Below the pieces are notes generated by a model, which made no database searches, was not told the origin of the DNA, and worked only from the letters and a program-made list of their open reading frames with translations. From contig CP136069.1 in assembly GCA_032622095.1 (NCBI GenBank), positions 127,677,450 to 127,741,449 on the forward strand: 64,000 nt of DNA, written 5' to 3'. The stretch is from Siphonodentalium dalli (taxonomy: Eukaryota; Mollusca; Scaphopoda; Gadilida; Siphonodentaliidae). Both the position numbers and the translations under genes were made by a program. Positions 1-64,000 of this stretch are shown here, piece after piece (within the stretch, counting starts at the first letter, position 1; every line of letters begins with the position of its first letter).

Positions 1-1135
1 AGCCAAATAAGGCTGTATGGTCAGGTGTACGTGTATAGAGTGGGTGACTATATTGTCATTTGTGTGGTGTGTATGTACATATGAGGTCATGGGATGCGTT
101 GTACATGTATAATTTGGGTGGCTATCGCTTTCCACAATAACTCAAGGATATGTTAATCAATAGAGAGGTCATGTCAAAGAGTTCTCCACCTTGATAGTGT
201 TTGTGTACATGGGGAACTTTAAACGTGAAAAGCGATAGCCACCCATTACCACACAGTCATTCCATATATGCATAAACACCACATACATAACAATATAGTG
301 ACCAACTGTATAAACGTACACCTGACCCATGACCATGGATGTCCATACAGCCATGCGTCACAATGCAAGTACACCGGGTATAATCCAAAAGATGACCCAT
401 AACCATAGAGTCACTCCTTGTATACCCATTCACCTCACCATTGGCCATACGGTCATCCCATGTATACCTATTCTCCACACACACATGGTCAAATAGACAT
501 TCAATATATACATCAACACCGCAACAATGACCATATAGTCACCTCGGGTATACATATCCACCTCACCAATGGTCATATAGCCACTCGCTTCATACACATA
601 CCCTCATCCGTGGCACCTGGTATACTCCTTCATCTGACCTATGGCCATATAGTCACCCCGTGTGTACCTATTCAAAACATTCATACATGATCATGGTCAA
701 TCATTGTATATATATTCACCTCACCCTTGGCCATGTCACTCCCTGTATCCCTATTTGTCACACCATAGCAGAATAGCCACTCAAGATATACTAATACTCC
801 CCAGCCATGTCAGTATATTCAATCCATGTATGCATATGCACATCATCCATGCGCTCGCTATATACACATACCCCTCGCCCATATAGCAACACATGTGTAT
901 GCCCGTATAACCTACACATGACCATACCGCAACGAGTCACCAAGCAGGAACACCGGGTATACTCATACACCTGACACATGACAATTTAGTCACTCCCTGC
1001 ATAGCTATTCATTACATTTATGATCATACAGTCACTCATTGTATACATACATGTACTCGTCTCACCATTGACCATACAATAACTCCCTGTATACCTATTC
1101 ACCTTACCTATGATCATATAGTAACTCCCTGGCAT
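1..1135. repeat. Degenerate inverted minisatellite
   Basis: Imperfect units of roughly 40-50 bp are built around 'ccatatagtcactc', 'gtatac' and 'ttcacctcacc'. Bases 1-130 carry the units in reverse complement and bases 229-1135 carry them forward. The arms meet at an inverted pair: gggtggctatcgcttt at about 115-130 and aaagcgatagccaccc at 229-244. Short ORFs here are by-products of the repeat. No gene is seen. Confidence 0.7.
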
Positions 1136-2026
1136 TCACCCTATATCCAGTTGATATGTTTTATCATAATGGACCAGAATAGCCACATATTATGGTTCAT
1201 CTCAGTTCCGTTTCAAAGTTCTGCCCATTTCCTTTCAATAATATGACAATAATCACAAAAGAGGTTCTCCGCCAAATTTCATACTGCAACTTTAAAATGA
1301 ATTTGTCATGCCCCATACGGAACTGGAACAAACATAATAGAACGTGGTTGTCAGCTAATTAACTAACACGTATAATGACCAAGTGAGTCACAATTTAATA
1401 CCTTGTCGAATAACGCAGAGAATAATGTTCGGGATATATGTAAAAAAATAACTTTTTACAAATTTGGTTGCCATTTTGGAAGCCATCTTGAGCAATTTGG
1501 TCTATAAACACCGTAGTGTGACACATTTAAGATAGACCAAAACAATAAATACCTTTGATACCAGTGATAGTTGCATTTTACTTTTAAAAATTGTCCAATT
1601 GTCCAATTGTCCAATTTTTGCCGATATTTATGTCAAGTTTGTGAGAGAAATATCCAATATTTCTGGTGATGTCAGTGGTGACAATAGAAACAATGATCCA
1701 TGGTGCATCAGACATGTAAGTATTCAATGTATATAATACAGATTAGCCAATTGTATATATCAACCACAACTTGTAAGCCATTGCAGGACACCCTGGGACA
1801 ATATTTACCATTTTTCATATTTTCGGCGGCCATTTTGGAAATGTTCTACACCAATTTCATTCCCATTGAAGTAAAACATCCGTCCAATAAAATAAAGCAC
1901 ATAGTTGTTGACATTCTATATTAACATCCTGTGTGGTTTGTCGTTAAAATGACTATCAAGACCGTCTTGCAAAAAAATCGAAAATTTCACCCCTCTTTTT
2001 CAAATCCTCTTTCTGTATCTATTACT
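1136..2026. other. Non-coding, no gene seen
   Basis: AT-rich sequence with no coding signal. It has a short direct repeat of 'ttgtccaa' near 1590-1615 and 'cggcggccatttt' near 1825, a motif that recurs at about 2190, 2508, 41865 and 42227. Confidence 0.6.
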
Positions 2027-2640
2027 GAACCCTCGTCAATGGCAAATGTCTTAAAATGACGCTATAATATCACGCTTGATGCCTGTCTCAAATACATTGC
2101 CATTTACTAGGATTAATGTGAAGAAAAATGGAAGATATGGTGAGATATTAATTAAATTTCATATTTTCGTGCATATTACGTCATTTTTCGGCGGCCATTT
2201 TGAATTTTTTTCGAAATTATTTGCCGTCATTTTGAAGAAGGACATCATACCAACAAAATGGCATACATTTTGTCTGTGTCTTTTGCTAACAACCGATCTA
2301 TTACAACAATTAAATACAGCAAAATCGTCTTGCAAAAAACATCGAACCCTCGTCAATGGCAAATGTCTTAAAATGACGCTATAATATCACGCTTGGTGAC
2401 TGTCTCAAAAACATTGCCATTTACTAATGATTAATATGAAGAAAAATGGAAGATATGGTGAAATATTAATTAAATTTCCTATTTTCGTGCATATGACGTC
2501 ATTTTTCGGCGGCCATTTTGAATTTTTTTCGAAATTATTTGCCGTCATTTGGAAGAAGGACATCATACCAACAAAATGGCATACATTTTGTCTGTGTCTT
2601 TTGCTAACAACCGATCTATTACAACGATTAAATACATCTG
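2027..2640. repeat. 317-bp tandem duplication
   Basis: The start 'gaaccctcgtcaatggcaaa' at 2027 recurs at 2344, a period of 317 bp. The second copy is highly similar and breaks off near 2636. Each copy contains 'ttcggcggccattttgaa'. The ORFs of 60-100 codons differ in length between the copies and look like repeat artefacts. Confidence 0.85.
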
Positions 2641-2778
2641 GTCGGAGTTAGAGGAAATGGCGGCCATCTTGGATTCAAATGGCTCTAGCACCCAGCAGGG
2701 CCACCTTTATTTTTCGGTGAATTCCGGATTCTTTATCTGGATACCATAGGGAACAATAAAAATAAGGTTATTTGTATC

Positions 2779-2791
2779 GGGGGGGGGGGGG
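2779..2791. repeat. Poly-G run (13 G)
   Basis: Uninterrupted run of 13 G in AT-rich DNA. It is one of nine long G or C homopolymers in the window. Confidence 0.9.
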
Positions 2792-3011
2792 TGCAGGTGG
2801 ACCTTATTGGCTCCCCGATTATATAGCGCGTATAGCGACATCTGTTTTCAAGAGTTCGCACAAAAGTGAAATGAACGCTCTTTATTTCTGTCATATTAGG
2901 AATAGATTAACAGGGGACGCTCTGTTCTGTTCCATGTCGTGCAAATGGCTGTTATTTTTTGTCCCCCGAAAAATTTATTTTTGGGGGACTATTGTAATCA
3001 GCCGTGCGGAG

Positions 3012-3490
3012 TTATAACTCCAGTAAAGATCATCCGATTTGATTGAAACTTGGTATGTATGTGTCTCAACCAAGTACACATGTGCTCTGCAATTCTGGGT
3101 TTGATCCGATGTTCTTTTATGGAGTTATTTCCCCTTTTTCAACTTTTTTTTTACTTAGAAAATTTCTCACTTTTTTGGTTTCCGGATGATATCTCAAGTT
3201 TGGATCCTTTAATTGCAAATACCGTTTTTCAGTGGATCAGTCATATCAAGATACAGGTTGAGTTAGAATTTGAATTTGATCCGAAGATTTTTCCTAGAGT
3301 TATGGACTTTTTCAACTTTTCAATTTTCTACTTTTTTCTTTGGTTTCCGGATGATAACTCAAGTTTGGACTGTTCAATTGTAAATTCCGTTTTTTTGTGA
3401 GTCATTGCTATCAAAATACAGGTCAAGTTCGAATTTGAGTTTGATCTGATGATTTTTCTCAGAGTTATGGGCCTTTCGACTTTGAAAAAC
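3012..3490. repeat. Degenerate ~165-bp tandem repeat
   Basis: 'ggtttccggatgat' occurs at 3177 and 3342, followed by similar 'ctcaagtttgga', 'tttgatc' and 'agagttatgg' blocks. A weaker upstream unit starts near 3012. It looks like a dispersed non-coding repeat. Confidence 0.65.
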
Positions 3491-4457
3491 ATTTTTTATA
3501 ATTTTCTGTATGAGGGTAACTTCATGGTGTAATCAACTCCTCCTACAGTTTTTATCGTATATATTTGAAACTTTAGAGTATTGTTACCCACAAATTGGAG
3601 ATATGCAACATGTATATAGATGACGGAAAAATTATTTCTTTACGGAATTATTAACCCTTTCGACTTCATTTTTTTTAAATTTCTTTAACAAAGCGGCATC
3701 GACTTGCCACGTTTTCGGGGGACACTGTGGTCGGCTGACCATTTATTTTGTTTGGGATCGTGTTCAAATTTGTACTTGTTATGACTTTAGTGAGTCTCTC
3801 TGGGACTTATGTAATGCTCGTAGAAAGGTAGTTCAAAGATTTATCGACCTATTTCGATAGCGGGACAAAAATCAAAAGCGAATATTGTTAGGTGTATTTT
3901 GGAGCGCGTGGCTTTAATATAATTACAACTACTCTCGTTTTGGTCGAAATTCGGGCATTTGATTGGTCGAGAGGCTACCGCGTGACCTGCGTCTATCAGT
4001 GCATAGACTTTGCAGTAGACGAGTCACATCGCGTAGTGACACTTTAAGAACATTGGGCGAGTCTATAACCGTCGCCCCACACGACGTCCCGGATGACGCG
4101 AAAGCGCGGAACGAGAATTCCATTAGAATTTCAGTGAAAAAACAACTCGAAAACTCAATGCTAGAAACATTTGAACAAGTAGTTGATGTCTGTATTGCAT
4201 GTTTCTGCTTCTTACGGACACTATACTATACTTATGTCTGTTCATTTCAGCCGTATTCAGGTTTTTGTAACGCTCGACTGAACACTCAAAATTCGTGCCG
4301 CGTTTTTCATTTGTCCAATTTTCGAAAGAGCGTCTATGACAACGTGTATAGTTACTGTGAACAGAAATTATCATGGATCAGGCTGATCAACATGGCAAAT
4401 TTAATTGGAAATAAATAAAATGTATTACCCGATTACAACCATATTAACATTTTTCAG
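3491..4457. other. Unassigned sequence with one 151-codon ORF
   Basis: No gene is recognised. A 151-codon ORF lies at 3963-4418 (+) but shows no domain. Poly-T tracts and a GC-richer stretch at 3950-4120 suggest repeat-derived DNA. Confidence 0.4.
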
Positions 4458-4667
4458 CTTCATAACAATGCTAATGACATGACATTTGTCATGAGTACAT
4501 TGCAGTTGCCATTAGATATGATCAGGGAATTTGTTTACAAATTACAGCGGCCATCGCCGGCATCAGGCTGGAGTCTGGACTGGTCTGGAGTTAATAATTT
4601 TACCGGAGATCGCGGATTCGACTCTGTGTGTGTTGATAATTATTGGGTTGTTATTGAGTCATTTTAA
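4458..4667 (+). CDS. Candidate terminal exon, faint Death-domain-like similarity
   Basis: A strong acceptor (aacatttttcag) precedes an open frame of 69 codons ending in TAA at 4665-4667. Codon use is balanced and Trp/Asp/Gly-rich, unlike the random ORFs nearby. The segment LPLDMIREFVYKLQRPSP followed by DWSGVNNFTG recalls the middle of UNC5/IRAK-type Death domains, with the pattern LP..I...L..P.....DW..L. The C-terminal third does not fit that family. An AATAAA lies 230 bases downstream, consistent with a 3' UTR. No upstream exons were recognised. It could belong to a separate + strand gene ending here or be an exon of the kinase gene with an unseen donor. The family call is inference from a short motif. 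Confidence 0.38.
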   Translation, partial: LHNNANDMTFVMSTLQLPLDMIREFVYKLQRPSPASGWSLDWSGVNNFTGDRGFDSVCVDNYWVVIESF

Positions 4668-4896
4668 ACGTAAATCGTAGCAAAACAAGTAATTCTTTTT
4701 ATCATGGATAGTTCATTGCTGAAAATTGAAGTTGAAGTGTAAATATTTATTTTCTGAAAGTTTGCTTGGCGAAGTTGCTCGTTGACAATTTCGGCCAATT
4801 TATTTTCGGCTCATCAACCAAATTCCGAGATCGTCCAACGGAAAATCATGTTCTGGCAATTAATTTTCTGAGATGGATTAATAGTAGATAGTTGAA

Positions 4897-4902
4897 AATA
4901 AA
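4897..4902 (+). terminator. AATAAA poly(A) signal
   Basis: Canonical hexamer 230 bases after the TAA of the candidate exon 4458-4667. The hairpin at 4924 follows directly. AATAAA is common by chance in AT-rich DNA. Confidence 0.35.
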
Positions 4903-4923
4903 GTGTTATAGTTGTAATTATAA

Positions 4924-5083
4924 GCCATCAACGTCGTTTTTCGGTTGATCTATGAGCGTATAGACCGATCAGTAGACGAATAACATACTTGGTATAATCC
5001 GCTTCGCGGAATTATACAGTATGTTATTCGTCTACTGATCGGTCTATACGCTCATAGATCAACCGAAAAACGACGTTGATGGC
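4924..5083. repeat. Near-perfect 160-bp palindrome (fold-back)
   Basis: 'gccatcaacgtcg' at 4924 and 'cgacgttgatggc' ending at 5083 are the tips of arms about 65 bp long with almost no mismatches. A short inner hairpin (tccgc-ttc-gcgga, 4998-5010) sits at the centre. The near identity of the arms implies a young fold-back or MITE. Confidence 0.9.
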
Positions 5084-5139
5084 ATATATAAATATACTAG
5101 TTGAATTATGGATGTGCCTGTCATGATTACTGTGATTAA

Positions 5140-5375
5140 CCCTTTCATGGCTGCTCTGGTGTAGCACTAGATATCCCGTGTCAGTGCATTCTCTTAAATA
5201 TGCGAGTATCCCATAGGGAGCCTCGCATATATACATGTAATAGAATGCACTGGCTTGCAAGGTCAAAATATTGTTATGCCAATGCACTTTCTTATATATG
5301 CGGGAGACTCGCCTATACAATCAAAATGCTTTGGCACTGGTACATTGTTTTCTCACAATTTCAAGTAGCTCCAAT
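5140..5375. mobile_element. Paired-palindrome MITE, copy 1
   Basis: Two palindromic modules (about 5182-5250 and 5278-5345) have the core 'gcattctctta.atatgcgag ... ctcgcatatat'. They are joined by a spacer containing 'aaggtcaaaatattgtta'. The flanks 'taaccctttcatg' and 'caatttcaagtagctcc' match the copy at 63432-63690. No coding capacity; probably a non-autonomous DNA element. Confidence 0.7.
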
Positions 5376-5849
5376 CATGGTATGTTAAAAGTCGCTAACT
5401 ATTCGGTCCTGTGTCGTTTATGTTATTGGCGAGAGAAAGTATTGACAACAATTGCTTACTTTATAGTGGTACATATAACGTGCTGTAATTCGTCATAATT
5501 ATCTGGTTTACACCACGATTTACAGGTAGTATCTCTATATCGGCCATCTATAAACAATCATACTTGTCTAACCCTGATCGCCGCTTTCTATGGGGAAAAT
5601 ATAAAATCTCCTCGCTCATTTCTATCTTTCCTGATTGGGGCGCAGAATAACTGTATTAAAATATGTGATAATGTGGACTTTCCATCATCAAATATTTTAA
5701 TATATACAGTCATTCTGTTCCACAATCAGAAAAGCTAGAAATGAAATTCACCCCAATAACACGCGCTATGTTATTGGAGTCTCATAGCGGTCAGAAGATT
5801 TCGCGGCTGTCGATTATTGAAAACAACTTACTGATTCTATTCGTTCGGC
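5376..5849. other. Non-coding, no gene seen
   Basis: AT-rich sequence between the MITE and the non-LTR remnant. No exon-like ORF with consensus splice sites was found. Confidence 0.5.
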
Positions 5850-8690
5850 TCTAGACGCGACAACAGACGTTGTACTCGTAGGCGATTTGAAGTCTGACCT
5901 TTTAAACCTCAACTGAACTCTCAAAGGTATTATTTCACACTTTAACACGAGAAATCTTATCTCTAGACCGACCCGAGTAACTCAATTATCACAGACGTTG
6001 CCAGACCCTGTTATAGTCAGTGATACCGTCGTTTCGTATGGCGCGGATATTATTGATTTGTCTGTCCCTGACCACCATGTGGTCTATTCTATTGCGTCTT
6101 TTGATTTCGTAGTGAATGAACCATATTATCGTGATATAAGAACAACTTAGCGGACTTTTCGAAAGCACGTGCTAAGATTTTAAATATAAATTTGGTTGAG
6201 AGAGATATTAATTCGACCGAATGATATACCATAGTTCACGTCCGAAATAAGATGCGAGATACGGCGCAGGGATACATGTAGCTATAGAACATTATTAATA
6301 AAATCTAAATGATTATTGGACCAAGAAAAGTTCAAACGAACCAGAAATAAAGTATATAATATGACCAAGAAGTCATACGAAAATAATTTACAAGAACATA
6401 TAGAAAATTACTGTTCGCCTAAATACTTTTGGAACTTGACAAATATTTTGATGGGTAAAACAAAACGACAGCGATCCCCCATGTCTGTTGGCACCACACA
6501 TCGCCAGGTTGCAACTGACGACAAGGTTAAAGATAACTTGTTGAATGATGCTTCTTTCGTAAGGAATGGACAAATCAATGAACAATATAAAAGCGTACCA
6601 ATATTAGTTCCGAAATGCTCGAAACAGTTAAACACGATTAAATTCCAAACATGAAGATATACTACTTGAAATTTGTTCTTTAAACATAAACAAAACACAC
6701 ATGCATGATGGAATTAGTCAGATAATGCTAAAAGAAACTGCCCGTGAAATAATTACGCCACTGTTGATAATATTTAATAAATCGATTGCGACTTGCCGTT
6801 TTCCAAGATCATAGAAACTTGACAACGAAGTACCAATATCCAAGAATGGCGACACCGCCAACGAATAGTTACAGACCGATATTTCTTCTATGCCGCATTG
6901 GAAAAATATTTTAAAAACTAATATTGAAAAACTTTTGAGCCATTTTCACGAAAACGAATGATATACTCAAATCAATTCTATCAGGCTTTTTACCCTCGCA
7001 CTTCAATTAGTTGAACTCAATCATTCCTTGTGCATGTCACTTGATATAGGTTTACACACTTGTGCTGTTCTGTGGCATTTCTAAGGCGTTTGAAAGCGAT
7101 CTTTTGGCGAAGTTAGAATCATATGAAATTGTGGGTGAATGTCTAACCTGGCTATCATATATATCAGAAGACAACGTATTCTCGTGGGAACACCTTTTCC
7201 GAAAGCAAGATTATAATTCATGCTGGAGTCCCCCAGGGATATATGCTGGGACACTTTATATTCATTGTATGCATCAATGAGTTGGCAGAAAATATACACT
7301 CATTAGCGCGATCATATGGCGATGATACTTGCGTAACTGTTAGTCACAAGGAGCATGACCAATTTTTGTACACGGTAAATAGAGATCTGAGTGTAATTTA
7401 TAAATGGTCGAATACGTGGCTTGTTAACTTTAATCCGTTAACAGATGTTTTGCAAATTACGGTCTCACCCAAAACAATAAGACATGATATAGAATTGAAT
7501 AGTATTGAATTTGATTCCACATATCTTCCAATATCTGAATCACAAAGGCATCTGGAGCTAAACATCCAATCGAATTTAGGCTGATATCTCCAAATAAATG
7601 ATATCGCCAAGAGAGTGGCTGCACCCTTATCGGCCTTAAGAAAACTTATATATAGACTATCAAGGAAAACATTATTGTTAAAATAAAACGAATATATACC
7701 ATACGCCTCTTCGATTACGGTGTCATGGTAAAACAGTGGAATTCGCTTCCAGACGAAACGAGGAAACAGGGAACAGCAAATGAACTCGTGTCAAAGTTAT
7801 GCGAGAATATCTGTGCAATTAAACCGCCTGAATGGTTTAATGTGGGAGACAGAAAATCCAATATAATAATAATTGAAGTAACCTAAATTTTGACAACTAT
7901 CAGAACTATATTCACCCATCCCCTATTTGTGCATGTGGCTACCAAGCACAAACAGCATTTCATTTCATTTTCATGTGCCCCCTGTACCTGTCACAAAGAC
8001 AAACCATGCTTGGCCGCTTTGATCGTCTTGGAATAAGAGTATTAACAACTGAAAACATCTTTTTGGAGACCCAAACGCGTCATATGAAATTAACACTGAA
8101 CTACTCAAGATTGTTCAATCATTTATCAACGCTACCAAGATATTCGAAGAATACCATATATGTTGTACACTGTACTGACCACAGTTGGAGCTTTTCCAAA
8201 TCAGATGAAAACATAGCAAAGAGTCCCGTCCTGTACTAGCCAATGGAACATAGACGATGATTTTCTCCATACTCAATTGTTTATAGTTTGTATTAGTATT
8301 GTGCTGCCAAAGTCATCTTCGTTTTTCTATAATTTGTAACATTTGTTGGAAGAGGAGCAAATGTAAGTTCTGTAACCTGTGCTCCGATCCCTTAAGCTGA
8401 GTTTAGCTTAATATATATGTTTAAACTATGGGGAAAATCGGTAATTAAGATTACGAGCATATCTTGTTTGGAAATGTATATAGGAGTCGCACCCTCACAT
8501 ATAAAGAGTGTGGGGATAAGTTGTTTTGGTCAATTGCGATGTTTTCGTTTTATAACATTAAATCGACAATGAAACGATATTATTTGATGGCCCAGCAGCA
8601 CGGGGTTTAGGAAGGCTATAGACCTGATAATTGGATGGAAAGCGGTTTACAACTGTTACCCAACCAATTAAATTAAATTAAATTCGATGT
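5850..8690 (+). pseudogene. Decayed non-LTR retrotransposon (endonuclease-RT)
   Basis: Frame fragments follow the order of an APE-type non-LTR element. An endonuclease tail (VVLVGDLKSDLL near 5870, PDHHVV near 6070) comes first, then a pre-RT region at 6316-6654 with SPKYFWNLTN. RT pieces at 7062-7584 include GVPQG and YGDDT in place of the usual FADDT. WNSLPDE lies near 7740, and a C-terminal Cys/His cluster (ICACG...HFIFMCP) near 7925-7980. It is 5'-truncated in the endonuclease, with many stops and frameshifts. The 3' end has an (AATTA)n-like tail at 8665-8684. The layout matches the element at 38480-40860. Exact clade (CR1/L2/Crack-like) is not decided. Confidence 0.85.
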
Positions 8691-8939
8691 GTGGAGCTTA
8701 ATATATAATTGCGAATATTGACCAGAATAAACTGAAGTGAATTGCATTGAATTGAATTGTAGCCTGTCTGGGAACTGGGTATCTTGATTGCATGCTCATC
8801 TTATTGAATCACATGACAACTGAACGACCACAAACGCCACATTAGACCCGGTTTGGCTGGACCATCAGTGTATGTTTAAACCAAGATTAAACGCGGCTTT
8901 GAAGACTCCGCTTTATGGGTGTATTCTCGTTTTCCACAG
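8691..8939. other. Intron or 5' flank of the first recognised kinase exon
   Basis: No coding signal except the polypyrimidine-rich acceptor 'tcgttttccacag' ending at 8939. Confidence 0.5.
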
Positions 8940-9046
8940 ATCACTCTATGGAGAACAAAATCCCTGTGTTGTGGTCTGCACCGGAAACGTTGCTCAATGA
9001 CGTATTCTCCGAGGAAACTGATCGGTACATGTGTGGAATTCTGATG
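8940..9046 (+). CDS. Kinase domain 1, APE-motif exon
   Basis: Acceptor ttttccacag, donor atg|gtaagt; entering phase 1, leaving phase 0. It encodes about 35 residues including PVLWSAPETLL and FSEETDRYMCGILM. These match kinase subdomains VIII-IX: W.APE at the end of the activation loop and the helix-F Asp of the 'SDVWSFG' block, here TDRYMCG. The APE Glu and helix-F Asp are kept, so the C-lobe fold is probably intact. Catalytic status cannot be judged because the HRD and DFG exons are not in view. The next exon continues directly with YEVM. Confidence 0.85.
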
Positions 9047-9543
9047 GTAAGTACAGATTATTTATTATATTTTAATAAACGTTTTATGTCAGAACCATAT
9101 CGCTACTCCCTCCCAGAAGCCTGGACGTGTAGTTACGTTGTCAAGGTGCTATGATACTCTGCTGCATCGTGATGTAGTATGTTTGCATTATTCAGTATCA
9201 TTTGTGAAATTAATCATGATCGATTTTGTTACGTTTCAGGGAATCAAAATACGTTAAATATATTTATCCGGACTTTATATGCCATACAAAGATCGATCAT
9301 ATAATTAGCATTGTTTGGATTGATTATCTATATGGACGAGGTCGGTTATGGCTAATTTAAACCTTGAATTGTGTTTATGTAATTTGAAAGGGTGAAATCG
9401 ATACGGTATGTTAATAAATACACGAATTGTCCATCTACAGTTCTCATAAACTGTGCAACAAAGTCATAGCTAGCTCACGGCTGTGTTAAAGGTTTGCCCC
9501 ACACTGTAATGAGACAAATGCTCTTTATTTGAATCATATCGGG

Positions 9544-9674
9544 TCATAATTCTAGTAGTGTCTCCTCGTGGGGTTGTTATAAATAAGAGATGGAGTGACA
9601 TATAGCACAGAAACATAACTATGCATTCCCTGTCTCCAACAACCCCACGACGGGACACGACTAAAATTATGCAG
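9544..9674. repeat. Inverted repeat / MITE-like hairpin
   Basis: 'ctcctcgtggggttgtt' and 'aacaaccccacgacgggaca' lie in arms of about 33 bp that begin 'ataattcta' and end 'aattat', around a loop of about 60 bp. Intronic. Confidence 0.75.
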
Positions 9675-10159
9675 CATAATATTGCTTGCTTTGTCACGAT
9701 ATTGTTATTTGATATTTTGTCCACCGATGATACCGTCATTTTGGAGACGGCAAATATATAACAGGCTTACAGCCGAATACACTTCCATAATATTCAAAAG
9801 GAACATGGTAGCATGTATTACTAATATATGATATTGTAACTTATATTCTGACTGGGAGTATATAGTATTTTCGTATAAATGTGAATGATTGGATATTGAG
9901 ATAAATGCCAATTCAAGATCTCTTCCAACAAATCTTATCTTGCAGTATATGCCACATGAAAGCAGACACACAATCTCACGACAGATGAATAGATAAATCA
10001 AAGAACAACATATTTTAGGTACCAGTAGGATTTCTCACGTAAAATGCATGTTATGCCATTAGCCTCTTTGGCAATTCGTCACTGAATAGCCCTCTTATCA
10101 CTATCCAGTTCACTACCACCATCGCATTCTGGGCTAAACAAAGCAGGTTCTAGCCAAAA

Positions 10160-10690
10160 CATGTTCTTTTAATTTTTTATTTTGGCTGAGGGCAATCTCA
10201 ATATGCATTCCGATCGATACATGGTCATTTCGATAATAAATATGAATTCGTTCATTGAAGCCCATGCCTCCAATATTTCTGATATATACAAGTTCCAAAA
10301 ACAACCGATTCGTATGGTCCATTCCCAAATTACAAGCTGAAGTATTCATACAGTGACAAAATTCACAACATTGCAAGTCAAACAAGGCCCGTAGCTCTGG
10401 TAAAAATGAATAGACGAAACCTGAGTAGGTATCTTTCCCGTCGAGCTGTGCTACCACCATCGCAAAACGCAACTGAATCCGATGATTCTTACCCGAGTTA
10501 CAAGCTCAAATGTTCTTTTGGACACAAAATTCACAAATTTCCAAGTGAAAAAAGGCCGCCACTCTGGTAAAATGAGTGAACGAAAACGAACGTAGTATGT
10601 GGTATCCTTTCCCCAACCCGTGCTATCGGCATACCAAAGGACAACGAAATCACATAATTAACAGCTGAGTTACAAGCTGAAATGTTCGGG
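10160..10690. repeat. Degenerate ~170-bp tandem repeat
   Basis: 'ttacaagct' followed by 'caaaattcaca' and 'ctctggtaaaa' recurs at about 10330, 10498 and 10669. Two to three diverged units lie inside intron 1. The minus-strand ORFs of 63-112 codons are repeat shadows. Confidence 0.6.
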
Positions 10691-12639
10691 CGAACAGCTG
10701 AACTGCGGACGGACGGAGCCATCTGTTATTTGCCCGAACCTTCTTAGGGGTCGAGGCATAACAAAAGTGACTTTGTGTCAAAACTGTAAAGGCTACCCGA
10801 TGTTAATATACAGCTTCCAACTTTGAATCTAATTCAATTTCATAGAACACCATAACTATATGCATGCGAGTATGACCAAATACCCAACTTCTTGAGTAGC
10901 GATGTACACAATTTACCGGAACATGTCTATTTCGGATACTCGCATATCATTCTGGTTGTTGTTCTATACATTAACACCATCTGGTTATTGAACGCTATTT
11001 AGTGAATATTGTGTAAGCAAATTATAGTAGCATAGCTTCTTATAATTCTTTCCTCTTCAACTCTGTGAACTCAAATTCATGCATGAAATTATCAACCACC
11101 AACACTCAAAATCATGATATTCACACATGCACTATAATCGTTCCTGCCATACCACTAATGTCTGTTCTTTTCTCTGTATTTAGATGTATATGCATATATT
11201 TATGTTTTGATGGCGAGGAGGTTCATGTAACATTTAAGGATTTTGTATATTGTCTTATTTGTGCATTATTTGAATTATATGATCAGATCTGAGATGCGAT
11301 ACACTATAATGTTCTAGTACCTGTCTCACAATATAATGTGAATGTTATAGCATCACACAATGTTGGTAGTTTTGATCTATATATTAGCATAATCACTACT
11401 TGCTATTGAATATGTATAAGCCGGATCACACCCCTCGACCAGTCAAATCGCACCAACCCATGAACAACAGTTAGCTAAAACTCACCTAGAAATTGACATT
11501 AATTGGCGAGTAAGGCGGACAATCCAGGCAATATATACAGGTTTGATCTTTATTCGTGCATGGCATGCCAATGAAATTTCAACACAATCTTCCTGTAATG
11601 TGGAATAGTTTCACTCCGCGAGAATGTTCTAAAACTACCGGGACATTGCCTCATGGGCCCTGAGCGATAATTCCATAATGACAACCAAAACGAAAATAAC
11701 CGTAATATCCGCAACAATTTATTATCACAAGGAAGAATCTGTTTTATCCAGAAACACGTCGTCAGTATAAAGCAACTTCAAAATGGTTGATCAAAGTTGA
11801 TAAATTATACAAATTCAAGTGCTCCGACGGTCAAGGATCAAGTGATACGTTCATCGGGAATATGTAACATCACAAAACATTCAATTAAACTTTGATTGAT
11901 GGTAGGTGATAGGTAACAATCGTCGTATTGAAAATGGCTCAATTCCGTTTTCCTCTGGGTGTGAATCGGTTTATAGATATGTTATAACCCATTTGGTTAC
12001 CTGCACAAGAAATGGAGAAATTTGTTCACCCCTCCGTGCTTGCCTTGAGTGCTGATTGAAATGCTACGCTGAGGAGTCATTTAAGCATACAGATGCTGGT
12101 AAATTAATTCAGAAATTGCCATTAAATAAATAAACAAAGGGTAAACAAACATATCTCTTTCAAAAAGGTGGTAAGTGTTTTCTCCTGATTTGAGCCTAAT
12201 TGACAGTATAAGCCCTTTAATAGCCGCACCCGCCATGCCAAATTGATTGTATTCTTGTTGTAAAACGTTGTTATATATATTCTGCTTGTGGAGGCGAATG
12301 TTCTTCTAAGTTATAAGAAGCAGACATAATTGTCCAAGTCTGAAAACTCCATTTTCACACCTATCCAAAATTTCCAACTCATACTTTGAAATATAATACC
12401 CTATGGTTGGAAGTTTCCAATTTATTGCCATTTCAGTCAAAACAAATTGACAGAAACAAAGGAAATTTTCGGCTTTTGATCTACAATCAACACACTTCAC
12501 ACCACTAAATATAACTTCTTTTGGTCTGAACTTTCCAATTAATGTTTTTGACCAACGTTTGGGGGCGATACACTGTTATGTTACTACCATAGTATCACTG
12601 CGATGTAAAATCTAACATAGTTTTATGTGTGCCTGCCAG

Positions 12640-12714
12640 TATGAAGTGATGCATCTTGGACTTTGGCCATTCACAGAGCTGAATAGATTGGGCACAGAGA
12701 AAATGTGGGAATTG
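12640..12714 (+). CDS. Kinase domain 1, helix F-G exon
   Basis: Acceptor gcctgccag, donor gaattg|gtgagt; phase 0 on both sides, 25 codons. It reads YEVMHLGLWPFTE then NRLGTEKMWEL. Placed after ...DRYMCGILM it gives the classic 'GvlLyEvm.lG..Pf.' stretch after subdomain IX. It is too short to call alone. The exact phase fit and the continuous kinase pattern across both junctions are the evidence. Confidence 0.85.
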
Positions 12715-13916
12715 GTGAGTAAATTTGCAACATAAACAATGATACCATGGTATAATTGTCCTAAATGCTGACAGCGGTCTCCCATTTGGACTATGTAAAT
12801 TTAGAAACTAATAGTTGACGAATTACTCTGCAAAATGCAATCACTAACATTGTTGTTGCAATTAACACTGCGCTTAGTGAGTGTCCATATTACTCCCAAA
12901 TGTTTAGACATTTGATTTGCATGGGTATGACAAGGTCAATTGGTCACAGTCGCATGTTTGGTAAGGCTCTCGTGCACGTAAATGATCGGTACGTGATCAA
13001 CCCAAGTACGTGGTGTGCTATTGTGCTCCAATTTCCATTCAATTTAAATTCCTTCACTACACACTACCCACATTGTCATTATTCACAGGGTGGATTAGGT
13101 TTGAGATAGAAAATACCTGCGACAAATTGCATAGGAATGGGACTCATATATGCAGAAAATCCAGAACCATTAGGGGAACTTATTTATTTTGAAGTGTTTA
13201 TAATGCCGCATCTGTACGTTTCCATTCTCTCGAACATGATAACTTGTCTAATTAGTCCAGATTTAAATTCTGGTCAATTTACTACATGATCTAATTAACG
13301 TTATTTACAATTCACAGTTCAATACATATTATAAACGTACATACATACAAACTATAAATATGTTGATCATATCAGATAAGATCATAATACTCTAGACTTT
13401 ACATACATGCAAGAAGGAATTTAACTCTTATGTCAATGGTGCATGGGTGGGCGGGGTACTTAAATCTGTTTCCACAGTCTTGTATGTACGAACTGAATGG
13501 CGATGTAGTTTCTATTATCAAAAAGCAGTTTGTCATTGATTAACCTATCCCCCTGATATCGACAAATCATCATTGAGATATTATTCTGTTTTGTTTTTAG
13601 TTTTCTGAAAGGCAAGTCCAGCTCACGTGAAATGGCCATTACTTGCTGTTTAAGTCCCAGTTGGCTAAAGAAAATTCTTCGATATTCAGAAATTCGATTT
13701 GATTGACAACCTAATCTAATCGATGAGCAAGGAGTATTTAGAATGCGTTGATATACATATTCGCATGATGGTGTAGATGTATTTGTTGCTGCATGTACTC
13801 AATAACCGTACGATACCTAGAACTATCTTTTTCCTCCGAAGACGTCCTTGTGTAATTGTCCCATGTGCGCAAGCCTACATGTACACACTATTATATCATC
13901 GGTTGTTTCAATGCAG
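12715..13916 (+). other. Intron 2 (1.2 kb)
   Basis: Starts gtgagt and ends caatgcag. AT-rich; no further exon recognised. Confidence 0.7.
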
Positions 13917-14046
13917 ATCTTGTTTCACAACCACAAGCCAATGAGACACCCTTGCATACCAGCTGAAGTATATGATATCATACTTGATTGCTTGAAGAAA
14001 ACGCCAGGAGAGCGAAGTAGTCTGGACGACGTAGAGAGTAGATTGG
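13917..14046 (+). CDS. Kinase domain 1, C-terminal end
   Basis: Acceptor gtttcaatgcag, donor ttgg|gtgagt; enters phase 0 and leaves phase 1. It encodes HPCIPAEVYDIILDCLKKTP and then GERSSLDDVESRLG. This is the last helical part of tyrosine-kinase-like domains, pattern 'cp.elYdlm..C...p..RPsf..v...L'. The conserved Arg is kept (GERSS) but the following Pro is Ser. It completes domain 1; what follows is linker. Confidence 0.88.
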
Positions 14047-15720
14047 GTGAGTGGAAGATACTATTAGTTAACCCGCAGTACGGTGTTTGACCTACCCGAA
14101 GCCAGTCGTATCGCATGAGGCCGAATTGGATAGAGCTGTGTGGGGATAGGTAAAAACCTGTACTACGTGAACAGACTCGCTTATATATTGACATTAACAG
14201 TGAACTCAAATCAACATGTCCCTTCTTTCCAACCCATAGAAATGAATAGGGAAATTTGAACCTAACATTCCAGTATTTGTTCATTTTGTAGTACATAAAG
14301 AATATACTAAAATTCATGTACTGCTTGAAATATTTACCATAACACCAGATTACACCATTATTAACTGAACACAAATTGAATTGTCAAGTATTAACAAATA
14401 ATGATATCACACTCATTCCTCCCCTTTCACAAATACATAATATGAAAAAAAAAATTCCCAGAAATATCACGAGGTTTACTCCCGCGTTGTGACTTAAGCG
14501 ACAATATTATATCCCGCAAACGAGGCAGCCATACGATACGGAAAAAAATTATGTGTGGTTCCCAGAAATATCATGGGGTTTCGATGTTGACCACACAATA
14601 CGGGTTTATATTGTGTATCTATCGACAATCAAGTTCATGATAACACCCTAGTCAATAGGTAAGAAACGATATCTGCATCAACAATCTACACAATACATAC
14701 TTCGTGTAGCATGACATTTTATTACTTACCGAAGTATATAACTCACTTCGTCCTACCAATGCCAGTGGGTCGCATCCACCGTGAGTATTCCCTTTTACAC
14801 TCTGACGCATAGGCAAGCATTCTGATCTTAAATACCTTAAATACCTTCAATATTAATGTTCTTCTCTGAGAACCCATATCACTATATATACTGTCTTCTG
14901 TACATATTAGTGTAATATATTCAATATCTCCATAGAAGGAGGCAATAAAGATATATTATACTTCTAAAAACAATGTCCTATCTGATTTTGCACAAAGTGT
15001 TTCATTCCATAACCAAATTCCATGCCAGCCACTCTGGCATTTTGAAGGAGCGCTTGGTTTTTGAAAGTAGTAGGATTCGAATGCCATATATTCTGAAAAC
15101 TGATGATGTGTGATTACTAAACTTTGCTCCCCATTTAGGATATATGTACAGATATTCAATAAATTCGTCTCACAAACATATATACATATATGATGGTATG
15201 AGCTCATTACTCTCAGTCAAGTGGAATTCTCGTGGCGTTGTGAAAAATAGCATAAAATACAATGGCTTAGATCTTGAAAAACTCTGTATGAAACTGTATA
15301 TGGTATAATTGTTAGCAAGTCTGATTCCCGTTATTCCATTTGCAACCAAGTCTCATATTGGAACATCGCATTTATGTTGACCGTCTTAACGTTGAAGCCG
15401 AAAACGTAACTAATCGTTGTGTGAGCACATTCGATAACCCATTGCTGACATTTCCAGGTGGTTGCGTTTCGTATATGCATTCTTGTCTCCAAACATACAT
15501 ATTGTCGTAATAGCATGCTGTTTAGAGTTAAGCAATGCATATATTTTTGTCAGGCATATAATTTGAAAACTCTCGCACACATTCAGTGATGATCTCAGTA
15601 TAAAGTGGAACTCATTGCCAACTCATTGTTTACGAATGAGACACATCCTCTGTCAACGTGAATATTTCAACCAATTTACCTCAGTTAAGCCGCTGTGATG
15701 TAGGTTGAACATTTTTTCAG
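14047..15720 (+). other. Intron 3 (1.7 kb)
   Basis: Starts gtgagt and ends acattttttcag. It has a diverged direct repeat 'cccagaaatatca' at about 14457 and 14560. No other exon seen. Confidence 0.7.
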
Positions 15721-15812
15721 CCAAAGTTGCCATCGCTCGACACAGTGCAGCAAGAGACGTTACCTACCCAGAATTATCATCAACGCAGACAGAGATGAAA
15801 TTGCCAGAAATG
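15721..15812 (+). CDS. Inter-kinase linker exon 1
   Basis: Acceptor acattttttcag, donor gaaatg|gtaaga; enters phase 1 and leaves phase 0. The only frame open throughout that fits the preceding phase gives about 30 residues, including DVTYPELSSTQTEM. It is polar, without a domain, and contains one Tyr motif (TYPEL) that could be a phosphorylation site; that role is inference. Confidence 0.7.
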
Positions 15813-16651
15813 GTAAGATGAATTGTATGCCACTGGCTGCTGGTTTCCCCAAGGATATTGGGAACTAGATGTGGTGGCATAAAATAACAGTTGATAAAAA
15901 CAAATAGTTCATTCAGCTTCAAGTTTATATAGGATACCCGTACTCTATTGAATTTGATATTCGGTGATTTGAGCAGGAATAGTTTGTGTGCGAGTCGACT
16001 TGTCGTTTAGTGTACATGGATGTTTATCTCAATTGTAATTCGATTGACCATCACAATTAAAAGAAAATGCACGAAAGACACGTGTGAGATGAGATATTCT
16101 TCCTTCAGTGATCAAATCGCTGTGCAATTCCCATGGAGTTAATTAGAACACCATCAGAACAACTTACCGTTGACCGTATATACAGTTAATAACGTTCCGG
16201 TTGACTCGATTACGCGATGCCTAGCATCACAATAACGAATTTTACGTGCGTTGTTAACGACACCGTGCTCCGTTGAAATTGTTTTCGCCGATCAGCGGGC
16301 GATGTTGGTGAATCTAAATATAAAGTTAGCAGCTCTCGGCCAATCAGAATTCGTATTTCAGAGACAAATATTCAACTTGAATTACACTATTCGTCGAGCA
16401 ACTGGAGGAGTAACATTGTTGTCATAATATAATTGGCATGGAATTAGGAGCGTTGGCGACTGTTAAATTCAGTCACTCAGCTTGAAATAAGTTTCACGTT
16501 GCTCATGACTACTCACAACTAAAATATTCTTGAATTTCTACTGTGACTTGCAGAAAAAGACAACAAACCATAACGACAAAAACATAGGAAATATCTAATG
16601 ATTCCATCTATAACCTCGTATGTTATGGCTATTTCCTCTTTTTCGTTGTAG
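15813..16651 (+). other. Intron 4 (0.84 kb)
   Basis: Starts gtaaga and ends cctctttttcgttgtag. No repeat of note. Confidence 0.6.
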
Positions 16652-16691
16652 ACGCTGCCAGATTATTTCAAGAAATTCAAATCTTCTGATA
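16652..16691 (+). CDS. Inter-kinase linker exon 2 (40-bp micro-exon)
   Basis: A pyrimidine-rich acceptor (tcctctttttcgttgtag) is followed by 13 codons, TLPDYFKKFKSSD, plus one base before gtaaat. It enters phase 0 and leaves phase 1, exactly what is needed to join the flanking exons, whose phases do not match without it. Too short for a domain call. Confidence 0.6.
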
Positions 16692-17586
16692 GTAAATATT
16701 CATAATTACTGATTTTGACAGGAAATATTTGCAACAAACACACTGCACTGCGTAGCTTATTAACACAACCTGGGTATGCGCTCAGTTTACCATCTGAAAT
16801 AGTGAATGTCTGCGAGAACATAAATAAAACATTTTTCATTACATATTTTAGTTTTTGGTAGCCATTTGCAGAACTAATTGTTTTTGTCGCGCGAAGGACC
16901 AAAAACAACACAAAACAACAGCCATAGTATTCAACCACGTTTGCAATAATCTGACAGATATAAGCACTCAATACTGATTCATCTTTTCAGACATTATGTT
17001 ATTTTATGGTGACTTTTTGTCCAAAAAATAGTTCTGCCAATGGCCGCCGAGAAACTAAACTATGCACCGAAAATGTGTTATTTATATTCTACAAACATTC
17101 ATGATTTAAGATAGTAAACGGAGCGCATACCACAGTTGGGTTCACAAGCTACACAATTCAGTGCGTTTGTTGCAAATATTTCCCGTCAAACTCCCCAGTG
17201 ACCAGCCTTGAACATTGTTGTTTTTATTTTGTTTGAACCACTTTTTTACATTATTAGAACGTATCTCTCATATGGTGAGGATGGGATTAAAAGTTGTTGT
17301 TATAGTACTATAACATACATTGGTTGTAAAGGATAATGATTGTTTCCTTCAAATTGAAAATTTGAAATTGAGATATTTTGAAAATCACGAATGGGGCGCG
17401 TTCTTAACTGCTATAGAATTTCGATGATTCTAATAGTTTGAAAATGTAGCTTTGCTATGGAAGAGTTTAATTTGCCATGCATGGCTTCCCGTGCTGAAAC
17501 AAGCCATTACTGCGATGCCATCGATTTGCTGACATAGTTTTCGACAACAAAGCCTCTGACTGACAATATGAACAATTCTATTGCAG
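16692..17586 (+). other. Intron 5 (0.9 kb)
   Basis: Starts gtaaat and ends ttctattgcag. No gene or strong repeat seen. Confidence 0.55.
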
Positions 17587-17696
17587 ATCCCGAAGACCAG
17601 TACTACAACACCAAATTGTACAAGCGTACAATAAGAAACGACGTAGCCATGAAATATCAAGATATATCCTGGCAATCTCCAACATATAAATATGAG
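17587..17696 (+). CDS. Linker to kinase domain 2 N-lobe exon
   Basis: Acceptor tctattgcag, donor tatgag|gtggga; enters phase 1 and leaves phase 0. The matching frame is the only one open to the end and encodes about 37 residues, including PEDQYYNTKLYKR and DISWQSPTYKYE. It is Tyr-rich (five Tyr). The end may be the first strand of domain 2, because the next exon opens with YGEVVV, a degenerate glycine-loop region. Confidence 0.7.
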
Positions 17697-18449
17697 GTGG
17701 GACCTTAGTCGTCTTTTTGAGATTTGTTTTCCATAATTACTATTCGTTTTCTGGCACGTGAAAGTTTTAAAACATTTACATTAGTGTTGACGAAAATGGA
17801 TATTGGTTCTTGTTTATGCAACCAAATCCTGCAAACATTTTGACTGATTGGGGTCTGTATTATCCACACGTTTCTTGTCGGAGTTTCTACCTTTGATATG
17901 TCAGTGTGTCGACGATATATGTCAGGTCCTTCATATGAAGAAACGGGATGAGATGCAGCGATGACATGGTAGTGTTTAGATTACGGATAAGTAAATAACG
18001 AAACAAATTCGTCTGAAGCCAATGGTATTCTGGCTGTGACCATTTCGTGATCATCGCTGCTTAGCCTTATGCAACATAGCGGCAGGATACAGCAAAAGAG
18101 TACAGTTAAGAAACATATTTTATAACACAGTGGTCTTATCCATTACAACGTGTCCTCATTCTTTTAATCTGATGCAGCAAGGCAGCCGCTCCCTTATACC
18201 AAATCCTAGCTGCATGATGGCTAATATATTCATTAATAAAACAATTCAATAATGAACACTGAACAAGTATTATGGACTCAAACTTAACAACCCTCTCATC
18301 AATAAATTGGTTATCCCATCAGTCATACACGTATGACTGGTGATGATATATTATTCCTCGGGAGGAACGAGGAGACAAAGGTGCATAATGCTTATACTCA
18401 TGTGTGGGACATATTAAGATAATCAGTTCAACAAATGGCCTGAACTTAT

Positions 18450-18790
18450 TATCGAAACATTTTCTACGGGAACTACTCGCTAATCAGCATTTAGTAAATA
18501 CTGCAGACCACATTCTTGAACACCTTTAACCCTTTATATACTAAATACTCATTGACGAGAAGTTCCAATAGGACATATTGAGGTAATGAGGTCATCAATC
18601 GACAATAGGTCGATTCATGAACTGTCCCACCAATGAATATGAATCAATCTGTTCTTGTATTATCTGTGTTACTGTCTTTCGTCTTGTATTACTTTAACAT
18701 TCCTCTAAATGAGTAATTTAGACCATTCCAATGTATTCTGCTATAACTGAATGGGAGAATCCATTTAATATAAACATGTTTAAAAAAGCT
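18450..18790. repeat. Dispersed AT-rich repeat family, copy A
   Basis: Shares 'gaccattccaatgta', 'gggagaatccatttaatata', 'ctgttcttgtattat' and 'actcattgacgag' with sequences at 19185-19440, about 32070-32130 and 41195-41480. Non-coding. Confidence 0.55.
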
Positions 18791-19184
18791 CAATAATATG
18801 TTACCTGAATTGACACAATGACATTAGCCTTACGTAATTTGTCATAATTTAAATGAATGATTAACTTATTATAGTGACATTAATATATATCAGACAACAA
18901 ATGGTCACAAACAGGGGATCCCAAAACAACGTTACAATATAATTTAGGCTATATTCCCGGACATTTAGGTCTATGTGAATTTTAAAATTACATATATCAT
19001 ATAAATTAAAATTCACATTGTGATCAAGATTCATTTAGAGCCTGGGAGTCTTCATCTAAACTGGTACGAATTATACAGGAATTTTGCTATTTGGATTGAA
19101 CAGTTATCCATGGACATTGTAAGGGGAACGTCATCACCGTTGTGTAGCACATTGGATTTTATTTAGTTCACGTTATTTTAACCA

Positions 19185-19440
19185 TGTCTATACTAAAGCA
19201 TCATTAACGAGTAGCTATCCCATACGACATGTTCAGATAATAAGTTCAACAAATTCTTGAGCTTATTATCTAAACATTTCCCTCAATAAAAAATAGGACT
19301 CCTTCTGTACTTATATTGATATGTCATCTGATTTTACCACCTTAAGGCCTCTCCAACTGAATAATATATCACTCTAATGTACACTTTTTAACTGACTGGG
19401 AGAATCCATTTAGTATAAAAAGGGCTAATAGTTAGATCTC
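19185..19440. repeat. Dispersed AT-rich repeat family, copy B
   Basis: Contains 'atgttcagataataagttca' facing 'agcttattatctaaacatt', an internal inverted pair, and ends 'gggagaatccatttagtata' as in copy A. Probably non-autonomous. Confidence 0.55.
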
Positions 19441-20372
19441 TGGTGATGACAGGTTATGACAAATGTTAATCAGAGTCTTCCTCCCTGTATCAATTGGTTG
19501 GATTGAATTTCGCGTGAATCATAAATCGGTTCACCAATTTAGTTATTGCATTCATGTAATTGTACTTGGCAACAAACGATTATTTCGTCGATACTCAACA
19601 AGACACTTACTTGATCTGGATTGTAATTAATACAGGTATGCTCGTAATAACAAGATACAGTGATATACCTAGTTTAGACTGTCAGACAGAAGACTGATTT
19701 TGGTCCATTGCTAGTATTAATAGATGGCTACATCTACATTAAAATGGACATGGGTCAACAAATACAACATGATGTGACAGATCAAATCGGGAATAAATAT
19801 TTTTCACGCAGAATTCACTAGAACTCATTGAACAAAATGATGTTCTTTCTAACACAAGGGATGACGAAAAAACTTTCATTTAACAACAAAAGTATTTATG
19901 TGATAGTGTTTATAATATGTTCTAAAACAAGCGATGTATACCATGACATGTGCCATCGGCCCAGTGGTGTACACAATCCCCTGCTGACTTGTTGTTGGTT
20001 AATAATTTTAAATGTATTGACCACACGGACAAGTCAGTGAAGTCCCATGTTGATAGCAACTTCAAGTTGCAAACAAATGACATTTGAAGCCGGTTAACAA
20101 ATTGCAATCAGATCGATTCTATGAAATGGTGTTATATTATAAAATTTTGACTGTTACTTTACTGTCTACCACCACTCTCCATGACCTGACCATGTTGACA
20201 ATATTTATGTACCCACCGACTAAGCGATTAGTGGTAACTACTTTCAAGTCAGAGCTATATTATGTGATGGTCAACGTGTCCGGCCAGCACATACATCAGT
20301 TAACCAATGCTGTGTTTTGCATTGAGGTCGCACTTTTCATGGTACAGGGTATAAATTTTGGTGTGTTTTCAG

Positions 20373-20513
20373 TATGGCGAAGTCGTTGTCACAGAAGATG
20401 TCAGCCGGGAGTTCAAGGAGATATCTGAGCCAACAATAAGAAGCGCTAAAATTGAAGGAGTTAACTCAAATTCGATTAAATTAATAGATCCGAATAGTAT
20501 GAAAAGTAAACTG
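20373..20513 (+). CDS. Kinase domain 2, N-lobe exon
   Basis: Acceptor gtgttttcag, donor aaactg|gtgagt; phase 0 both sides, 47 codons. YGEVVVTED sits where the glycine loop and beta3 should be. There is no GxGxxG and no VAIK-type Lys. REFKEISEPTIRS fits helix C. NSNSIKLIDPNSMKSKL followed in the next exon by VYRCM aligns with the beta4-beta5 pattern 'hpNIvkLig....plylVyEyM'. The short, Lys-less N-lobe points to a pseudokinase. Confidence 0.78.
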
Positions 20514-20738
20514 GTGAGTATTCTATAATATATCTAACCATTCGAAAACTGTCTCGGCGTAAACTTTAAACTTGTTTCATTGGAATCAACTAATCATTCT
20601 GGTGAGTGTTGTGAAAATTGCACATGTAGATGAAAATCCTATTCATATTCGATTTCGGTAAACTATGGGTGCCACCTGTTCTCTCGAAAATTCGCTCATT
20701 ATTTGCTTATAATATAACTTGTTTCTGGTAGATAAACT

Positions 20739-20809
20739 TCTTAGAATCGCCTCATTTTGAGCCGATAAGTTTTGGTCACATTATCACCTCATAATGAGGC
20801 GATTCTAAG
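20739..20809. repeat. Short perfect inverted repeat
   Basis: 'cttagaatcgcctcatt' at 20739 and 'aatgaggcgattctaag' ending at 20809 are exact complements (17 bp) around a loop of about 37 bp. Confidence 0.85.
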
Positions 20810-20992
20810 CATACTACGTGCGGACAATGGCACAAGTAAGCAACTCACGAATTTTCAGGTTTACGCTCTTTAACATGTATTTCACTGTGGTCCTTGCGAT
20901 AGAAGGAAATAATGGATATGAGTCTATTATCTGCTTATTTCAGTATGAAATAATCACATTATGTACCTATTTCAAATTATAGGTCAATTATG

Positions 20993-23919
20993 TGCGTATA
21001 TTTTCACTATGTGGTCAGTAAGATTCTTTCGTGTATTTTCACTATGCAGTTGGTAGGATTCTTTCATGTATTTTCACTATGCGGACAGTAGGATTCTTTC
21101 GTGTATTTTCACTTTGCAGTCGGTAGGATTCATTCGTGTATTTTCACTATGCGGTCGGTATGATTCTTTCGTGTATTTTCACTATGCGGTTGTTATGATT
21201 CTTTCGTGTATTTTCACTATGCGGTGGTAAGAATTCTTTCATGAATTTTCACTATACAGTTGGTAGGATTCTTTCGTGTATTTTTACTATGCAGTCGGTA
21301 GGATTCTTTTATGTATTTTCACTATGCGGCTGGTAGGATTCTTTCGTGTATTTTCACTATACGGTCGGTAGTATTATTTCGTGTATTTTCACTATACGGT
21401 CGGTAGAATTATTTCGTGTATTTTCACTCTGTGGTCGGTATAATGTTTTGTGTATTTTCAATATACGGTCGGAATGACTCTTTCGGGTATTTCACTATCG
21501 GGTCGGTATGATTATTTCGTGTATTTCACTATGCTGACAGGATTCTTTCATGTATTTTCACTATGAAGTCGGTAGGATTCTTTCATGTATTTTCAATATG
21601 AATTCGGTATGATTCTTTCGTGTATATTCACGTTGCGGTTGGTATGATTCTTTCATGAATTTTCACTATACAGTTGGTAGGATTCTTTCGTGTATTTTCA
21701 CTATTCGGTCGGTAGGATTCTTTCATGTATTTCCACTATGCGGTGGGTATAATTCTTTCATGAATTTTCACTATACAGTTGGTAGGATTCTTTCATGTAT
21801 TTTCACTATGCGGACAGTAGGATTCTTTCGTGTATTTTCACTTTGCAGTCGGTAGGCTTCATTCGTGTATTTTCACTATGCGGTCGGTATGATTCTTTTG
21901 TGTATTTTCACTATGCGGTTGTTATGATTCTTTCGTCTATTTTCACTATGCGGTGGATATAATTCTTTCATGAATTTTCACTATACAGTTGGTTGGATTC
22001 TTTCGTGTATTTTTGCTATTCAGTCGGTAGGATTCTTTCGTGTATTTTCACTATGTGGTCAGTAGAATTCTTTCGTGTGTGTATTTTCAATATACGGTCG
22101 GAAGGACTCTTTCGTGTATTTCACTATGTGGTCGGTATGATTATTTCATGTATTTTCAATATACGGTCGGAAGGACTTTTTCGTGTATTTTCACTAGGCG
22201 ATCGGTATGATTCTTTCGTGTAATTTCACTACGCGGTTGGTAGGATTCTTCGTGTATTTTCACTGTGTGGTCAGTAGGATTCTTTCGTGTATTTTTACTA
22301 TGCGGTCGGTAGGATTCTTTCATGTAATTTTACTATGCGGTCGGTATGATTCTTTTGTGTATTTTCACTATGCGGTCGTTACGATTCTTTCGTGAATTTT
22401 CACTGTACTGTTCGTAGGATTCTTTCGTGTATTTTCATTTTGGGGTCCGTAGGATTCTTTCTTGTATTTTCATTATACGGTCGGTAGGATTCTTTTGTGT
22501 ATTTTCGCTATGCGGTCGGTAGGATTCTTTCGTGTATTTTCACTATGCAGTCGGTAGGATTCTTTCTTGTATTTTCACTATGCAGTCGGTAGGATTCTTT
22601 CTTGTATTTTCACTATGCAGTCGGTAGGATTCTTTCTTGTATTTTCATTAGGCGATCGGTATGATTCTTTCGTGTAATTTCACTACGCGGTTGGTAGGAT
22701 TCTTCGTGTATTTTCACTATGTGGTCAGTAGGATTCTTTCGTGTATTTTTACTATGCGGTCGGTAGGATTCTTTCATGTAATTTTACTATGCGGTCGGTA
22801 TGATTCTTTTGTGTATTTTCACTATGCGGTCGGTAGGATTCTTTCGTGTATTTTCACTATGCAGTCGGTAGGATTCTTTCTTGTATTTTCACTATGCAGT
22901 CGGTAGGATTCTTTCTTGTATTTTCACTATGCAGTCGGTAGGATTCTTTCTTGTATTTTCATTAGGCGATCGGTATGATTCTTTCGTGTAATTTCACTAC
23001 GCGGTTGGTAGGATTCTTCGTGTATTTTCACTGTGTGGTCAGTAGGATTCTTTTGTGTATTTTTACTATGCGGTCGGTAGGATTCTTTCATGTAATTTTA
23101 CTATGCGGTCGGTATGATTCTTTTGTGTACTTTCACTATGCGGTCGGTAGGATTCTTTCGTGTATTTTCACTATGCAGTCGGTAGGATTCTTTCTTGTAT
23201 TTTCACTATGCAGTCGGTAGGATTCTTTCTTGTATTTTCATTATACAGTCGGTACGATTCTTTCGTGAATTTTCACTTTGGGGTTCGTAGGATTCTTTCT
23301 TGTATTTTCACTATGCAGTCGGTAGGATTCTTTCTTGTATTTTCATTATACAGTCGGTACGATTCTTTCGTGAATTTTCACTTTGGGGTCCGTAGGATTC
23401 TTTCGTGTATTTTCACTTTGGGGTCCGTAGGATTCTTTCGTGTATTTTCATTATACGGTCGGTAGGATTCTTTCGTGTATTTTCACTATACAGTCGGTAG
23501 GATTTTTTCGTGTATTTTCATTATACGGTCGGTAGGATTCTTTCGTGCATTTTCACTATACGGTCGGTAGGATTCTTTCGTGTATTTTCACTATACGGTC
23601 GGTAGGATTCTTTCGTCTATTTTCATTATACGGTCGGTAGGATTCTTTCGTGTATTTTCATTATACGGTCGGTAGGATTCTTTCGTGTATTTTCACTATG
23701 CGGTCGGTAGGATTCTTTCGTGTATTTTCACTATGCAGTCGGTAGGATTCTTTCGTGTATTTTCATTATACGGTCGGTAGGATTCTTTCGTGTATTTTCA
23801 TTATACGGTCGGTAGGATTCTTTCGTGTATTTTCACTATACGGTCGGTAGGATTCTTTCGTGTATTTTCACTATGCGGTCGGTAGGATTCTTTCGTGTAT
23901 TTTCACTATGCGGTCGGTA
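20993..23919. repeat. 35-bp minisatellite, ~84 units
   Basis: The unit is close to ggattctttcgtgtatttt plus cactatgcggtcggta, 35 bp. About 84 copies cover 2.9 kb inside intron 7. Early units are diverged; the last ~15 (23400-23919) are nearly identical. A higher-order repeat exists: the block at 22661-22974 recurs at 22975 (314 bp, nine units with one 1-bp deletion) and partly at 22207. Because 35 is not a multiple of 3, each frame reads a 35-residue periodic peptide, giving spurious ORFs up to 101 codons. Confidence 0.97.
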
Positions 23920-24134
23920 CAATAAGATTTATGCTGATTTGGCTCGAGGAGCAATTGCCAACCAGAAGTTAAGGAGCGAGTGACTGAATGGAAATTCGGA
24001 ACTAGATCATGACATTTAGTTTTTGGTGCTCATATACTAGTCTAATGCCATACATAAACACAGATGAATGACACATTTTATGATAGCATCGTTGTTATAA
24101 AGATATTAAACCAACACATATTTCGGGATGAATT

Positions 24135-24149
24135 GGGGGGGGGGGGGGG
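24135..24149. repeat. Poly-G run (15 G)
   Basis: Uninterrupted 15 G within intron 7. Confidence 0.9.
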
Positions 24150-24235
24150 TCCACCAAAACAATCCATATACAGTACCGATGAGGCGATGGTCGGAAACCA
24201 GGAAACTCAATGCTTAGAATTTATGTTATTTATTA

Positions 24236-24672
24236 GGCCGTGGCTAAAAGACGGTATACCGCTTTAGTACCAAACGCTAAAGAGTGGTTTACCGCGCTTT
24301 AGCTATATGGGTCTGATACGCTAATTAACGGTATACCGCTCTTTAGCGTTTGGTGCTAAAGAACGGTATACTGCTCTTTAGTGACAAACGCTAAAGAGCG
24401 GTATACCACGCTTTGGCTATATGGGCCTGATATGCTAATGAACGGTATACCACTCTTTAGCGTTTGGTGCTAAAGAACGGTATACTGCTCTTTAGCCCTC
24501 GGTGCTAAAGAGCGGTCCAGGTTGGATGAGCGGCACGTGCGTTGCCAAGATATTTTGCGCATTGCCCAACACATAACGTTATAATCCGTACCGCTCTTTA
24601 GCCCTCATCACTAAAGGGCGGTATACCGTTCTTTAGCCCTCAGTACTAAAGAGCGGTATACCGTTCTTTAGC
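24236..24672. repeat. Array of GGTATACC-centred palindromes
   Basis: About a dozen half-sites 'gctaaagagcggtatacc' and complements 'ggtatacc.ctctttagc' alternate with short spacers (tttggtgc, acaaac, tatatgggtctgat). A longer unit of about 120-130 bp appears twice (tatatgggtctgatacgcta near 24304; tatatgggcctgatatgcta near 24418). Two further palindromes follow at about 24588-24672. The array could fold into many alternative hairpins. Confidence 0.9.
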
Positions 24673-26090
24673 CACTTCGTATTTATTATTAACACATACT
24701 GGAACTATTCTGTTATTCGGAGGGCTAACACACTTTTGTTGCAAAGTGACTAGAGGTGCTTCTCGGCTAGATTGAACGAAAATCGTTTATCGTGAATTGT
24801 GGCAACTGCACCGAGTACAATGCACCATGTTTGAGGGAACTGTTGATAATTAGATTATGAACTATTTATATAAAACGTATATTAACTTGTACAGGTATAA
24901 AACTAAAATAGTGTATTACAATATGTAGAAAGAGAGGTAATATGACTGCACATATCACAATCAGATCATCGAATGATACCAACAGTGATGTACATTCTTC
25001 ACGGTCCATCAGATGAAGAAGATATTTTCCAGTGCTAAGATAAAACATAGTTATATATGATTTATTTGTGTCTATGACAAAACATATGGCGTATCTGTGT
25101 CTGTAACAAAACAAAGGTTGTATTAGTAATAAACTTTCCAAGATCGACCCAGAAAGCAAAATGCAGCCATCCAAGGAGAGAAGAGAGCATAGAGACCGAT
25201 GACTAAATACTAAATGACTGGTCACAGTAGATCCAACCAATACACTAACTCGGCGTTCAAGGCACATTCTAATTGTCATGTATCTTATAATTTAAAAAAC
25301 ATGACACAAATACTGTTGAGTCTGACACAAATACCGTTGAGTCTATAATTGGCAATACTCGTAATGTAATCTTAAGGCAGATCACTCTTTCTTTGTATGC
25401 ACTTATAAAATACGTGCATTGCTGCTCTTATAATATAAAATGAATTTAAATGATATATGTCTCTACTTTACCTTTCATTGTATTGATTGTTGATATATTT
25501 GAATTGTATACTGGGAAGAATTAGCCATTTGTATGTCCCATTGTTGAAATCTTTACGATTCGAACTGCCAATACACTTGCAATAATAGACATAGTATCAT
25601 AGAACAAGCCTACGATAATTTTATTGAACATTGTATTGCAGCATATGAACAAGCGTCCCCAGAACAAATGACACAGAATAACATAACAGAGAACCATGCT
25701 TGACAAACGGATTATTACATAACAATCTCCCCTTACAGTGTAATCATGCTTATGTTTGAATATTTCATTGTTAGCATATACTTATATTTACACTGACATA
25801 TGCATTCGCGTTGATGAATATGAATGCGGTGCGTTGGTTGGTTGAAATTATGTCATCTGATGCCGCGCTCTGACCCAAGTTTCTGTGTAGACGAAATTTA
25901 CATCCAGTCAAGAGAATAACGTTGGAAATGGTCACTTAATACTCTTTTAATCTGCCAGTTGACTCGGTTGAGTATAAATATAAGTAATGGAAGTTGATTT
26001 TGTTGCGTTCCATGGAACGAAAGCAAATCAACATCCATTTCTTAAATAAATATAGTACACATAAACATTCAATCTACCAATCCACTCAAT
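24673..26090. other. Remainder of intron 7, no gene seen
   Basis: AT-rich. A 137-codon minus-strand ORF (24866-25279) is hydrophobic and shows no domain or splice support. A candidate acceptor near 24755 leads to an ORF whose possible donors are in the wrong phase. Confidence 0.5.
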
Positions 26091-26123
26091 GTGATTATAT
26101 ATATAGTTGGTCGTCTGTTGCAG

Positions 26124-26309
26124 GTGTACCGATGCATGGCGTCAATACCACTGCTCGAATATGCCAAGAAATGTGGTACATACCAAATGTATCCGAAGCT
26201 CATCAAATGCTTCCATAACCTAGCTGTAGAGTTGAATAAACTACAAGAACAAGGCTGGTGTCACGGAAATATCCGACCTGACTACATTCATTTCGATGAA
26301 ACGACATAG
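26124..26309 (+). CDS. Kinase domain 2, catalytic-loop exon ending in TAG
   Basis: Acceptor tctgttgcag; phase 0; 61 sense codons then TAG at 26307-26309, immediately followed by a good donor (gtagcg). VYRCMASIPLLEYAKK is beta5 and helix D. CFHNLAVELNKLQEQGWC is helix E. HGNIRPDYIHFDE is the catalytic loop, corresponding to HRDLAARNILV.E. The catalytic Asp is Asn and the metal-binding Asn is Tyr, so it is pseudokinase-like. The TAG is in frame and would end translation before the DFG-equivalent. If the donor is used, the mature mRNA still contains the stop. A CAG-to-TAG change at a CAG|GT junction would explain it (inference). Confidence 0.82.
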   Translation: MYRCMASIPLLEYAKKCGTYQMYPKLIKCFHNLAVELNKLQEQGWCHGNIRPDYIHFDETT

Positions 26310-27805
26310 GTAGCGTACCCAGACTTTAACACGTGCTCGCATCCTGCATTGTAAACGTATACCTGAACATCCCTTATATTATATTCACCCGATAATACAA
26401 AACTGGTGGTAGTTCTGATCATTTACGGATGAGGATGGTGGGAAATAAACACAAAAAGGCTTATAAAACGTATCTTTACCACAGCTAACTACGTTGGAAG
26501 TAAGACCTATGTAGTTCAACCAGCAATGTTACATAAATTTGCCTGTAATAGCATGCATATATCGTACAAGAATCAATCTTACATGTATTTGAAGGCAGAT
26601 GTTAGTCTCATTTGATTTAAGCATATTTGAATAGTATAATAATATACAGAGACTGGGGGCTGGAGGACACGTTCTTGAAACTTAGATGCCGCCAATCGCC
26701 ACAATACCAAATATGTATAACAACGTATATCAACAAAATATCAATATGATTGGTTTGGCATGTTAGTCTCATATCGTTAGTTTAGGTAAATATGTATTTT
26801 GTAGGCATGTGGTCGTTCATTGTCTGGCACGATATGGTTTTCTGTGATGAAATGTCTGCACAAATACCTGGCAAATTTACCAGTGTGTGGAAGTATACTA
26901 AACCAACAGGGGCCAGCAGTATCATGTCATTCAATTATGTTCTAACTCGCTTCGATCAAACGAACATAGAAGATTTACTCAATAAAAACTACAAAATAGA
27001 TTTGATATGTTTTATTAAAAAGACTACTCAGGCGTGCGGAATACCAACATCGGCAGAACATAAATCATTATAATTAATAATAAATAACATATGAAAATTA
27101 CAATACAATAATTTCAACTATATATCAGCGATCGAAATGAATAAGGAGAAACTGTGGTTGTGAACCTGAGCGTAGAATGATAATTGTCTTTACGACCTTG
27201 ACCAAAGCGAAGCAGACAGATGATTGAACATGGATAGCACGGGGTGAGTGAACTGCTAGCTGGCGTTCATTGTCCGTGACCAATCTATCAGAACGCCATC
27301 TGACCTACATATCAATAACACTGGAGACCCTTAACCTGCCAAATCTTTTTAACAGTTGAACTTCAATAAATACATCTGTAGTCAGTTGAAGAGGATGGCT
27401 CTATGTGTATCGTTACACAAAGTCCTGAGCCTCAATTAATTTGAGACAATCGATCAGAATTTATTCAGGAATGCTGTGACTCCACCCTGTTGTTATTTTC
27501 AAAAATACACGGATAGATTGAATCCTGGAGTTCATGGCATTCAAATACGTAGTGAAAATTTCCCTTTCCCTTCACAGTGAACCAAATAATGGCCAAACAA
27601 AAGACAGCAGTAAGACCCATACTCATTATCGTTCTATTTTACCAATAGCACAGAATATAGAATATAGATGAGTTATTCTTTGTTATATAAATCTAATTGA
27701 TAGCGATTTTCATTGAGCGGGGAGGACAATGATGGTAGCCACATATATAATCGTATGAATTACATTGAGAGCATGCATGTGTGTATAAGCTAATTATCTC
27801 AACAG
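26310..27805 (+). other. Intron 8 (1.5 kb)
   Basis: Starts gtagcg and ends atctcaacag. A 93-codon ORF at 26792-27073 shows no kinase motif and no paired splice sites. Nothing else noted. Confidence 0.6.
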
Positions 27806-27894
27806 GTAGTTGTATTAACCAGAATGGGAAGAATGTTGAAGATGTCACCAGACATGGTTGTCAAAGGAAATGGGAACACAGACTCCTGGCCGTG
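27806..27894 (+). CDS. Kinase domain 2, DFG-equivalent exon (RMG)
   Basis: Acceptor attatctcaacag, donor cgtg|gtatgt; enters phase 0 and leaves phase 2. VVVLTRMGRM aligns with 'VKIADFGLA', so DFG is replaced by RMG and the Mg-binding Asp is lost. The exon ends TDSWP plus TG, and the next exon's first base makes Trp, giving PWDPPEVI, the P+1/APE region. An overlapping frame is also open, but only this one meets both flanking phases and the kinase alignment. Confidence 0.8.
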
Positions 27895-28090
27895 GTATGT
27901 GCTGATTTGTATTTCTACATTCCACCCGCTTACCCCCCCCCCCCCCGGATCACTATTTTGGCATATACCAAGTAGTGCAATATCTATATAATACTCTATT
28001 TAAGAAATGGTACTTTAGTACACTCACTAATATGAAGGTGTCACCACTACCCCGTACATCCTGAATAATGGGGTGAAGAAAATATCGAGT

Positions 28091-28720
28091 CATGGTTATT
28101 TGACACTAATATTATCAAATAACTTTCAAGCATTTGCTGAAGTGATGACGGTAATGTTCATAACTTCAACACATCAAGATGCATGAGACTGAATTACATA
28201 ACAATTGTCATTTTGACTAAGAAATAATCAGAATATAAAAAAAAGTTATGCTACAACATCTGCATACCATCATTTTTGATGAGTCCTGGATACCATTTTT
28301 ATATATAATGAGGCATGGCTATTTCACACTAATATGACAATGTTTCAACCATTTGCTGAAGTAATGTCCATAAAGTCAATACATCAAGATGTATGAGACC
28401 CAATTACATCAATTGTGTATCAATGGCTAAGAAATAACCAAAATATAAACAAGAGTTGATGCTATAAAATGTGCGCAACAGAATTTGTGTTGAATCCTGA
28501 ATGCCGCTTATATAAAATACTAGTCATGGTTATTTTACGTTAATATCATAATTTTCAGTCATTTCCTGAAGTAACGTCCATAACGTCAATACATCAACGT
28601 GTATGAGTTTAAATTACATCAACATGTATGAGTTTAAATTATATCAACATTTGTTATTTTGGCTTAGAAAGAATCAAGATATGAACAATTTGGTGCTATA
28701 AAAGCTGCGTACCATTTTGT
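28091..28720. repeat. ~215-bp tandem repeat, three diverged units
   Basis: 'catgg.tattt.ac' starts units at 28091, 28314 and 28525 (periods 223 and 211). Each continues with 'atttgctgaagt', 'acatcaa.atg.atgag' and 'gaatcctga'. The third runs straight into the 60-bp minisatellite, whose first bases resemble the unit's end. Confidence 0.8.
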
Positions 28721-29029
28721 TGAATCCTGAATATCGGTTAAATGGGCATATGAATCCTTAGTGCCAGTCAACACAGGGCATGAATCCTGAATACCGGTTA
28801 AATGGGCATATGAATCCTTAGTGCCAGTCAACACAGGGCATGAATCCTGAATGCCGGTTAAATGGGCATATGAATCCTTAGTGCCAGTCAACACAGGGCA
28901 TGAATCCTGGATATCGGTTAAATGGGCATATGAATCCTTAGTGCCAGTCAACACAGGGCATGAATCCTGAATACCGGTTAAATGGGCATATGAATCCTTA
29001 GTGCCAGTCAACACAGGGCATGAATCCTG
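28721..29029. repeat. 60-bp minisatellite, 5.2 units
   Basis: Units start 'tgaatcctga' at 28721, 28781, 28841, 28901 and 28961, with a partial sixth at 29021. Each 60-bp unit is two diverged 30-bp halves, both starting 'tgaatcct'. On the minus strand it is open as a 20-residue repeat (LTGTKDSYAH then LTGIQDSCPV), giving a 116-codon ORF without start context or splice support. Confidence 0.95.
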
Positions 29030-29343
29030 TACATCACTTCAAGATAATCCAAAACTCGTGTACCAGAAAGGGAGGGGGTATAGCACCATCACACATGTGA
29101 CCCAAAAAATGAAACCTGCACAGGGCCGGCTTGGAACGTTACTTCAGATTCACAAATCGAAATTTAAATGTTCAGCTAGAACTAATTAATTAAAAATAAC
29201 TCTGCGACCTACATTTTAAATTTATTAAAAAAAAATATTTTGTCAACTCGCGGAGAATCTCTATCTTCGTACACACTGTGTATGTTAATGCTGTTTTTCG
29301 TTGGTTTAATATGTCAGAATCCCGATGAAATTCATCGTTTCAG

Positions 29344-29512
29344 GGACCCACCAGAAGTGATTCAGTCGGCTCTGTATTCGCATGGAAGCGATGTATACCA
29401 ATATGGAAAGACAGGATGGCAATTGTTCACTGCAGCAAACCTCTTCAGCAATAACCAAACGGCGAACGAGCTTAAGTGTGTCCCTCAAAACACATGCTCA
29501 AACAAACAACAG
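29344..29512 (+). CDS. Kinase domain 2, APE to helix G exon
   Basis: Acceptor ttcatcgtttcag, donor caacag|gtttgt; enters phase 2 and leaves phase 0. After a completed Trp codon it reads DPPEVIQSALYSHGSDVYQY, then GKTGWQLFTA. This is subdomains VIII-IX of tyrosine kinases, with PPE for APE and SDVYQYGKTGWQLFT for SDVYSFGVLLWELFT. The helix-F Asp and the WxLFT block are kept. The following NNQTANELKCVPQNTCSNKQQ-like stretch is an unusually long polar insert before helix G. An alternative acceptor at 29317 is also in frame but gives the wrong phase for the upstream exon. Confidence 0.88.
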
Positions 29513-31152
29513 GTTTGTGCATGTACTTTCCATCTTACTAGCATACTAGCATACCGGTACAACACATTACAATATATATATATTCTACCGGAATACGGAA
29601 CAGTTGTGGCCCAGGAGTGACAGAGATTCTCAGATTCACACCAAGATTTCCCAGTTATTTACCCATAATGAATTATAATTCACAACTAAGATATAGAGTT
29701 ATTCCCCTTCCGTTGAGAATAATAGACTGACAGTACAGACCAGATAGAAATTAAGCACATAACACACGTCAGTACTTTGACAAACACAACATGTTCAGTT
29801 TATTCCACCGGATATATTGATACATGTAATACAATATTTTGGATATTCCTCTTTAAAATGGTATAATATGTTGCATATAATGTGATCGTTGAATTCGAAT
29901 ATTAAGTGAGCCTTTAAATCCATGGTTTAAAGCTACTGACGGCCTTTTACTTTGAAAAATCATACATAGTTTGTTAAACCATTATTATCAAGGAGAAAAT
30001 GAAAAAAAATGAGAAAGAATTAGCTCTTATTTTTATTATAAATCATCATCGAATGACGAAATTCCATATGCTTTGATAGGTATTCTCTATCTGAAAACTT
30101 ATTCATCTCGTGAATAATGGCCACGTATGAGCGTTCCACTTGAATGACCAACTAAATTACTGAATGTTCGTTTTCAAAAATCAAAGCTAAACAGTTAGAG
30201 CACAATAGCACAAGGGTTAGTAACATAAACATCAGAAGGTTAAAGGTACGGTTGGCCTTGGCGGTGGGTATACTATGAAAATATTTCCACCCGTCAAAAA
30301 CAGCCACAAACAGAAAGAACAACAAAATGTAGACATACTTTGTCCGTATACAAATAAGAAATATCGCATAAACAGTATGTTATTGTCATATATTTGACCA
30401 TTGTTATGTAAACAAAAGCATAAAAAGTTACTTTTCTGGTGTTTGTTTACATTATGATGGTAAACATAAAGAGCGTTCTTTGTTGGTGAATTCCTGATAT
30501 GGATCGAATAAAGAGCGTTTATGCTATTTGTGTGTGATTAGCCAGCAGCATTGTGCTGTCTTCTGTGACACAATCAGGCTCTTGTTTAGGTAAAATATAG
30601 TAAATCTTTATGATAACATGCTGTTTACGCGATGGTCATGGTATATATGAACGAAACTGTATGCGTTTTAATGTTTTTATGTTTACGGTGATTGGAACAA
30701 ATATGAATATTTTGGACAACTAAGGCCTCACGTGCCTTTAAGTTTAAATGACTATCCATGTTGCCACACCAAAGTTCGCATACCCTTCATGATTGTTGAA
30801 TAAACTCACCTTGCCAGACAAATGCAAATTCCATGTCAACAAGCTTAGGATTGAAATGGGCACTTGGTAAGAAAATTATTTGGTGACTTTAACAAGAGGG
30901 TGAATTATTTTGCAGTTTGAATTTGACATTTGCCTCATAGAATGGCGTTCATTGAAGCATAACTCCAAACAAATATTTACCTTTAACATAGTTAATCAAA
31001 CTGACAATAAATGTTATATGTGGGCAATGTCATAGCAATTGCATCCATGACTTATTGGCAGATACGGGTCAGTGATTTTGGGGACTATTCTTTTTTTGAA
31101 TATATATACATATATATCACATCGTTCTACAATATAGTACCAAACGTTACAG
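29513..31152 (+). other. Intron 10 (1.6 kb)
   Basis: Starts gtttgt and ends caaacgttacag. AT-rich, no gene recognised. Confidence 0.65.
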
Positions 31153-31307
31153 GTATTGGACCAGCTTTTGACGGACTCCATCACAGACTATCTACCGAAG
31201 CCATTTGGATGCCCGGACTCACTATACGACGTCATACGTCAGTGCTGTGCGAAAGATAGCGTAGACAGGCCAACATTTAGTTCCGTGATACAGGCATTAG
31301 CTAAAAT
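31153..31307 (+). CDS. Kinase domain 2, C-terminal end
   Basis: Acceptor aacgttacag, donor aaaat|gtaaga; enters phase 0 and leaves phase 2. It encodes VLDQLLTDSITDYLPKPFGC and then PDSLYDVIRQCCAKDSVDRP, TFSSVIQALAKM. This is the end of a tyrosine-kinase-type C-lobe, pattern 'cP..LY.vm..CW..d...RPtF..i...L', with CC for CW and an intact RPTF. It is the clearest family signature in the gene. Confidence 0.92.
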
Positions 31308-32164
31308 GTAAGATATTTCATATCTAAGATGTATATAAGGTTCCGAACTTCAAGTTACAACAGCAACACAATATATCTGTTTCACCGTTTGCTTACAATG
31401 CGAAATCATATGTCGTATACATTATTCCTTTTAACAGGAACGTGATTGGGGGGTAATTGTTGGGGTGTTTAACTTTAATTTTCTTGAAAACCTGAAGACC
31501 AAAATTCACAACTCTGACAAACGCTCTTTGCATCATCTGTCTCTCTTCAGTTGGAAATTTAGAACCGATACCTTAATTGGTGGGACAATTCTAATCTAAA
31601 ATACTCTAAGATTGAACATTTTTCTCAATTGATAGTAGAATCAGTCAGAAAGTATGCAATTAGGAGGTTAATTCAATCTAGGGTTAAAACAGATTGTCTG
31701 ATTCTGAACATTGTTCGAATAACTAAATTACCATAATAATTTAATCATATTTTCGGTCTGAAATTTCTAAGAATATTTTCCAATTGTTTTGACAATTGAA
31801 ATTGGCGGGTGTACACATCACCACCCATATATATATCGAGATTTATTATTATTAAAAATGTTGATGCTAGAAGATTCTGTAATCAAATTAATCTAATCAA
31901 ACTCATCCAATAGTAGTTTCCTTTGGAAAGAAATTGTAAAATAAGAAGTTTCAACCTGTACTTTTTTTTCTTACAACTAAATACAAACCCTTCCCGCTCT
32001 TGTGTTATGTTATCTGATCTGCTCATATGATGCCTGCTTGTATTTATCGAAAATTCAACTAGAATAATACCATTCCAATGCAATTGTATACTTGTTTTCA
32101 ACTGTGTGGAAGAATCCATTTAGCAAACAAGTGGTTAGTTTGTCATTGACTTCCTTCGTTTCAG
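31308..32164 (+). other. Intron 11 (0.86 kb)
   Basis: Starts gtaaga and ends cttcgtttcag. The end (about 32070-32130) has a fragment of the dispersed repeat seen at 18450 and 19185. Confidence 0.6.
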
Positions 32165-33215
32165 TGTTGAATTAGAACTGCCGGGCAGGGAGGAAGATGA
32201 CGACGACCAGAATGGCATTGACACAGCAATTGTCAATCCAGTAGTATATCCAACCAGTTCTCGCCATCGTCATTCAAATTTGCTAAGCGAGGTGCGAATG
32301 TGCGGAAACAAAGTGGTTAATGACTTTGAAAACAGAGAACCAGTTTATGGTGTCGATAGGGCTATTTACGGTAGTCATTCTTCTACAACTAATGCGTCGA
32401 CGACCAACCTGCACACATCGCAATTTACGCTATCGGACGACCACTATCCCTATATGGTGCCATTACCTAATGAACAGCGAGACATATCAACACCAGGGAA
32501 GGGTATATTGAAACGAAACCTAGCTTTCTTGGAAGATCAATACGCCATGTCTCATAGTTTGGAACCGCATCGTCATCAAGGCGGGAGAATCGCTGCACGT
32601 GCTATCGAAGGTGATGATACTGTGCATTATTTACCAGCAGAAAGCATTGTAAATGAACGCGACACCTTGGAGTATGAACAAGTCTCGCCTGCACACTTAT
32701 ATGAAAGTTCTTCCTCGAGCTCAATGCCGTCACGAGGAAGTTTGTTCTCCAGGCTCATGAGAAAAATAGGCTTGAAGAAGAAGAAGGAGAGAAACGAATA
32801 TGCATTTGATAATACTGTTCGATACTCGAGTCGTTCAATTGGCACCATATCACTAAATTCCAATTCATGTTATGAAACAATACAAGGAGCTATGTCACGG
32901 TCCGCAATAGCTACCACCCGAGAGAGTGGCAACAACCAGGCAGTACCTGGATATAACCAACCAACGGTTCCACCGCAACTTCCCCCTCGGCTCAGTGACG
33001 ACCAGCCTTTTCTGATGGGAGTGCGATTTCCGGGCGACGAACTTCCTGTTGATTATGACGTCGACGAATCCACCGAAGGGGAAGGAGACAACGGAATCAA
33101 CTCCAGCAACCTTGACGACATATTGTATGGAGCCAATCCCACATCGCTCATTCAGCAAACGCAGAGCTTCTCAACCCTTTACAGACATTCCGATAATTAT
33201 GATCCCCTGTATTGA
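32165..33215 (+). CDS. Terminal exon: Tyr-rich, SH3-ligand-bearing tail
   Basis: Acceptor cttcgtttcag; enters phase 2; 349 codons to TGA at 33213-33215. After the kinase fold (IVELELPGREEDDDD) the chain is low-complexity and polar. Tyr sites in possible docking contexts include NPVVYP, EPVYG, AIYG, LEYEQV, NEYAF, DILYGANP and the C-terminal NYDPLY. PPQLPPRL (about 32970-32993) contains a class II SH3 pattern PxxPxR. A Ser-rich stretch precedes a polybasic patch (LMRKIGLKKKKER) that could bind membrane lipids. Together these suggest an adaptor-like scaffold tail; phosphorylation is inference. Confidence 0.9.
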
Positions 33216-33226
33216 CTCTGTATTGA

Positions 33227-33232
33227 ATTAAA
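33227..33232 (+). terminator. ATTAAA poly(A) signal candidate
   Basis: Variant hexamer 12 bases after the kinase-gene stop. An AATAAA at 33905-33910 is an alternative that would put the G22 run inside the 3' UTR. Neither is proven. Confidence 0.3.
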
Positions 33233-33360
33233 CAATGTATAATCGGGGTTCTCGATTAGTTATTTCATGGCATATGTATTTCAGTCTGAATAACACGCGT
33301 CGTTCGATTAAATATCAGAGTATAGGATATCAATATAATATAATCGGGGAAGGGGCGGGT

Positions 33361-33382
33361 GGGGGGGGGGGGGGGGGGGGGG
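33361..33382. repeat. Poly-G run (22 G)
   Basis: 22 uninterrupted G, preceded by further G-rich sequence (ggggaaggggcgggt), about 145 bases after the kinase-gene stop. The longest homopolymer in the window and a strong G-quadruplex candidate if transcribed. Confidence 0.95.
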
Positions 33383-34500
33383 TAAACGGAGCCAACTACT
33401 ACTAGTTATTTTTAGAATTTTAGAAATATCCCTTCTTTTTAAAGGTACTCAATTCGAATTACCGCTCGCAAATTACTATTTCCTTGGCTTCGGGGGTAAA
33501 AAATATTTGATTCGAGTCGAGGAACCTACCCATCAAAGTTCAGAGTGATCAGATATCGATGTTTGAAATATATTATTTTAATATTAGTCGACGAGAGGAA
33601 TTTCTCTGACCAAATTGCGGATGAAGATGGATAAATTCTAAAATCAAATGGCTTTTTTTTGTGTCAAATATTTCACAAAACCGGAAAAATTTCGTTGACG
33701 AAAATGTTGATAAATCACAGGTTCTGGGCAATTTTATACTATAGTTGACTGTGGTGAGCATTATTTTTGGATAATTAATCGATTCTGATAACTGAAGCGG
33801 CATTTAAACAAAATGTTGTTGTTGTTAAAATCTGATGATATGGGGACCATCGAATCGGATTGAGTACCTTTAAATACATTGACTAAACAACGGATATATT
33901 CAGAAATAAAATCAAATTAAAACAGTTTTCTAAATGCATCACACCTTACAAGTATATATCCTCAGGAGATCGGACGTACACAAGTCACATGAATTTCCCG
34001 ACCAGCCGCAGTAATTAAACAGTCCTATGGAATGAACATTTTCCTAATCACGTGTGCTGTGCATGTATGCCAATGTAGAACAATCACCATCATTTTTGAG
34101 ACGCTAATTTCTATGTAAATATGTCCAGTACGGATGAAATGTTTTAAATGACAGACGACGATCAACTATTTGATAAAAATAATGAAACAGCGACTTATCC
34201 CCCCCCCCCCCACAGTTCAAATGTACCGCCCGTGTTATCACGTGACCAAACCAGATACAGCGATAATTAATAAATAAGAATAATTTCAGTTTTGTTATCG
34301 ACAGGGTGTATAAAGATAAGAAATGAATGTAGTACGCTATAGTCGACATAGTTTGTGGCATATTTGGTGTGAACCGCTTCGCTTCGTGTGCTAAATTTAG
34401 AACGATACTATACACGTATAGTAGTGTGCTAAATTTAGCACAACACTACACCATATAGGACACAGCTCTCGACCAATCAAAATGCGCAATTTCTGGGTGA
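33383..34500. other. Non-coding, no gene seen
   Basis: AT-rich 3' flank. It includes a 13-C run (34199-34211) and the perfect palindrome gtgctaaatttagcac near 34423. ORFs up to 103 codons lack domains. Confidence 0.5.
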
Positions 34501-34524
34501 GGTGAAATATTTTCTGAAATTACC

Positions 34525-34920
34525 CCACTAGGATTCCTACTCGTATAGTATTTTTTTTATTTATAGTAACAGATTCATTTCGTGCAGTCGGATTGCCAAC
34601 TAAAGACAGCCAATATGAAACTCTACCTTGTACGTTACTTGTTGCAAACTCGGTATATCATTAGACTTATTGATGAATATTATATCTCACGTGACCTTCT
34701 CGCATTCTGATTGGCTGCACACTGCAATACTATTTTACGATAGTACCGCAGTAGGATGCCTACATGCCTACTATTCCTTTTCTATTTATAGTAACAAACT
34801 CATTTCGCGAAATCGGGTTGCCGCCTGAAGATAAGACTAATCTGAAACTAAACCTTGTACGATACTTGTTGCAATATCGGTATATCATTAGATTTATTGT
34901 GAATTGTAATGAGATTACAA
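34525..34920. repeat. ~225-bp tandem duplication
   Basis: 'tttatagtaacagattcatttcg' near 34558 recurs as 'tttatagtaacaaactcatttcg' near 34783, with matching 'accttgtacg', 'acttgttgcaa' and 'cggtatatcattaga' blocks after each. Non-coding. Confidence 0.75.
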
Positions 34921-35111
34921 ATGTCCGATCATACCCAATGTATTTAATAGTTTGTCCGTTTAGTTGGCAAGCGACCAGTCCTAATTTTGTAATGCCAGTA
35001 GACGTTATTTATAACTTCTTTCCGTTTTCTAAAAGTTCGCCAACATGTCTTTGCTAATGACGTATTTATAGAAATAAATTCACGAATGAGAGAATTGACA
35101 CCAATGTTCGA

Positions 35112-35235
35112 TATAATATAATAAATAATGAATGCCTTGTCGTTGACTATGCCATGCGGCGAGTGGACTATTCCTCATCGATGACCACTCTTTTGGCATA
35201 GTCAACTCCAAGCCATTCATTATCTATATAATAAA
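35112..35235. repeat. Hairpin / MITE-like inverted repeat
   Basis: 'gttgactatgcca' near 35152 pairs with 'tggcatagtcaac' near 35195. 'aataatgaatg' and 'cattcatta' form the outer part, flanked by 'tataataaat' on both sides. Confidence 0.75.
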
Positions 35236-35825
35236 TATTAATGATCCTATAAGTGTCAGATCATGGATATCCAGTGTATTTAATCGTTTGTCCATCTAAT
35301 TTGCCAAGCGGACAGTCCCAATATTTGAGTGCCCGTGCGTGAACTGTGTTTATAATTTCCTTTTCCATGCATTTAAATCGAAGATAAACAATTTAACTTC
35401 TGAAATTTCGCCCAAATGTCTTTTGGAAGACTGATTTATAGACGTAAATACGTGAACCACGAAGAGATGACATAGTTATATACCCATCGCCAATAATATT
35501 GCAAAATTCGCAGCGAATACAATAGTGACAAAATCATTGTTGGGGCGATATATGAAAGGTGGTTCATACGTATATAGGCACCTATACTCGATCGATATCA
35601 GTAATTCATAATATGCGCAATATACATGTGCGAGTGTAACAGAGTAGGTATAACGTGAGTGAAGAATTATACAATATATAGAAATCTTTGAATTTGAGAG
35701 CTTTGGTTGCTTCAACATGGAATAACGAATAGCGTTCATTTTTAGAATTTCCTGAGGTGGTAAATTGCGGTTTGGCAAGTTATAGTTTAGGTTATAATAA
35801 CCCTGTACATTGGTCGATGTTCCAC

Positions 35826-36051
35826 GTCCAGTAAGAAACCACGTCGTTCATTGGTCAGAGAGCCGCACAACATAACCCATGTTTGCATGTTTGCGTCTCG
35901 AGCCATCAATATAAAGAAAACCAAGACAACCGGTACCGTTTCATCGTCTTTCACTGGCCTGCTTTTTCATGACGTCATTTACTTTGAACAACGTTATGGC
36001 GAGAGCAATAGGATATTTTTGACATTTTCTGCTGATCATTCTTCGGAATAA
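35826..36051. repeat. Dispersed ~220-bp repeat, copy 1
   Basis: From 'cagtaagaaaccacgtcgtt' to 'ctgctgatcattcttcgg' it is highly similar to 63798-64000, including 'tggtcagagagccgc', 'gacgtcattta' and 'aacaacgttatggcgagag'. Small indels distinguish the copies. Confidence 0.9.
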
Positions 36052-36098
36052 ATGTAAACTTTCTAAGAATGGCCATGACTGTCGGCAGAACATATACG

Positions 36099-36220
36099 TT
36101 ATTGTGGTGGATCGACGGTATCATGGTGTGACATTGACCGCTTGTAGCATATGTTCAACCTCGTCGCTTAACTCCAAGCTGTTAATGTCACACCATGTTA
36201 CCGTCAATCCACCACAATAA
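36099..36220. repeat. Hairpin / MITE-like inverted repeat
   Basis: 'ttattgtggtggatcgacgg' at 36099 and 'accgtcaatccaccacaataa' ending at 36220 pair with few mismatches, with inner arms 'catggtgtgacatt' and 'aatgtcacaccatg'. Loop of about 45 bp. Confidence 0.85.
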
Positions 36221-38479
36221 TTTATAGTATTTCATTTTCCAATCGACACATCTTCTCCATTCTTCTAAATTACGTAAATACGTACACATTGTTTGGAGGT
36301 TCACGTGTATAAATATAAATTTGTATTTAGCACCAGATCATAGTTGTAAGCGTAGATCAGGCTATTTGATTACGGGGTGTGTAATTTAATTAACCAACAC
36401 ATATAAATCAATCAACTTTGTTAAATTGAATAATCAAGTTGATATATTGATTAATTATGATAGCAGAAGTTAGCGTGGTAGTTTTACGATGTTTTGCCTA
36501 GATATGTACACACTTGTGTTCAAGTATCTTACTATGAAATGCGCACTGTTTGGCTCCGTTGTTCACGTGAGGTATGGCGCTCTCGTTGGGATTGTGTGTG
36601 TTTCGTGCACGTCGATAGATGTACAGCGGGGACGTGGCTTGAGGTTCTGTCCCCTTTGTGGGTCTATCTAATTTTGAATTTCCAACTGCACTCCATGTAG
36701 GCAAAATTTCCATGTCTGGAATCTTATTTGTGCCTCCCACACCCCAGTCTTTGAGTTGAATTATCCAACAGATACCTCAAACTTTTCAAAACAGGTAGTG
36801 ATGTTCCAACAGATGGCATTGTCAATCTAAAACTTTGAGTGAAAGTAAGAAAATATCGGTATATTGGTGCAAAAACGACATAAGTTACAATAGGAAACTC
36901 AAACTATCAGATATATTGATAGATGATGCCATGAATATCTATTCTGGCTAACGCCCGTATAGAGATAATATTCCACCAATTCAAAACCTGGACATTTTTT
37001 TAAAATTTTAAAGGTAACCTTATAAAGTCGAATAAAGGGCCGCTCGGCGACCACAGAATCCCCCGACACAGTGGATTCATTTGGAGCGGAGGCTTTATAG
37101 AAATATATTATATGCATAAAAAAATACTTGTGCAGTGTCTTATAACTGAGCTGCATACAAATAACCAAATCTGAAGAAAAAAAACTTAAAAGTCGAAATA
37201 TAACCTCAAATTGGCACAATATCAGCACAGTTCTAAGAATACAGGTTCTGACAAAGATGCATCCCAGGATGTACGATTCTACGTCGAAAAATGGCAACAA
37301 CTCCGCCAAAATGACTCCGACTGAACTCAAAATCGCAGGTGCGCATTTTCCCATGATTGTGGACATGCGCCATGCAGGTTTAAAACAAATTGACCAGAAA
37401 ATGACATAATACAGGTTCGGACAAAGTTCGCAACGCACACACGGACATACTGACGCACGGACGAGGGTCATTACTATAGTCCTCCGGCGGAATGTCGGGG
37501 GGGGGGGGGAAACATACATTTATACGGGGAATACATTTTTTCTTTGTTAATACATGTTGCTTAATAGTTTTTCATCAGTAGGCGAAGGTCCCAGCTCGAG
37601 ATTACATTATATCAGGGACTTTGTGGGAGATTTTGCTTTGCGCCACTTACAATTACGAACTTTCTCCAGGTAATTATACTTCAATGTTTCTTGCGATATC
37701 GGCTCACTAAAGTTCACTAAAAAGCATGCAATTTCGAGCTGGGACCACCCCATACCATACTTTGAAGTAGATTATCTAGGAACAAATATAAACATAGAAA
37801 TATATTCTCTTCCGTATTTGTTCAATGTTGTTATAAATGTCATTTTCCAGTCATTTTTTTAAAACTTGGAACATATGTCAATCAGCAAAGGAACCTGCGC
37901 ACCTGCGATTTTGAGTGAGTCATTATGGCATGATCTAGTCTATTGCCGCATTTTTTAACTCTGAAGTGCCCAACTATACCGTTGATTCGGGTATTAAATC
38001 TCCAAGTGTTGAACAATTTGACAAAGGTTTTTTTTAAGGGGGGGGGGTGAGTCAGCCCCACAACTATGTGGCAACGTCCCTGCTCTCTGCGCTGTACATC
38101 AGTTATTGAATTCTTGGGTGTGAAACCCGCGCGTGTTTCGTAGACCTCTGCGTGCGGCGACATGTTAATAGCCCTGATTAGTCATGGCGTGAATTACCAA
38201 CAATCCGAGTAACAACAGACAAAGTAGACAAACAATTAAACCAGTCTCGCTTCTGGCGAGAAAATCGCGAAAACGGAAATTGTTGCTGTTCACAGACGGT
38301 GCATAATTTCCGGATACAACCTCCCGTATACAGCATCTCTTTCGTCTCCGACGACAGCAACTGCCGCGTATCGAGCTGTTTCATGGAAATTAATAGCTGT
38401 CAATGATTATCGTATAGCAAAAAACTAAACAACCATGAGTTTAAACGGACATAGCTCGTAACAACATTAACCCTTTCTA
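36221..38479. other. Non-coding / repeat-like, no gene assigned
   Basis: Contains a 13-G run (37497-37509), a 10-G run (38038-38047) and a 206-codon minus-strand ORF (36899-37519). That ORF has no domain, starts within low-complexity sequence at the G run, and reads like a dispersed repeat. 'gcgcacctgcgattttgag' near 37895 resembles the reverse complement of about 37325-37350, a further sign of repeats. Confidence 0.5.
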
Positions 38480-40860
38480 CGATGCTGCAGACTTTACTGT
38501 AATGTACAACGAACTCGAACAATGGAACTATACATTGGATATGTCTAAAATTGACTACACACGAATAGCAAGTACACTTACAGAGAAATTATCGAAATTA
38601 GCTTCAAAACATATACCGAACAAAATTGCTATTAAACGATACGATGAGCCCACCTGGATGACATGCCAAATTCGAAGATTTATTAGACAAAGACGTCGTC
38701 TTTATTCAAATGCAAAAAGAAAGAAAAACGATCAAGCATGGGCAAATATAAGACTAAGAGAAACGAGGTGACATCGTGTATAAGAAGTGCCAAGCAAAAC
38801 TTAATAGAAAAAAACCCAGTCTACTGGGAAACTGCCTGACTGAATCTTCGCGCTGGTGGAAGACTCTAAACCGACTCAATGGCCTCGAGAAAAAAAGTAC
38901 ACCAGCACTGAAATTGAATAACTCTATTATAACAGATAACTCGTCGAACGCTGAGATATTTAATAATTATTTCGCTTCGATATCATCTCTTCCCAATGAA
39001 AATATAGTTGGACTTACCACCCTTTGCTTATAAAACAGAATCCAGACTCGATTCAGTTGTTGTTACGCGTGAACAAATATACAAATCACTGATAAGTGTA
39101 GAATCGGCGACAGCTAGTGGTCCCGATGAAATGAGCCCACGAATATTGAAACGCTGTGCATCCTCGCCGGCTGGGCCACTGGAATTTGTTTTCAATAAAC
39201 TAATTGAAAACTCATTTTTCCCATCTGAATGGAAAATTGCAAATGTCTATCCAATTTATAAGAAAGACGACCCTAGTGAACCTCTAATTATCGCCCAGGT
39301 TCTTAACTGTGTTGCTTGTCATACATTTTCGAAAAGTGTATCTACTTTCACATGGATAAATACATCAGGACCAACAACCTCCTAACAATACTTCAGTCAG
39401 GATTCACCCCTAATGACAGCACAGTCTTTCAGTTAACTGATGTCTATCATTACATAATATCTTCACTTGATAGCGGTAAAGATGTCTGTTTTGCGACGTT
39501 AGCAAGGCTTTTGATAAGTTATGGCACCGCGGTCTTATGTTTAAACTCAAAAGTATGGGAATTATCGGCGCGACATACGATCTTCTGGAAAAGTACTTAG
39601 ATAATAGACAGCAGCGAGTAATTGTTTCAAATTCCAATTCAAGCTGGAAGCGTGTCTCAGCTGGTGTGCCCGAGGGATCCATACTTGGCCCTCTTCTATT
39701 TTTAGTCTACATTAACGACATTGTAGAAAATGTGAGGAGCAATATAAGGTTTTTTACTGACGATACGTCTCTATATCTTTCGATTGAAGATCCCATATGG
39801 GCCGCAGAAGTTATTAATAACGACATCATGTTGATATTCGAGTGGTCGCAAAAATGGCAAATTAAATTTAATCCCATCAAAACAGTCACTTTTGATATCA
39901 TGGAAAACTAACGCTATCGACAACCCACCACTTCAGATGTCCGGGCAGAATATTGAAGAAATTACATAAGAACCTTGGTCTAACTTTTAATGGGGATGGT
40001 ACCTGGCATGATCATATATAACTGATATTGAAAATCGAGCTGCAAGTCGACTTTATATACTGAGGAAGTATAAATTCATTTTGGACTGGAGAACCCTGGA
40101 ACGCATATACCTATCATACATCCGTCCAGTAATGGAATATGCTTCCTCAGTAAGGGTTAATTGTACAGATGAGGATTCAAGCCATCTCGAAGACATACAA
40201 TACGAAGCCGTGCGATTGGTGACAGGGGTAACTAGAAGCTGTAGTGAGGAATCTTTATTACGAGAAACCGGCTGGAACACACCTTCGAGCAGAAGAGAAA
40301 AAGCTAAACTTATTAAAATTTTCAAAATGCTTAAGCGAGACACGCCTCCTTACTGATATACACTTGTCCCTCCGGTATCTGGAAGCCAAACCAATTACGA
40401 ATTCAGACAAAAAGGCCACTAGTGCACCCATTTTCTTGCAACAAGATATGAAAATGCATTCCTGCCAGCTACCGTAAAACTATGGAATAGCCTTCCACCA
40501 GAAGCGAATAGTTGTGGCTCAGTTTCAGAATTCAAGAGATATATCTCCAAAGATCGCAATACTATACCATCATATCGTTATACAACGTTTACAAGACAAT
40601 GTCAAATCTACCACTGTCGTCTGAGAACCTATTGCAGTAACTTGAAATATGACCTGTTTTGTAATCATCTAAATAATAATCCATTCTGCGATTGTAGGGA
40701 ACTGCAGACCGCCGAACATTTTTTACTTAACTGTCCGATTTTCAAAAAAGAGAGAGATAACTGTTTTTTGGGTCCTATTATGACATTAAATGTGAATTAT
40801 CATGTCACTCCAAAAGTTCATAGATAGAACCAAACCATTTAACTGAGCATCATCACTAAC
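38480..40860 (+). pseudogene. Decayed non-LTR retrotransposon (RT plus C-terminal Cys/His cluster)
   Basis: Frame pieces in order: the pre-RT region (DEPTWMTCQIRRFIRQRRRL, 38502-38771; CLTESSRWWKTLNRLNG, 38776-39033); RT fingers with SGPDEMSPRIL and FPSEWKIANVYPIYKK (39008-39385); SGFTPNDSTVFQL; palm with GVPEGSILGPLLFLVYINDI and FTDDTSLY, where the usual Ala of FADD is Thr (39537-39911). Then a thumb/connection region (YLSYIRPVMEYAS, 40081-40356) and CDCRELQTAEHFLLNCP (about 40680-40737). At least five frame changes or stops break it. The endonuclease is missing, so it is 5'-truncated. The CxC...H....C tail is shared with the element at 5850-8690. Confidence 0.92.
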
Positions 40861-41811
40861 TGATATACATATCTCATCTAAAGAGTAGTGAAAACAAATA
40901 AGAGCGCTCTCACAGCTAAATTATGTAATGCGGGGGGGGGGGGGGGGTGTCAGACCTGCAGCGATCAGCCACCATGGACGTAAATGAGACTATATATACA
41001 TCGCTGCAGCCACGGATATGCTCGCGGGTGTTTGTGGAGCGGATATCACTCGAGATCAAAACAAATCATGAAGCAATTTTGTATCGCGGAAATGGCCACG
41101 AATAAGCACAGGCTTACTGTCAGACCCCTTATCGCATATGTCTGTGTATGTAATATTTGTATTTATGTGCCTACTTGAGAAAATAAAATATTGTTTACAC
41201 TAACGCTTTCTATGCTAAATGCTCATTGATGCGTTGCTCCCTTAGGAATGTTCAGACAATAAATTCAACCAAACGACCGGGCGGGATGTTGGTATTTATC
41301 CACCTTTACATATAAACCCATATGGGTCGTTTTATTTGTTGAACTTACGATCTGAATATTTCCCACCAATTAATAGAAATCATTCTGTACTTGTATTATT
41401 TGTCTGAATGTTTGTCGTCTGTATTTATTTGCTGGACACAATCCAATTGAACAACAGACCATTCCAATTTATCTGTATAAACGAGTAGGATCTGTTTGTC
41501 CGTCCGTCTCTCTGCGCATTTTTCTCCCAGATTGCGGGCCTGATTTCAACCAAATTTGGTGAGGTGACCCATGGTACCCTGGCGGAGGTTATAACGGCGT
41601 TAGTTTTTCAAAAATTAAAATAAAAAAATTAAAATAGAATGAACTAAAATTAAAATATTTGTTAATATGAGCAACTAGCTCAATAAAAAAAAAATCAAAC
41701 TGTTTAATAGTCAGGTTCGAAATGAAATAAAGGTGAAAGGTGCGGGCATTTTTCTTTCAGAAGCTTTTGAGAATTGTTTCTAAAGGTATTTTTTATGCTG
41801 ATTTCAAAAAC
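40861..41811. other. Non-coding with dispersed repeat
   Basis: A 16-G run (40932-40947) is followed by AT-rich DNA. 41195-41480 is another copy of the dispersed family at 18450 (shares 'ctgtacttgtattat' and 'gaccattccaat'). Confidence 0.55.
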
Positions 41812-42600
41812 CAATGTTGGCAAGTCGACAAATGATCATTTCTGACCCAAAATGACAATTCAAAATGGCCGCCATCAGAACAAAGTCTAGATTTTCGTTT
41901 ACTGTTATATGTTGGTCTAAGACGTTTGAATGTTATGCATTTCCGTGATTTCGAACGAATTGTGACAAGAGACACTACACACAGAACATATGTGGTAATT
42001 TAAAGTGAACATGTTTGACATTTAACCCAATTTATGCGCAAAAATATCAAAAACGCGAATTTTATAAATTGTTGCGGTCTTAAATGGCAGAAAGTGAAGT
42101 ATGCTGGAAATATATCCTTAAAATGGTTTAGACAGTTGTGTTTAAATATAATTTGTATTCTGATTCCAGAAAACAATGTTGGCAACTCGACAAATAATTA
42201 TTTCTGACCTAAAATGACAATTCAAAATGGCCGCCATAAGAATAATGTCTAAATTTTCGTTTACTGTTATATGTTGTTCTAAGACGTTTGAATATTATGC
42301 ATTTCCGAACTTTCGAACGAGTTGTGACAAGAGACACGATACACAGAACATATGTGGTAATTTAAAGTGAACATGTTTGACATTTAACCCAATTTATGCC
42401 CAAAAATGACAATAAACGCGAATTTTGTAAATTATTGCCGTCTTTAATGGCAGAAAGTGAAGTATTCCGGAAATATAACCTTCAAATGGTTTAGCCAGTT
42501 GTGTCTAAATGTAATTGGTAATCTGATTCCAAAAAACAATGTTGGCAACTCGACAAATAATTATTTCTGACCTAAAATGACAATTCAAAATGGCCGATAT
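41812..42600. repeat. 362-bp tandem repeat at left end of CXC element
   Basis: 'caatgttggcaa.tcgacaaat' starts units at 41812, 42174 and 42537 (periods 362 and 363). The first two units are full length and contain 'aaaatggccgccat' and 'ttttcgtttactgttatatg'. The third is cut after about 60 bp and runs into the element. The same motif appears inverted at 44010-44036. Confidence 0.9.
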
Positions 42601-42622
42601 TATTCGAAAATCATCAGTAATA

Positions 42623-42829
42623 TTATGAAACAGGTTCATCAACACCCAATGCGACACAATTTGCCATCATATAGCCAAAAATTGTCACAAAAATTCCTGA
42701 TTTATTATTGCAGTCAGTTCCACAATTGCAGAGTGGTGTGCAGGGTAACTCTGATTTTCTGCATGTGCACCTTGCTGTTACACACCCCTTCTTGCACCCA
42801 CTTTTGATTATTTCGAGACATGTAAACAA
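42623..42829 (-). pseudogene. Inverted CXC-motif fragment
   Basis: The minus strand reads CLEIIKSGCKKGCVTARCTC, then RKSELPCTPLCNCGTDCNN, a Cys-rich block like tesmin/TSO1-type CXC motifs. It repeats the + strand block at 43732-43850 and lies on the left inverted arm, without the rest of the gene. Confidence 0.75.
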
Positions 42830-42902
42830 AGCAATGCTTAGTGACGCTCTGATCGAGAACGTATCCTGCCAAACAACAATGACACCATTCCCCGTGTAGG
42901 TA

Positions 42903-43853
42903 TTGTCATTGACGGTCAGGCCCTTGTTGTGGCCATAGGTAAAGTCCGATTTGAATGGTTTCTTGTCTCAAGAACTTGTTACCGAAGCGAAAATAGAAGG
43001 TGTTTCTGTTGTTGTTGCAAGGGCGTTCCCCGAAGATTGCAGAGTAGATTGTTCGGTAGACGGAACAGACTTGAAATGGTTAGAGTCTAATCACGAAGAG
43101 GCTGACAGTAGACTTATCCATCATTCACTTGATCCAGCATGGGGTGCAGTCTGAAACAAGTTATTGTGGTAAGTAGGGACGTCGATGTTCTAGAGTTATT
43201 GCTTGGTTACCTAAACAAATTACCTGCATATTGTGATATGTTCATGATGGCTGGAACGTCCAAAAGCCCTACAATTTTACCCATCAGGGATGTTGCCACC
43301 CAAATACCGAGTGACGCTCTGAACTATATTCTTGCGTTTCATGCTTTAACGGTGTGTGATTCAACTTCGTTCATATTTAGGGTGTCTAAACGATTCGCAT
43401 GGAAGATTTACCTCGAATGTTGTGAACTCGTAAAGGGTATAGGTAATATTGCAATATCCACTGAAACAATTGAAAGTGCTGAACATTTTGTATGCAAGTT
43501 GTAAGTTCCGATGCAAAACTCAAAAATGCAAGATTCAGGATGTTCCCTCGGACTGAATCTCCTGAAAAGCTTCCACCAACTAGTGACTCATTTCATTACC
43601 ATCGTTTGAGAACAAACTACTAGGTTTTAGTTTGGAAACGAGCAACCATTCCTGTGCAAACATCACCGGATCCTTCGACAATGGGATGGAAAGAAGATGC
43701 ATGATGTCACTAGAACCCATTCCAATGTCATGTCTCGAAATAATCAAATGTGGGTGCAACAAGGGGTGTGTAACAGCAAGGGGTACATGCAGACAATCAG
43801 AGTCACGCTGCACACCACTCTGCAACTGTGGAACTGACTGCAATAATAAATAA
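42903..43853 (+). pseudogene. Decayed gene with FEN/XPG-like signatures and C-terminal CXC cluster
   Basis: Pieces in order: IVIDGQALVVAIGK (about 42903-42944); SNHEEADSRLIHH (about 43088-43126); VIVVSRDVDVLELLLGYL (about 43160-43215); AFHALTVCDSTSF (about 43335-43373); FHYHRLRTNY (about 43590-43620); and CLEIIKCGCNKGCVTARGTC with CTPLCNCGTDCNN (43732-43850). Frames change at least three times, and the region between IDG and HEEAD looks deleted. HEEAD...S.D.DVL...LT.CD resembles the acidic metal-site order of FEN1/XPG nucleases (EAEAQ, TeDsD, LLGCDY). That comparison is mine. Family function is unknown. Confidence 0.72.
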
Positions 43854-44057
43854 GGCTTTTATGTGAGTATTTTTGGCTATATGATGGCAAATTGTGTCGC
43901 ATTGCGTGTTGATGAACCAATTTCATAATATTGCTGATGATTTTCGAATTTTTAACTGATTATTATATCGGCCATTTTGAATTGTCATTTTAGGTCAGAT
44001 AAGAAATAATAATTTGTCGAGTTGCCAACATTGTTTTTTGGAATCAGATTACAAATT

Positions 44058-44214
44058 ACATTTTAAATATTATTAAATGTATTTTGGAGCGCAAACCACC
44101 AGGTGGCTTTAATGTATCAGACATGTATTACCCGTCATTTGTTCTGTGCTTGAGATAATCTTCGAACTTGAACTCAGGATTGATTAACTCTATTGCGTTA
44201 ACCCTTTACCCAAC
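44058..44214. other. Non-coding spacer
   Basis: AT-rich sequence between the inverted element and the MITE pair. It includes 'ttggagcgcaaaccaccaggtggcttt', which echoes 'ttggagcgcgtggcttt' at 3899. Confidence 0.4.
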
Positions 44215-44430
44215 AGAACGGCCCTGTGCCAATGCATTCTCTTATATATGCGAGTCGACCATAGGTCGCCTCGCATATATAAGAGAATGCATTGGCTTAA
44301 CACATTAAAAATTCTAAAATTATTAAAGAATGTAAGAATTTTTTTTTTTTTTAGGCCAATGCATTCTCTTATATATGCGAGGCGACCTATGGTCGACTCG
44401 CATATATAAGAGAATGCATTGGCACAGGGC
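44215..44430. mobile_element. Paired-palindrome MITE, copy 2
   Basis: Two modules (44224-44299 and 44354-44425) each have arms 'gccaatgcattctcttatat' and 'tataagagaatgcattggc' around 'gcgagtcgaccataggtcgcctcgc' in opposite senses. The palindromes are almost perfect. The spacer is poly-T. The pair as a whole is also inverted about its centre. Confidence 0.9.
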
Positions 44431-44806
44431 ATAACTGTAACCATCACAATGTGGTCAATGAACCGGTTCCAATGATATCCATATTTGTATGGTGTTATTG
44501 AAACAGACCGAAGATATTTTAGGCTGTTGCAGCTTTATTTTTGCCGTTTTTGGCCGGTTTGTTGGGTAAAGGGTTAAGGAATCGACGTAGGCCTATAAAT
44601 ACACATGAAATATGGCGATAGTTTGTTGGAGTTTGTTAATTGGTATTGTACATGATGTACTTCGATTTCTTAACAATTACATCAAGTACTAAATTCAGAA
44701 CATACGCATAGATAAACGTTGTGTGTGTGAGGGGGTGTGTGTGTCTAACAAGTGTTTCAACATTTGGAAATTTAATACCTTAAATAGGTTGAAATTTGTC
44801 TCTTAG

Positions 44807-44933
44807 TTTGAATTGCCAACAATTTATTAGTGGAGAACCATGGTTGACCCAGTGCAATCTGTACCTTCCACTGACTAGTGGCCACAATACTGCTGATCCA
44901 TTCAGAATAGACTACCACATCAAGGTGTGTGAG
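44807..44933 (+). CDS. Exon-like ORF, unrecognised
   Basis: Acceptor aatttgtctcttag and donor gtgtgag|gtaagag bracket 42 open codons, read from the second base: LNCQQFISGEPWLTQC, then ADPFRIDYHIKVCE. Composition is protein-like and both splice sites fit consensus (enters phase 2, leaves phase 0). No domain was recognised and no partner exon was established. It could be a real exon or part of an old transposon gene. Confidence 0.3.
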
Positions 44934-45040
44934 GTAAGAGTTGGGACAAATCAAAGCCAAATGCTTAGGGTGGGGGTACAAATGGAATTACGAAACATGG
45001 ATAGTTTGCTTTGGTTCAAGTGGAGGTGGTGCAGTTGGAC

Positions 45041-45193
45041 ATTCCAAGGTGGATCACCAGTAAAATCGGCCGGCAAATCGAAGTGTTGGCGAAAGAACGA
45101 GATGCTGGTGGAAGGCATGGTGAAATTGTTAATGATTGTGAAGACTTACCAGCAACCTTTATATCTTCACTGTGTTTCAACAGCTAATAAAAA
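45041..45193 (+). pseudogene. Protein-like fragment, unrecognised
   Basis: The frame containing ITSKIGRQIEVLAKERD and GEIVNDCEDLPATFISSLCF looks coding-like and follows a possible acceptor (ggtggtgcag). It lies 110 bases after the exon-like ORF at 44807-44933, in another frame. It may be a degenerate continuation of it. Confidence 0.25.
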
Positions 45194-45475
45194 TAATGCC
45201 AGAACAACGTAGCCATCAAAGATTGTTTATTGTTAACCTCCTCAATTTAGGAGAGCATATATATAAATGACTGCATAATCAAAGACCCATCACAAAGGTA
45301 GTGATATGACTTCATTAGAGGAAAATCAAAACAATCACTGTGGCTTCAGAAGCCATGCTCATAGTGTTGGTTGAAATCTTATTTACCAGCCTTCACAGTA
45401 GCAGTTTGTTGTTCCAATGTGATGTATGAAGGTAAGAAGTCATAATTAAACATTTTAAGCATATGTAATGCTAAA

Positions 45476-45640
45476 AGTAATGCAAATGTAATTGAATTAC
45501 TTGTCTTTTTTGTGAAGTAATGCATTCTTTTGCATTACATGTAATGCAAAATGGACTGTATTACACATTACTTTGCATTACTAGAGAAAATGTAATGCAT
45601 TACAATGCATTACCAGTACGCATTACCATTACCCCATCCC
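45476..45640. repeat. GTAATGCATTAC-rich simple repeat
   Basis: Many overlapping copies of gtaatgc / gcattac, including 'aatgtaatgcattacaatgc', make an internally palindromic AT-rich block. Confidence 0.85.
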
Positions 45641-47030
45641 TGTCACCCCAAACGAAACCATCTAGCCACGTATGAAGGACGTAACTATACCATGCATATA
45701 GAGCTTGGAATAGGTCTGCGGTCAATTTGGATATATCCACTAATTATAAGAAGATAAATGGTTGGTATACAGTGCCGTCTTAGAGTAGCACTCATTCATC
45801 GAACCTGACCATCGATTCATATCCATTTGAGCGCCCATTTCTACAAATTGCTATGTGAGTGTTGTAAGTGCTATTACTTGTTGACCCAAATTATTGGATT
45901 CTTTTGCTGGATACATTTTCACTGGCTTATCAGTAATATCGCTGCTGTACTTTGGTATTTTAATTATTAGGTGGTGCTCACACACGCTATGTTATGCCCA
46001 GGTGAATGATAAGGCGACCACAATTTTCTAGAAATTTTCAAAATATATCATCCAGTATAAACAACTTCAGGTAAAGTTCAAGTTATCCTACCTGTAGTAC
46101 ATGGCATACAACACGCATAGTTGGTAAATATATGTCGCAAGACTATGTATTTCTCCTCAAATTAAGACTTTGAAATTTTATATTTCTGAATAATCATTGT
46201 AAATATTAGCCCAATGAAGCAAGGCTACCAGGAAGTCACATCCAAAAACTCAGCTTTAGCATCTCAACAATGACCAAAGAGAAAGACACTCATTTGGGGA
46301 TTAACCTATTTTAGTATTAGAAGGTGTCCCCAGTGAACCTTATCCCATGACACAGATATTGGTCACTTGCTTGAGATAATAAATCCACACAACAATTGGA
46401 AGGTTCAACATCACAACTGGGCTCAAGGAAGCAATGTTTGCAAGTGGGGTCCCCTAATCCGTAACATGATACATGAGGTATCAGCGAACGACACAATCTA
46501 ACAATAGGTTAAGGCATATGGGATCTCGATTTTAAAATGTGTAAACAGTGCTTAAAAAGAGTCAGCCCAGTCAGAGGGTCATGGTCACAAGTGCATGTGT
46601 ATCATAATGTTGTAAAGATATCACTTCGAGTGGACGTGCATGCTTCCTAGTCACCTAATCCAATCAGAGGGTTGGTCGGTAGACCAATCTAATCAAGACA
46701 ATCCATTTGTTGTGATCTGACTGGCATCTGAAATTTTCGAAATTTGAGATTCCATAGTCCTTAACTGGTTCAGTGCTGAAAGCCCATATTTGGACCCTAT
46801 GTAAATGTGCTGGAAGCCCAGATCTGGGCTTTGGTGAAGACACTGTATTGCTTGTTTAGTTTAATCATTTAAATAGTTTGTCAGGTAATATCTTTTGAAA
46901 TATTGTTACATGTATAATTAAATTGGAACACTGTGAAGTTTGAATGGATGCCAAACGATAAAATTGTCAGAAAAGGTACGTCTATTGCGAAAAGTTTGAG
47001 ACAAATGACAAATTGTTTTGCCCAATGGCG
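45641..47030. other. Non-coding, no gene seen
   Basis: AT-rich sequence without recognised exons. 'ggaagcccagatctgggctt' near 46810-46829 has a small perfect palindromic core (agcccagatctgggct). Confidence 0.5.
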
Positions 47031-47039
47031 TCCAACAAC

Positions 47040-47171
47040 CAAGCCTAATGAAACATCCAGGTTCATAACCATAGCCTATATAATGAGACATCCAGGCTCA
47101 AAACCATAGCCAAATGAGACATCCAGGCCCATAACCATAGCCTAATGAGACATCCAGACTCATAACCAAAT
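47040..47171. repeat. ~35-bp minisatellite, four units
   Basis: 'gagacatccaggctcataac' with 'catagcc' repeats four times (about 47049, 47085, 47115, 47148) with small changes. Confidence 0.85.
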
Positions 47172-47371
47172 CACAAATGTATATATGTGGGGGTAAAATT
47201 TGAGAAAAGAGTGCAAATGTAGTAAATTACCTACTCCGAGCATAAAATTCAATGATTTTCTGTTTATTGAAATATATATACGCATTTCATTATGAGTATG
47301 TAGGATATTTAGCAGTGAATCAGTTAATTGAGTTTACACACCTCTCCGATTGTTTCCCCGAGGTCACCCAA

Positions 47372-47550
47372 CATCGGATTAACTCGGCGGCCAGCAATGT
47401 TTGGCATAAACTTGAGCGGTGTAAACAGGTCGGTAAATGGACGGGCCAGGTCGGTAAGTACTTACCAACCTGACCCGCCAATTTGCAAACATGTTTACTA
47501 AATCGTTCGAATACAAGCCGCACATTACTGGCCGTCGAGTTCATCCGATG
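47372..47550. repeat. ~180-bp imperfect fold-back
   Basis: 'catcggattaactcggcggc' at 47372 pairs with 'gccgtcgagttcatccgatg' ending at 47550. The centre 'ggtcggtaagtacttaccaa' is itself palindromic. Arms are about 88 bp with scattered mismatches. Confidence 0.85.
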
Positions 47551-48282
47551 TCGATCCCGTCCACTGTCGATCGCCTATTTTATTCGCTGGATTTTTCTTT
47601 CGCATGCAAAAGTTGAACAGACACGATACATAATAATATAACCAGGAATGTGACTAGAGGGGGTGTCAACATTCGAATTCCACTTGCACCCCCGCCCCAT
47701 GAAACAAACACTGTTTTTGAACTTTAGGAATGTTGGGAACTTGGGTTGGAATTTTCCAAACAACCGGTACCAAAGTTCCAAACTTGCACTTATTATGGTT
47801 GGAAAGTTTACTTCAACAGATGTCCAATTCAGTAGAAACATTTACGAAAGTGAGGAAATAAATGTTCAGTAAATACGGTTTGGAAAATCAAACAATCTGA
47901 ACAATTTAAACATATTTTTGTTTAAATTCACAACTAATTTTGACCCAAGTTATAAGTTACACCAACCCTCACCCTACTCCGTATGTCATCACGTAATTAT
48001 AATTAATCCGCAGACCGGACCGAACAAATATTCAAATTTGACCTGTTTTTGTATGAGAGCAATCAATTTATCAATTTTTGAAACGATCGGACAGCTATAA
48101 ATATTGAATCAAAATAGTCAGCGGATTCTAAGTTTCCAAGGAGCAACATCATGACTGGGGAAAAATTGGCCGACCGAGAAAAAATCTGAAATTTGTGTGT
48201 GTCAGTAAACTCAAATTCCGTATAATTATGATTTATTTAATTGATTGTGTAGCATCTTTCTACACTAGGTACTTTTTACCAG
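47551..48282. other. Non-coding, no gene seen
   Basis: AT-rich. ORFs of 60-88 codons on both strands have no recognisable content. Confidence 0.45.
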
Positions 48283-48603
48283 GTATCACAATCCAAGTCC
48301 ATGCAGTTGCTGTGGCCAGCGCAGGCTTCTTCATCTGTATTGTCCAGCAAATACATGTTTTGTTGCCTTTTCCATTTGAGATCAGAATACAACTGCCTGG
48401 TCACAGGTAATGCCACACCATGTGACCTCATGGGATTAGGTGCATGGACAAGCCTATGTCACACAACTGAGGAAATTAATCCCCACAGTCGGGACACACT
48501 GATTTCTAATTACCCCAGATTGCTGGGCCAAACCCTCAGACATGAAGCTATTCGGCCCCTGTTTGAGTGCACACTGACTGGACATTATAATGGCTCAGAA
48601 TAA
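48283..48603 (+). CDS. Exon-like ORF of 106 codons, unrecognised
   Basis: After the acceptor tactttttaccag the phase-0 frame is open to TAA at 48601. The peptide is Cys/Leu/Thr-rich (for example PCDLMGLGAWTSLCHTTEE, RPLFECTLTGHYNGSE) and the DNA is GC-richer than its surroundings. An internal consensus donor (cacag|gtaatg at 48408) could end the exon early. No family recognised. It ends 163 bases before the Ngaro element, so it could be a flanking gene exon or an older repeat. Confidence 0.28.
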   Translation, partial: VSQSKSMQLLWPAQASSSVLSSKYMFCCLFHLRSEYNCLVTGNATPCDLMGLGAWTSLCHTTEEINPHSRDTLISNYPRLLGQTLRHEAIRPLFECTLTGHYNGSE

Positions 48604-48766
48604 CTGATTCTGCTGGGGATAATTAATCCTAAAGACACTACAATTGCTTAATATATCACATGAGACGGACACAACCGATTCGTATCTCCTCGTGTTGAAA
48701 TAGGCCACACCGCGCGACGTCAGTGAACATACATCAGGATATGAGAAGCGTGATGGGCCAAAGTAA

Positions 48767-48969
48767 TACATGTTTTGAGCGTTTCGTAGATTAGCCCAAA
48801 ACTATTGTCTGTAGCGTATCGTGTGAATACAACTGAGTTGTCTAGAGTATCAGTAGGTAATTGGCTAACGATAATTGGAGTTCACGGAGTGAGTGAGTAA
48901 TTTCGTTAGCGCATCATAAAGTTGGGTCACTTTAGCCAGTTTTTCGCTAGGAGTGACAACTTAAATTCC
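48767..48969 (+). repeat. Ngaro split direct repeat A1
   Basis: 203 bp from 'tacatgttttgagc' to 'gacaacttaaattcc', identical by eye to 53040-53242. It ends 7 bases before the first ORF, so it probably holds the promoter and 5' leader. Confidence 0.95.
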
Positions 48970-48976
48970 TAGTACA

Positions 48977-51721
48977 ATGAACAGCAACGACTTAGGCAAA
49001 CGCATCGAAGCGGCAGTTAGGAAATCTCAGGACCGTTTATTGACACAATTTAATGGAATGTTAACCACTCAGTTGACCAGTCTTAAAGCTGGAATCGTCG
49101 AAAGCCAACGAGAAATTTCCAAAACGCAAATTCTTAGTTCGAAAGAAAAGGATGTACATGTGTTCAAACGATCCGGAAACGGAGCACATTTCAAATTCAA
49201 CGAAGTTCAGCCTGTTCAGGACAATATCACAGAGGCCAAATGGCATATCGACCATGGACAGCAGAACACATCGAAAGCCGCGGACTGTTTGTCAGAAGGT
49301 TTGAACAATAATAAAGTTAGACAGAAAATGGTTAAGCTGTCCGGCCCGTCCGAGCTCGGTTGGAGTGTAGTTCCAGAATACCAGAAGCACAGCCTGGCAA
49401 GCGGAGATCCGTCACATTGGAAATACGCCCGCCCGAGTAAACAGAATACCACTTCACTCAAAGCAAAGCTAAGTATTCCTTCTTATTATCCCCAGATCGG
49501 GGTTAAATTTAATGAGAGGGACGAGGGTGAATGTCGTATTGGCGATAAAAGCGCAACAAATAACGAACACGCAGGCGAAATGCACGTAGAAGAAATACAC
49601 GTTGATAAATGCGCGTTCACGATCGTATCAGTAGGCTCTCTAAAGGAGAGTATTTCATGTTGGAAAGAAGCCGGGGCTTCAGATTACATCATTTCAGTAA
49701 TAGAACACGGTTATCGTTTGCCATTTGTAGAAATTCCCATACCAATTGAATTAAAAAACAACAAATCTTCCAATGACAATAGTGAGTTTGTAAACAAAGA
49801 AATAACCAAACTTTTGTCAAAAAATCACGTGACAGCGGTCAAAGAACCGCCTATGGTGATTAACCCATTGACGGTGGCAACGAATCGAAATGGGAAGCGT
49901 AGACTTGTTTTAGACTGTAGGCATTTGAACGATAACCTCGCAAAATACAAATTCAGATTTGAAGACAGCTCTGTCGCAAGACAGATTTTCGAAATCGGTG
50001 ATTTTACCGTAGATTTTGACCTTGAAGGCGCGTTCCATCATCTTTGTATCGCGGACGCTAGCAAAACCTATTTAGGTTTCAAATGGACACACAACGGGAC
50101 CGATACGTATTTCGTTTTCAACGTTTTACCGTTTGGAATTTCCACGGCTGGCCAAATATTCACAAAGCTGACTAGAGTCATGGTGAAATATTGGAGAAAC
50201 GACGGTATCAAAGTCGTTATGTATTTGGACGACGGTTTGGCGGGCGCGCGCGCGAAAGACGCGACGCAAGAGGTCAGTGACAGAATACGCGGCGACTTAA
50301 CCAAATTCGGTTTCATAATATCAAATGAGAAAAGTCACTGGGAGCCTACTCAAGTTACGAAATGGCTCGGTTTAGAGTGGGATTTCGAAGTCGGACGCGT
50401 TTGCGTGAGTGAAGACCGACTAGACGCATTTCTAGTCGGGCTGCAGCGTTTGCAGCTTATCATGGCTTCCGCCCACGATATGGTGCCAGCAAGATTGCTT
50501 GCAGGCATTTTGGGGCAATTAGCCTCAATGAACGGAGGGATCGACGCGCCAACCAGTTTGCACACGCGATATTTACATATGTGTTTAAACCAGAAAGTGT
50601 GCTGGAACGCACCAGTCCTTATCTCCCCAGAAGCTCGGGAGGAGTTAACATATTGGGCCGCGAATATACAGCGGGCAAATGGGCAAAATCTAGTTAGATC
50701 AGAGCCAGATGTGTACACCGGAAGCGCATATACAGACGCATCCGACACAGGGTACGGAGGTTACCTGGTGTTAGCGCAGGGGGCCTCTGATCCCAGGCGT
50801 ATAGCACGCCCGGTGGAGGCCCTAGGGGGCTCGGATCCCAGACGTATAGCACGCCTGGTGGAGACCTCAGAGGTCTCAACATCAAGGTGCAGTGTTCACC
50901 CAGTTGAGACCCAGGGCGCAGGGGCGACAGCCGCCTACCCCATAGTGGGAAGAGGTCCCGTAGCAATCGGGACCTGGTCGGCTACAGAAGCCGAAAGTAG
51001 CTCCACATGGAGAGAGCTAGAAGCTGTGAATAGAGTTTGTAAATCAAATTCAGCGGCCATGTCGGGAGGAAGGTTCATGTTATACACCGACAATAAAGCC
51101 GTCGTGAGCGTGATTACGAAGGGCAGTAGTAAAGAGCATTTACAAAAAGTCGCGCTTGATATAGAATCAACGCGCGTTGAAAATAATTTCACGCTGGTAC
51201 CCATGCACATGAAATTACCGAGAGAACTCAATATGAGTGCAGATGCATTGAGCAGGTGTTTCGATCCCGATGACTGGTGTATCGACGTCGAAATATTTCA
51301 CAAATTAAACAATTTATGGGGACCACACTCAATCGACAGATTCGCAACAGATTACAATTCTCAACTAGATAGATTTAATTCTAGATGGTGGTGCCCGGGA
51401 ACCGAAGCGGTAGACTCAATGAAGCAATGTTGGTGGGGCGAGAATAACTGGATCGTTCCTCCCCCTAGAATATTGACAGCAGTCATAAGAAAAATTCAAA
51501 ATGAGCAATGTGAGAGCACCTTAATTTTTCCCATATGGAAATCTGCGCCTTTTTGGCCCTTAATCCGAGAAGCAGACGCGATATCGGATGGGAATAACGG
51601 GTTGAAAACCCTCGGGTCTGAACACATCGTTCACCCCGGAAGAGGACATAACGGCATGTTTGCACACAGTATATTGAGTTTCCAATTAGGAGCTATCCAT
51701 TTCACATATAATGTCATGTGA
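48977..51721 (+). CDS. Ngaro Gag-like / reverse transcriptase / RNase H polyprotein
   Basis: 914 residues, ATG 8 bases after A1. Residues 1-240 are polar with a coiled-coil-like start, probably Gag-like. RT spans about 255-480: RRLVLDCRHLN (308-318), FDLEGAFHH with the first catalytic Asp (347-355), LPFGISTAGQIF, MYLDDG with the catalytic DD (415-420), and WLGLEW. RNase H spans about 583-762: YTDASDTGYGG (585-595), a Glu in WRELEAV, YTDNKAVV (703-710) and MSADALSR (753-760). The acidic residues are all present. Residues 600-650 are an in-frame insert with a repeated SDPRRIAR motif. The C-terminus ends GRGHNGMFAHS..., where a splice to the recombinase is possible. It copies the element's RNA into DNA. 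Confidence 0.95.
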   Translation: MNSNDLGKRIEAAVRKSQDRLLTQFNGMLTTQLTSLKAGIVESQREISKTQILSSKEKDVHVFKRSGNGAHFKFNEVQPVQDNITEAKWHIDHGQQNTSKAADCLSEGLNNNKVRQKMVKLSGPSELGWSVVPEYQKHSLASGDPSHWKYARPSKQNTTSLKAKLSIPSYYPQIGVKFNERDEGECRIGDKSATNNEHAGEMHVEEIHVDKCAFTIVSVGSLKESISCWKEAGASDYIISVIEHGYRLPFVEIPIPIELKNNKSSNDNSEFVNKEITKLLSKNHVTAVKEPPMVINPLTVATNRNGKRRLVLDCRHLNDNLAKYKFRFEDSSVARQIFEIGDFTVDFDLEGAFHHLCIADASKTYLGFKWTHNGTDTYFVFNVLPFGISTAGQIFTKLTRVMVKYWRNDGIKVVMYLDDGLAGARAKDATQEVSDRIRGDLTKFGFIISNEKSHWEPTQVTKWLGLEWDFEVGRVCVSEDRLDAFLVGLQRLQLIMASAHDMVPARLLAGILGQLASMNGGIDAPTSLHTRYLHMCLNQKVCWNAPVLISPEAREELTYWAANIQRANGQNLVRSEPDVYTGSAYTDASDTGYGGYLVLAQGASDPRRIARPVEALGGSDPRRIARLVETSEVSTSRCSVHPVETQGAGATAAYPIVGRGPVAIGTWSATEAESSSTWRELEAVNRVCKSNSAAMSGGRFMLYTDNKAVVSVITKGSSKEHLQKVALDIESTRVENNFTLVPMHMKLPRELNMSADALSRCFDPDDWCIDVEIFHKLNNLWGPHSIDRFATDYNSQLDRFNSRWWCPGTEAVDSMKQCWWGENNWIVPPPRILTAVIRKIQNEQCESTLIFPIWKSAPFWPLIREADAISDGNNGLKTLGSEHIVHPGRGHNGMFAHSILSFQLGAIHFTYNVM
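50774..50927 (+). repeat. In-frame repeat insert within RNase H
   Basis: Two copies about 50 bp apart of 'atcccag.cgtatagcacgcc' plus 'ggtgga', with a degenerate third 'acccagttgaga'. They encode SDPRRIARPVEA and SDPRRIARLVET between the first RNase H strand and the rest of the fold. The reading frame is kept. Confidence 0.85.
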
Positions 51722-51756
51722 TTAAAAACAAAATTGTCTAATCTTTCGACTTTTAG
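51669..51756 (+). other. Candidate 88-bp intron between Ngaro ORFs
   Basis: Donor caca|gtatat at 51669 and acceptor tcgacttttag at 51756. Removing it joins the RT-RNase H frame (phase 1) to the recombinase frame, which is open from 51726 but has no ATG until 51837. It would remove the polyprotein's stop and yield one product. A downstream donor at 51678 also fits the phase but has a weaker consensus. Inference from sequence only. Confidence 0.45.
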
Positions 51757-52766
51757 GGCTATCACAACAGATACGAACGGCGCTAGATGACACTGGCGTG
51801 TCAGAATCAAACAAAACCGACGTATTGAGAAGTAAGATGGCCGCATTGTTGTTGCGATCCCGAGCGGACAGTACAGTGTCGAAATATTATTCACAATTCC
51901 GGCGGTGGACTGACTTTGTTCGCGGTATAGGAGGAACGGTTATGCCAGCGGACTCTGTACACGTGGCGCTATTTCTAACCAGCCTCGTGGACAACGGAAG
52001 TTCGCATAACGTGGTGTCTTCAGCAAAATACGCAATAAAATGGATTCACGAGTTACATGGACATTTGGATCCGACATCAAACGGATTCGTTACCGGAATC
52101 GTCGAGGCAGCAAAGAGATTATGTACAAAGAAAATCCAAAAGAAGGACCCTGTTTACTCTGACGACGTCATTAACATTTGTACAAAATATGCTGATTCAA
52201 CAGATTTGACAGTAATTAGAGATCTATCTATGATAGTTCTCGGATTCAGTGGATTTTTAAGGTTTTCGGAACTTCAAGCACTAAAATGCAGTAATATTGA
52301 AATATTGCCAGATCATTTGAAATTGATTATTGAAAAGAGTAAAACAGATCAATATAGACAGGGCAACGAAATCGTGATTGCCAAAGGAAACACAGTAGCA
52401 TGTCCTTTAACAATTATTTCTAAATATATTAATGTGGCCAACTTAGATATTAAATCAGACATGTATTTCTTCAGGCCCATGTTCGGTTCAAAGGGGTCAA
52501 GCAAATTAGTATATAAGAATAAGCCCTTAAGTTATACTAGGGCTAGAGAATGTATCACAACCCGAATGAAAGAGGTTTGTGGAAAAGACGCCAATTTAGG
52601 GCTTCATTCAATGAGAGCAGGCGGCGCTACAGAAGCCGCCAGGTCTGGCGTCAACGACAGATGTTGGAAACGCCACGGTAGATGGCAATCTGAGTCCGCC
52701 AAGGACGGTTATGTAGTGGATTCGTTAGAATCAAGGTTACATGTATCCAGAAGCCTCAATTTATAA
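51757..52766 (+). CDS. Ngaro tyrosine recombinase (integrase)
   Basis: The frame is open from 51726. Translation could come from the splice at 51757, a GTG at 51798 or the ATG at 51837. From the GTG it is 322 residues. The N-terminal SAM-like DNA-binding half contains STVSKYYSQFRRW and TSLVDNGSSHNVVSSAKYAI. The catalytic half carries FLRFSELQALK (Arg155), KSKT (beta Lys), HSMRAGGAT (His270, Arg273), HGRW (His293, Trp296) and KDGYV (nucleophile Tyr305). The whole R-K-HxxR-H/W-Y set is intact. It inserts the circular DNA intermediate by strand exchange rather than by a DDE integrase. Confidence 0.94.
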
Positions 52767-52983
52767 AACTTAAAATTGCATGTGTACTGTCAGATAGACA
52801 GGATATACCATTGTTACTTGATATACTTTGTCATGGCCGAAATATGCATAATTGTCATTATTCAGAGTGAAACAAACATTTCTCAATTCGTCTTATAAGA
52901 AATATATTAATAGATCAACCATAACCGAGCTCAAAAGAAATCTTTTGGGCAGCCGCACTTATTCTTTTGAACGTTAATTTAGC

Positions 52984-53042
52984 AGACACTGGCTATCTGC
53001 TCAAACATGTGTTTAGTTGTTATTTAGTTTAGTGTAGACTAC
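52984..53042 (+). repeat. Ngaro split direct repeat B1
   Basis: 59 bp, 'agacactggctatctgctca' to 'gtgtagactac', identical by eye to 53773-53831. Its last three bases (TAC) are the first three of A2. Confidence 0.95.
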
Positions 53043-53242
53043 ATGTTTTGAGCGTTTCGTAGATTAGCCCAAAACTATTGTCTGTAGCGTATCGTGTGAA
53101 TACAACTGAGTTGTCTAGAGTATCAGTAGGTAATTGGCTAACGATAATTGGAGTTCACGGAGTGAGTGAGTAATTTCGTTAGCGCATCATAAAGTTGGGT
53201 CACTTTAGCCAGTTTTTCGCTAGGAGTGACAACTTAAATTCC
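53040..53242 (+). repeat. Ngaro split direct repeat A2
   Basis: 203-bp copy of A1 starting at the shared TAC. The B1-A2 block stores the information of the circle junction, needed to regenerate full ends during reverse transcription. Confidence 0.95.
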
Positions 53243-53772
53243 ACATATCTGAGTAAAAATAATTTTATATGAGTATAGTTACTAGTTACATTAGCACCAT
53301 TATGGCAATATAATTGTACAAATTAATAATTACACATCGAATAAGATTTATTACATACAGATGTATAACACATTAATTAATGAAACGTTATATATAATCG
53401 CGAAGCGGACGGAAACGTCTCGTACACGCACATAACCATACGTTTCGAATGTGACATGTTACATATATATGACAACATAAAAATTATGTTCACTGGGCAT
53501 GCAGCATCCAATGCTTCCAGAGTTTTCCCCACAAAATGTGGTTTTATCTCTGGTTTATCGCAGGAATTCTAACCGGAAACTGCTGGAGATTGTGTAGGAT
53601 TCTTGTGCATAGAATGACATGTTAATTATTACAGTATAATTATCGGAATTACAATATGTGAATATACTATTGAAATGAGATGCTCACACATATTAATTTG
53701 TAACGAATGTTGTATATGTTGTACATCCAGCGGTTTTTGGTGTGCCCATCTGGTGTCAACTTCTGCGAATAA
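53243..53772 (+). other. Ngaro A2-B2 internal non-coding region
   Basis: 530 bp AT-rich 3' region between A2 and B2 without ORFs. It should be part of the element's transcript. Confidence 0.75.
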
Positions 53773-53831
53773 AGACACTGGCTATCTGCTCAAACATGTG
53801 TTTAGTTGTTATTTAGTTTAGTGTAGACTAC
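53773..53831 (+). repeat. Ngaro split direct repeat B2 (3' terminus)
   Basis: 59-bp copy of B1 ending 'gtagactac', followed by flanking 'gtttgttcgg'. It ends in TAC, and A1 begins with TAC, so the circle junction would carry one shared TAC. Confidence 0.95.
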
Positions 53832-55449
53832 GTTTGTTCGGCATATTATCTCATTGACACGGACAACGTAACTGTGATCAGACAAACAAGTAATCAAGAA
53901 TACTGTCGGCTTTACCGAGATATTGGTCCAATTAGTAAAGGGTGTGCGTGAATTTCATGCTCTCTATTATTTGCGGATATATGCGATATGAGGCAACACT
54001 GATGATGCATAATTTTGGAGTTAAATTTGTTGATATAGGATTACCTGGCTATCGTATTGGCATTCCAGTGGTGTGTAAATTGGTTACCACCTTCAGTCGG
54101 AGTCATTCTCGGCAGGTCATTCCCTTCCATGAATGACTCAATTCAATTCAATTCAATTTATTTATTCTGGTCATCATATAATGATATTACAGATGTTTTG
54201 AATTACATAATCAGATACATAATATATATATATGCATGCACATGCGTTACAATATATAAAGCACATATATACGAAAATATGGTAATGTTTATGCTTGTTG
54301 CTTTTAGATGGTAATAATAATAATAATAATAGATTTTATCAATGTGGTCCAGTTAGTGGGGTTTGTGTTATGGATGCTACTTAGCCTCAAGAGGACTTAA
54401 ACAAGTCTAAGACCTTTCCGACCTCAGCTGAAGTGGGAACCAGCAAGCAGGCATGTCTCATAACAAAATGAATAAGACAAATAGTGGACGTGAATGGTCT
54501 CGCTCGATGTGTGACAGTCAAAACAAAACGCCGATATGACACAAACACGGTTGCTAGCCGCTGCATATATAGCTAACAGCGTGTGTGAAAAATGCCTTAT
54601 TGCCCACCCTTGGTCAAGTGGTCCTGCTATTGTGTTATGATGCGGGTGGGTCCTGCTGAATTGCTTTGATGATGTTAGGGCAAACTGATGCTGTTGACAA
54701 AGAGTACCGTTTCTAATTTGTCTTTTTCGCGGTGTTCCGATAATCTGAAGAAATATTTTTAACACTAGTTGTATTAGATGTTGGAAATCGACTATATAAT
54801 TAAGATGGTTATTCACGTCGTTCTAGAAACACAAACGCAGGCATTATTGTATATTTTAAAAAATATATATGTTCTTGAATATTTCCTACTCACACTGTTT
54901 TTTCTCTCTCTCAAATCGATCGGTTTAGCCAACACCGCGAAAATGACAACTTTAGCAAAAAAAATAACGCTACTCTTTCGTAACGGCATCAGTTTGGCCT
55001 ACACACATCATAGCAATTCAGCAGGACCACCAGTATAACAGCATATTAGCAGGACTTCTTGAGCAGTGGGTGGTATCGTTGTTTGGAAATATATGCATAC
55101 AAGGGCCGGTGTTCTGGTCTGTTATTATACCGTTCTTTGAAACACGATTTTCGATAGCAGACCATGCACGGGTGGTATGTGGCATTATATCTCGCATAAT
55201 CATACTTACTGTATTTTAAATCGCATATTTCATGGTAAAATTAATTACGACATTTAATAAATTATATAATCACTAAACGCTCTTTAAATTCGGAAAAAAA
55301 ACCCTTAACAGAGGGGTTAAAGTGAAATTTCAGCGTGGCTCCACATCTAATATAAATTAGTTTGTGAATATGTACATATGTGACACATGTGTAAAGTTTC
55401 ATGATTTAGTCACAAATTGAACAATTGCCTTGAAAATTGGACTTAATTA
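53832..55449. other. Non-coding with microsatellites
   Basis: (ATTCA)n at 54139-54158 and (TAA)n at 54312-54331, the first possibly the tail of an old retroposon. ORFs of 61-130 codons lack domains. Confidence 0.55.
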
Positions 55450-58234
55450 ACCCCACTAGTGCAGTCATATGATCAGTTGGTCATAATGGCAGGCGATTTT
55501 AATGCCCGTACAGGTGGACGACCGGATTATGTTGCACACGATGATGACACTCATTTGGCATTTCCTGATAATTATACAGTTGATTGTACAAAAGACCGAT
55601 AGAGTTTAGATAGAGTATGTAATTCATTTGGGAAACAACTTTTGTTGCTATGTAAATCTACTGGAATGAGAATAGTGAATGGAAGAACACGTGGTGACTT
55701 ACTCGGTAATTTCACAAGTAGTAATTATAATGGGGCGAGTATAGTTGACTATATTATGATAAAAGAACGTTATTTATCTGAAGTTAGTTATTTCTGTGTT
55801 AAATCGCCGACCGAATTTTCGGATCATTGTCAGCTAGCACTTCATATAAATTTTAAAAGAGGTTTTTCTCATGAAATAAAAAGTATGAAGTACTCTTATG
55901 CAAAGCCGAATAAAACGCTTAGATGGTGCAAAGAAAGTGGATATAAAGCACGAGGAATGCTTTACCAGCCCCGTGCACAAAACAAGTTGATGCAATTTCG
56001 ACTAAATAACTACGCGGAAAACGCTGAAGGCACAGAAGCGGCGACCCGCCATTTGAACGAGTTATTCATAGTACTCAATACATCTGCATCGAAAATAGTC
56101 ATAAACAACAGTAAACGTAGAAGAAAACGCGCATGGTTTGACAATGAGTGCAAAGGGCTGAAAGAAAATATGGAAATTGTTATCAAGCAAGTGAAAAAAC
56201 ATCCAAACGACAAGTCTTTATGGATAAAATATTTCGAAGCGAAAAAAGCATATAAGAAAGAGACGAAACGAAATTCGCGAATCTTTCGACAAAATATTGT
56301 AGATAAATTGTCCGATCTTGACACGAGTGAACCGTCTAAATACTGGAATATAATAAATAACCTTCGTTTGAAAAAAGAAGCAAATGAACTAGATCCAGAT
56401 GAAACTGTAACTTTTTTTGAACAATTACTTGGTCCGACAATGGATAAATCTCACTTAACATCGGTGAATGGTAGTATCTTTTCGGAGAAATTTAATAACA
56501 ATGATATAACTACATTAGAAATAATGGACTGCCTTAGGCAACTGAAGAATAGGAAATCGACAGGACCTGATAATATTTCAAACGAGTTATTGAAAACAAT
56601 TGTTCCACTTATAATAGATGACGTGGCTAGGCTTTTTAATAAAGTGTTGCACTCGGGACATTATCCGATGTGTTGGAGTGAATCAGTCATTAAAACGTTA
56701 TATAAAAAAGGAGATAGACACGACCCAAATAATTATCGACCAATCGCTCTCAGTAGTAATTTTGGTAAACTGTTCAACAAAGTATTGAATAACAGAATAA
56801 ATGCATACCTTGATAACAACAATATCATAAGTGACAATCAATTTGGTTTCAGAAAGAATAGGAGCACAACTGATAGCGCATTTGTTTTACGAACAGTTGT
56901 TAATAAATACATAGAGAAGAAAAAACCGATATATGCAGCATTTGTTGACTTTAGAAAAGCATTCGATTCAGTTGATAGGTCTATTTTATTTGATAAAATG
57001 AGAAGTAACGGGATCCGTGGCCATACTTTAAATGTATTACAATCGCTTTATAGCTCTAGTTATTATTCAGTTAAGACACCTGCATGCGTTGATCCCCCAA
57101 TTTTGTCGACAATAGGGGTAAGGCAGGGTTGTACCTTATCTCCTACATTATTTAAGATTTTCATTGATGATATAAGTAAGAATTTCGGACAAACTTCTGA
57201 CCCAGTATATCTGAATGGCAGAGTTCTCAACCATCTCCTTTTTGCTGATGACTTAGTTATGTTATCACAGTCACCGTCGGGCCTACAAACGTGCTTAAAA
57301 CAATTCGAGCAATATGCAACTGACAATAATCTTCATATAAATGCCGAGAAAACAAAATATATGGTTTTCCGGTCAAGGAAAACGAAACAGGATCAATCAT
57401 TCTATTCTATTTTAAAGGAAGACAATTGGAAGTAGTCGATGAGTATAAATACCTTGGTCTGATTTTCACTTACAATGGGAAAATGAAAAAGGCACAGGAG
57501 AACTTGAGTGCAAGGGCATCTAAAGCTATGTTTTTCTTAACAAACCTGCTCAAATCGCAAATTGAATTACCCATAATGACTAAGTGTAAACTGTTCGATA
57601 AGCTTATTAAACCAATCTTATTATATGGTTGTGAAATATGGGCGCCGGAACTTAATTTGCCTTTTCAAAGATACGATTGCGTGTGAACAAATGCATCTGA
57701 AGTTTTGTAAGAATATTTTATTCTTAAACAGGAAATCATCTAATCACGCGTCACGGGCGGAGCTAGGTCGTTTTCCTCTAGCTAACGATGCTGTACTTCA
57801 ATTGTTCAAATATATGAGTAAACTTTCTAAAGTAAATAGTGACAATTTTTTATCCGGGTCTTTTGAAGAATCAATAACTTGTAAACTTTCATCTTGGGCC
57901 ACGCAACAGATATAATTTGTTCGAAACGATTGGAAGAAACGAACCGAATTTTTACAAGATGAACGAAGCGAACAAATTTTTAAATATCATGAAAAACAAG
58001 CATGGGAAAATAACTGCTTATGTTTGCAACATGATCCGGTTATTCTTCATTCGGAGAAAACAGCTCATTAGTAGTTGACAATTGCAAATGTGTCATGATC
58101 AATATTAGAAATTAACTATATTATGTTTGTTATTATGTTGTTTATGATATATATGTTCGTTATTATCAATTGTGCAACTGCCATAAATTGGTGTATTGCA
58201 ATAAATATATCTATCTATCTATCTATCTATCTAT
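55450..58234 (+). pseudogene. 5'-truncated non-LTR retrotransposon (endonuclease-RT), recently inactivated
   Basis: It begins inside the endonuclease (MAGDFNARTGG near 55485), with an in-frame TAG at 55600. The main 597-codon frame (55642-57435) has the endonuclease end (VDYIMIKE, FSDHCQLAL), then RT: KSTGPDNIS (305-313), NNYRPIALSS, QFGFRKNRST, FVDFRKAFDSVD (434-445), GVRQGCTLSP (492-501) and FADDLVML with the catalytic DD (534-541). A frameshift near 57390-57410 moves on to LEVVDEYKYLG (57426-57686). A second near 57660-57675 leads to EQMHLKFCKNIL (57625-57915). The 3' end is an ATCT microsatellite. The long intact RT frame marks a young copy. It differs from the CxC-tailed elements at 5850 and 38480. 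Confidence 0.94.
58209..58234 (+). repeat. (ATCT)n microsatellite tail
   Basis: About six ATCT units directly after 'tgcaataaatat', at the 3' end of the non-LTR element. Simple-repeat tails are typical where poly(A) is absent. Confidence 0.9.
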
Positions 58235-60690
58235 GAATGGATGAGTGATACAGTAATTTACCTCAGATATACTAGTAAGCACTATTTTGATTAACCGAAT
58301 AACTGCTGGGGTTATACTCACCATACATATATTCATATAGTCCGCTAGGTAGTTTATACCGGGCTCACCAGTCATGGTATCTGCATGTGAATTATTGCTA
58401 CTGGTGTTTAGAAAGAATGGAAATACTTATCCATTCAGGGCGATTTAATAAGACACCTTTCGCATAATGAACTACTATTGATAAGAATTAAGTTTAGTTA
58501 ATGGGATATAGTCGTAATCCAACATTATTTTTCAATTATTTCAATTCGTTTAATCTTGTCGACCCATAATACATAGGTATTAGTATAACATATAATACAT
58601 TTATGTACATGGATTACATAATAGATATTCAAATGGTACACATTATAATATATGAACAGTATTTACAATATAAATAATATACCTGTTTGCCATAGGTGAT
58701 TTCCGTTGACGCTATATACTATGGTGTCATATGATTGATCAACCCAAAGTGCATAGACACCCTCAATTATATTACCAGCGAGGTAATATAATTAAGAGTA
58801 CGTATTCTCAATTATCCAATAATGATAACACTATCATTGCCATCAAGCCGCGCCGGAGTCCACTAGGAGTCGACGTCATCGTTTATTGGTATACATGCTT
58901 ACAAGTAAAGGGACGGGCACGTCTTCACATACAGGTTAATTACATCCTACTTTGTCTGCGTTGGCGGTCAGGAAAAACCAACGAACAAACCTCTTGGGGG
59001 AAAAACGATGGAAACCTTCTTTCCGAAACCAACATCTCTAACGCAGCTCGAATTTTTCGAAATTCATTCTAATTCATCAATTGTGCAACACAAACCTGTG
59101 CACACTATATAATGTATAAATATAAATTAACATATATAACATGTTCAAATATATACACTATGGTCGTGATCGAATGACACATTATATGCGTTTAATATAA
59201 ATGACTATAAAACTATTACGCACATTTGAAAGTTGCAATTAACTTTTATTAATGATTATTCAACAAAATTCAACGTAAATTTTCTATAACATGCATGATT
59301 TCATGCGTTATAAGAATATCTGTTTCTCAGATATAGTTTCAACATACGCATCTCCTTACGTTATTGAACCGTCAATCCATAACATGCATTACAGCCATTA
59401 CTCAAATGTTTGAAATAAAAAATTGGAGCTGACCCGACGTACAATGCGATTAGGCTAGAAATGACAACACACGCTCTATAATAGCGTGACCACTTTTCAT
59501 TGTTCATGCACGAAGCGATAATATATCGCTCACTCGTTATCACGAACAGCGAATACAATATTTTTCGGCTAATGTGCTTTGCACTAAACGCTAAAAAATT
59601 ATCAGTATCCACTCTGGTTTGGTCGCTTACGTACGTTATTTCTTGTTAGCTTCGTATGAATGCAGTGTCATTTACTATCATGTTCAACATCTACCCAAGC
59701 TTAACCGAATGTATAAGTTCAAGATTGATTATTTTAATAAAATCGCACAAATTCCGTATGTCTGTTGAATTGTTCTGGTTAAGTATTTTACTCATTGAGA
59801 TACTATAGACGATTACGTGTATATTTTTGTAAACTCTTGTCGTTCAGATTTCATGCAACTCGAAGTAAGGTGGTGGTGACCTGTGGTTATGTTTGCCGTG
59901 AATATTTTACAATTAAAGAGCGTCTATCTCTTCCGAGCCACAATTAAACAAAAATTATTTATTTTTTTATAAAACCAGATTTCAATACTTTGTCGCCAGA
60001 TTCGATACATTCATGACACCAAGCATTGAGACGCGTCATAAAATTATTCATCGAATCATTCAAATTTCTCTCCTTTCAAAATCCATGTAATTAAGTTTGC
60101 AAATGATATATGGCCACAAGTTGGATATCATTGGAAATAACGGGCGATAGCCAGAGGTTCATCCACATGTATTAATTGTAACTTGTAACGTGCGTAACTA
60201 TTGTATTGCATAAATGATTGGGGTAATATAGTAATCTTTAAAAGTGTCTTAGAGCAAGTATTTGGTTGAGCGATATATACAAACCGCCATTATTGCTATA
60301 GGAAAATACAATTGGCTGTGATTTTACGGCGCCAAAGCTACATGTTTTGATATATCGGCCCGACATGTATAGCAGCACCTTTAATCAATAATTATGTGGT
60401 AGAGACAAACTTTCCGTAGTGCGATCGCCGCCAACATGCTTAACTGAACTTGGCTATTATTCCATCAAATTGTTCAACAAGAAAGAGGATATGTAACATA
60501 GTACTCGAACTGCGTCCAGAAATTTAACCCTCCCCAATGTTGCTATTTTGACAGGATTTGATCCAGCATATAGCGGCCACACGATTAAGACATATCAACT
60601 GATGAGCGCGTATAGATTTTTATTCTTTTCCACTAAGTGCACCTAAAATGGCCGAAAATATCAGAAAATGATGTACGCATGGGAGTTGCG
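58235..60690. other. Non-coding, no gene assigned
   Basis: AT-rich. A 113-codon ORF (58731-59072, +) is polar without a recognised domain. Nothing with paired splice sites was recognised. Confidence 0.45.
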
Positions 60691-62443
60691 TGAAGAAAAA
60701 TCTAATATATGCATATTCGTTCAAAAGAGCAGCGGTCAATCGGAAGAAATTGGCAACGAAGCCGTTAGAAGAGGATTATGGAACAGGAAATAGTGTTTCA
60801 TATATGTTTGCTTATCCACTATTGTCTATGATTTATTTAAAAAAAAATCGATTCCATCATCATTTATCGGGGCTTTGGGCCCTTTGAACATAATTTGGTG
60901 AATTATAATTTAGACCTGATTTATGATGACTATGATGGTGTAATTGGTGGTTGTGATGGCGGTGTTGAACCTACATGCACAAAGACATAAATGCGCTTCA
61001 ATAACTGACAGGTTGATGGTTTGTGAGAAGATTCTTAATGGTCTGGGAAATAGGCTGGTAATACTTTGTGCGCTTTCTTAAATAAAAACTAACATGAGCG
61101 CAAACATTAATTTTATGTCGCCGTCAATACCGATCAATAATGGATAGAGAAATGTTGGGTAATGGGGGACACAACTTCCAGGTTTTCCCTGGTGATTGTG
61201 TTTTGTGGGTCCAGCTGTGAAGTCATCGTTCCTCGCTCTCAATGTGGCACGATGACATGTGTTGCTTTTGCTTCTTATTGAACACCTCATCGGCGAGTAA
61301 TTTCAACGCGGGGCCGACTTCGCACGGGGCCGACTTTGATTTTGGCCGACTTCTCCTTTATTCGGAATTAGGTTGGTGAATGTTATAGGTGTCAGCCGCT
61401 GCACTTAAGCTGTAAAATATACAAAGCATATAACAGTTATAGCAGAGGTTTCAGTTGCATCGAAAGGTCTATCATTCTGCCAGTAGATCACATCCTGCGA
61501 AAACACAGAATATCCCAGTCTACATGAGATAGACTCATATGACAAGATAGAGTCAATGACTATGAACCACTAACGGTTACACTGGTGTAAATAAGGTTCC
61601 GAGTGACATCTAGCGGATGCGGGAGGAATATATAGGAGAGAATAAAATAGACACTGGGCCCTGATTGGTCAATAGCCTTGTGTGCTTTTCACATACAAAA
61701 AATCATCACACCTCTTCCCTATGATTTCCCATAGGTAAAATAACCATTGGCACAGGAATTAACCCTTTGTAGTGAAGTTTGAATTTTTTGGTGTGGTCTA
61801 AAATATGACTGTATTTTTTTATGCGGTTCTGACTAGTTACGAAAACTTAAGATTTAAAGGCGAATTCCCTGCTAGACAGACATGATTTTTTTGTGTAAAA
61901 AGTTTCCCAAAATGTCAATTTTTCAGATTTAAAGAACATTTTGGACCCAACATTTATATTGCCAATACTATACACTAAAACGTTAGCACTGAGGCCTATG
62001 GAAAACATTTACACCAGTGTAACCTAACATCTATATGTGTATTTGTAATAATACAGCTCTTTATGATATACAATGGCTCAAACACTAGTCAGATGACAGC
62101 AGGTATCAACATTAATTTAATGCGTATCATACTCCAACCTTTGGGAGAACATTTTCGTTGGACTCAACAGGCTGCTTATTATCCATGACATTAGGTAGCA
62201 ATAGACGATTTCTGGCCATTTTTAAAATTTCGAAGGGGGGGGGTACTATACTACAACAATCTGCTACGCCATGGTCATTGTAAACAGCACATGAGTGATT
62301 GGTTACAAGATACAGAAACTGTCGGAGCAGTTATATGTATGGTCTGTATTTTGACCGAATAGTCAAGTCACAAGTTGAATTATCTCCCTTGGACAAAATA
62401 CACAAAATCATCATTTTAACAATTTTTTTGGCCGAAATATTGT
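60691..62443. other. Non-coding, no gene assigned
   Basis: A 65-codon ORF at 60690 (+) and a 70-codon ORF at 61078-61290 (-) are not recognised. 'acacttggtgtaa'-type repeats flank 61580-62020, where 'acactggtgtaa' and 'acaccagtgtaac' form an inverted pair. There is a 9-G run near 62236. Confidence 0.4.
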
Positions 62444-62510
62444 TAGGCCAATGTATTCTCTTATAAATGCGAGGCTCCTATTAGCCGCATAGCTAACTAT
62501 GACAGAGCGA
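62444..62510. mobile_element. Half copy of the palindromic MITE
   Basis: 'gaaatattgttaggccaatg' and 'tattctcttataaatgcgag' match the spacer and left arm of the MITE at 63580-63610. The right arm is missing or strongly diverged. Confidence 0.65.
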
Positions 62511-63093
62511 ATGCCAGTCTATTATCACCATATGAGCTGGTATAACCTATAGATATATATAAGATATATTAAAATAAAGAAAAGTTATGGTATCAGTTTT
62601 TAAATTTTGTCTTGGAAGAGCAGAAGACTGTTTTCAAGGATAGAAATCAAGCTCTTTTCCGGTGGAGTACCATACGTAGCTGACCCAAACACATACTTCG
62701 TGATGTGAGAAATTTCAAATCACGCCGATAACCATACGCCAAATGTCACCACCTACCAGTTTTTATTTTGTAAATACGAAACACTCTCTAAAGTCAATTG
62801 ACCCCAATCTAGACCGACCCGCCAACATTCAGAAGTGAAAACAAGTCAATCTTGATAATACACATGTGCAAATGCACAAAAACATAATATATGAGAAACT
62901 TACACAAAACATAACATTTTGACTGTTAGGAGCATATGCTAGTTTATTTTTAAAACAAGTTGATACCTTATTTGTTCGAAGTAGTTTTCTATAACATTCT
63001 GACCAAAGTTTCCAATCGGAGGTTCGTGGAATACACAAGTCCATACATCTACGAGATACATCATCTTTAACCTAAATAATCAGACTTTCGCAC
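62511..63093. other. Non-coding, probable intron on the minus strand
   Basis: No gene is recognised. If the minus-strand exon ending at 63094 is real, its donor (acag|gtgcga) makes this the beginning of the next intron. Confidence 0.35.
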
Positions 63094-63354
63094 CTGTATA
63101 TTGTGGTTGTCTATGAGGCTCTGGTTCAGGTGAAGGCTGGCTTAAGGTACTAGCAGGGGAGACAAGCTAGAATAAACATTGCCGCCAGTTTGCTGACGTC
63201 TGGGACTAGTTGACATACGACGGTTAACGGGCTGAGGTCTAGGCATTCTTTCTCTTGACATCTTCCCTTTTCTTGAACTTGACCGTTGAGTCTTTTGAGA
63301 ATTACCACCTGCTCTTCTGTCTGGCGATCGTGACCTTAACTTGATGCTGCCGAC
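63094..63354 (-). CDS. RS-rich candidate exon(s), minus strand
   Basis: On the minus strand an acceptor (aattatttcag) at 63355 opens VGSIKLRSRSPDRRAGG, then MSRERMPRPQPVNRRMSTSP, a basic Ser/Arg/Pro-rich sequence resembling RS or disordered linker regions. That frame stops at TAA near 63144. A second frame shifted by one reads SPASTLSQPSPEPEPHRQPQ and runs into a consensus donor (tacag|gtgcga, exon end 63094). Either a tiny intron (cttgtctcccctgctag is a good acceptor), two alternative exons or a frameshift joins them. No domain. The rest of the gene is not recognised. Confidence 0.45.
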
Positions 63355-63431
63355 CTGAAATAATTCAAATTGCAATGTTCTTTGGCCGTATTCATTAGGG
63401 AGTGTTTTGAATTGATGCCAAGGCTGTTAGC

Positions 63432-63690
63432 GGAATCTTTAACACTTTCATGACGAGAGCTGCGCTGGTCTAGCATTAAAGACCCCGTGCCAATGCAATC
63501 TCTTATATACGCGAGTCGCGCATAGGGAGCCCCGCATATATAAGAGAATGCACTGGTTTACAAGGTCGATGTAAATATTGTTAGGCCAGTGTATTCTCTT
63601 ATATATGCGAGACTCCCTATGCGATACTGGCATGTATAAGAGAATACATTGGCACAGGTTATTCGCAAAATATCAGGAAGCTCCAGTTTT
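63432..63690. mobile_element. Paired-palindrome MITE, copy 3
   Basis: Modules at about 63489-63556 and 63584-63655 have 'caatgca.tctcttatata' arms and 'gcatagggagcc' or 'ctccctatgc' centres, with the spacer 'caaggtcgatgtaaatattg'. Outer flanks 'tttcatgacgagagctgc' and 'gcaaaatatcaggaagctcc' match the copy at 5140-5375 in the same order. Confidence 0.85.
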
Positions 63691-63790
63691 GGAAGGGTTA
63701 AGAATGCTGGTACCCAAAAGCTTGACGAAGCAAATCGAAAAAGTGAAATTCTGTATTTCAGATGCTCTGAGATATATACTGCAATGTGTT

Positions 63791-64000
63791 CCGCCTCCAG
63801 TAAGAAACCGCGTCGTTGATTGGTCAGAGAGCCGCGCAACATATCCTATGTTTACGTCTCGAGCCGTCAACATAAGGGAAACCAAGACAACGGTTTCATC
63901 GTCTCTCGCTGGCCTGCTTTTTTCATGACGTCATTTACGTTGAACAACGTTATGGCGAGAGCGATAGGAGATTTTGACATTTTCTGCTGATCATTCTTCG
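63791..64000. repeat. Dispersed ~220-bp repeat, copy 2
   Basis: Matches 35826-36051 along its length and continues past the window edge. It contains a tgacgtca site (cAMP-response-element-like) in both copies. Confidence 0.9.

What the first reader, a model, noticed from the sequence alone, without database searches (positions are those of the whole stretch)
8940..33215. Gene with two kinase-like domains in tandem and a Tyr-rich scaffold tail
Twelve exons join without any phase conflict. Domain 1 keeps APE and the C-lobe signature. Domain 2 has a complete tyrosine-kinase-like outline. A tail of about 350 residues has many Tyr motifs, a PxxPxR site and a polybasic patch. JAKs also have tandem kinase folds but end at the second domain, and their C-terminal domain is the active one. 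Here the C-terminal domain looks dead. I know no named family with this layout.
Basis: partly seen in the sequence, partly recalled or inferred. Interest (0 to 1): 0.75.

Follow-up and report, generated by a model that had tools for sequence, protein, structure and literature searches.

The report
Animal double-pseudokinase scaffold gene family
This animal gene, one of three full-length relatives found in its genome, joins two tyrosine-kinase-shaped domains that both look catalytically dead to an unknown front end and a long tail, so it probably works as a signalling scaffold rather than an enzyme, and this copy carries a premature stop.

Summary
The exon chain is real, but cut by the window. 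The gene starts about 14 kb upstream: 13 coding exons, 10 in the window, with matching phases and GT-AG introns. Layout: unidentified N-terminal domain, helical-looking region, kinase-like domain 1 (Pfam PK_Tyr_Ser-Thr, E 2e-30), kinase-like domain 2 (1.2e-17), and a single-exon tail of 349 residues. Two other full-length loci in the genome (C6:29.16-29.20 Mb; C9:53.32-53.36 Mb) have the same exon order and each ends in a long terminal exon. Domains 1 and 2 form separate, fully supported groups, so the tandem predates these duplications. This argues against chance and against two separate genes.

Domain 2 lacks both catalytic Asps. The window copy has an in-frame TAG ending the HGN exon. The tail's Tyr motifs do not exceed shuffles. 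It fails the JAK features I could test. Best reading: a cytosolic double-pseudokinase scaffold. I found no description in print, but animal protein databases were not available.

The parts
8940..9046 (+). E4: domain 1 activation-segment end and start of aF (IPVLWSAPE..DRYMCGILM). The gene's first three coding exons lie upstream of the window and cannot be entered here: E1 C9:127663495-127664395 (start codon, N-terminal domain, linker), E2 C9:127668619-127669274 (helical-looking region), E3 C9:127672126-127672960 (domain 1 N-lobe, catalytic loop HRDIMACRF, KLSDFQ)
   Evidence: E4: GT-AG, phase; paralogues E 8.7e-9 and 5.7e-8. E1-E3; paralogue matches E 7e-21 and 7.7e-15 (E1), 2.5e-17 and 4.6e-26 (E2), 2.6e-48 and 1.7e-19 (E3)
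12640..12714 (+). E5: domain 1 aF-aG (YEVMHLGLWPFTEL)
   Evidence: Best phase-0/0 candidate in 9047-13916, score 8.6 against 2.0 for the next; paralogues E 1.4e-5 and 1.2e-4
13917..14046 (+). E6: domain 1 aH-aI (AEVYDIILDC..ER); donor GTGAGT; the unspliced frame would stop at about 14090
   Evidence: paralogues E 1.4e-12 and 2.5e-5
15721..15812 (+). E7: inter-domain linker into domain 2 (YPELSSTQTEMKLPE)
   Evidence: Best phase-2/0 candidate in 14050-20372; the next three are the same exon with other acceptors. Paralogue C6 E 1.6e-4; C9:53 only 0.92, accepted by place and phase
20373..20513 (+). E8: domain 2 reduced N-lobe (VVVTE where VAxK would be expected, by eye; aC, b4)
   Evidence: paralogues E 8e-9 and 3e-5
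26124..26309 (+). E10: domain 2 hinge, aD-aE and catalytic loop HGNIRPDYIHF; last codon is the in-frame TAG at 26307-26309. No exon between E8 and E10 was found; the label E9 is left unused
   Evidence: paralogues E 1.6e-12 and 5e-8
27806..27894 (+). E11: domain 2 DFG region (VVLTRMG, Asp replaced by Arg) and activation segment
   Evidence: Only phase-0/2 candidate listed in 26305-29343; paralogues E 2.2e-8 and 0.047
29344..29512 (+). E12: domain 2 PPE, SDVYQYG, aF and insert
   Evidence: paralogues E 2.1e-16 and 3.4e-12
31153..31307 (+). E13: domain 2 aH-aI (CPDSLYDVIRQCC..DRPTF)
   Evidence: paralogues C9:53 E 3.5e-8 and C6 6.9e-4 in the whole-genome search; my query was in a wrong frame
32165..33215 (+). 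E14: terminal tail exon, 349 codons plus stop; Tyr residues, PQLPPR, KKKK patch, C-terminal NYDPLY
   Evidence: ORF, phase-1 acceptor and chance of openness about 1.4e-9; long terminal exons in both full paralogues

Best explanation
The gene belongs to a family (three full-length members found in this genome) of large, probably cytosolic proteins: an unidentified N-terminal domain, a helical-looking region, two tandem tyrosine-kinase-type domains that both lack key catalytic residues, and a long disordered-looking tail. It most likely works as a scaffold or switch: the N-terminal part places the protein at a partner or receptor, the pseudokinase pair holds partners and changes shape on binding (nucleotide or a partner kinase), and the tail is phosphorylated by another kinase to recruit SH2/SH3 adaptors. 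SHOWN by sequence: tandem order in three loci, loss of catalytic residues in 3 of 3 members, and a long terminal exon in 3 of 3. INFERRED: a single spliced transcript, cytosolic location, scaffold function, tail phosphorylation. The window copy itself carries an in-frame stop soon after the domain 2 catalytic loop, so as assembled it would give at most a product ending there.
For: 13 exons with matching phases and GT-AG introns. The 12 non-tail exons have counterparts, in order, in two other loci, one of them (E7 in C9:53) by place and phase only; each locus ends in a long terminal exon reached by a phase-1 acceptor. Domain 1: PF07714 2e-30, 3 of 3 members; domain 2: 1.2e-17, 3 of 3 members. 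Invariant across three members: domain 1 Asn at the aC Glu place, Arg for the HRDxxxxN Asn, no DFG Gly; domain 2 Asn for the HRD Asp, Tyr for the Asn, Arg for the DFG Asp. The domain 1 and domain 2 sets are each one side of a branch (100/99 and 100/100). The start Met context is alike in three members, with no signal peptide by eye. The C6 tail has six YxN motifs against a shuffle mean of 2.4 (19 of 1000, uncorrected), but five of them lie in one repeated stretch, so they are not independent.
Against: No RNA, protein or structure data. In the window tail, Tyr and PxxP motifs are not above shuffles, and the C9:53 tail has only 18 Tyr in 717 residues. The window tail does not match the other two, so a shared tail function is unproven. 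Domain 1 keeps the HRD Asp and the DFG Asp in 3 of 3, so residual activity is not excluded. The N-terminal domain has no identified fold. The in-frame TAG could mean that this copy does nothing.
Confidence: 0.5

Rival explanations
1. Reverse JAK: domain 1 is an atypical but active kinase, and domain 2 is its regulatory pseudokinase.
For: Domain 1 keeps the HRD Asp and DFG Asp in 3 of 3 members; the window copy also has WSAPE and a good C-lobe.
Against: aC Glu, catalytic-loop Asn and DFG Gly are lost in 3 of 3, no Lys is invariant before aC, the HMM match begins only at profile position 51 of 258, and APE is ARE and PIE in the paralogues. The branch to the domain 1 set is long (1.02 changes per column).
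Confidence: 0.17
2. The window copy is a null allele or young pseudogene (or carries an assembly error), while its paralogues work.
For: In-frame TAG at 26307-26309, in an exon with four introns downstream, where both full paralogues have a sense codon. The genome search found one copy of this exon at DNA level, so no second allele could be compared.
Against: No other lesion was found: the remaining 12 exons are open, introns are GT-AG, and the tail is open over 349 codons. A single-base error or polymorphism cannot be told apart without reads.
Confidence: 0.3
3. Two neighbouring genes wrongly joined: gene 1 ends after domain 1 and gene 2 holds domain 2 and the tail.
For: The window's E6 frame would reach a stop at about 14090 if not spliced. 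The E7 match in the C9:53 locus is weak (E 0.92).
Against: Same order in three loci; E6 donors have the same phase in all three, and E7 has the same outgoing phase in all three and the same incoming phase where the acceptor was fixed (window and C9:53); no separate start exon for domain 2 was seen.
Confidence: 0.05
4. A highly diverged JAK that lost catalytic activity and gained a tail.
For: Two TK-type folds in tandem; chain 7t6f_A, recalled to be full-length JAK1, is among the structures hit by the domain 2 profile (E 1.3e-13).
Against: Eph, Lyn and other TK chains score higher for domain 2, and Src-Abl ancestor, EGFR and ABL head the list for domain 1 (best 60 of 1447 and of 1075 seen). No FERM or SH2 match in the N-terminal exons scanned. 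The C-terminal domain is dead. The FERM_F2 search of the genome gave nothing but is uninformative, since no control rang either.
Confidence: 0.06

Closest known systems
Janus kinases (JAK)
   Same: Two tyrosine-kinase-type folds in tandem in one polypeptide; one is a pseudokinase with an HGN-type catalytic loop (HGN in JAK recalled, from no call)
   Different: No FERM or SH2 match; both domains lack catalytic residues; the C-terminal one is the more degenerate; a long tail follows it
Plant tandem kinase-pseudokinases (TKPs; Yr15/WTK1, RPG1; PMC6170490, passages read)
   Same: Tandem kinase-like domains, at least one degenerate; several copies in one genome
   Different: Animal tyrosine-kinase-type domains; additional conserved N-terminal regions and a tail, whereas the 92 plant proteins had no additional conserved domains (PMC6170490)
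PEAK pseudokinase scaffolds (PMC10279700, start of abstract seen in the search listing only; details recalled)
   Same: Tyrosine-kinase-like pseudokinase scaffold joined to long flexible segments with docking sites (recalled)
   Different: One pseudokinase domain, not two; flexible segment mostly N-terminal (recalled)
Single TK pseudokinases such as HER3 and PTK7/CCK4 (recalled)
   Same: Loss of catalytic residues in a TK fold; phosphotyrosine docking in HER3
   Different: Receptors with one kinase domain; here no signal peptide was seen by eye and there are two domains

Membership tests
Protein tyrosine-kinase-like fold (Pfam PF07714) | Profile match over the curated cut-off (23.1 bits) in domain 1 | tested here: met
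   106.4 bits for the window gene; 3 of 3 members match
Protein tyrosine-kinase-like fold (Pfam PF07714) | Profile match over the curated cut-off in domain 2 | tested here: met
   64.6 bits for the window gene, stop read as X; 3 of 3 members match
Active protein kinase | Domain 1: beta-3 Lys, aC Glu, HRD Asp with loop Asn, DFG | tested here: not met
   HRD Asp and DFG Asp kept 3 of 3; aC Glu, Asn and Gly lost 3 of 3; no Lys invariant before aC
Active protein kinase | Domain 2: the same set | tested here: not met
   HGN/HGN/HRN, Tyr for Asn, Arg for the DFG Asp in 3 of 3; no Lys at b3, assigned by eye
JAK | FERM and SH2 domains N-terminal to the kinase pair | tested here: not met
   No FERM or SH2 hit in the window gene's E1, E2 and E3, nor in the N-terminal domain and E2 of the two paralogues; the paralogues' E1 linkers were not scanned
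JAK | Active C-terminal kinase domain, protein ends there | tested here: not met
   Domain 2 degenerate; tail exons of 349, 717 and 832 codons follow
JAK | Phylogenetic grouping with JAK JH2/JH1 | not testable with these tools
   No animal sequence database; only PDB sequence ranking
Plant TKP family | Kinase plus pseudokinase in tandem with no other conserved domain, plant lineage | tested here: not met
   Both domains degenerate, extra conserved N-terminal regions; the assembly has animal receptor-type kinases such as ROR and DDR (names recalled from sequence)
SEFIR/TIR N-terminal signalling domain | Profile similarity of E1 to SEFIR | tested here: not met
   hhalign of three E1 against three own-genome SEFIR: probability 1.2%; no Pfam TIR/SEFIR hit. 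TIR was tested only through Pfam; a distant fold relation is not excluded

The most novel reading that the evidence does not exclude
A previously undescribed animal gene family in which two tyrosine-kinase domains were placed in tandem independently of JAK and both then lost catalysis, giving a double-pseudokinase switch with a new type of N-terminal domain and a fast-evolving docking tail.
Probability: 0.4. Interest if true: 0.65.

Novelty: new variant of a known kind. Interest (0 to 1): 0.52.

Why it matters
[quoted passage not shown] A second animal family with a tandem of TK folds, in which neither fold keeps a full catalytic set, gives an independent case for asking what the tandem does without catalysis: docking, dimerisation or allostery. 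It also adds an N-terminal domain with no recognised family.

Tried and rejected
SEFIR/TIR identity of the N-terminal domain: suggested by eye, not borne out by hhalign against SEFIR (probability 1.2%) nor by Pfam and PDB.

An additional exon (E9) between E8 and E10 for aC/b4: scanned in all phases, nothing convincing. The paralogues have only about 0.6-0.8 kb there and no obvious exon. Rejected; E8 itself carries aC and b4.

Conserved readthrough at the E10 stop: paralogue rows showed '1 TAG', but in both full paralogues that is the acceptor's own TAG upstream of the exon; they have sense codons at the exon end, as has the partial duplicate. Rejected.

Helical region: one weak PDB hit to a designed filament (E 0.00078), not taken as homology.

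FERM_F2 search for a JAK in the genome: uninformative, no control rang.

Structure prediction was not attempted: its stated rule lists loci from other tools than the one that gave the upstream exons and paralogues.

Limits and errors of mine: the exon finder's training codons included the window's own tail exon. tblastn E-values are for the roughly 85 kb of loci I had fetched, not for the genome; minus-strand rows were dropped. In one search the E13 query was in a wrong frame (its rows not used; searches used instead). Searches translated E10 one base off (corrected). My first reading of the domain 2 DFG as 'PDM' was replaced after the alignments.

Literature: seven searches listed no animal tandem TK pseudokinase other than JAK-related papers; of the 55 papers only 25 were listed. 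Passages of three papers were read by 'find'. The library holds open-licence papers only.
Full report
WHAT WAS CHECKED. The finding proposes a gene at 8940-33215 with two kinase-like domains and a tail. The window lies at C9:127677450-127741449 of a 2.23 Gb assembly of 9 contigs. The assembly has kinases that I recognise by sequence as ROR, Src, DDR and LIMK/TESK types (names recalled), so I take it to be an animal. The species could not be named.

THE GENE IS LONGER THAN THE FINDING. I fetched 60 kb upstream and searched it with own-genome kinases. tblastn found the missing half of domain 1 about 4.5 kb upstream of the window. A simple exon finder trained on 2739 codons, which included the window's tail exon, together with frame displays, gave 13 coding exons with GT-AG introns and matching phases. 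In window coordinates, negative meaning upstream, they are: E1 -13954..-13054, E2 -8830..-8175, E3 -5323..-4489, E4 8940..9046, E5 12640..12714, E6 13917..14046, E7 15721..15812, E8 20373..20513, E10 26124..26309, E11 27806..27894, E12 29344..29512, E13 31153..31307, E14 32165..33215. E3 has a second possible acceptor at -5299. E5, E7 and E11 were each the best candidate for the phase and interval needed: for E11 the only one listed, and for E7 the next three rows were the same exon with other acceptors. The label E9 is unused: I looked for an exon there and found none. The joined frame has 1529 codons and two stops: the terminal one, and one at codon 1041.

THE INTERNAL STOP. Exon E10, which carries HGNIRPDY, ends in TAG at 26307-26309, immediately before its GT donor. 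Both full paralogues have a sense codon at that place and their exon is open to the donor; so has the partial duplicate at C9:53.8 Mb. A DNA search of the assembly found only this one copy of the exon. Without reads I cannot tell a sequencing error, a polymorphism and a disabled gene apart. No other lesion was seen.

PARALOGUES. Searching the genome with the two halves of the protein and with the C9:53 Mb paralogue found two more full-length loci, C6:29160501-29200989 and C9:53317290-53357750, as well as a partial duplicate of the E5-E13 region at C9:53.81-53.83 Mb and a single E13 copy at C3:187.06 Mb. E1 and E2 were matched only in the three full loci; the kinase exons also match ordinary kinases, as expected. 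Exon by exon, tblastn E-values in the fetched loci run against C6 from 2.6e-48 (E3) to 1.6e-4 (E7), and against C9:53 from 4.6e-26 (E2) to 0.047 (E11) and 0.92 (E7), the last accepted by position and phase. E13 is not in these ranges; in the whole-genome search it gives 6.9e-4 (C6) and 3.5e-8 (C9:53). Phases agree at the borders I could define. The C6 E7 acceptor, the E1 donors and the E3 acceptors of the paralogues were not fixed with confidence. Each paralogue ends in one long terminal exon with a phase-1 acceptor, 832 residues in C6 and 717 in C9:53 after the acceptor. In one search the window tail had no match at E up to 1 in the loci held then, which covered all of the C6 tail and the first part of the C9:53 tail.

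ARE THE DOMAINS KINASES? Domain 1 (E3-E6) matches PK_Tyr_Ser-Thr at 2e-30 and domain 2 (E7-E13) at 1.2e-17; 3 of 3 members match for each. Against PDB sequences, the domain 1 profile finds the Src-Abl ancestor (6e-29), EGFR, ABL and BTK first (best 60 of 1447 seen). The domain 2 profile finds Eph receptors (1.4e-16), Src-Abl ancestor, EGFR and Lyn first, with 7t6f_A (recalled to be JAK1) lower at 1.3e-13 (best 60 of 1075 seen). Profile-profile comparison with three own-genome tyrosine kinases gives 99.8% and 99.4% probability.

ARE THEY ACTIVE? In domain 1, the HRD Asp and the DFG Asp are invariant in the three members, but the loop Asn is Arg, DFG is DFQ/DLR/DFR, and no Lys is invariant before aC. 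The aC Glu place holds an invariant Asn; this rests on extending the ungapped alignment by one column. In domain 2, HRD is HGN/HGN/HRN, the loop Asn is Tyr, and the DFG Asp is Arg (RMG/RLG/RLA). Where VAxK would be expected by eye there is VVVTE/LYVTE/VTVRE; that part lies outside the Pfam match, which starts at position 75 of 258, so the N-lobe looks shortened. By canonical criteria neither domain should be a normal kinase. Domain 1 is the less degenerate, and residual activity is not excluded.

AGE OF THE TANDEM. In a tree of 10 rows (three domain 1, three domain 2, ROR, MuSK-like, Src, LIMK-like), the domain 1 set and the domain 2 set are each one side of a branch with support 100/99 and 100/100. 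The two-domain arrangement is therefore older than the three genes. The tree is small and says nothing on kinship to JAK.

N-TERMINUS AND TAIL. The N-terminal 130 residues are conserved (38% and 25% identity) but match no Pfam family or PDB chain credibly. My first guess, SEFIR, was not borne out. The second region is conserved (26% and 31%) without a credible match; 'helical' is by eye. In the window tail, motif counts are within shuffles except for the basic run (15 of 1000). In the C6 tail YxN is raised (6 against 2.4; 19 of 1000), but five of the six are in one repeated stretch. Several patterns were tried on three tails, and no correction was made. The C9:53 tail has 18 Tyr in 717 residues. 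All three end with a Tyr near acidic residues (NYDPLY, IYEDVVYN, IYDSIEEHFV), seen by eye only.

MECHANISM. A scaffold or switch is the simplest reading of two degenerate kinase folds plus a long tail. The steps after 'one gene with two degenerate domains' are inference. I give this reading 0.5, reverse JAK 0.17, joined genes 0.05 and JAK 0.06; the state of the window copy (disabled or wrongly assembled, 0.3) is a separate question.

WHAT IS KNOWN. [quoted passage not shown] In the holozoan tyrosine kinome paper PMC8662651 the word 'tandem' does not occur in the main text (find). Seven library searches listed no animal double-pseudokinase of this type. This does not show absence, because animal protein databases and most subscription journals were not available.

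Noticed in passing
G000 C2:149.83-150.59 Mb (L013): 94 of the 147 kinase-profile matches lie in this stretch, mostly with equal or nearly equal scores, one open frame each, many 2.3-2.9 kb apart: an array of Ser/Thr kinase copies (one translated, TSSK-like by eye).
   Followed up: no
window 20995-23919: 35-bp minisatellite of about 84 copies inside the intron between E8 and E10 of the kinase gene.
   Followed up: no
window 48965-52766: Two long ORFs (918 and 346 aa) that look like a DIRS-type retroelement: reverse transcriptase and tyrosine recombinase (by eye).
   Followed up: no
window 55603-57686: 610-aa ORF resembling a non-LTR reverse transcriptase, followed by a shorter overlapping frame (by eye).
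   Followed up: no
L005, window coordinates -19482 to -18412: 357-aa open frame upstream of the gene that looks like a Harbinger-type transposase (by eye).
   Followed up: no
L007, L008, L009: ROR-like, MuSK/ROR-like and Src-like kinases whose kinase regions lie in single uninterrupted frames, possibly retrocopies or intron loss; the MuSK-like one occurs twice, about 0.3 Mb apart.
   Followed up: no
G000 C9:53.81-53.83 Mb (L038): Partial duplicate of E5-E13 of the C9:53.3 Mb paralogue, without E1-E4 matches at E 0.01; possibly a segmental duplication or an assembly duplicate.
   Followed up: partly
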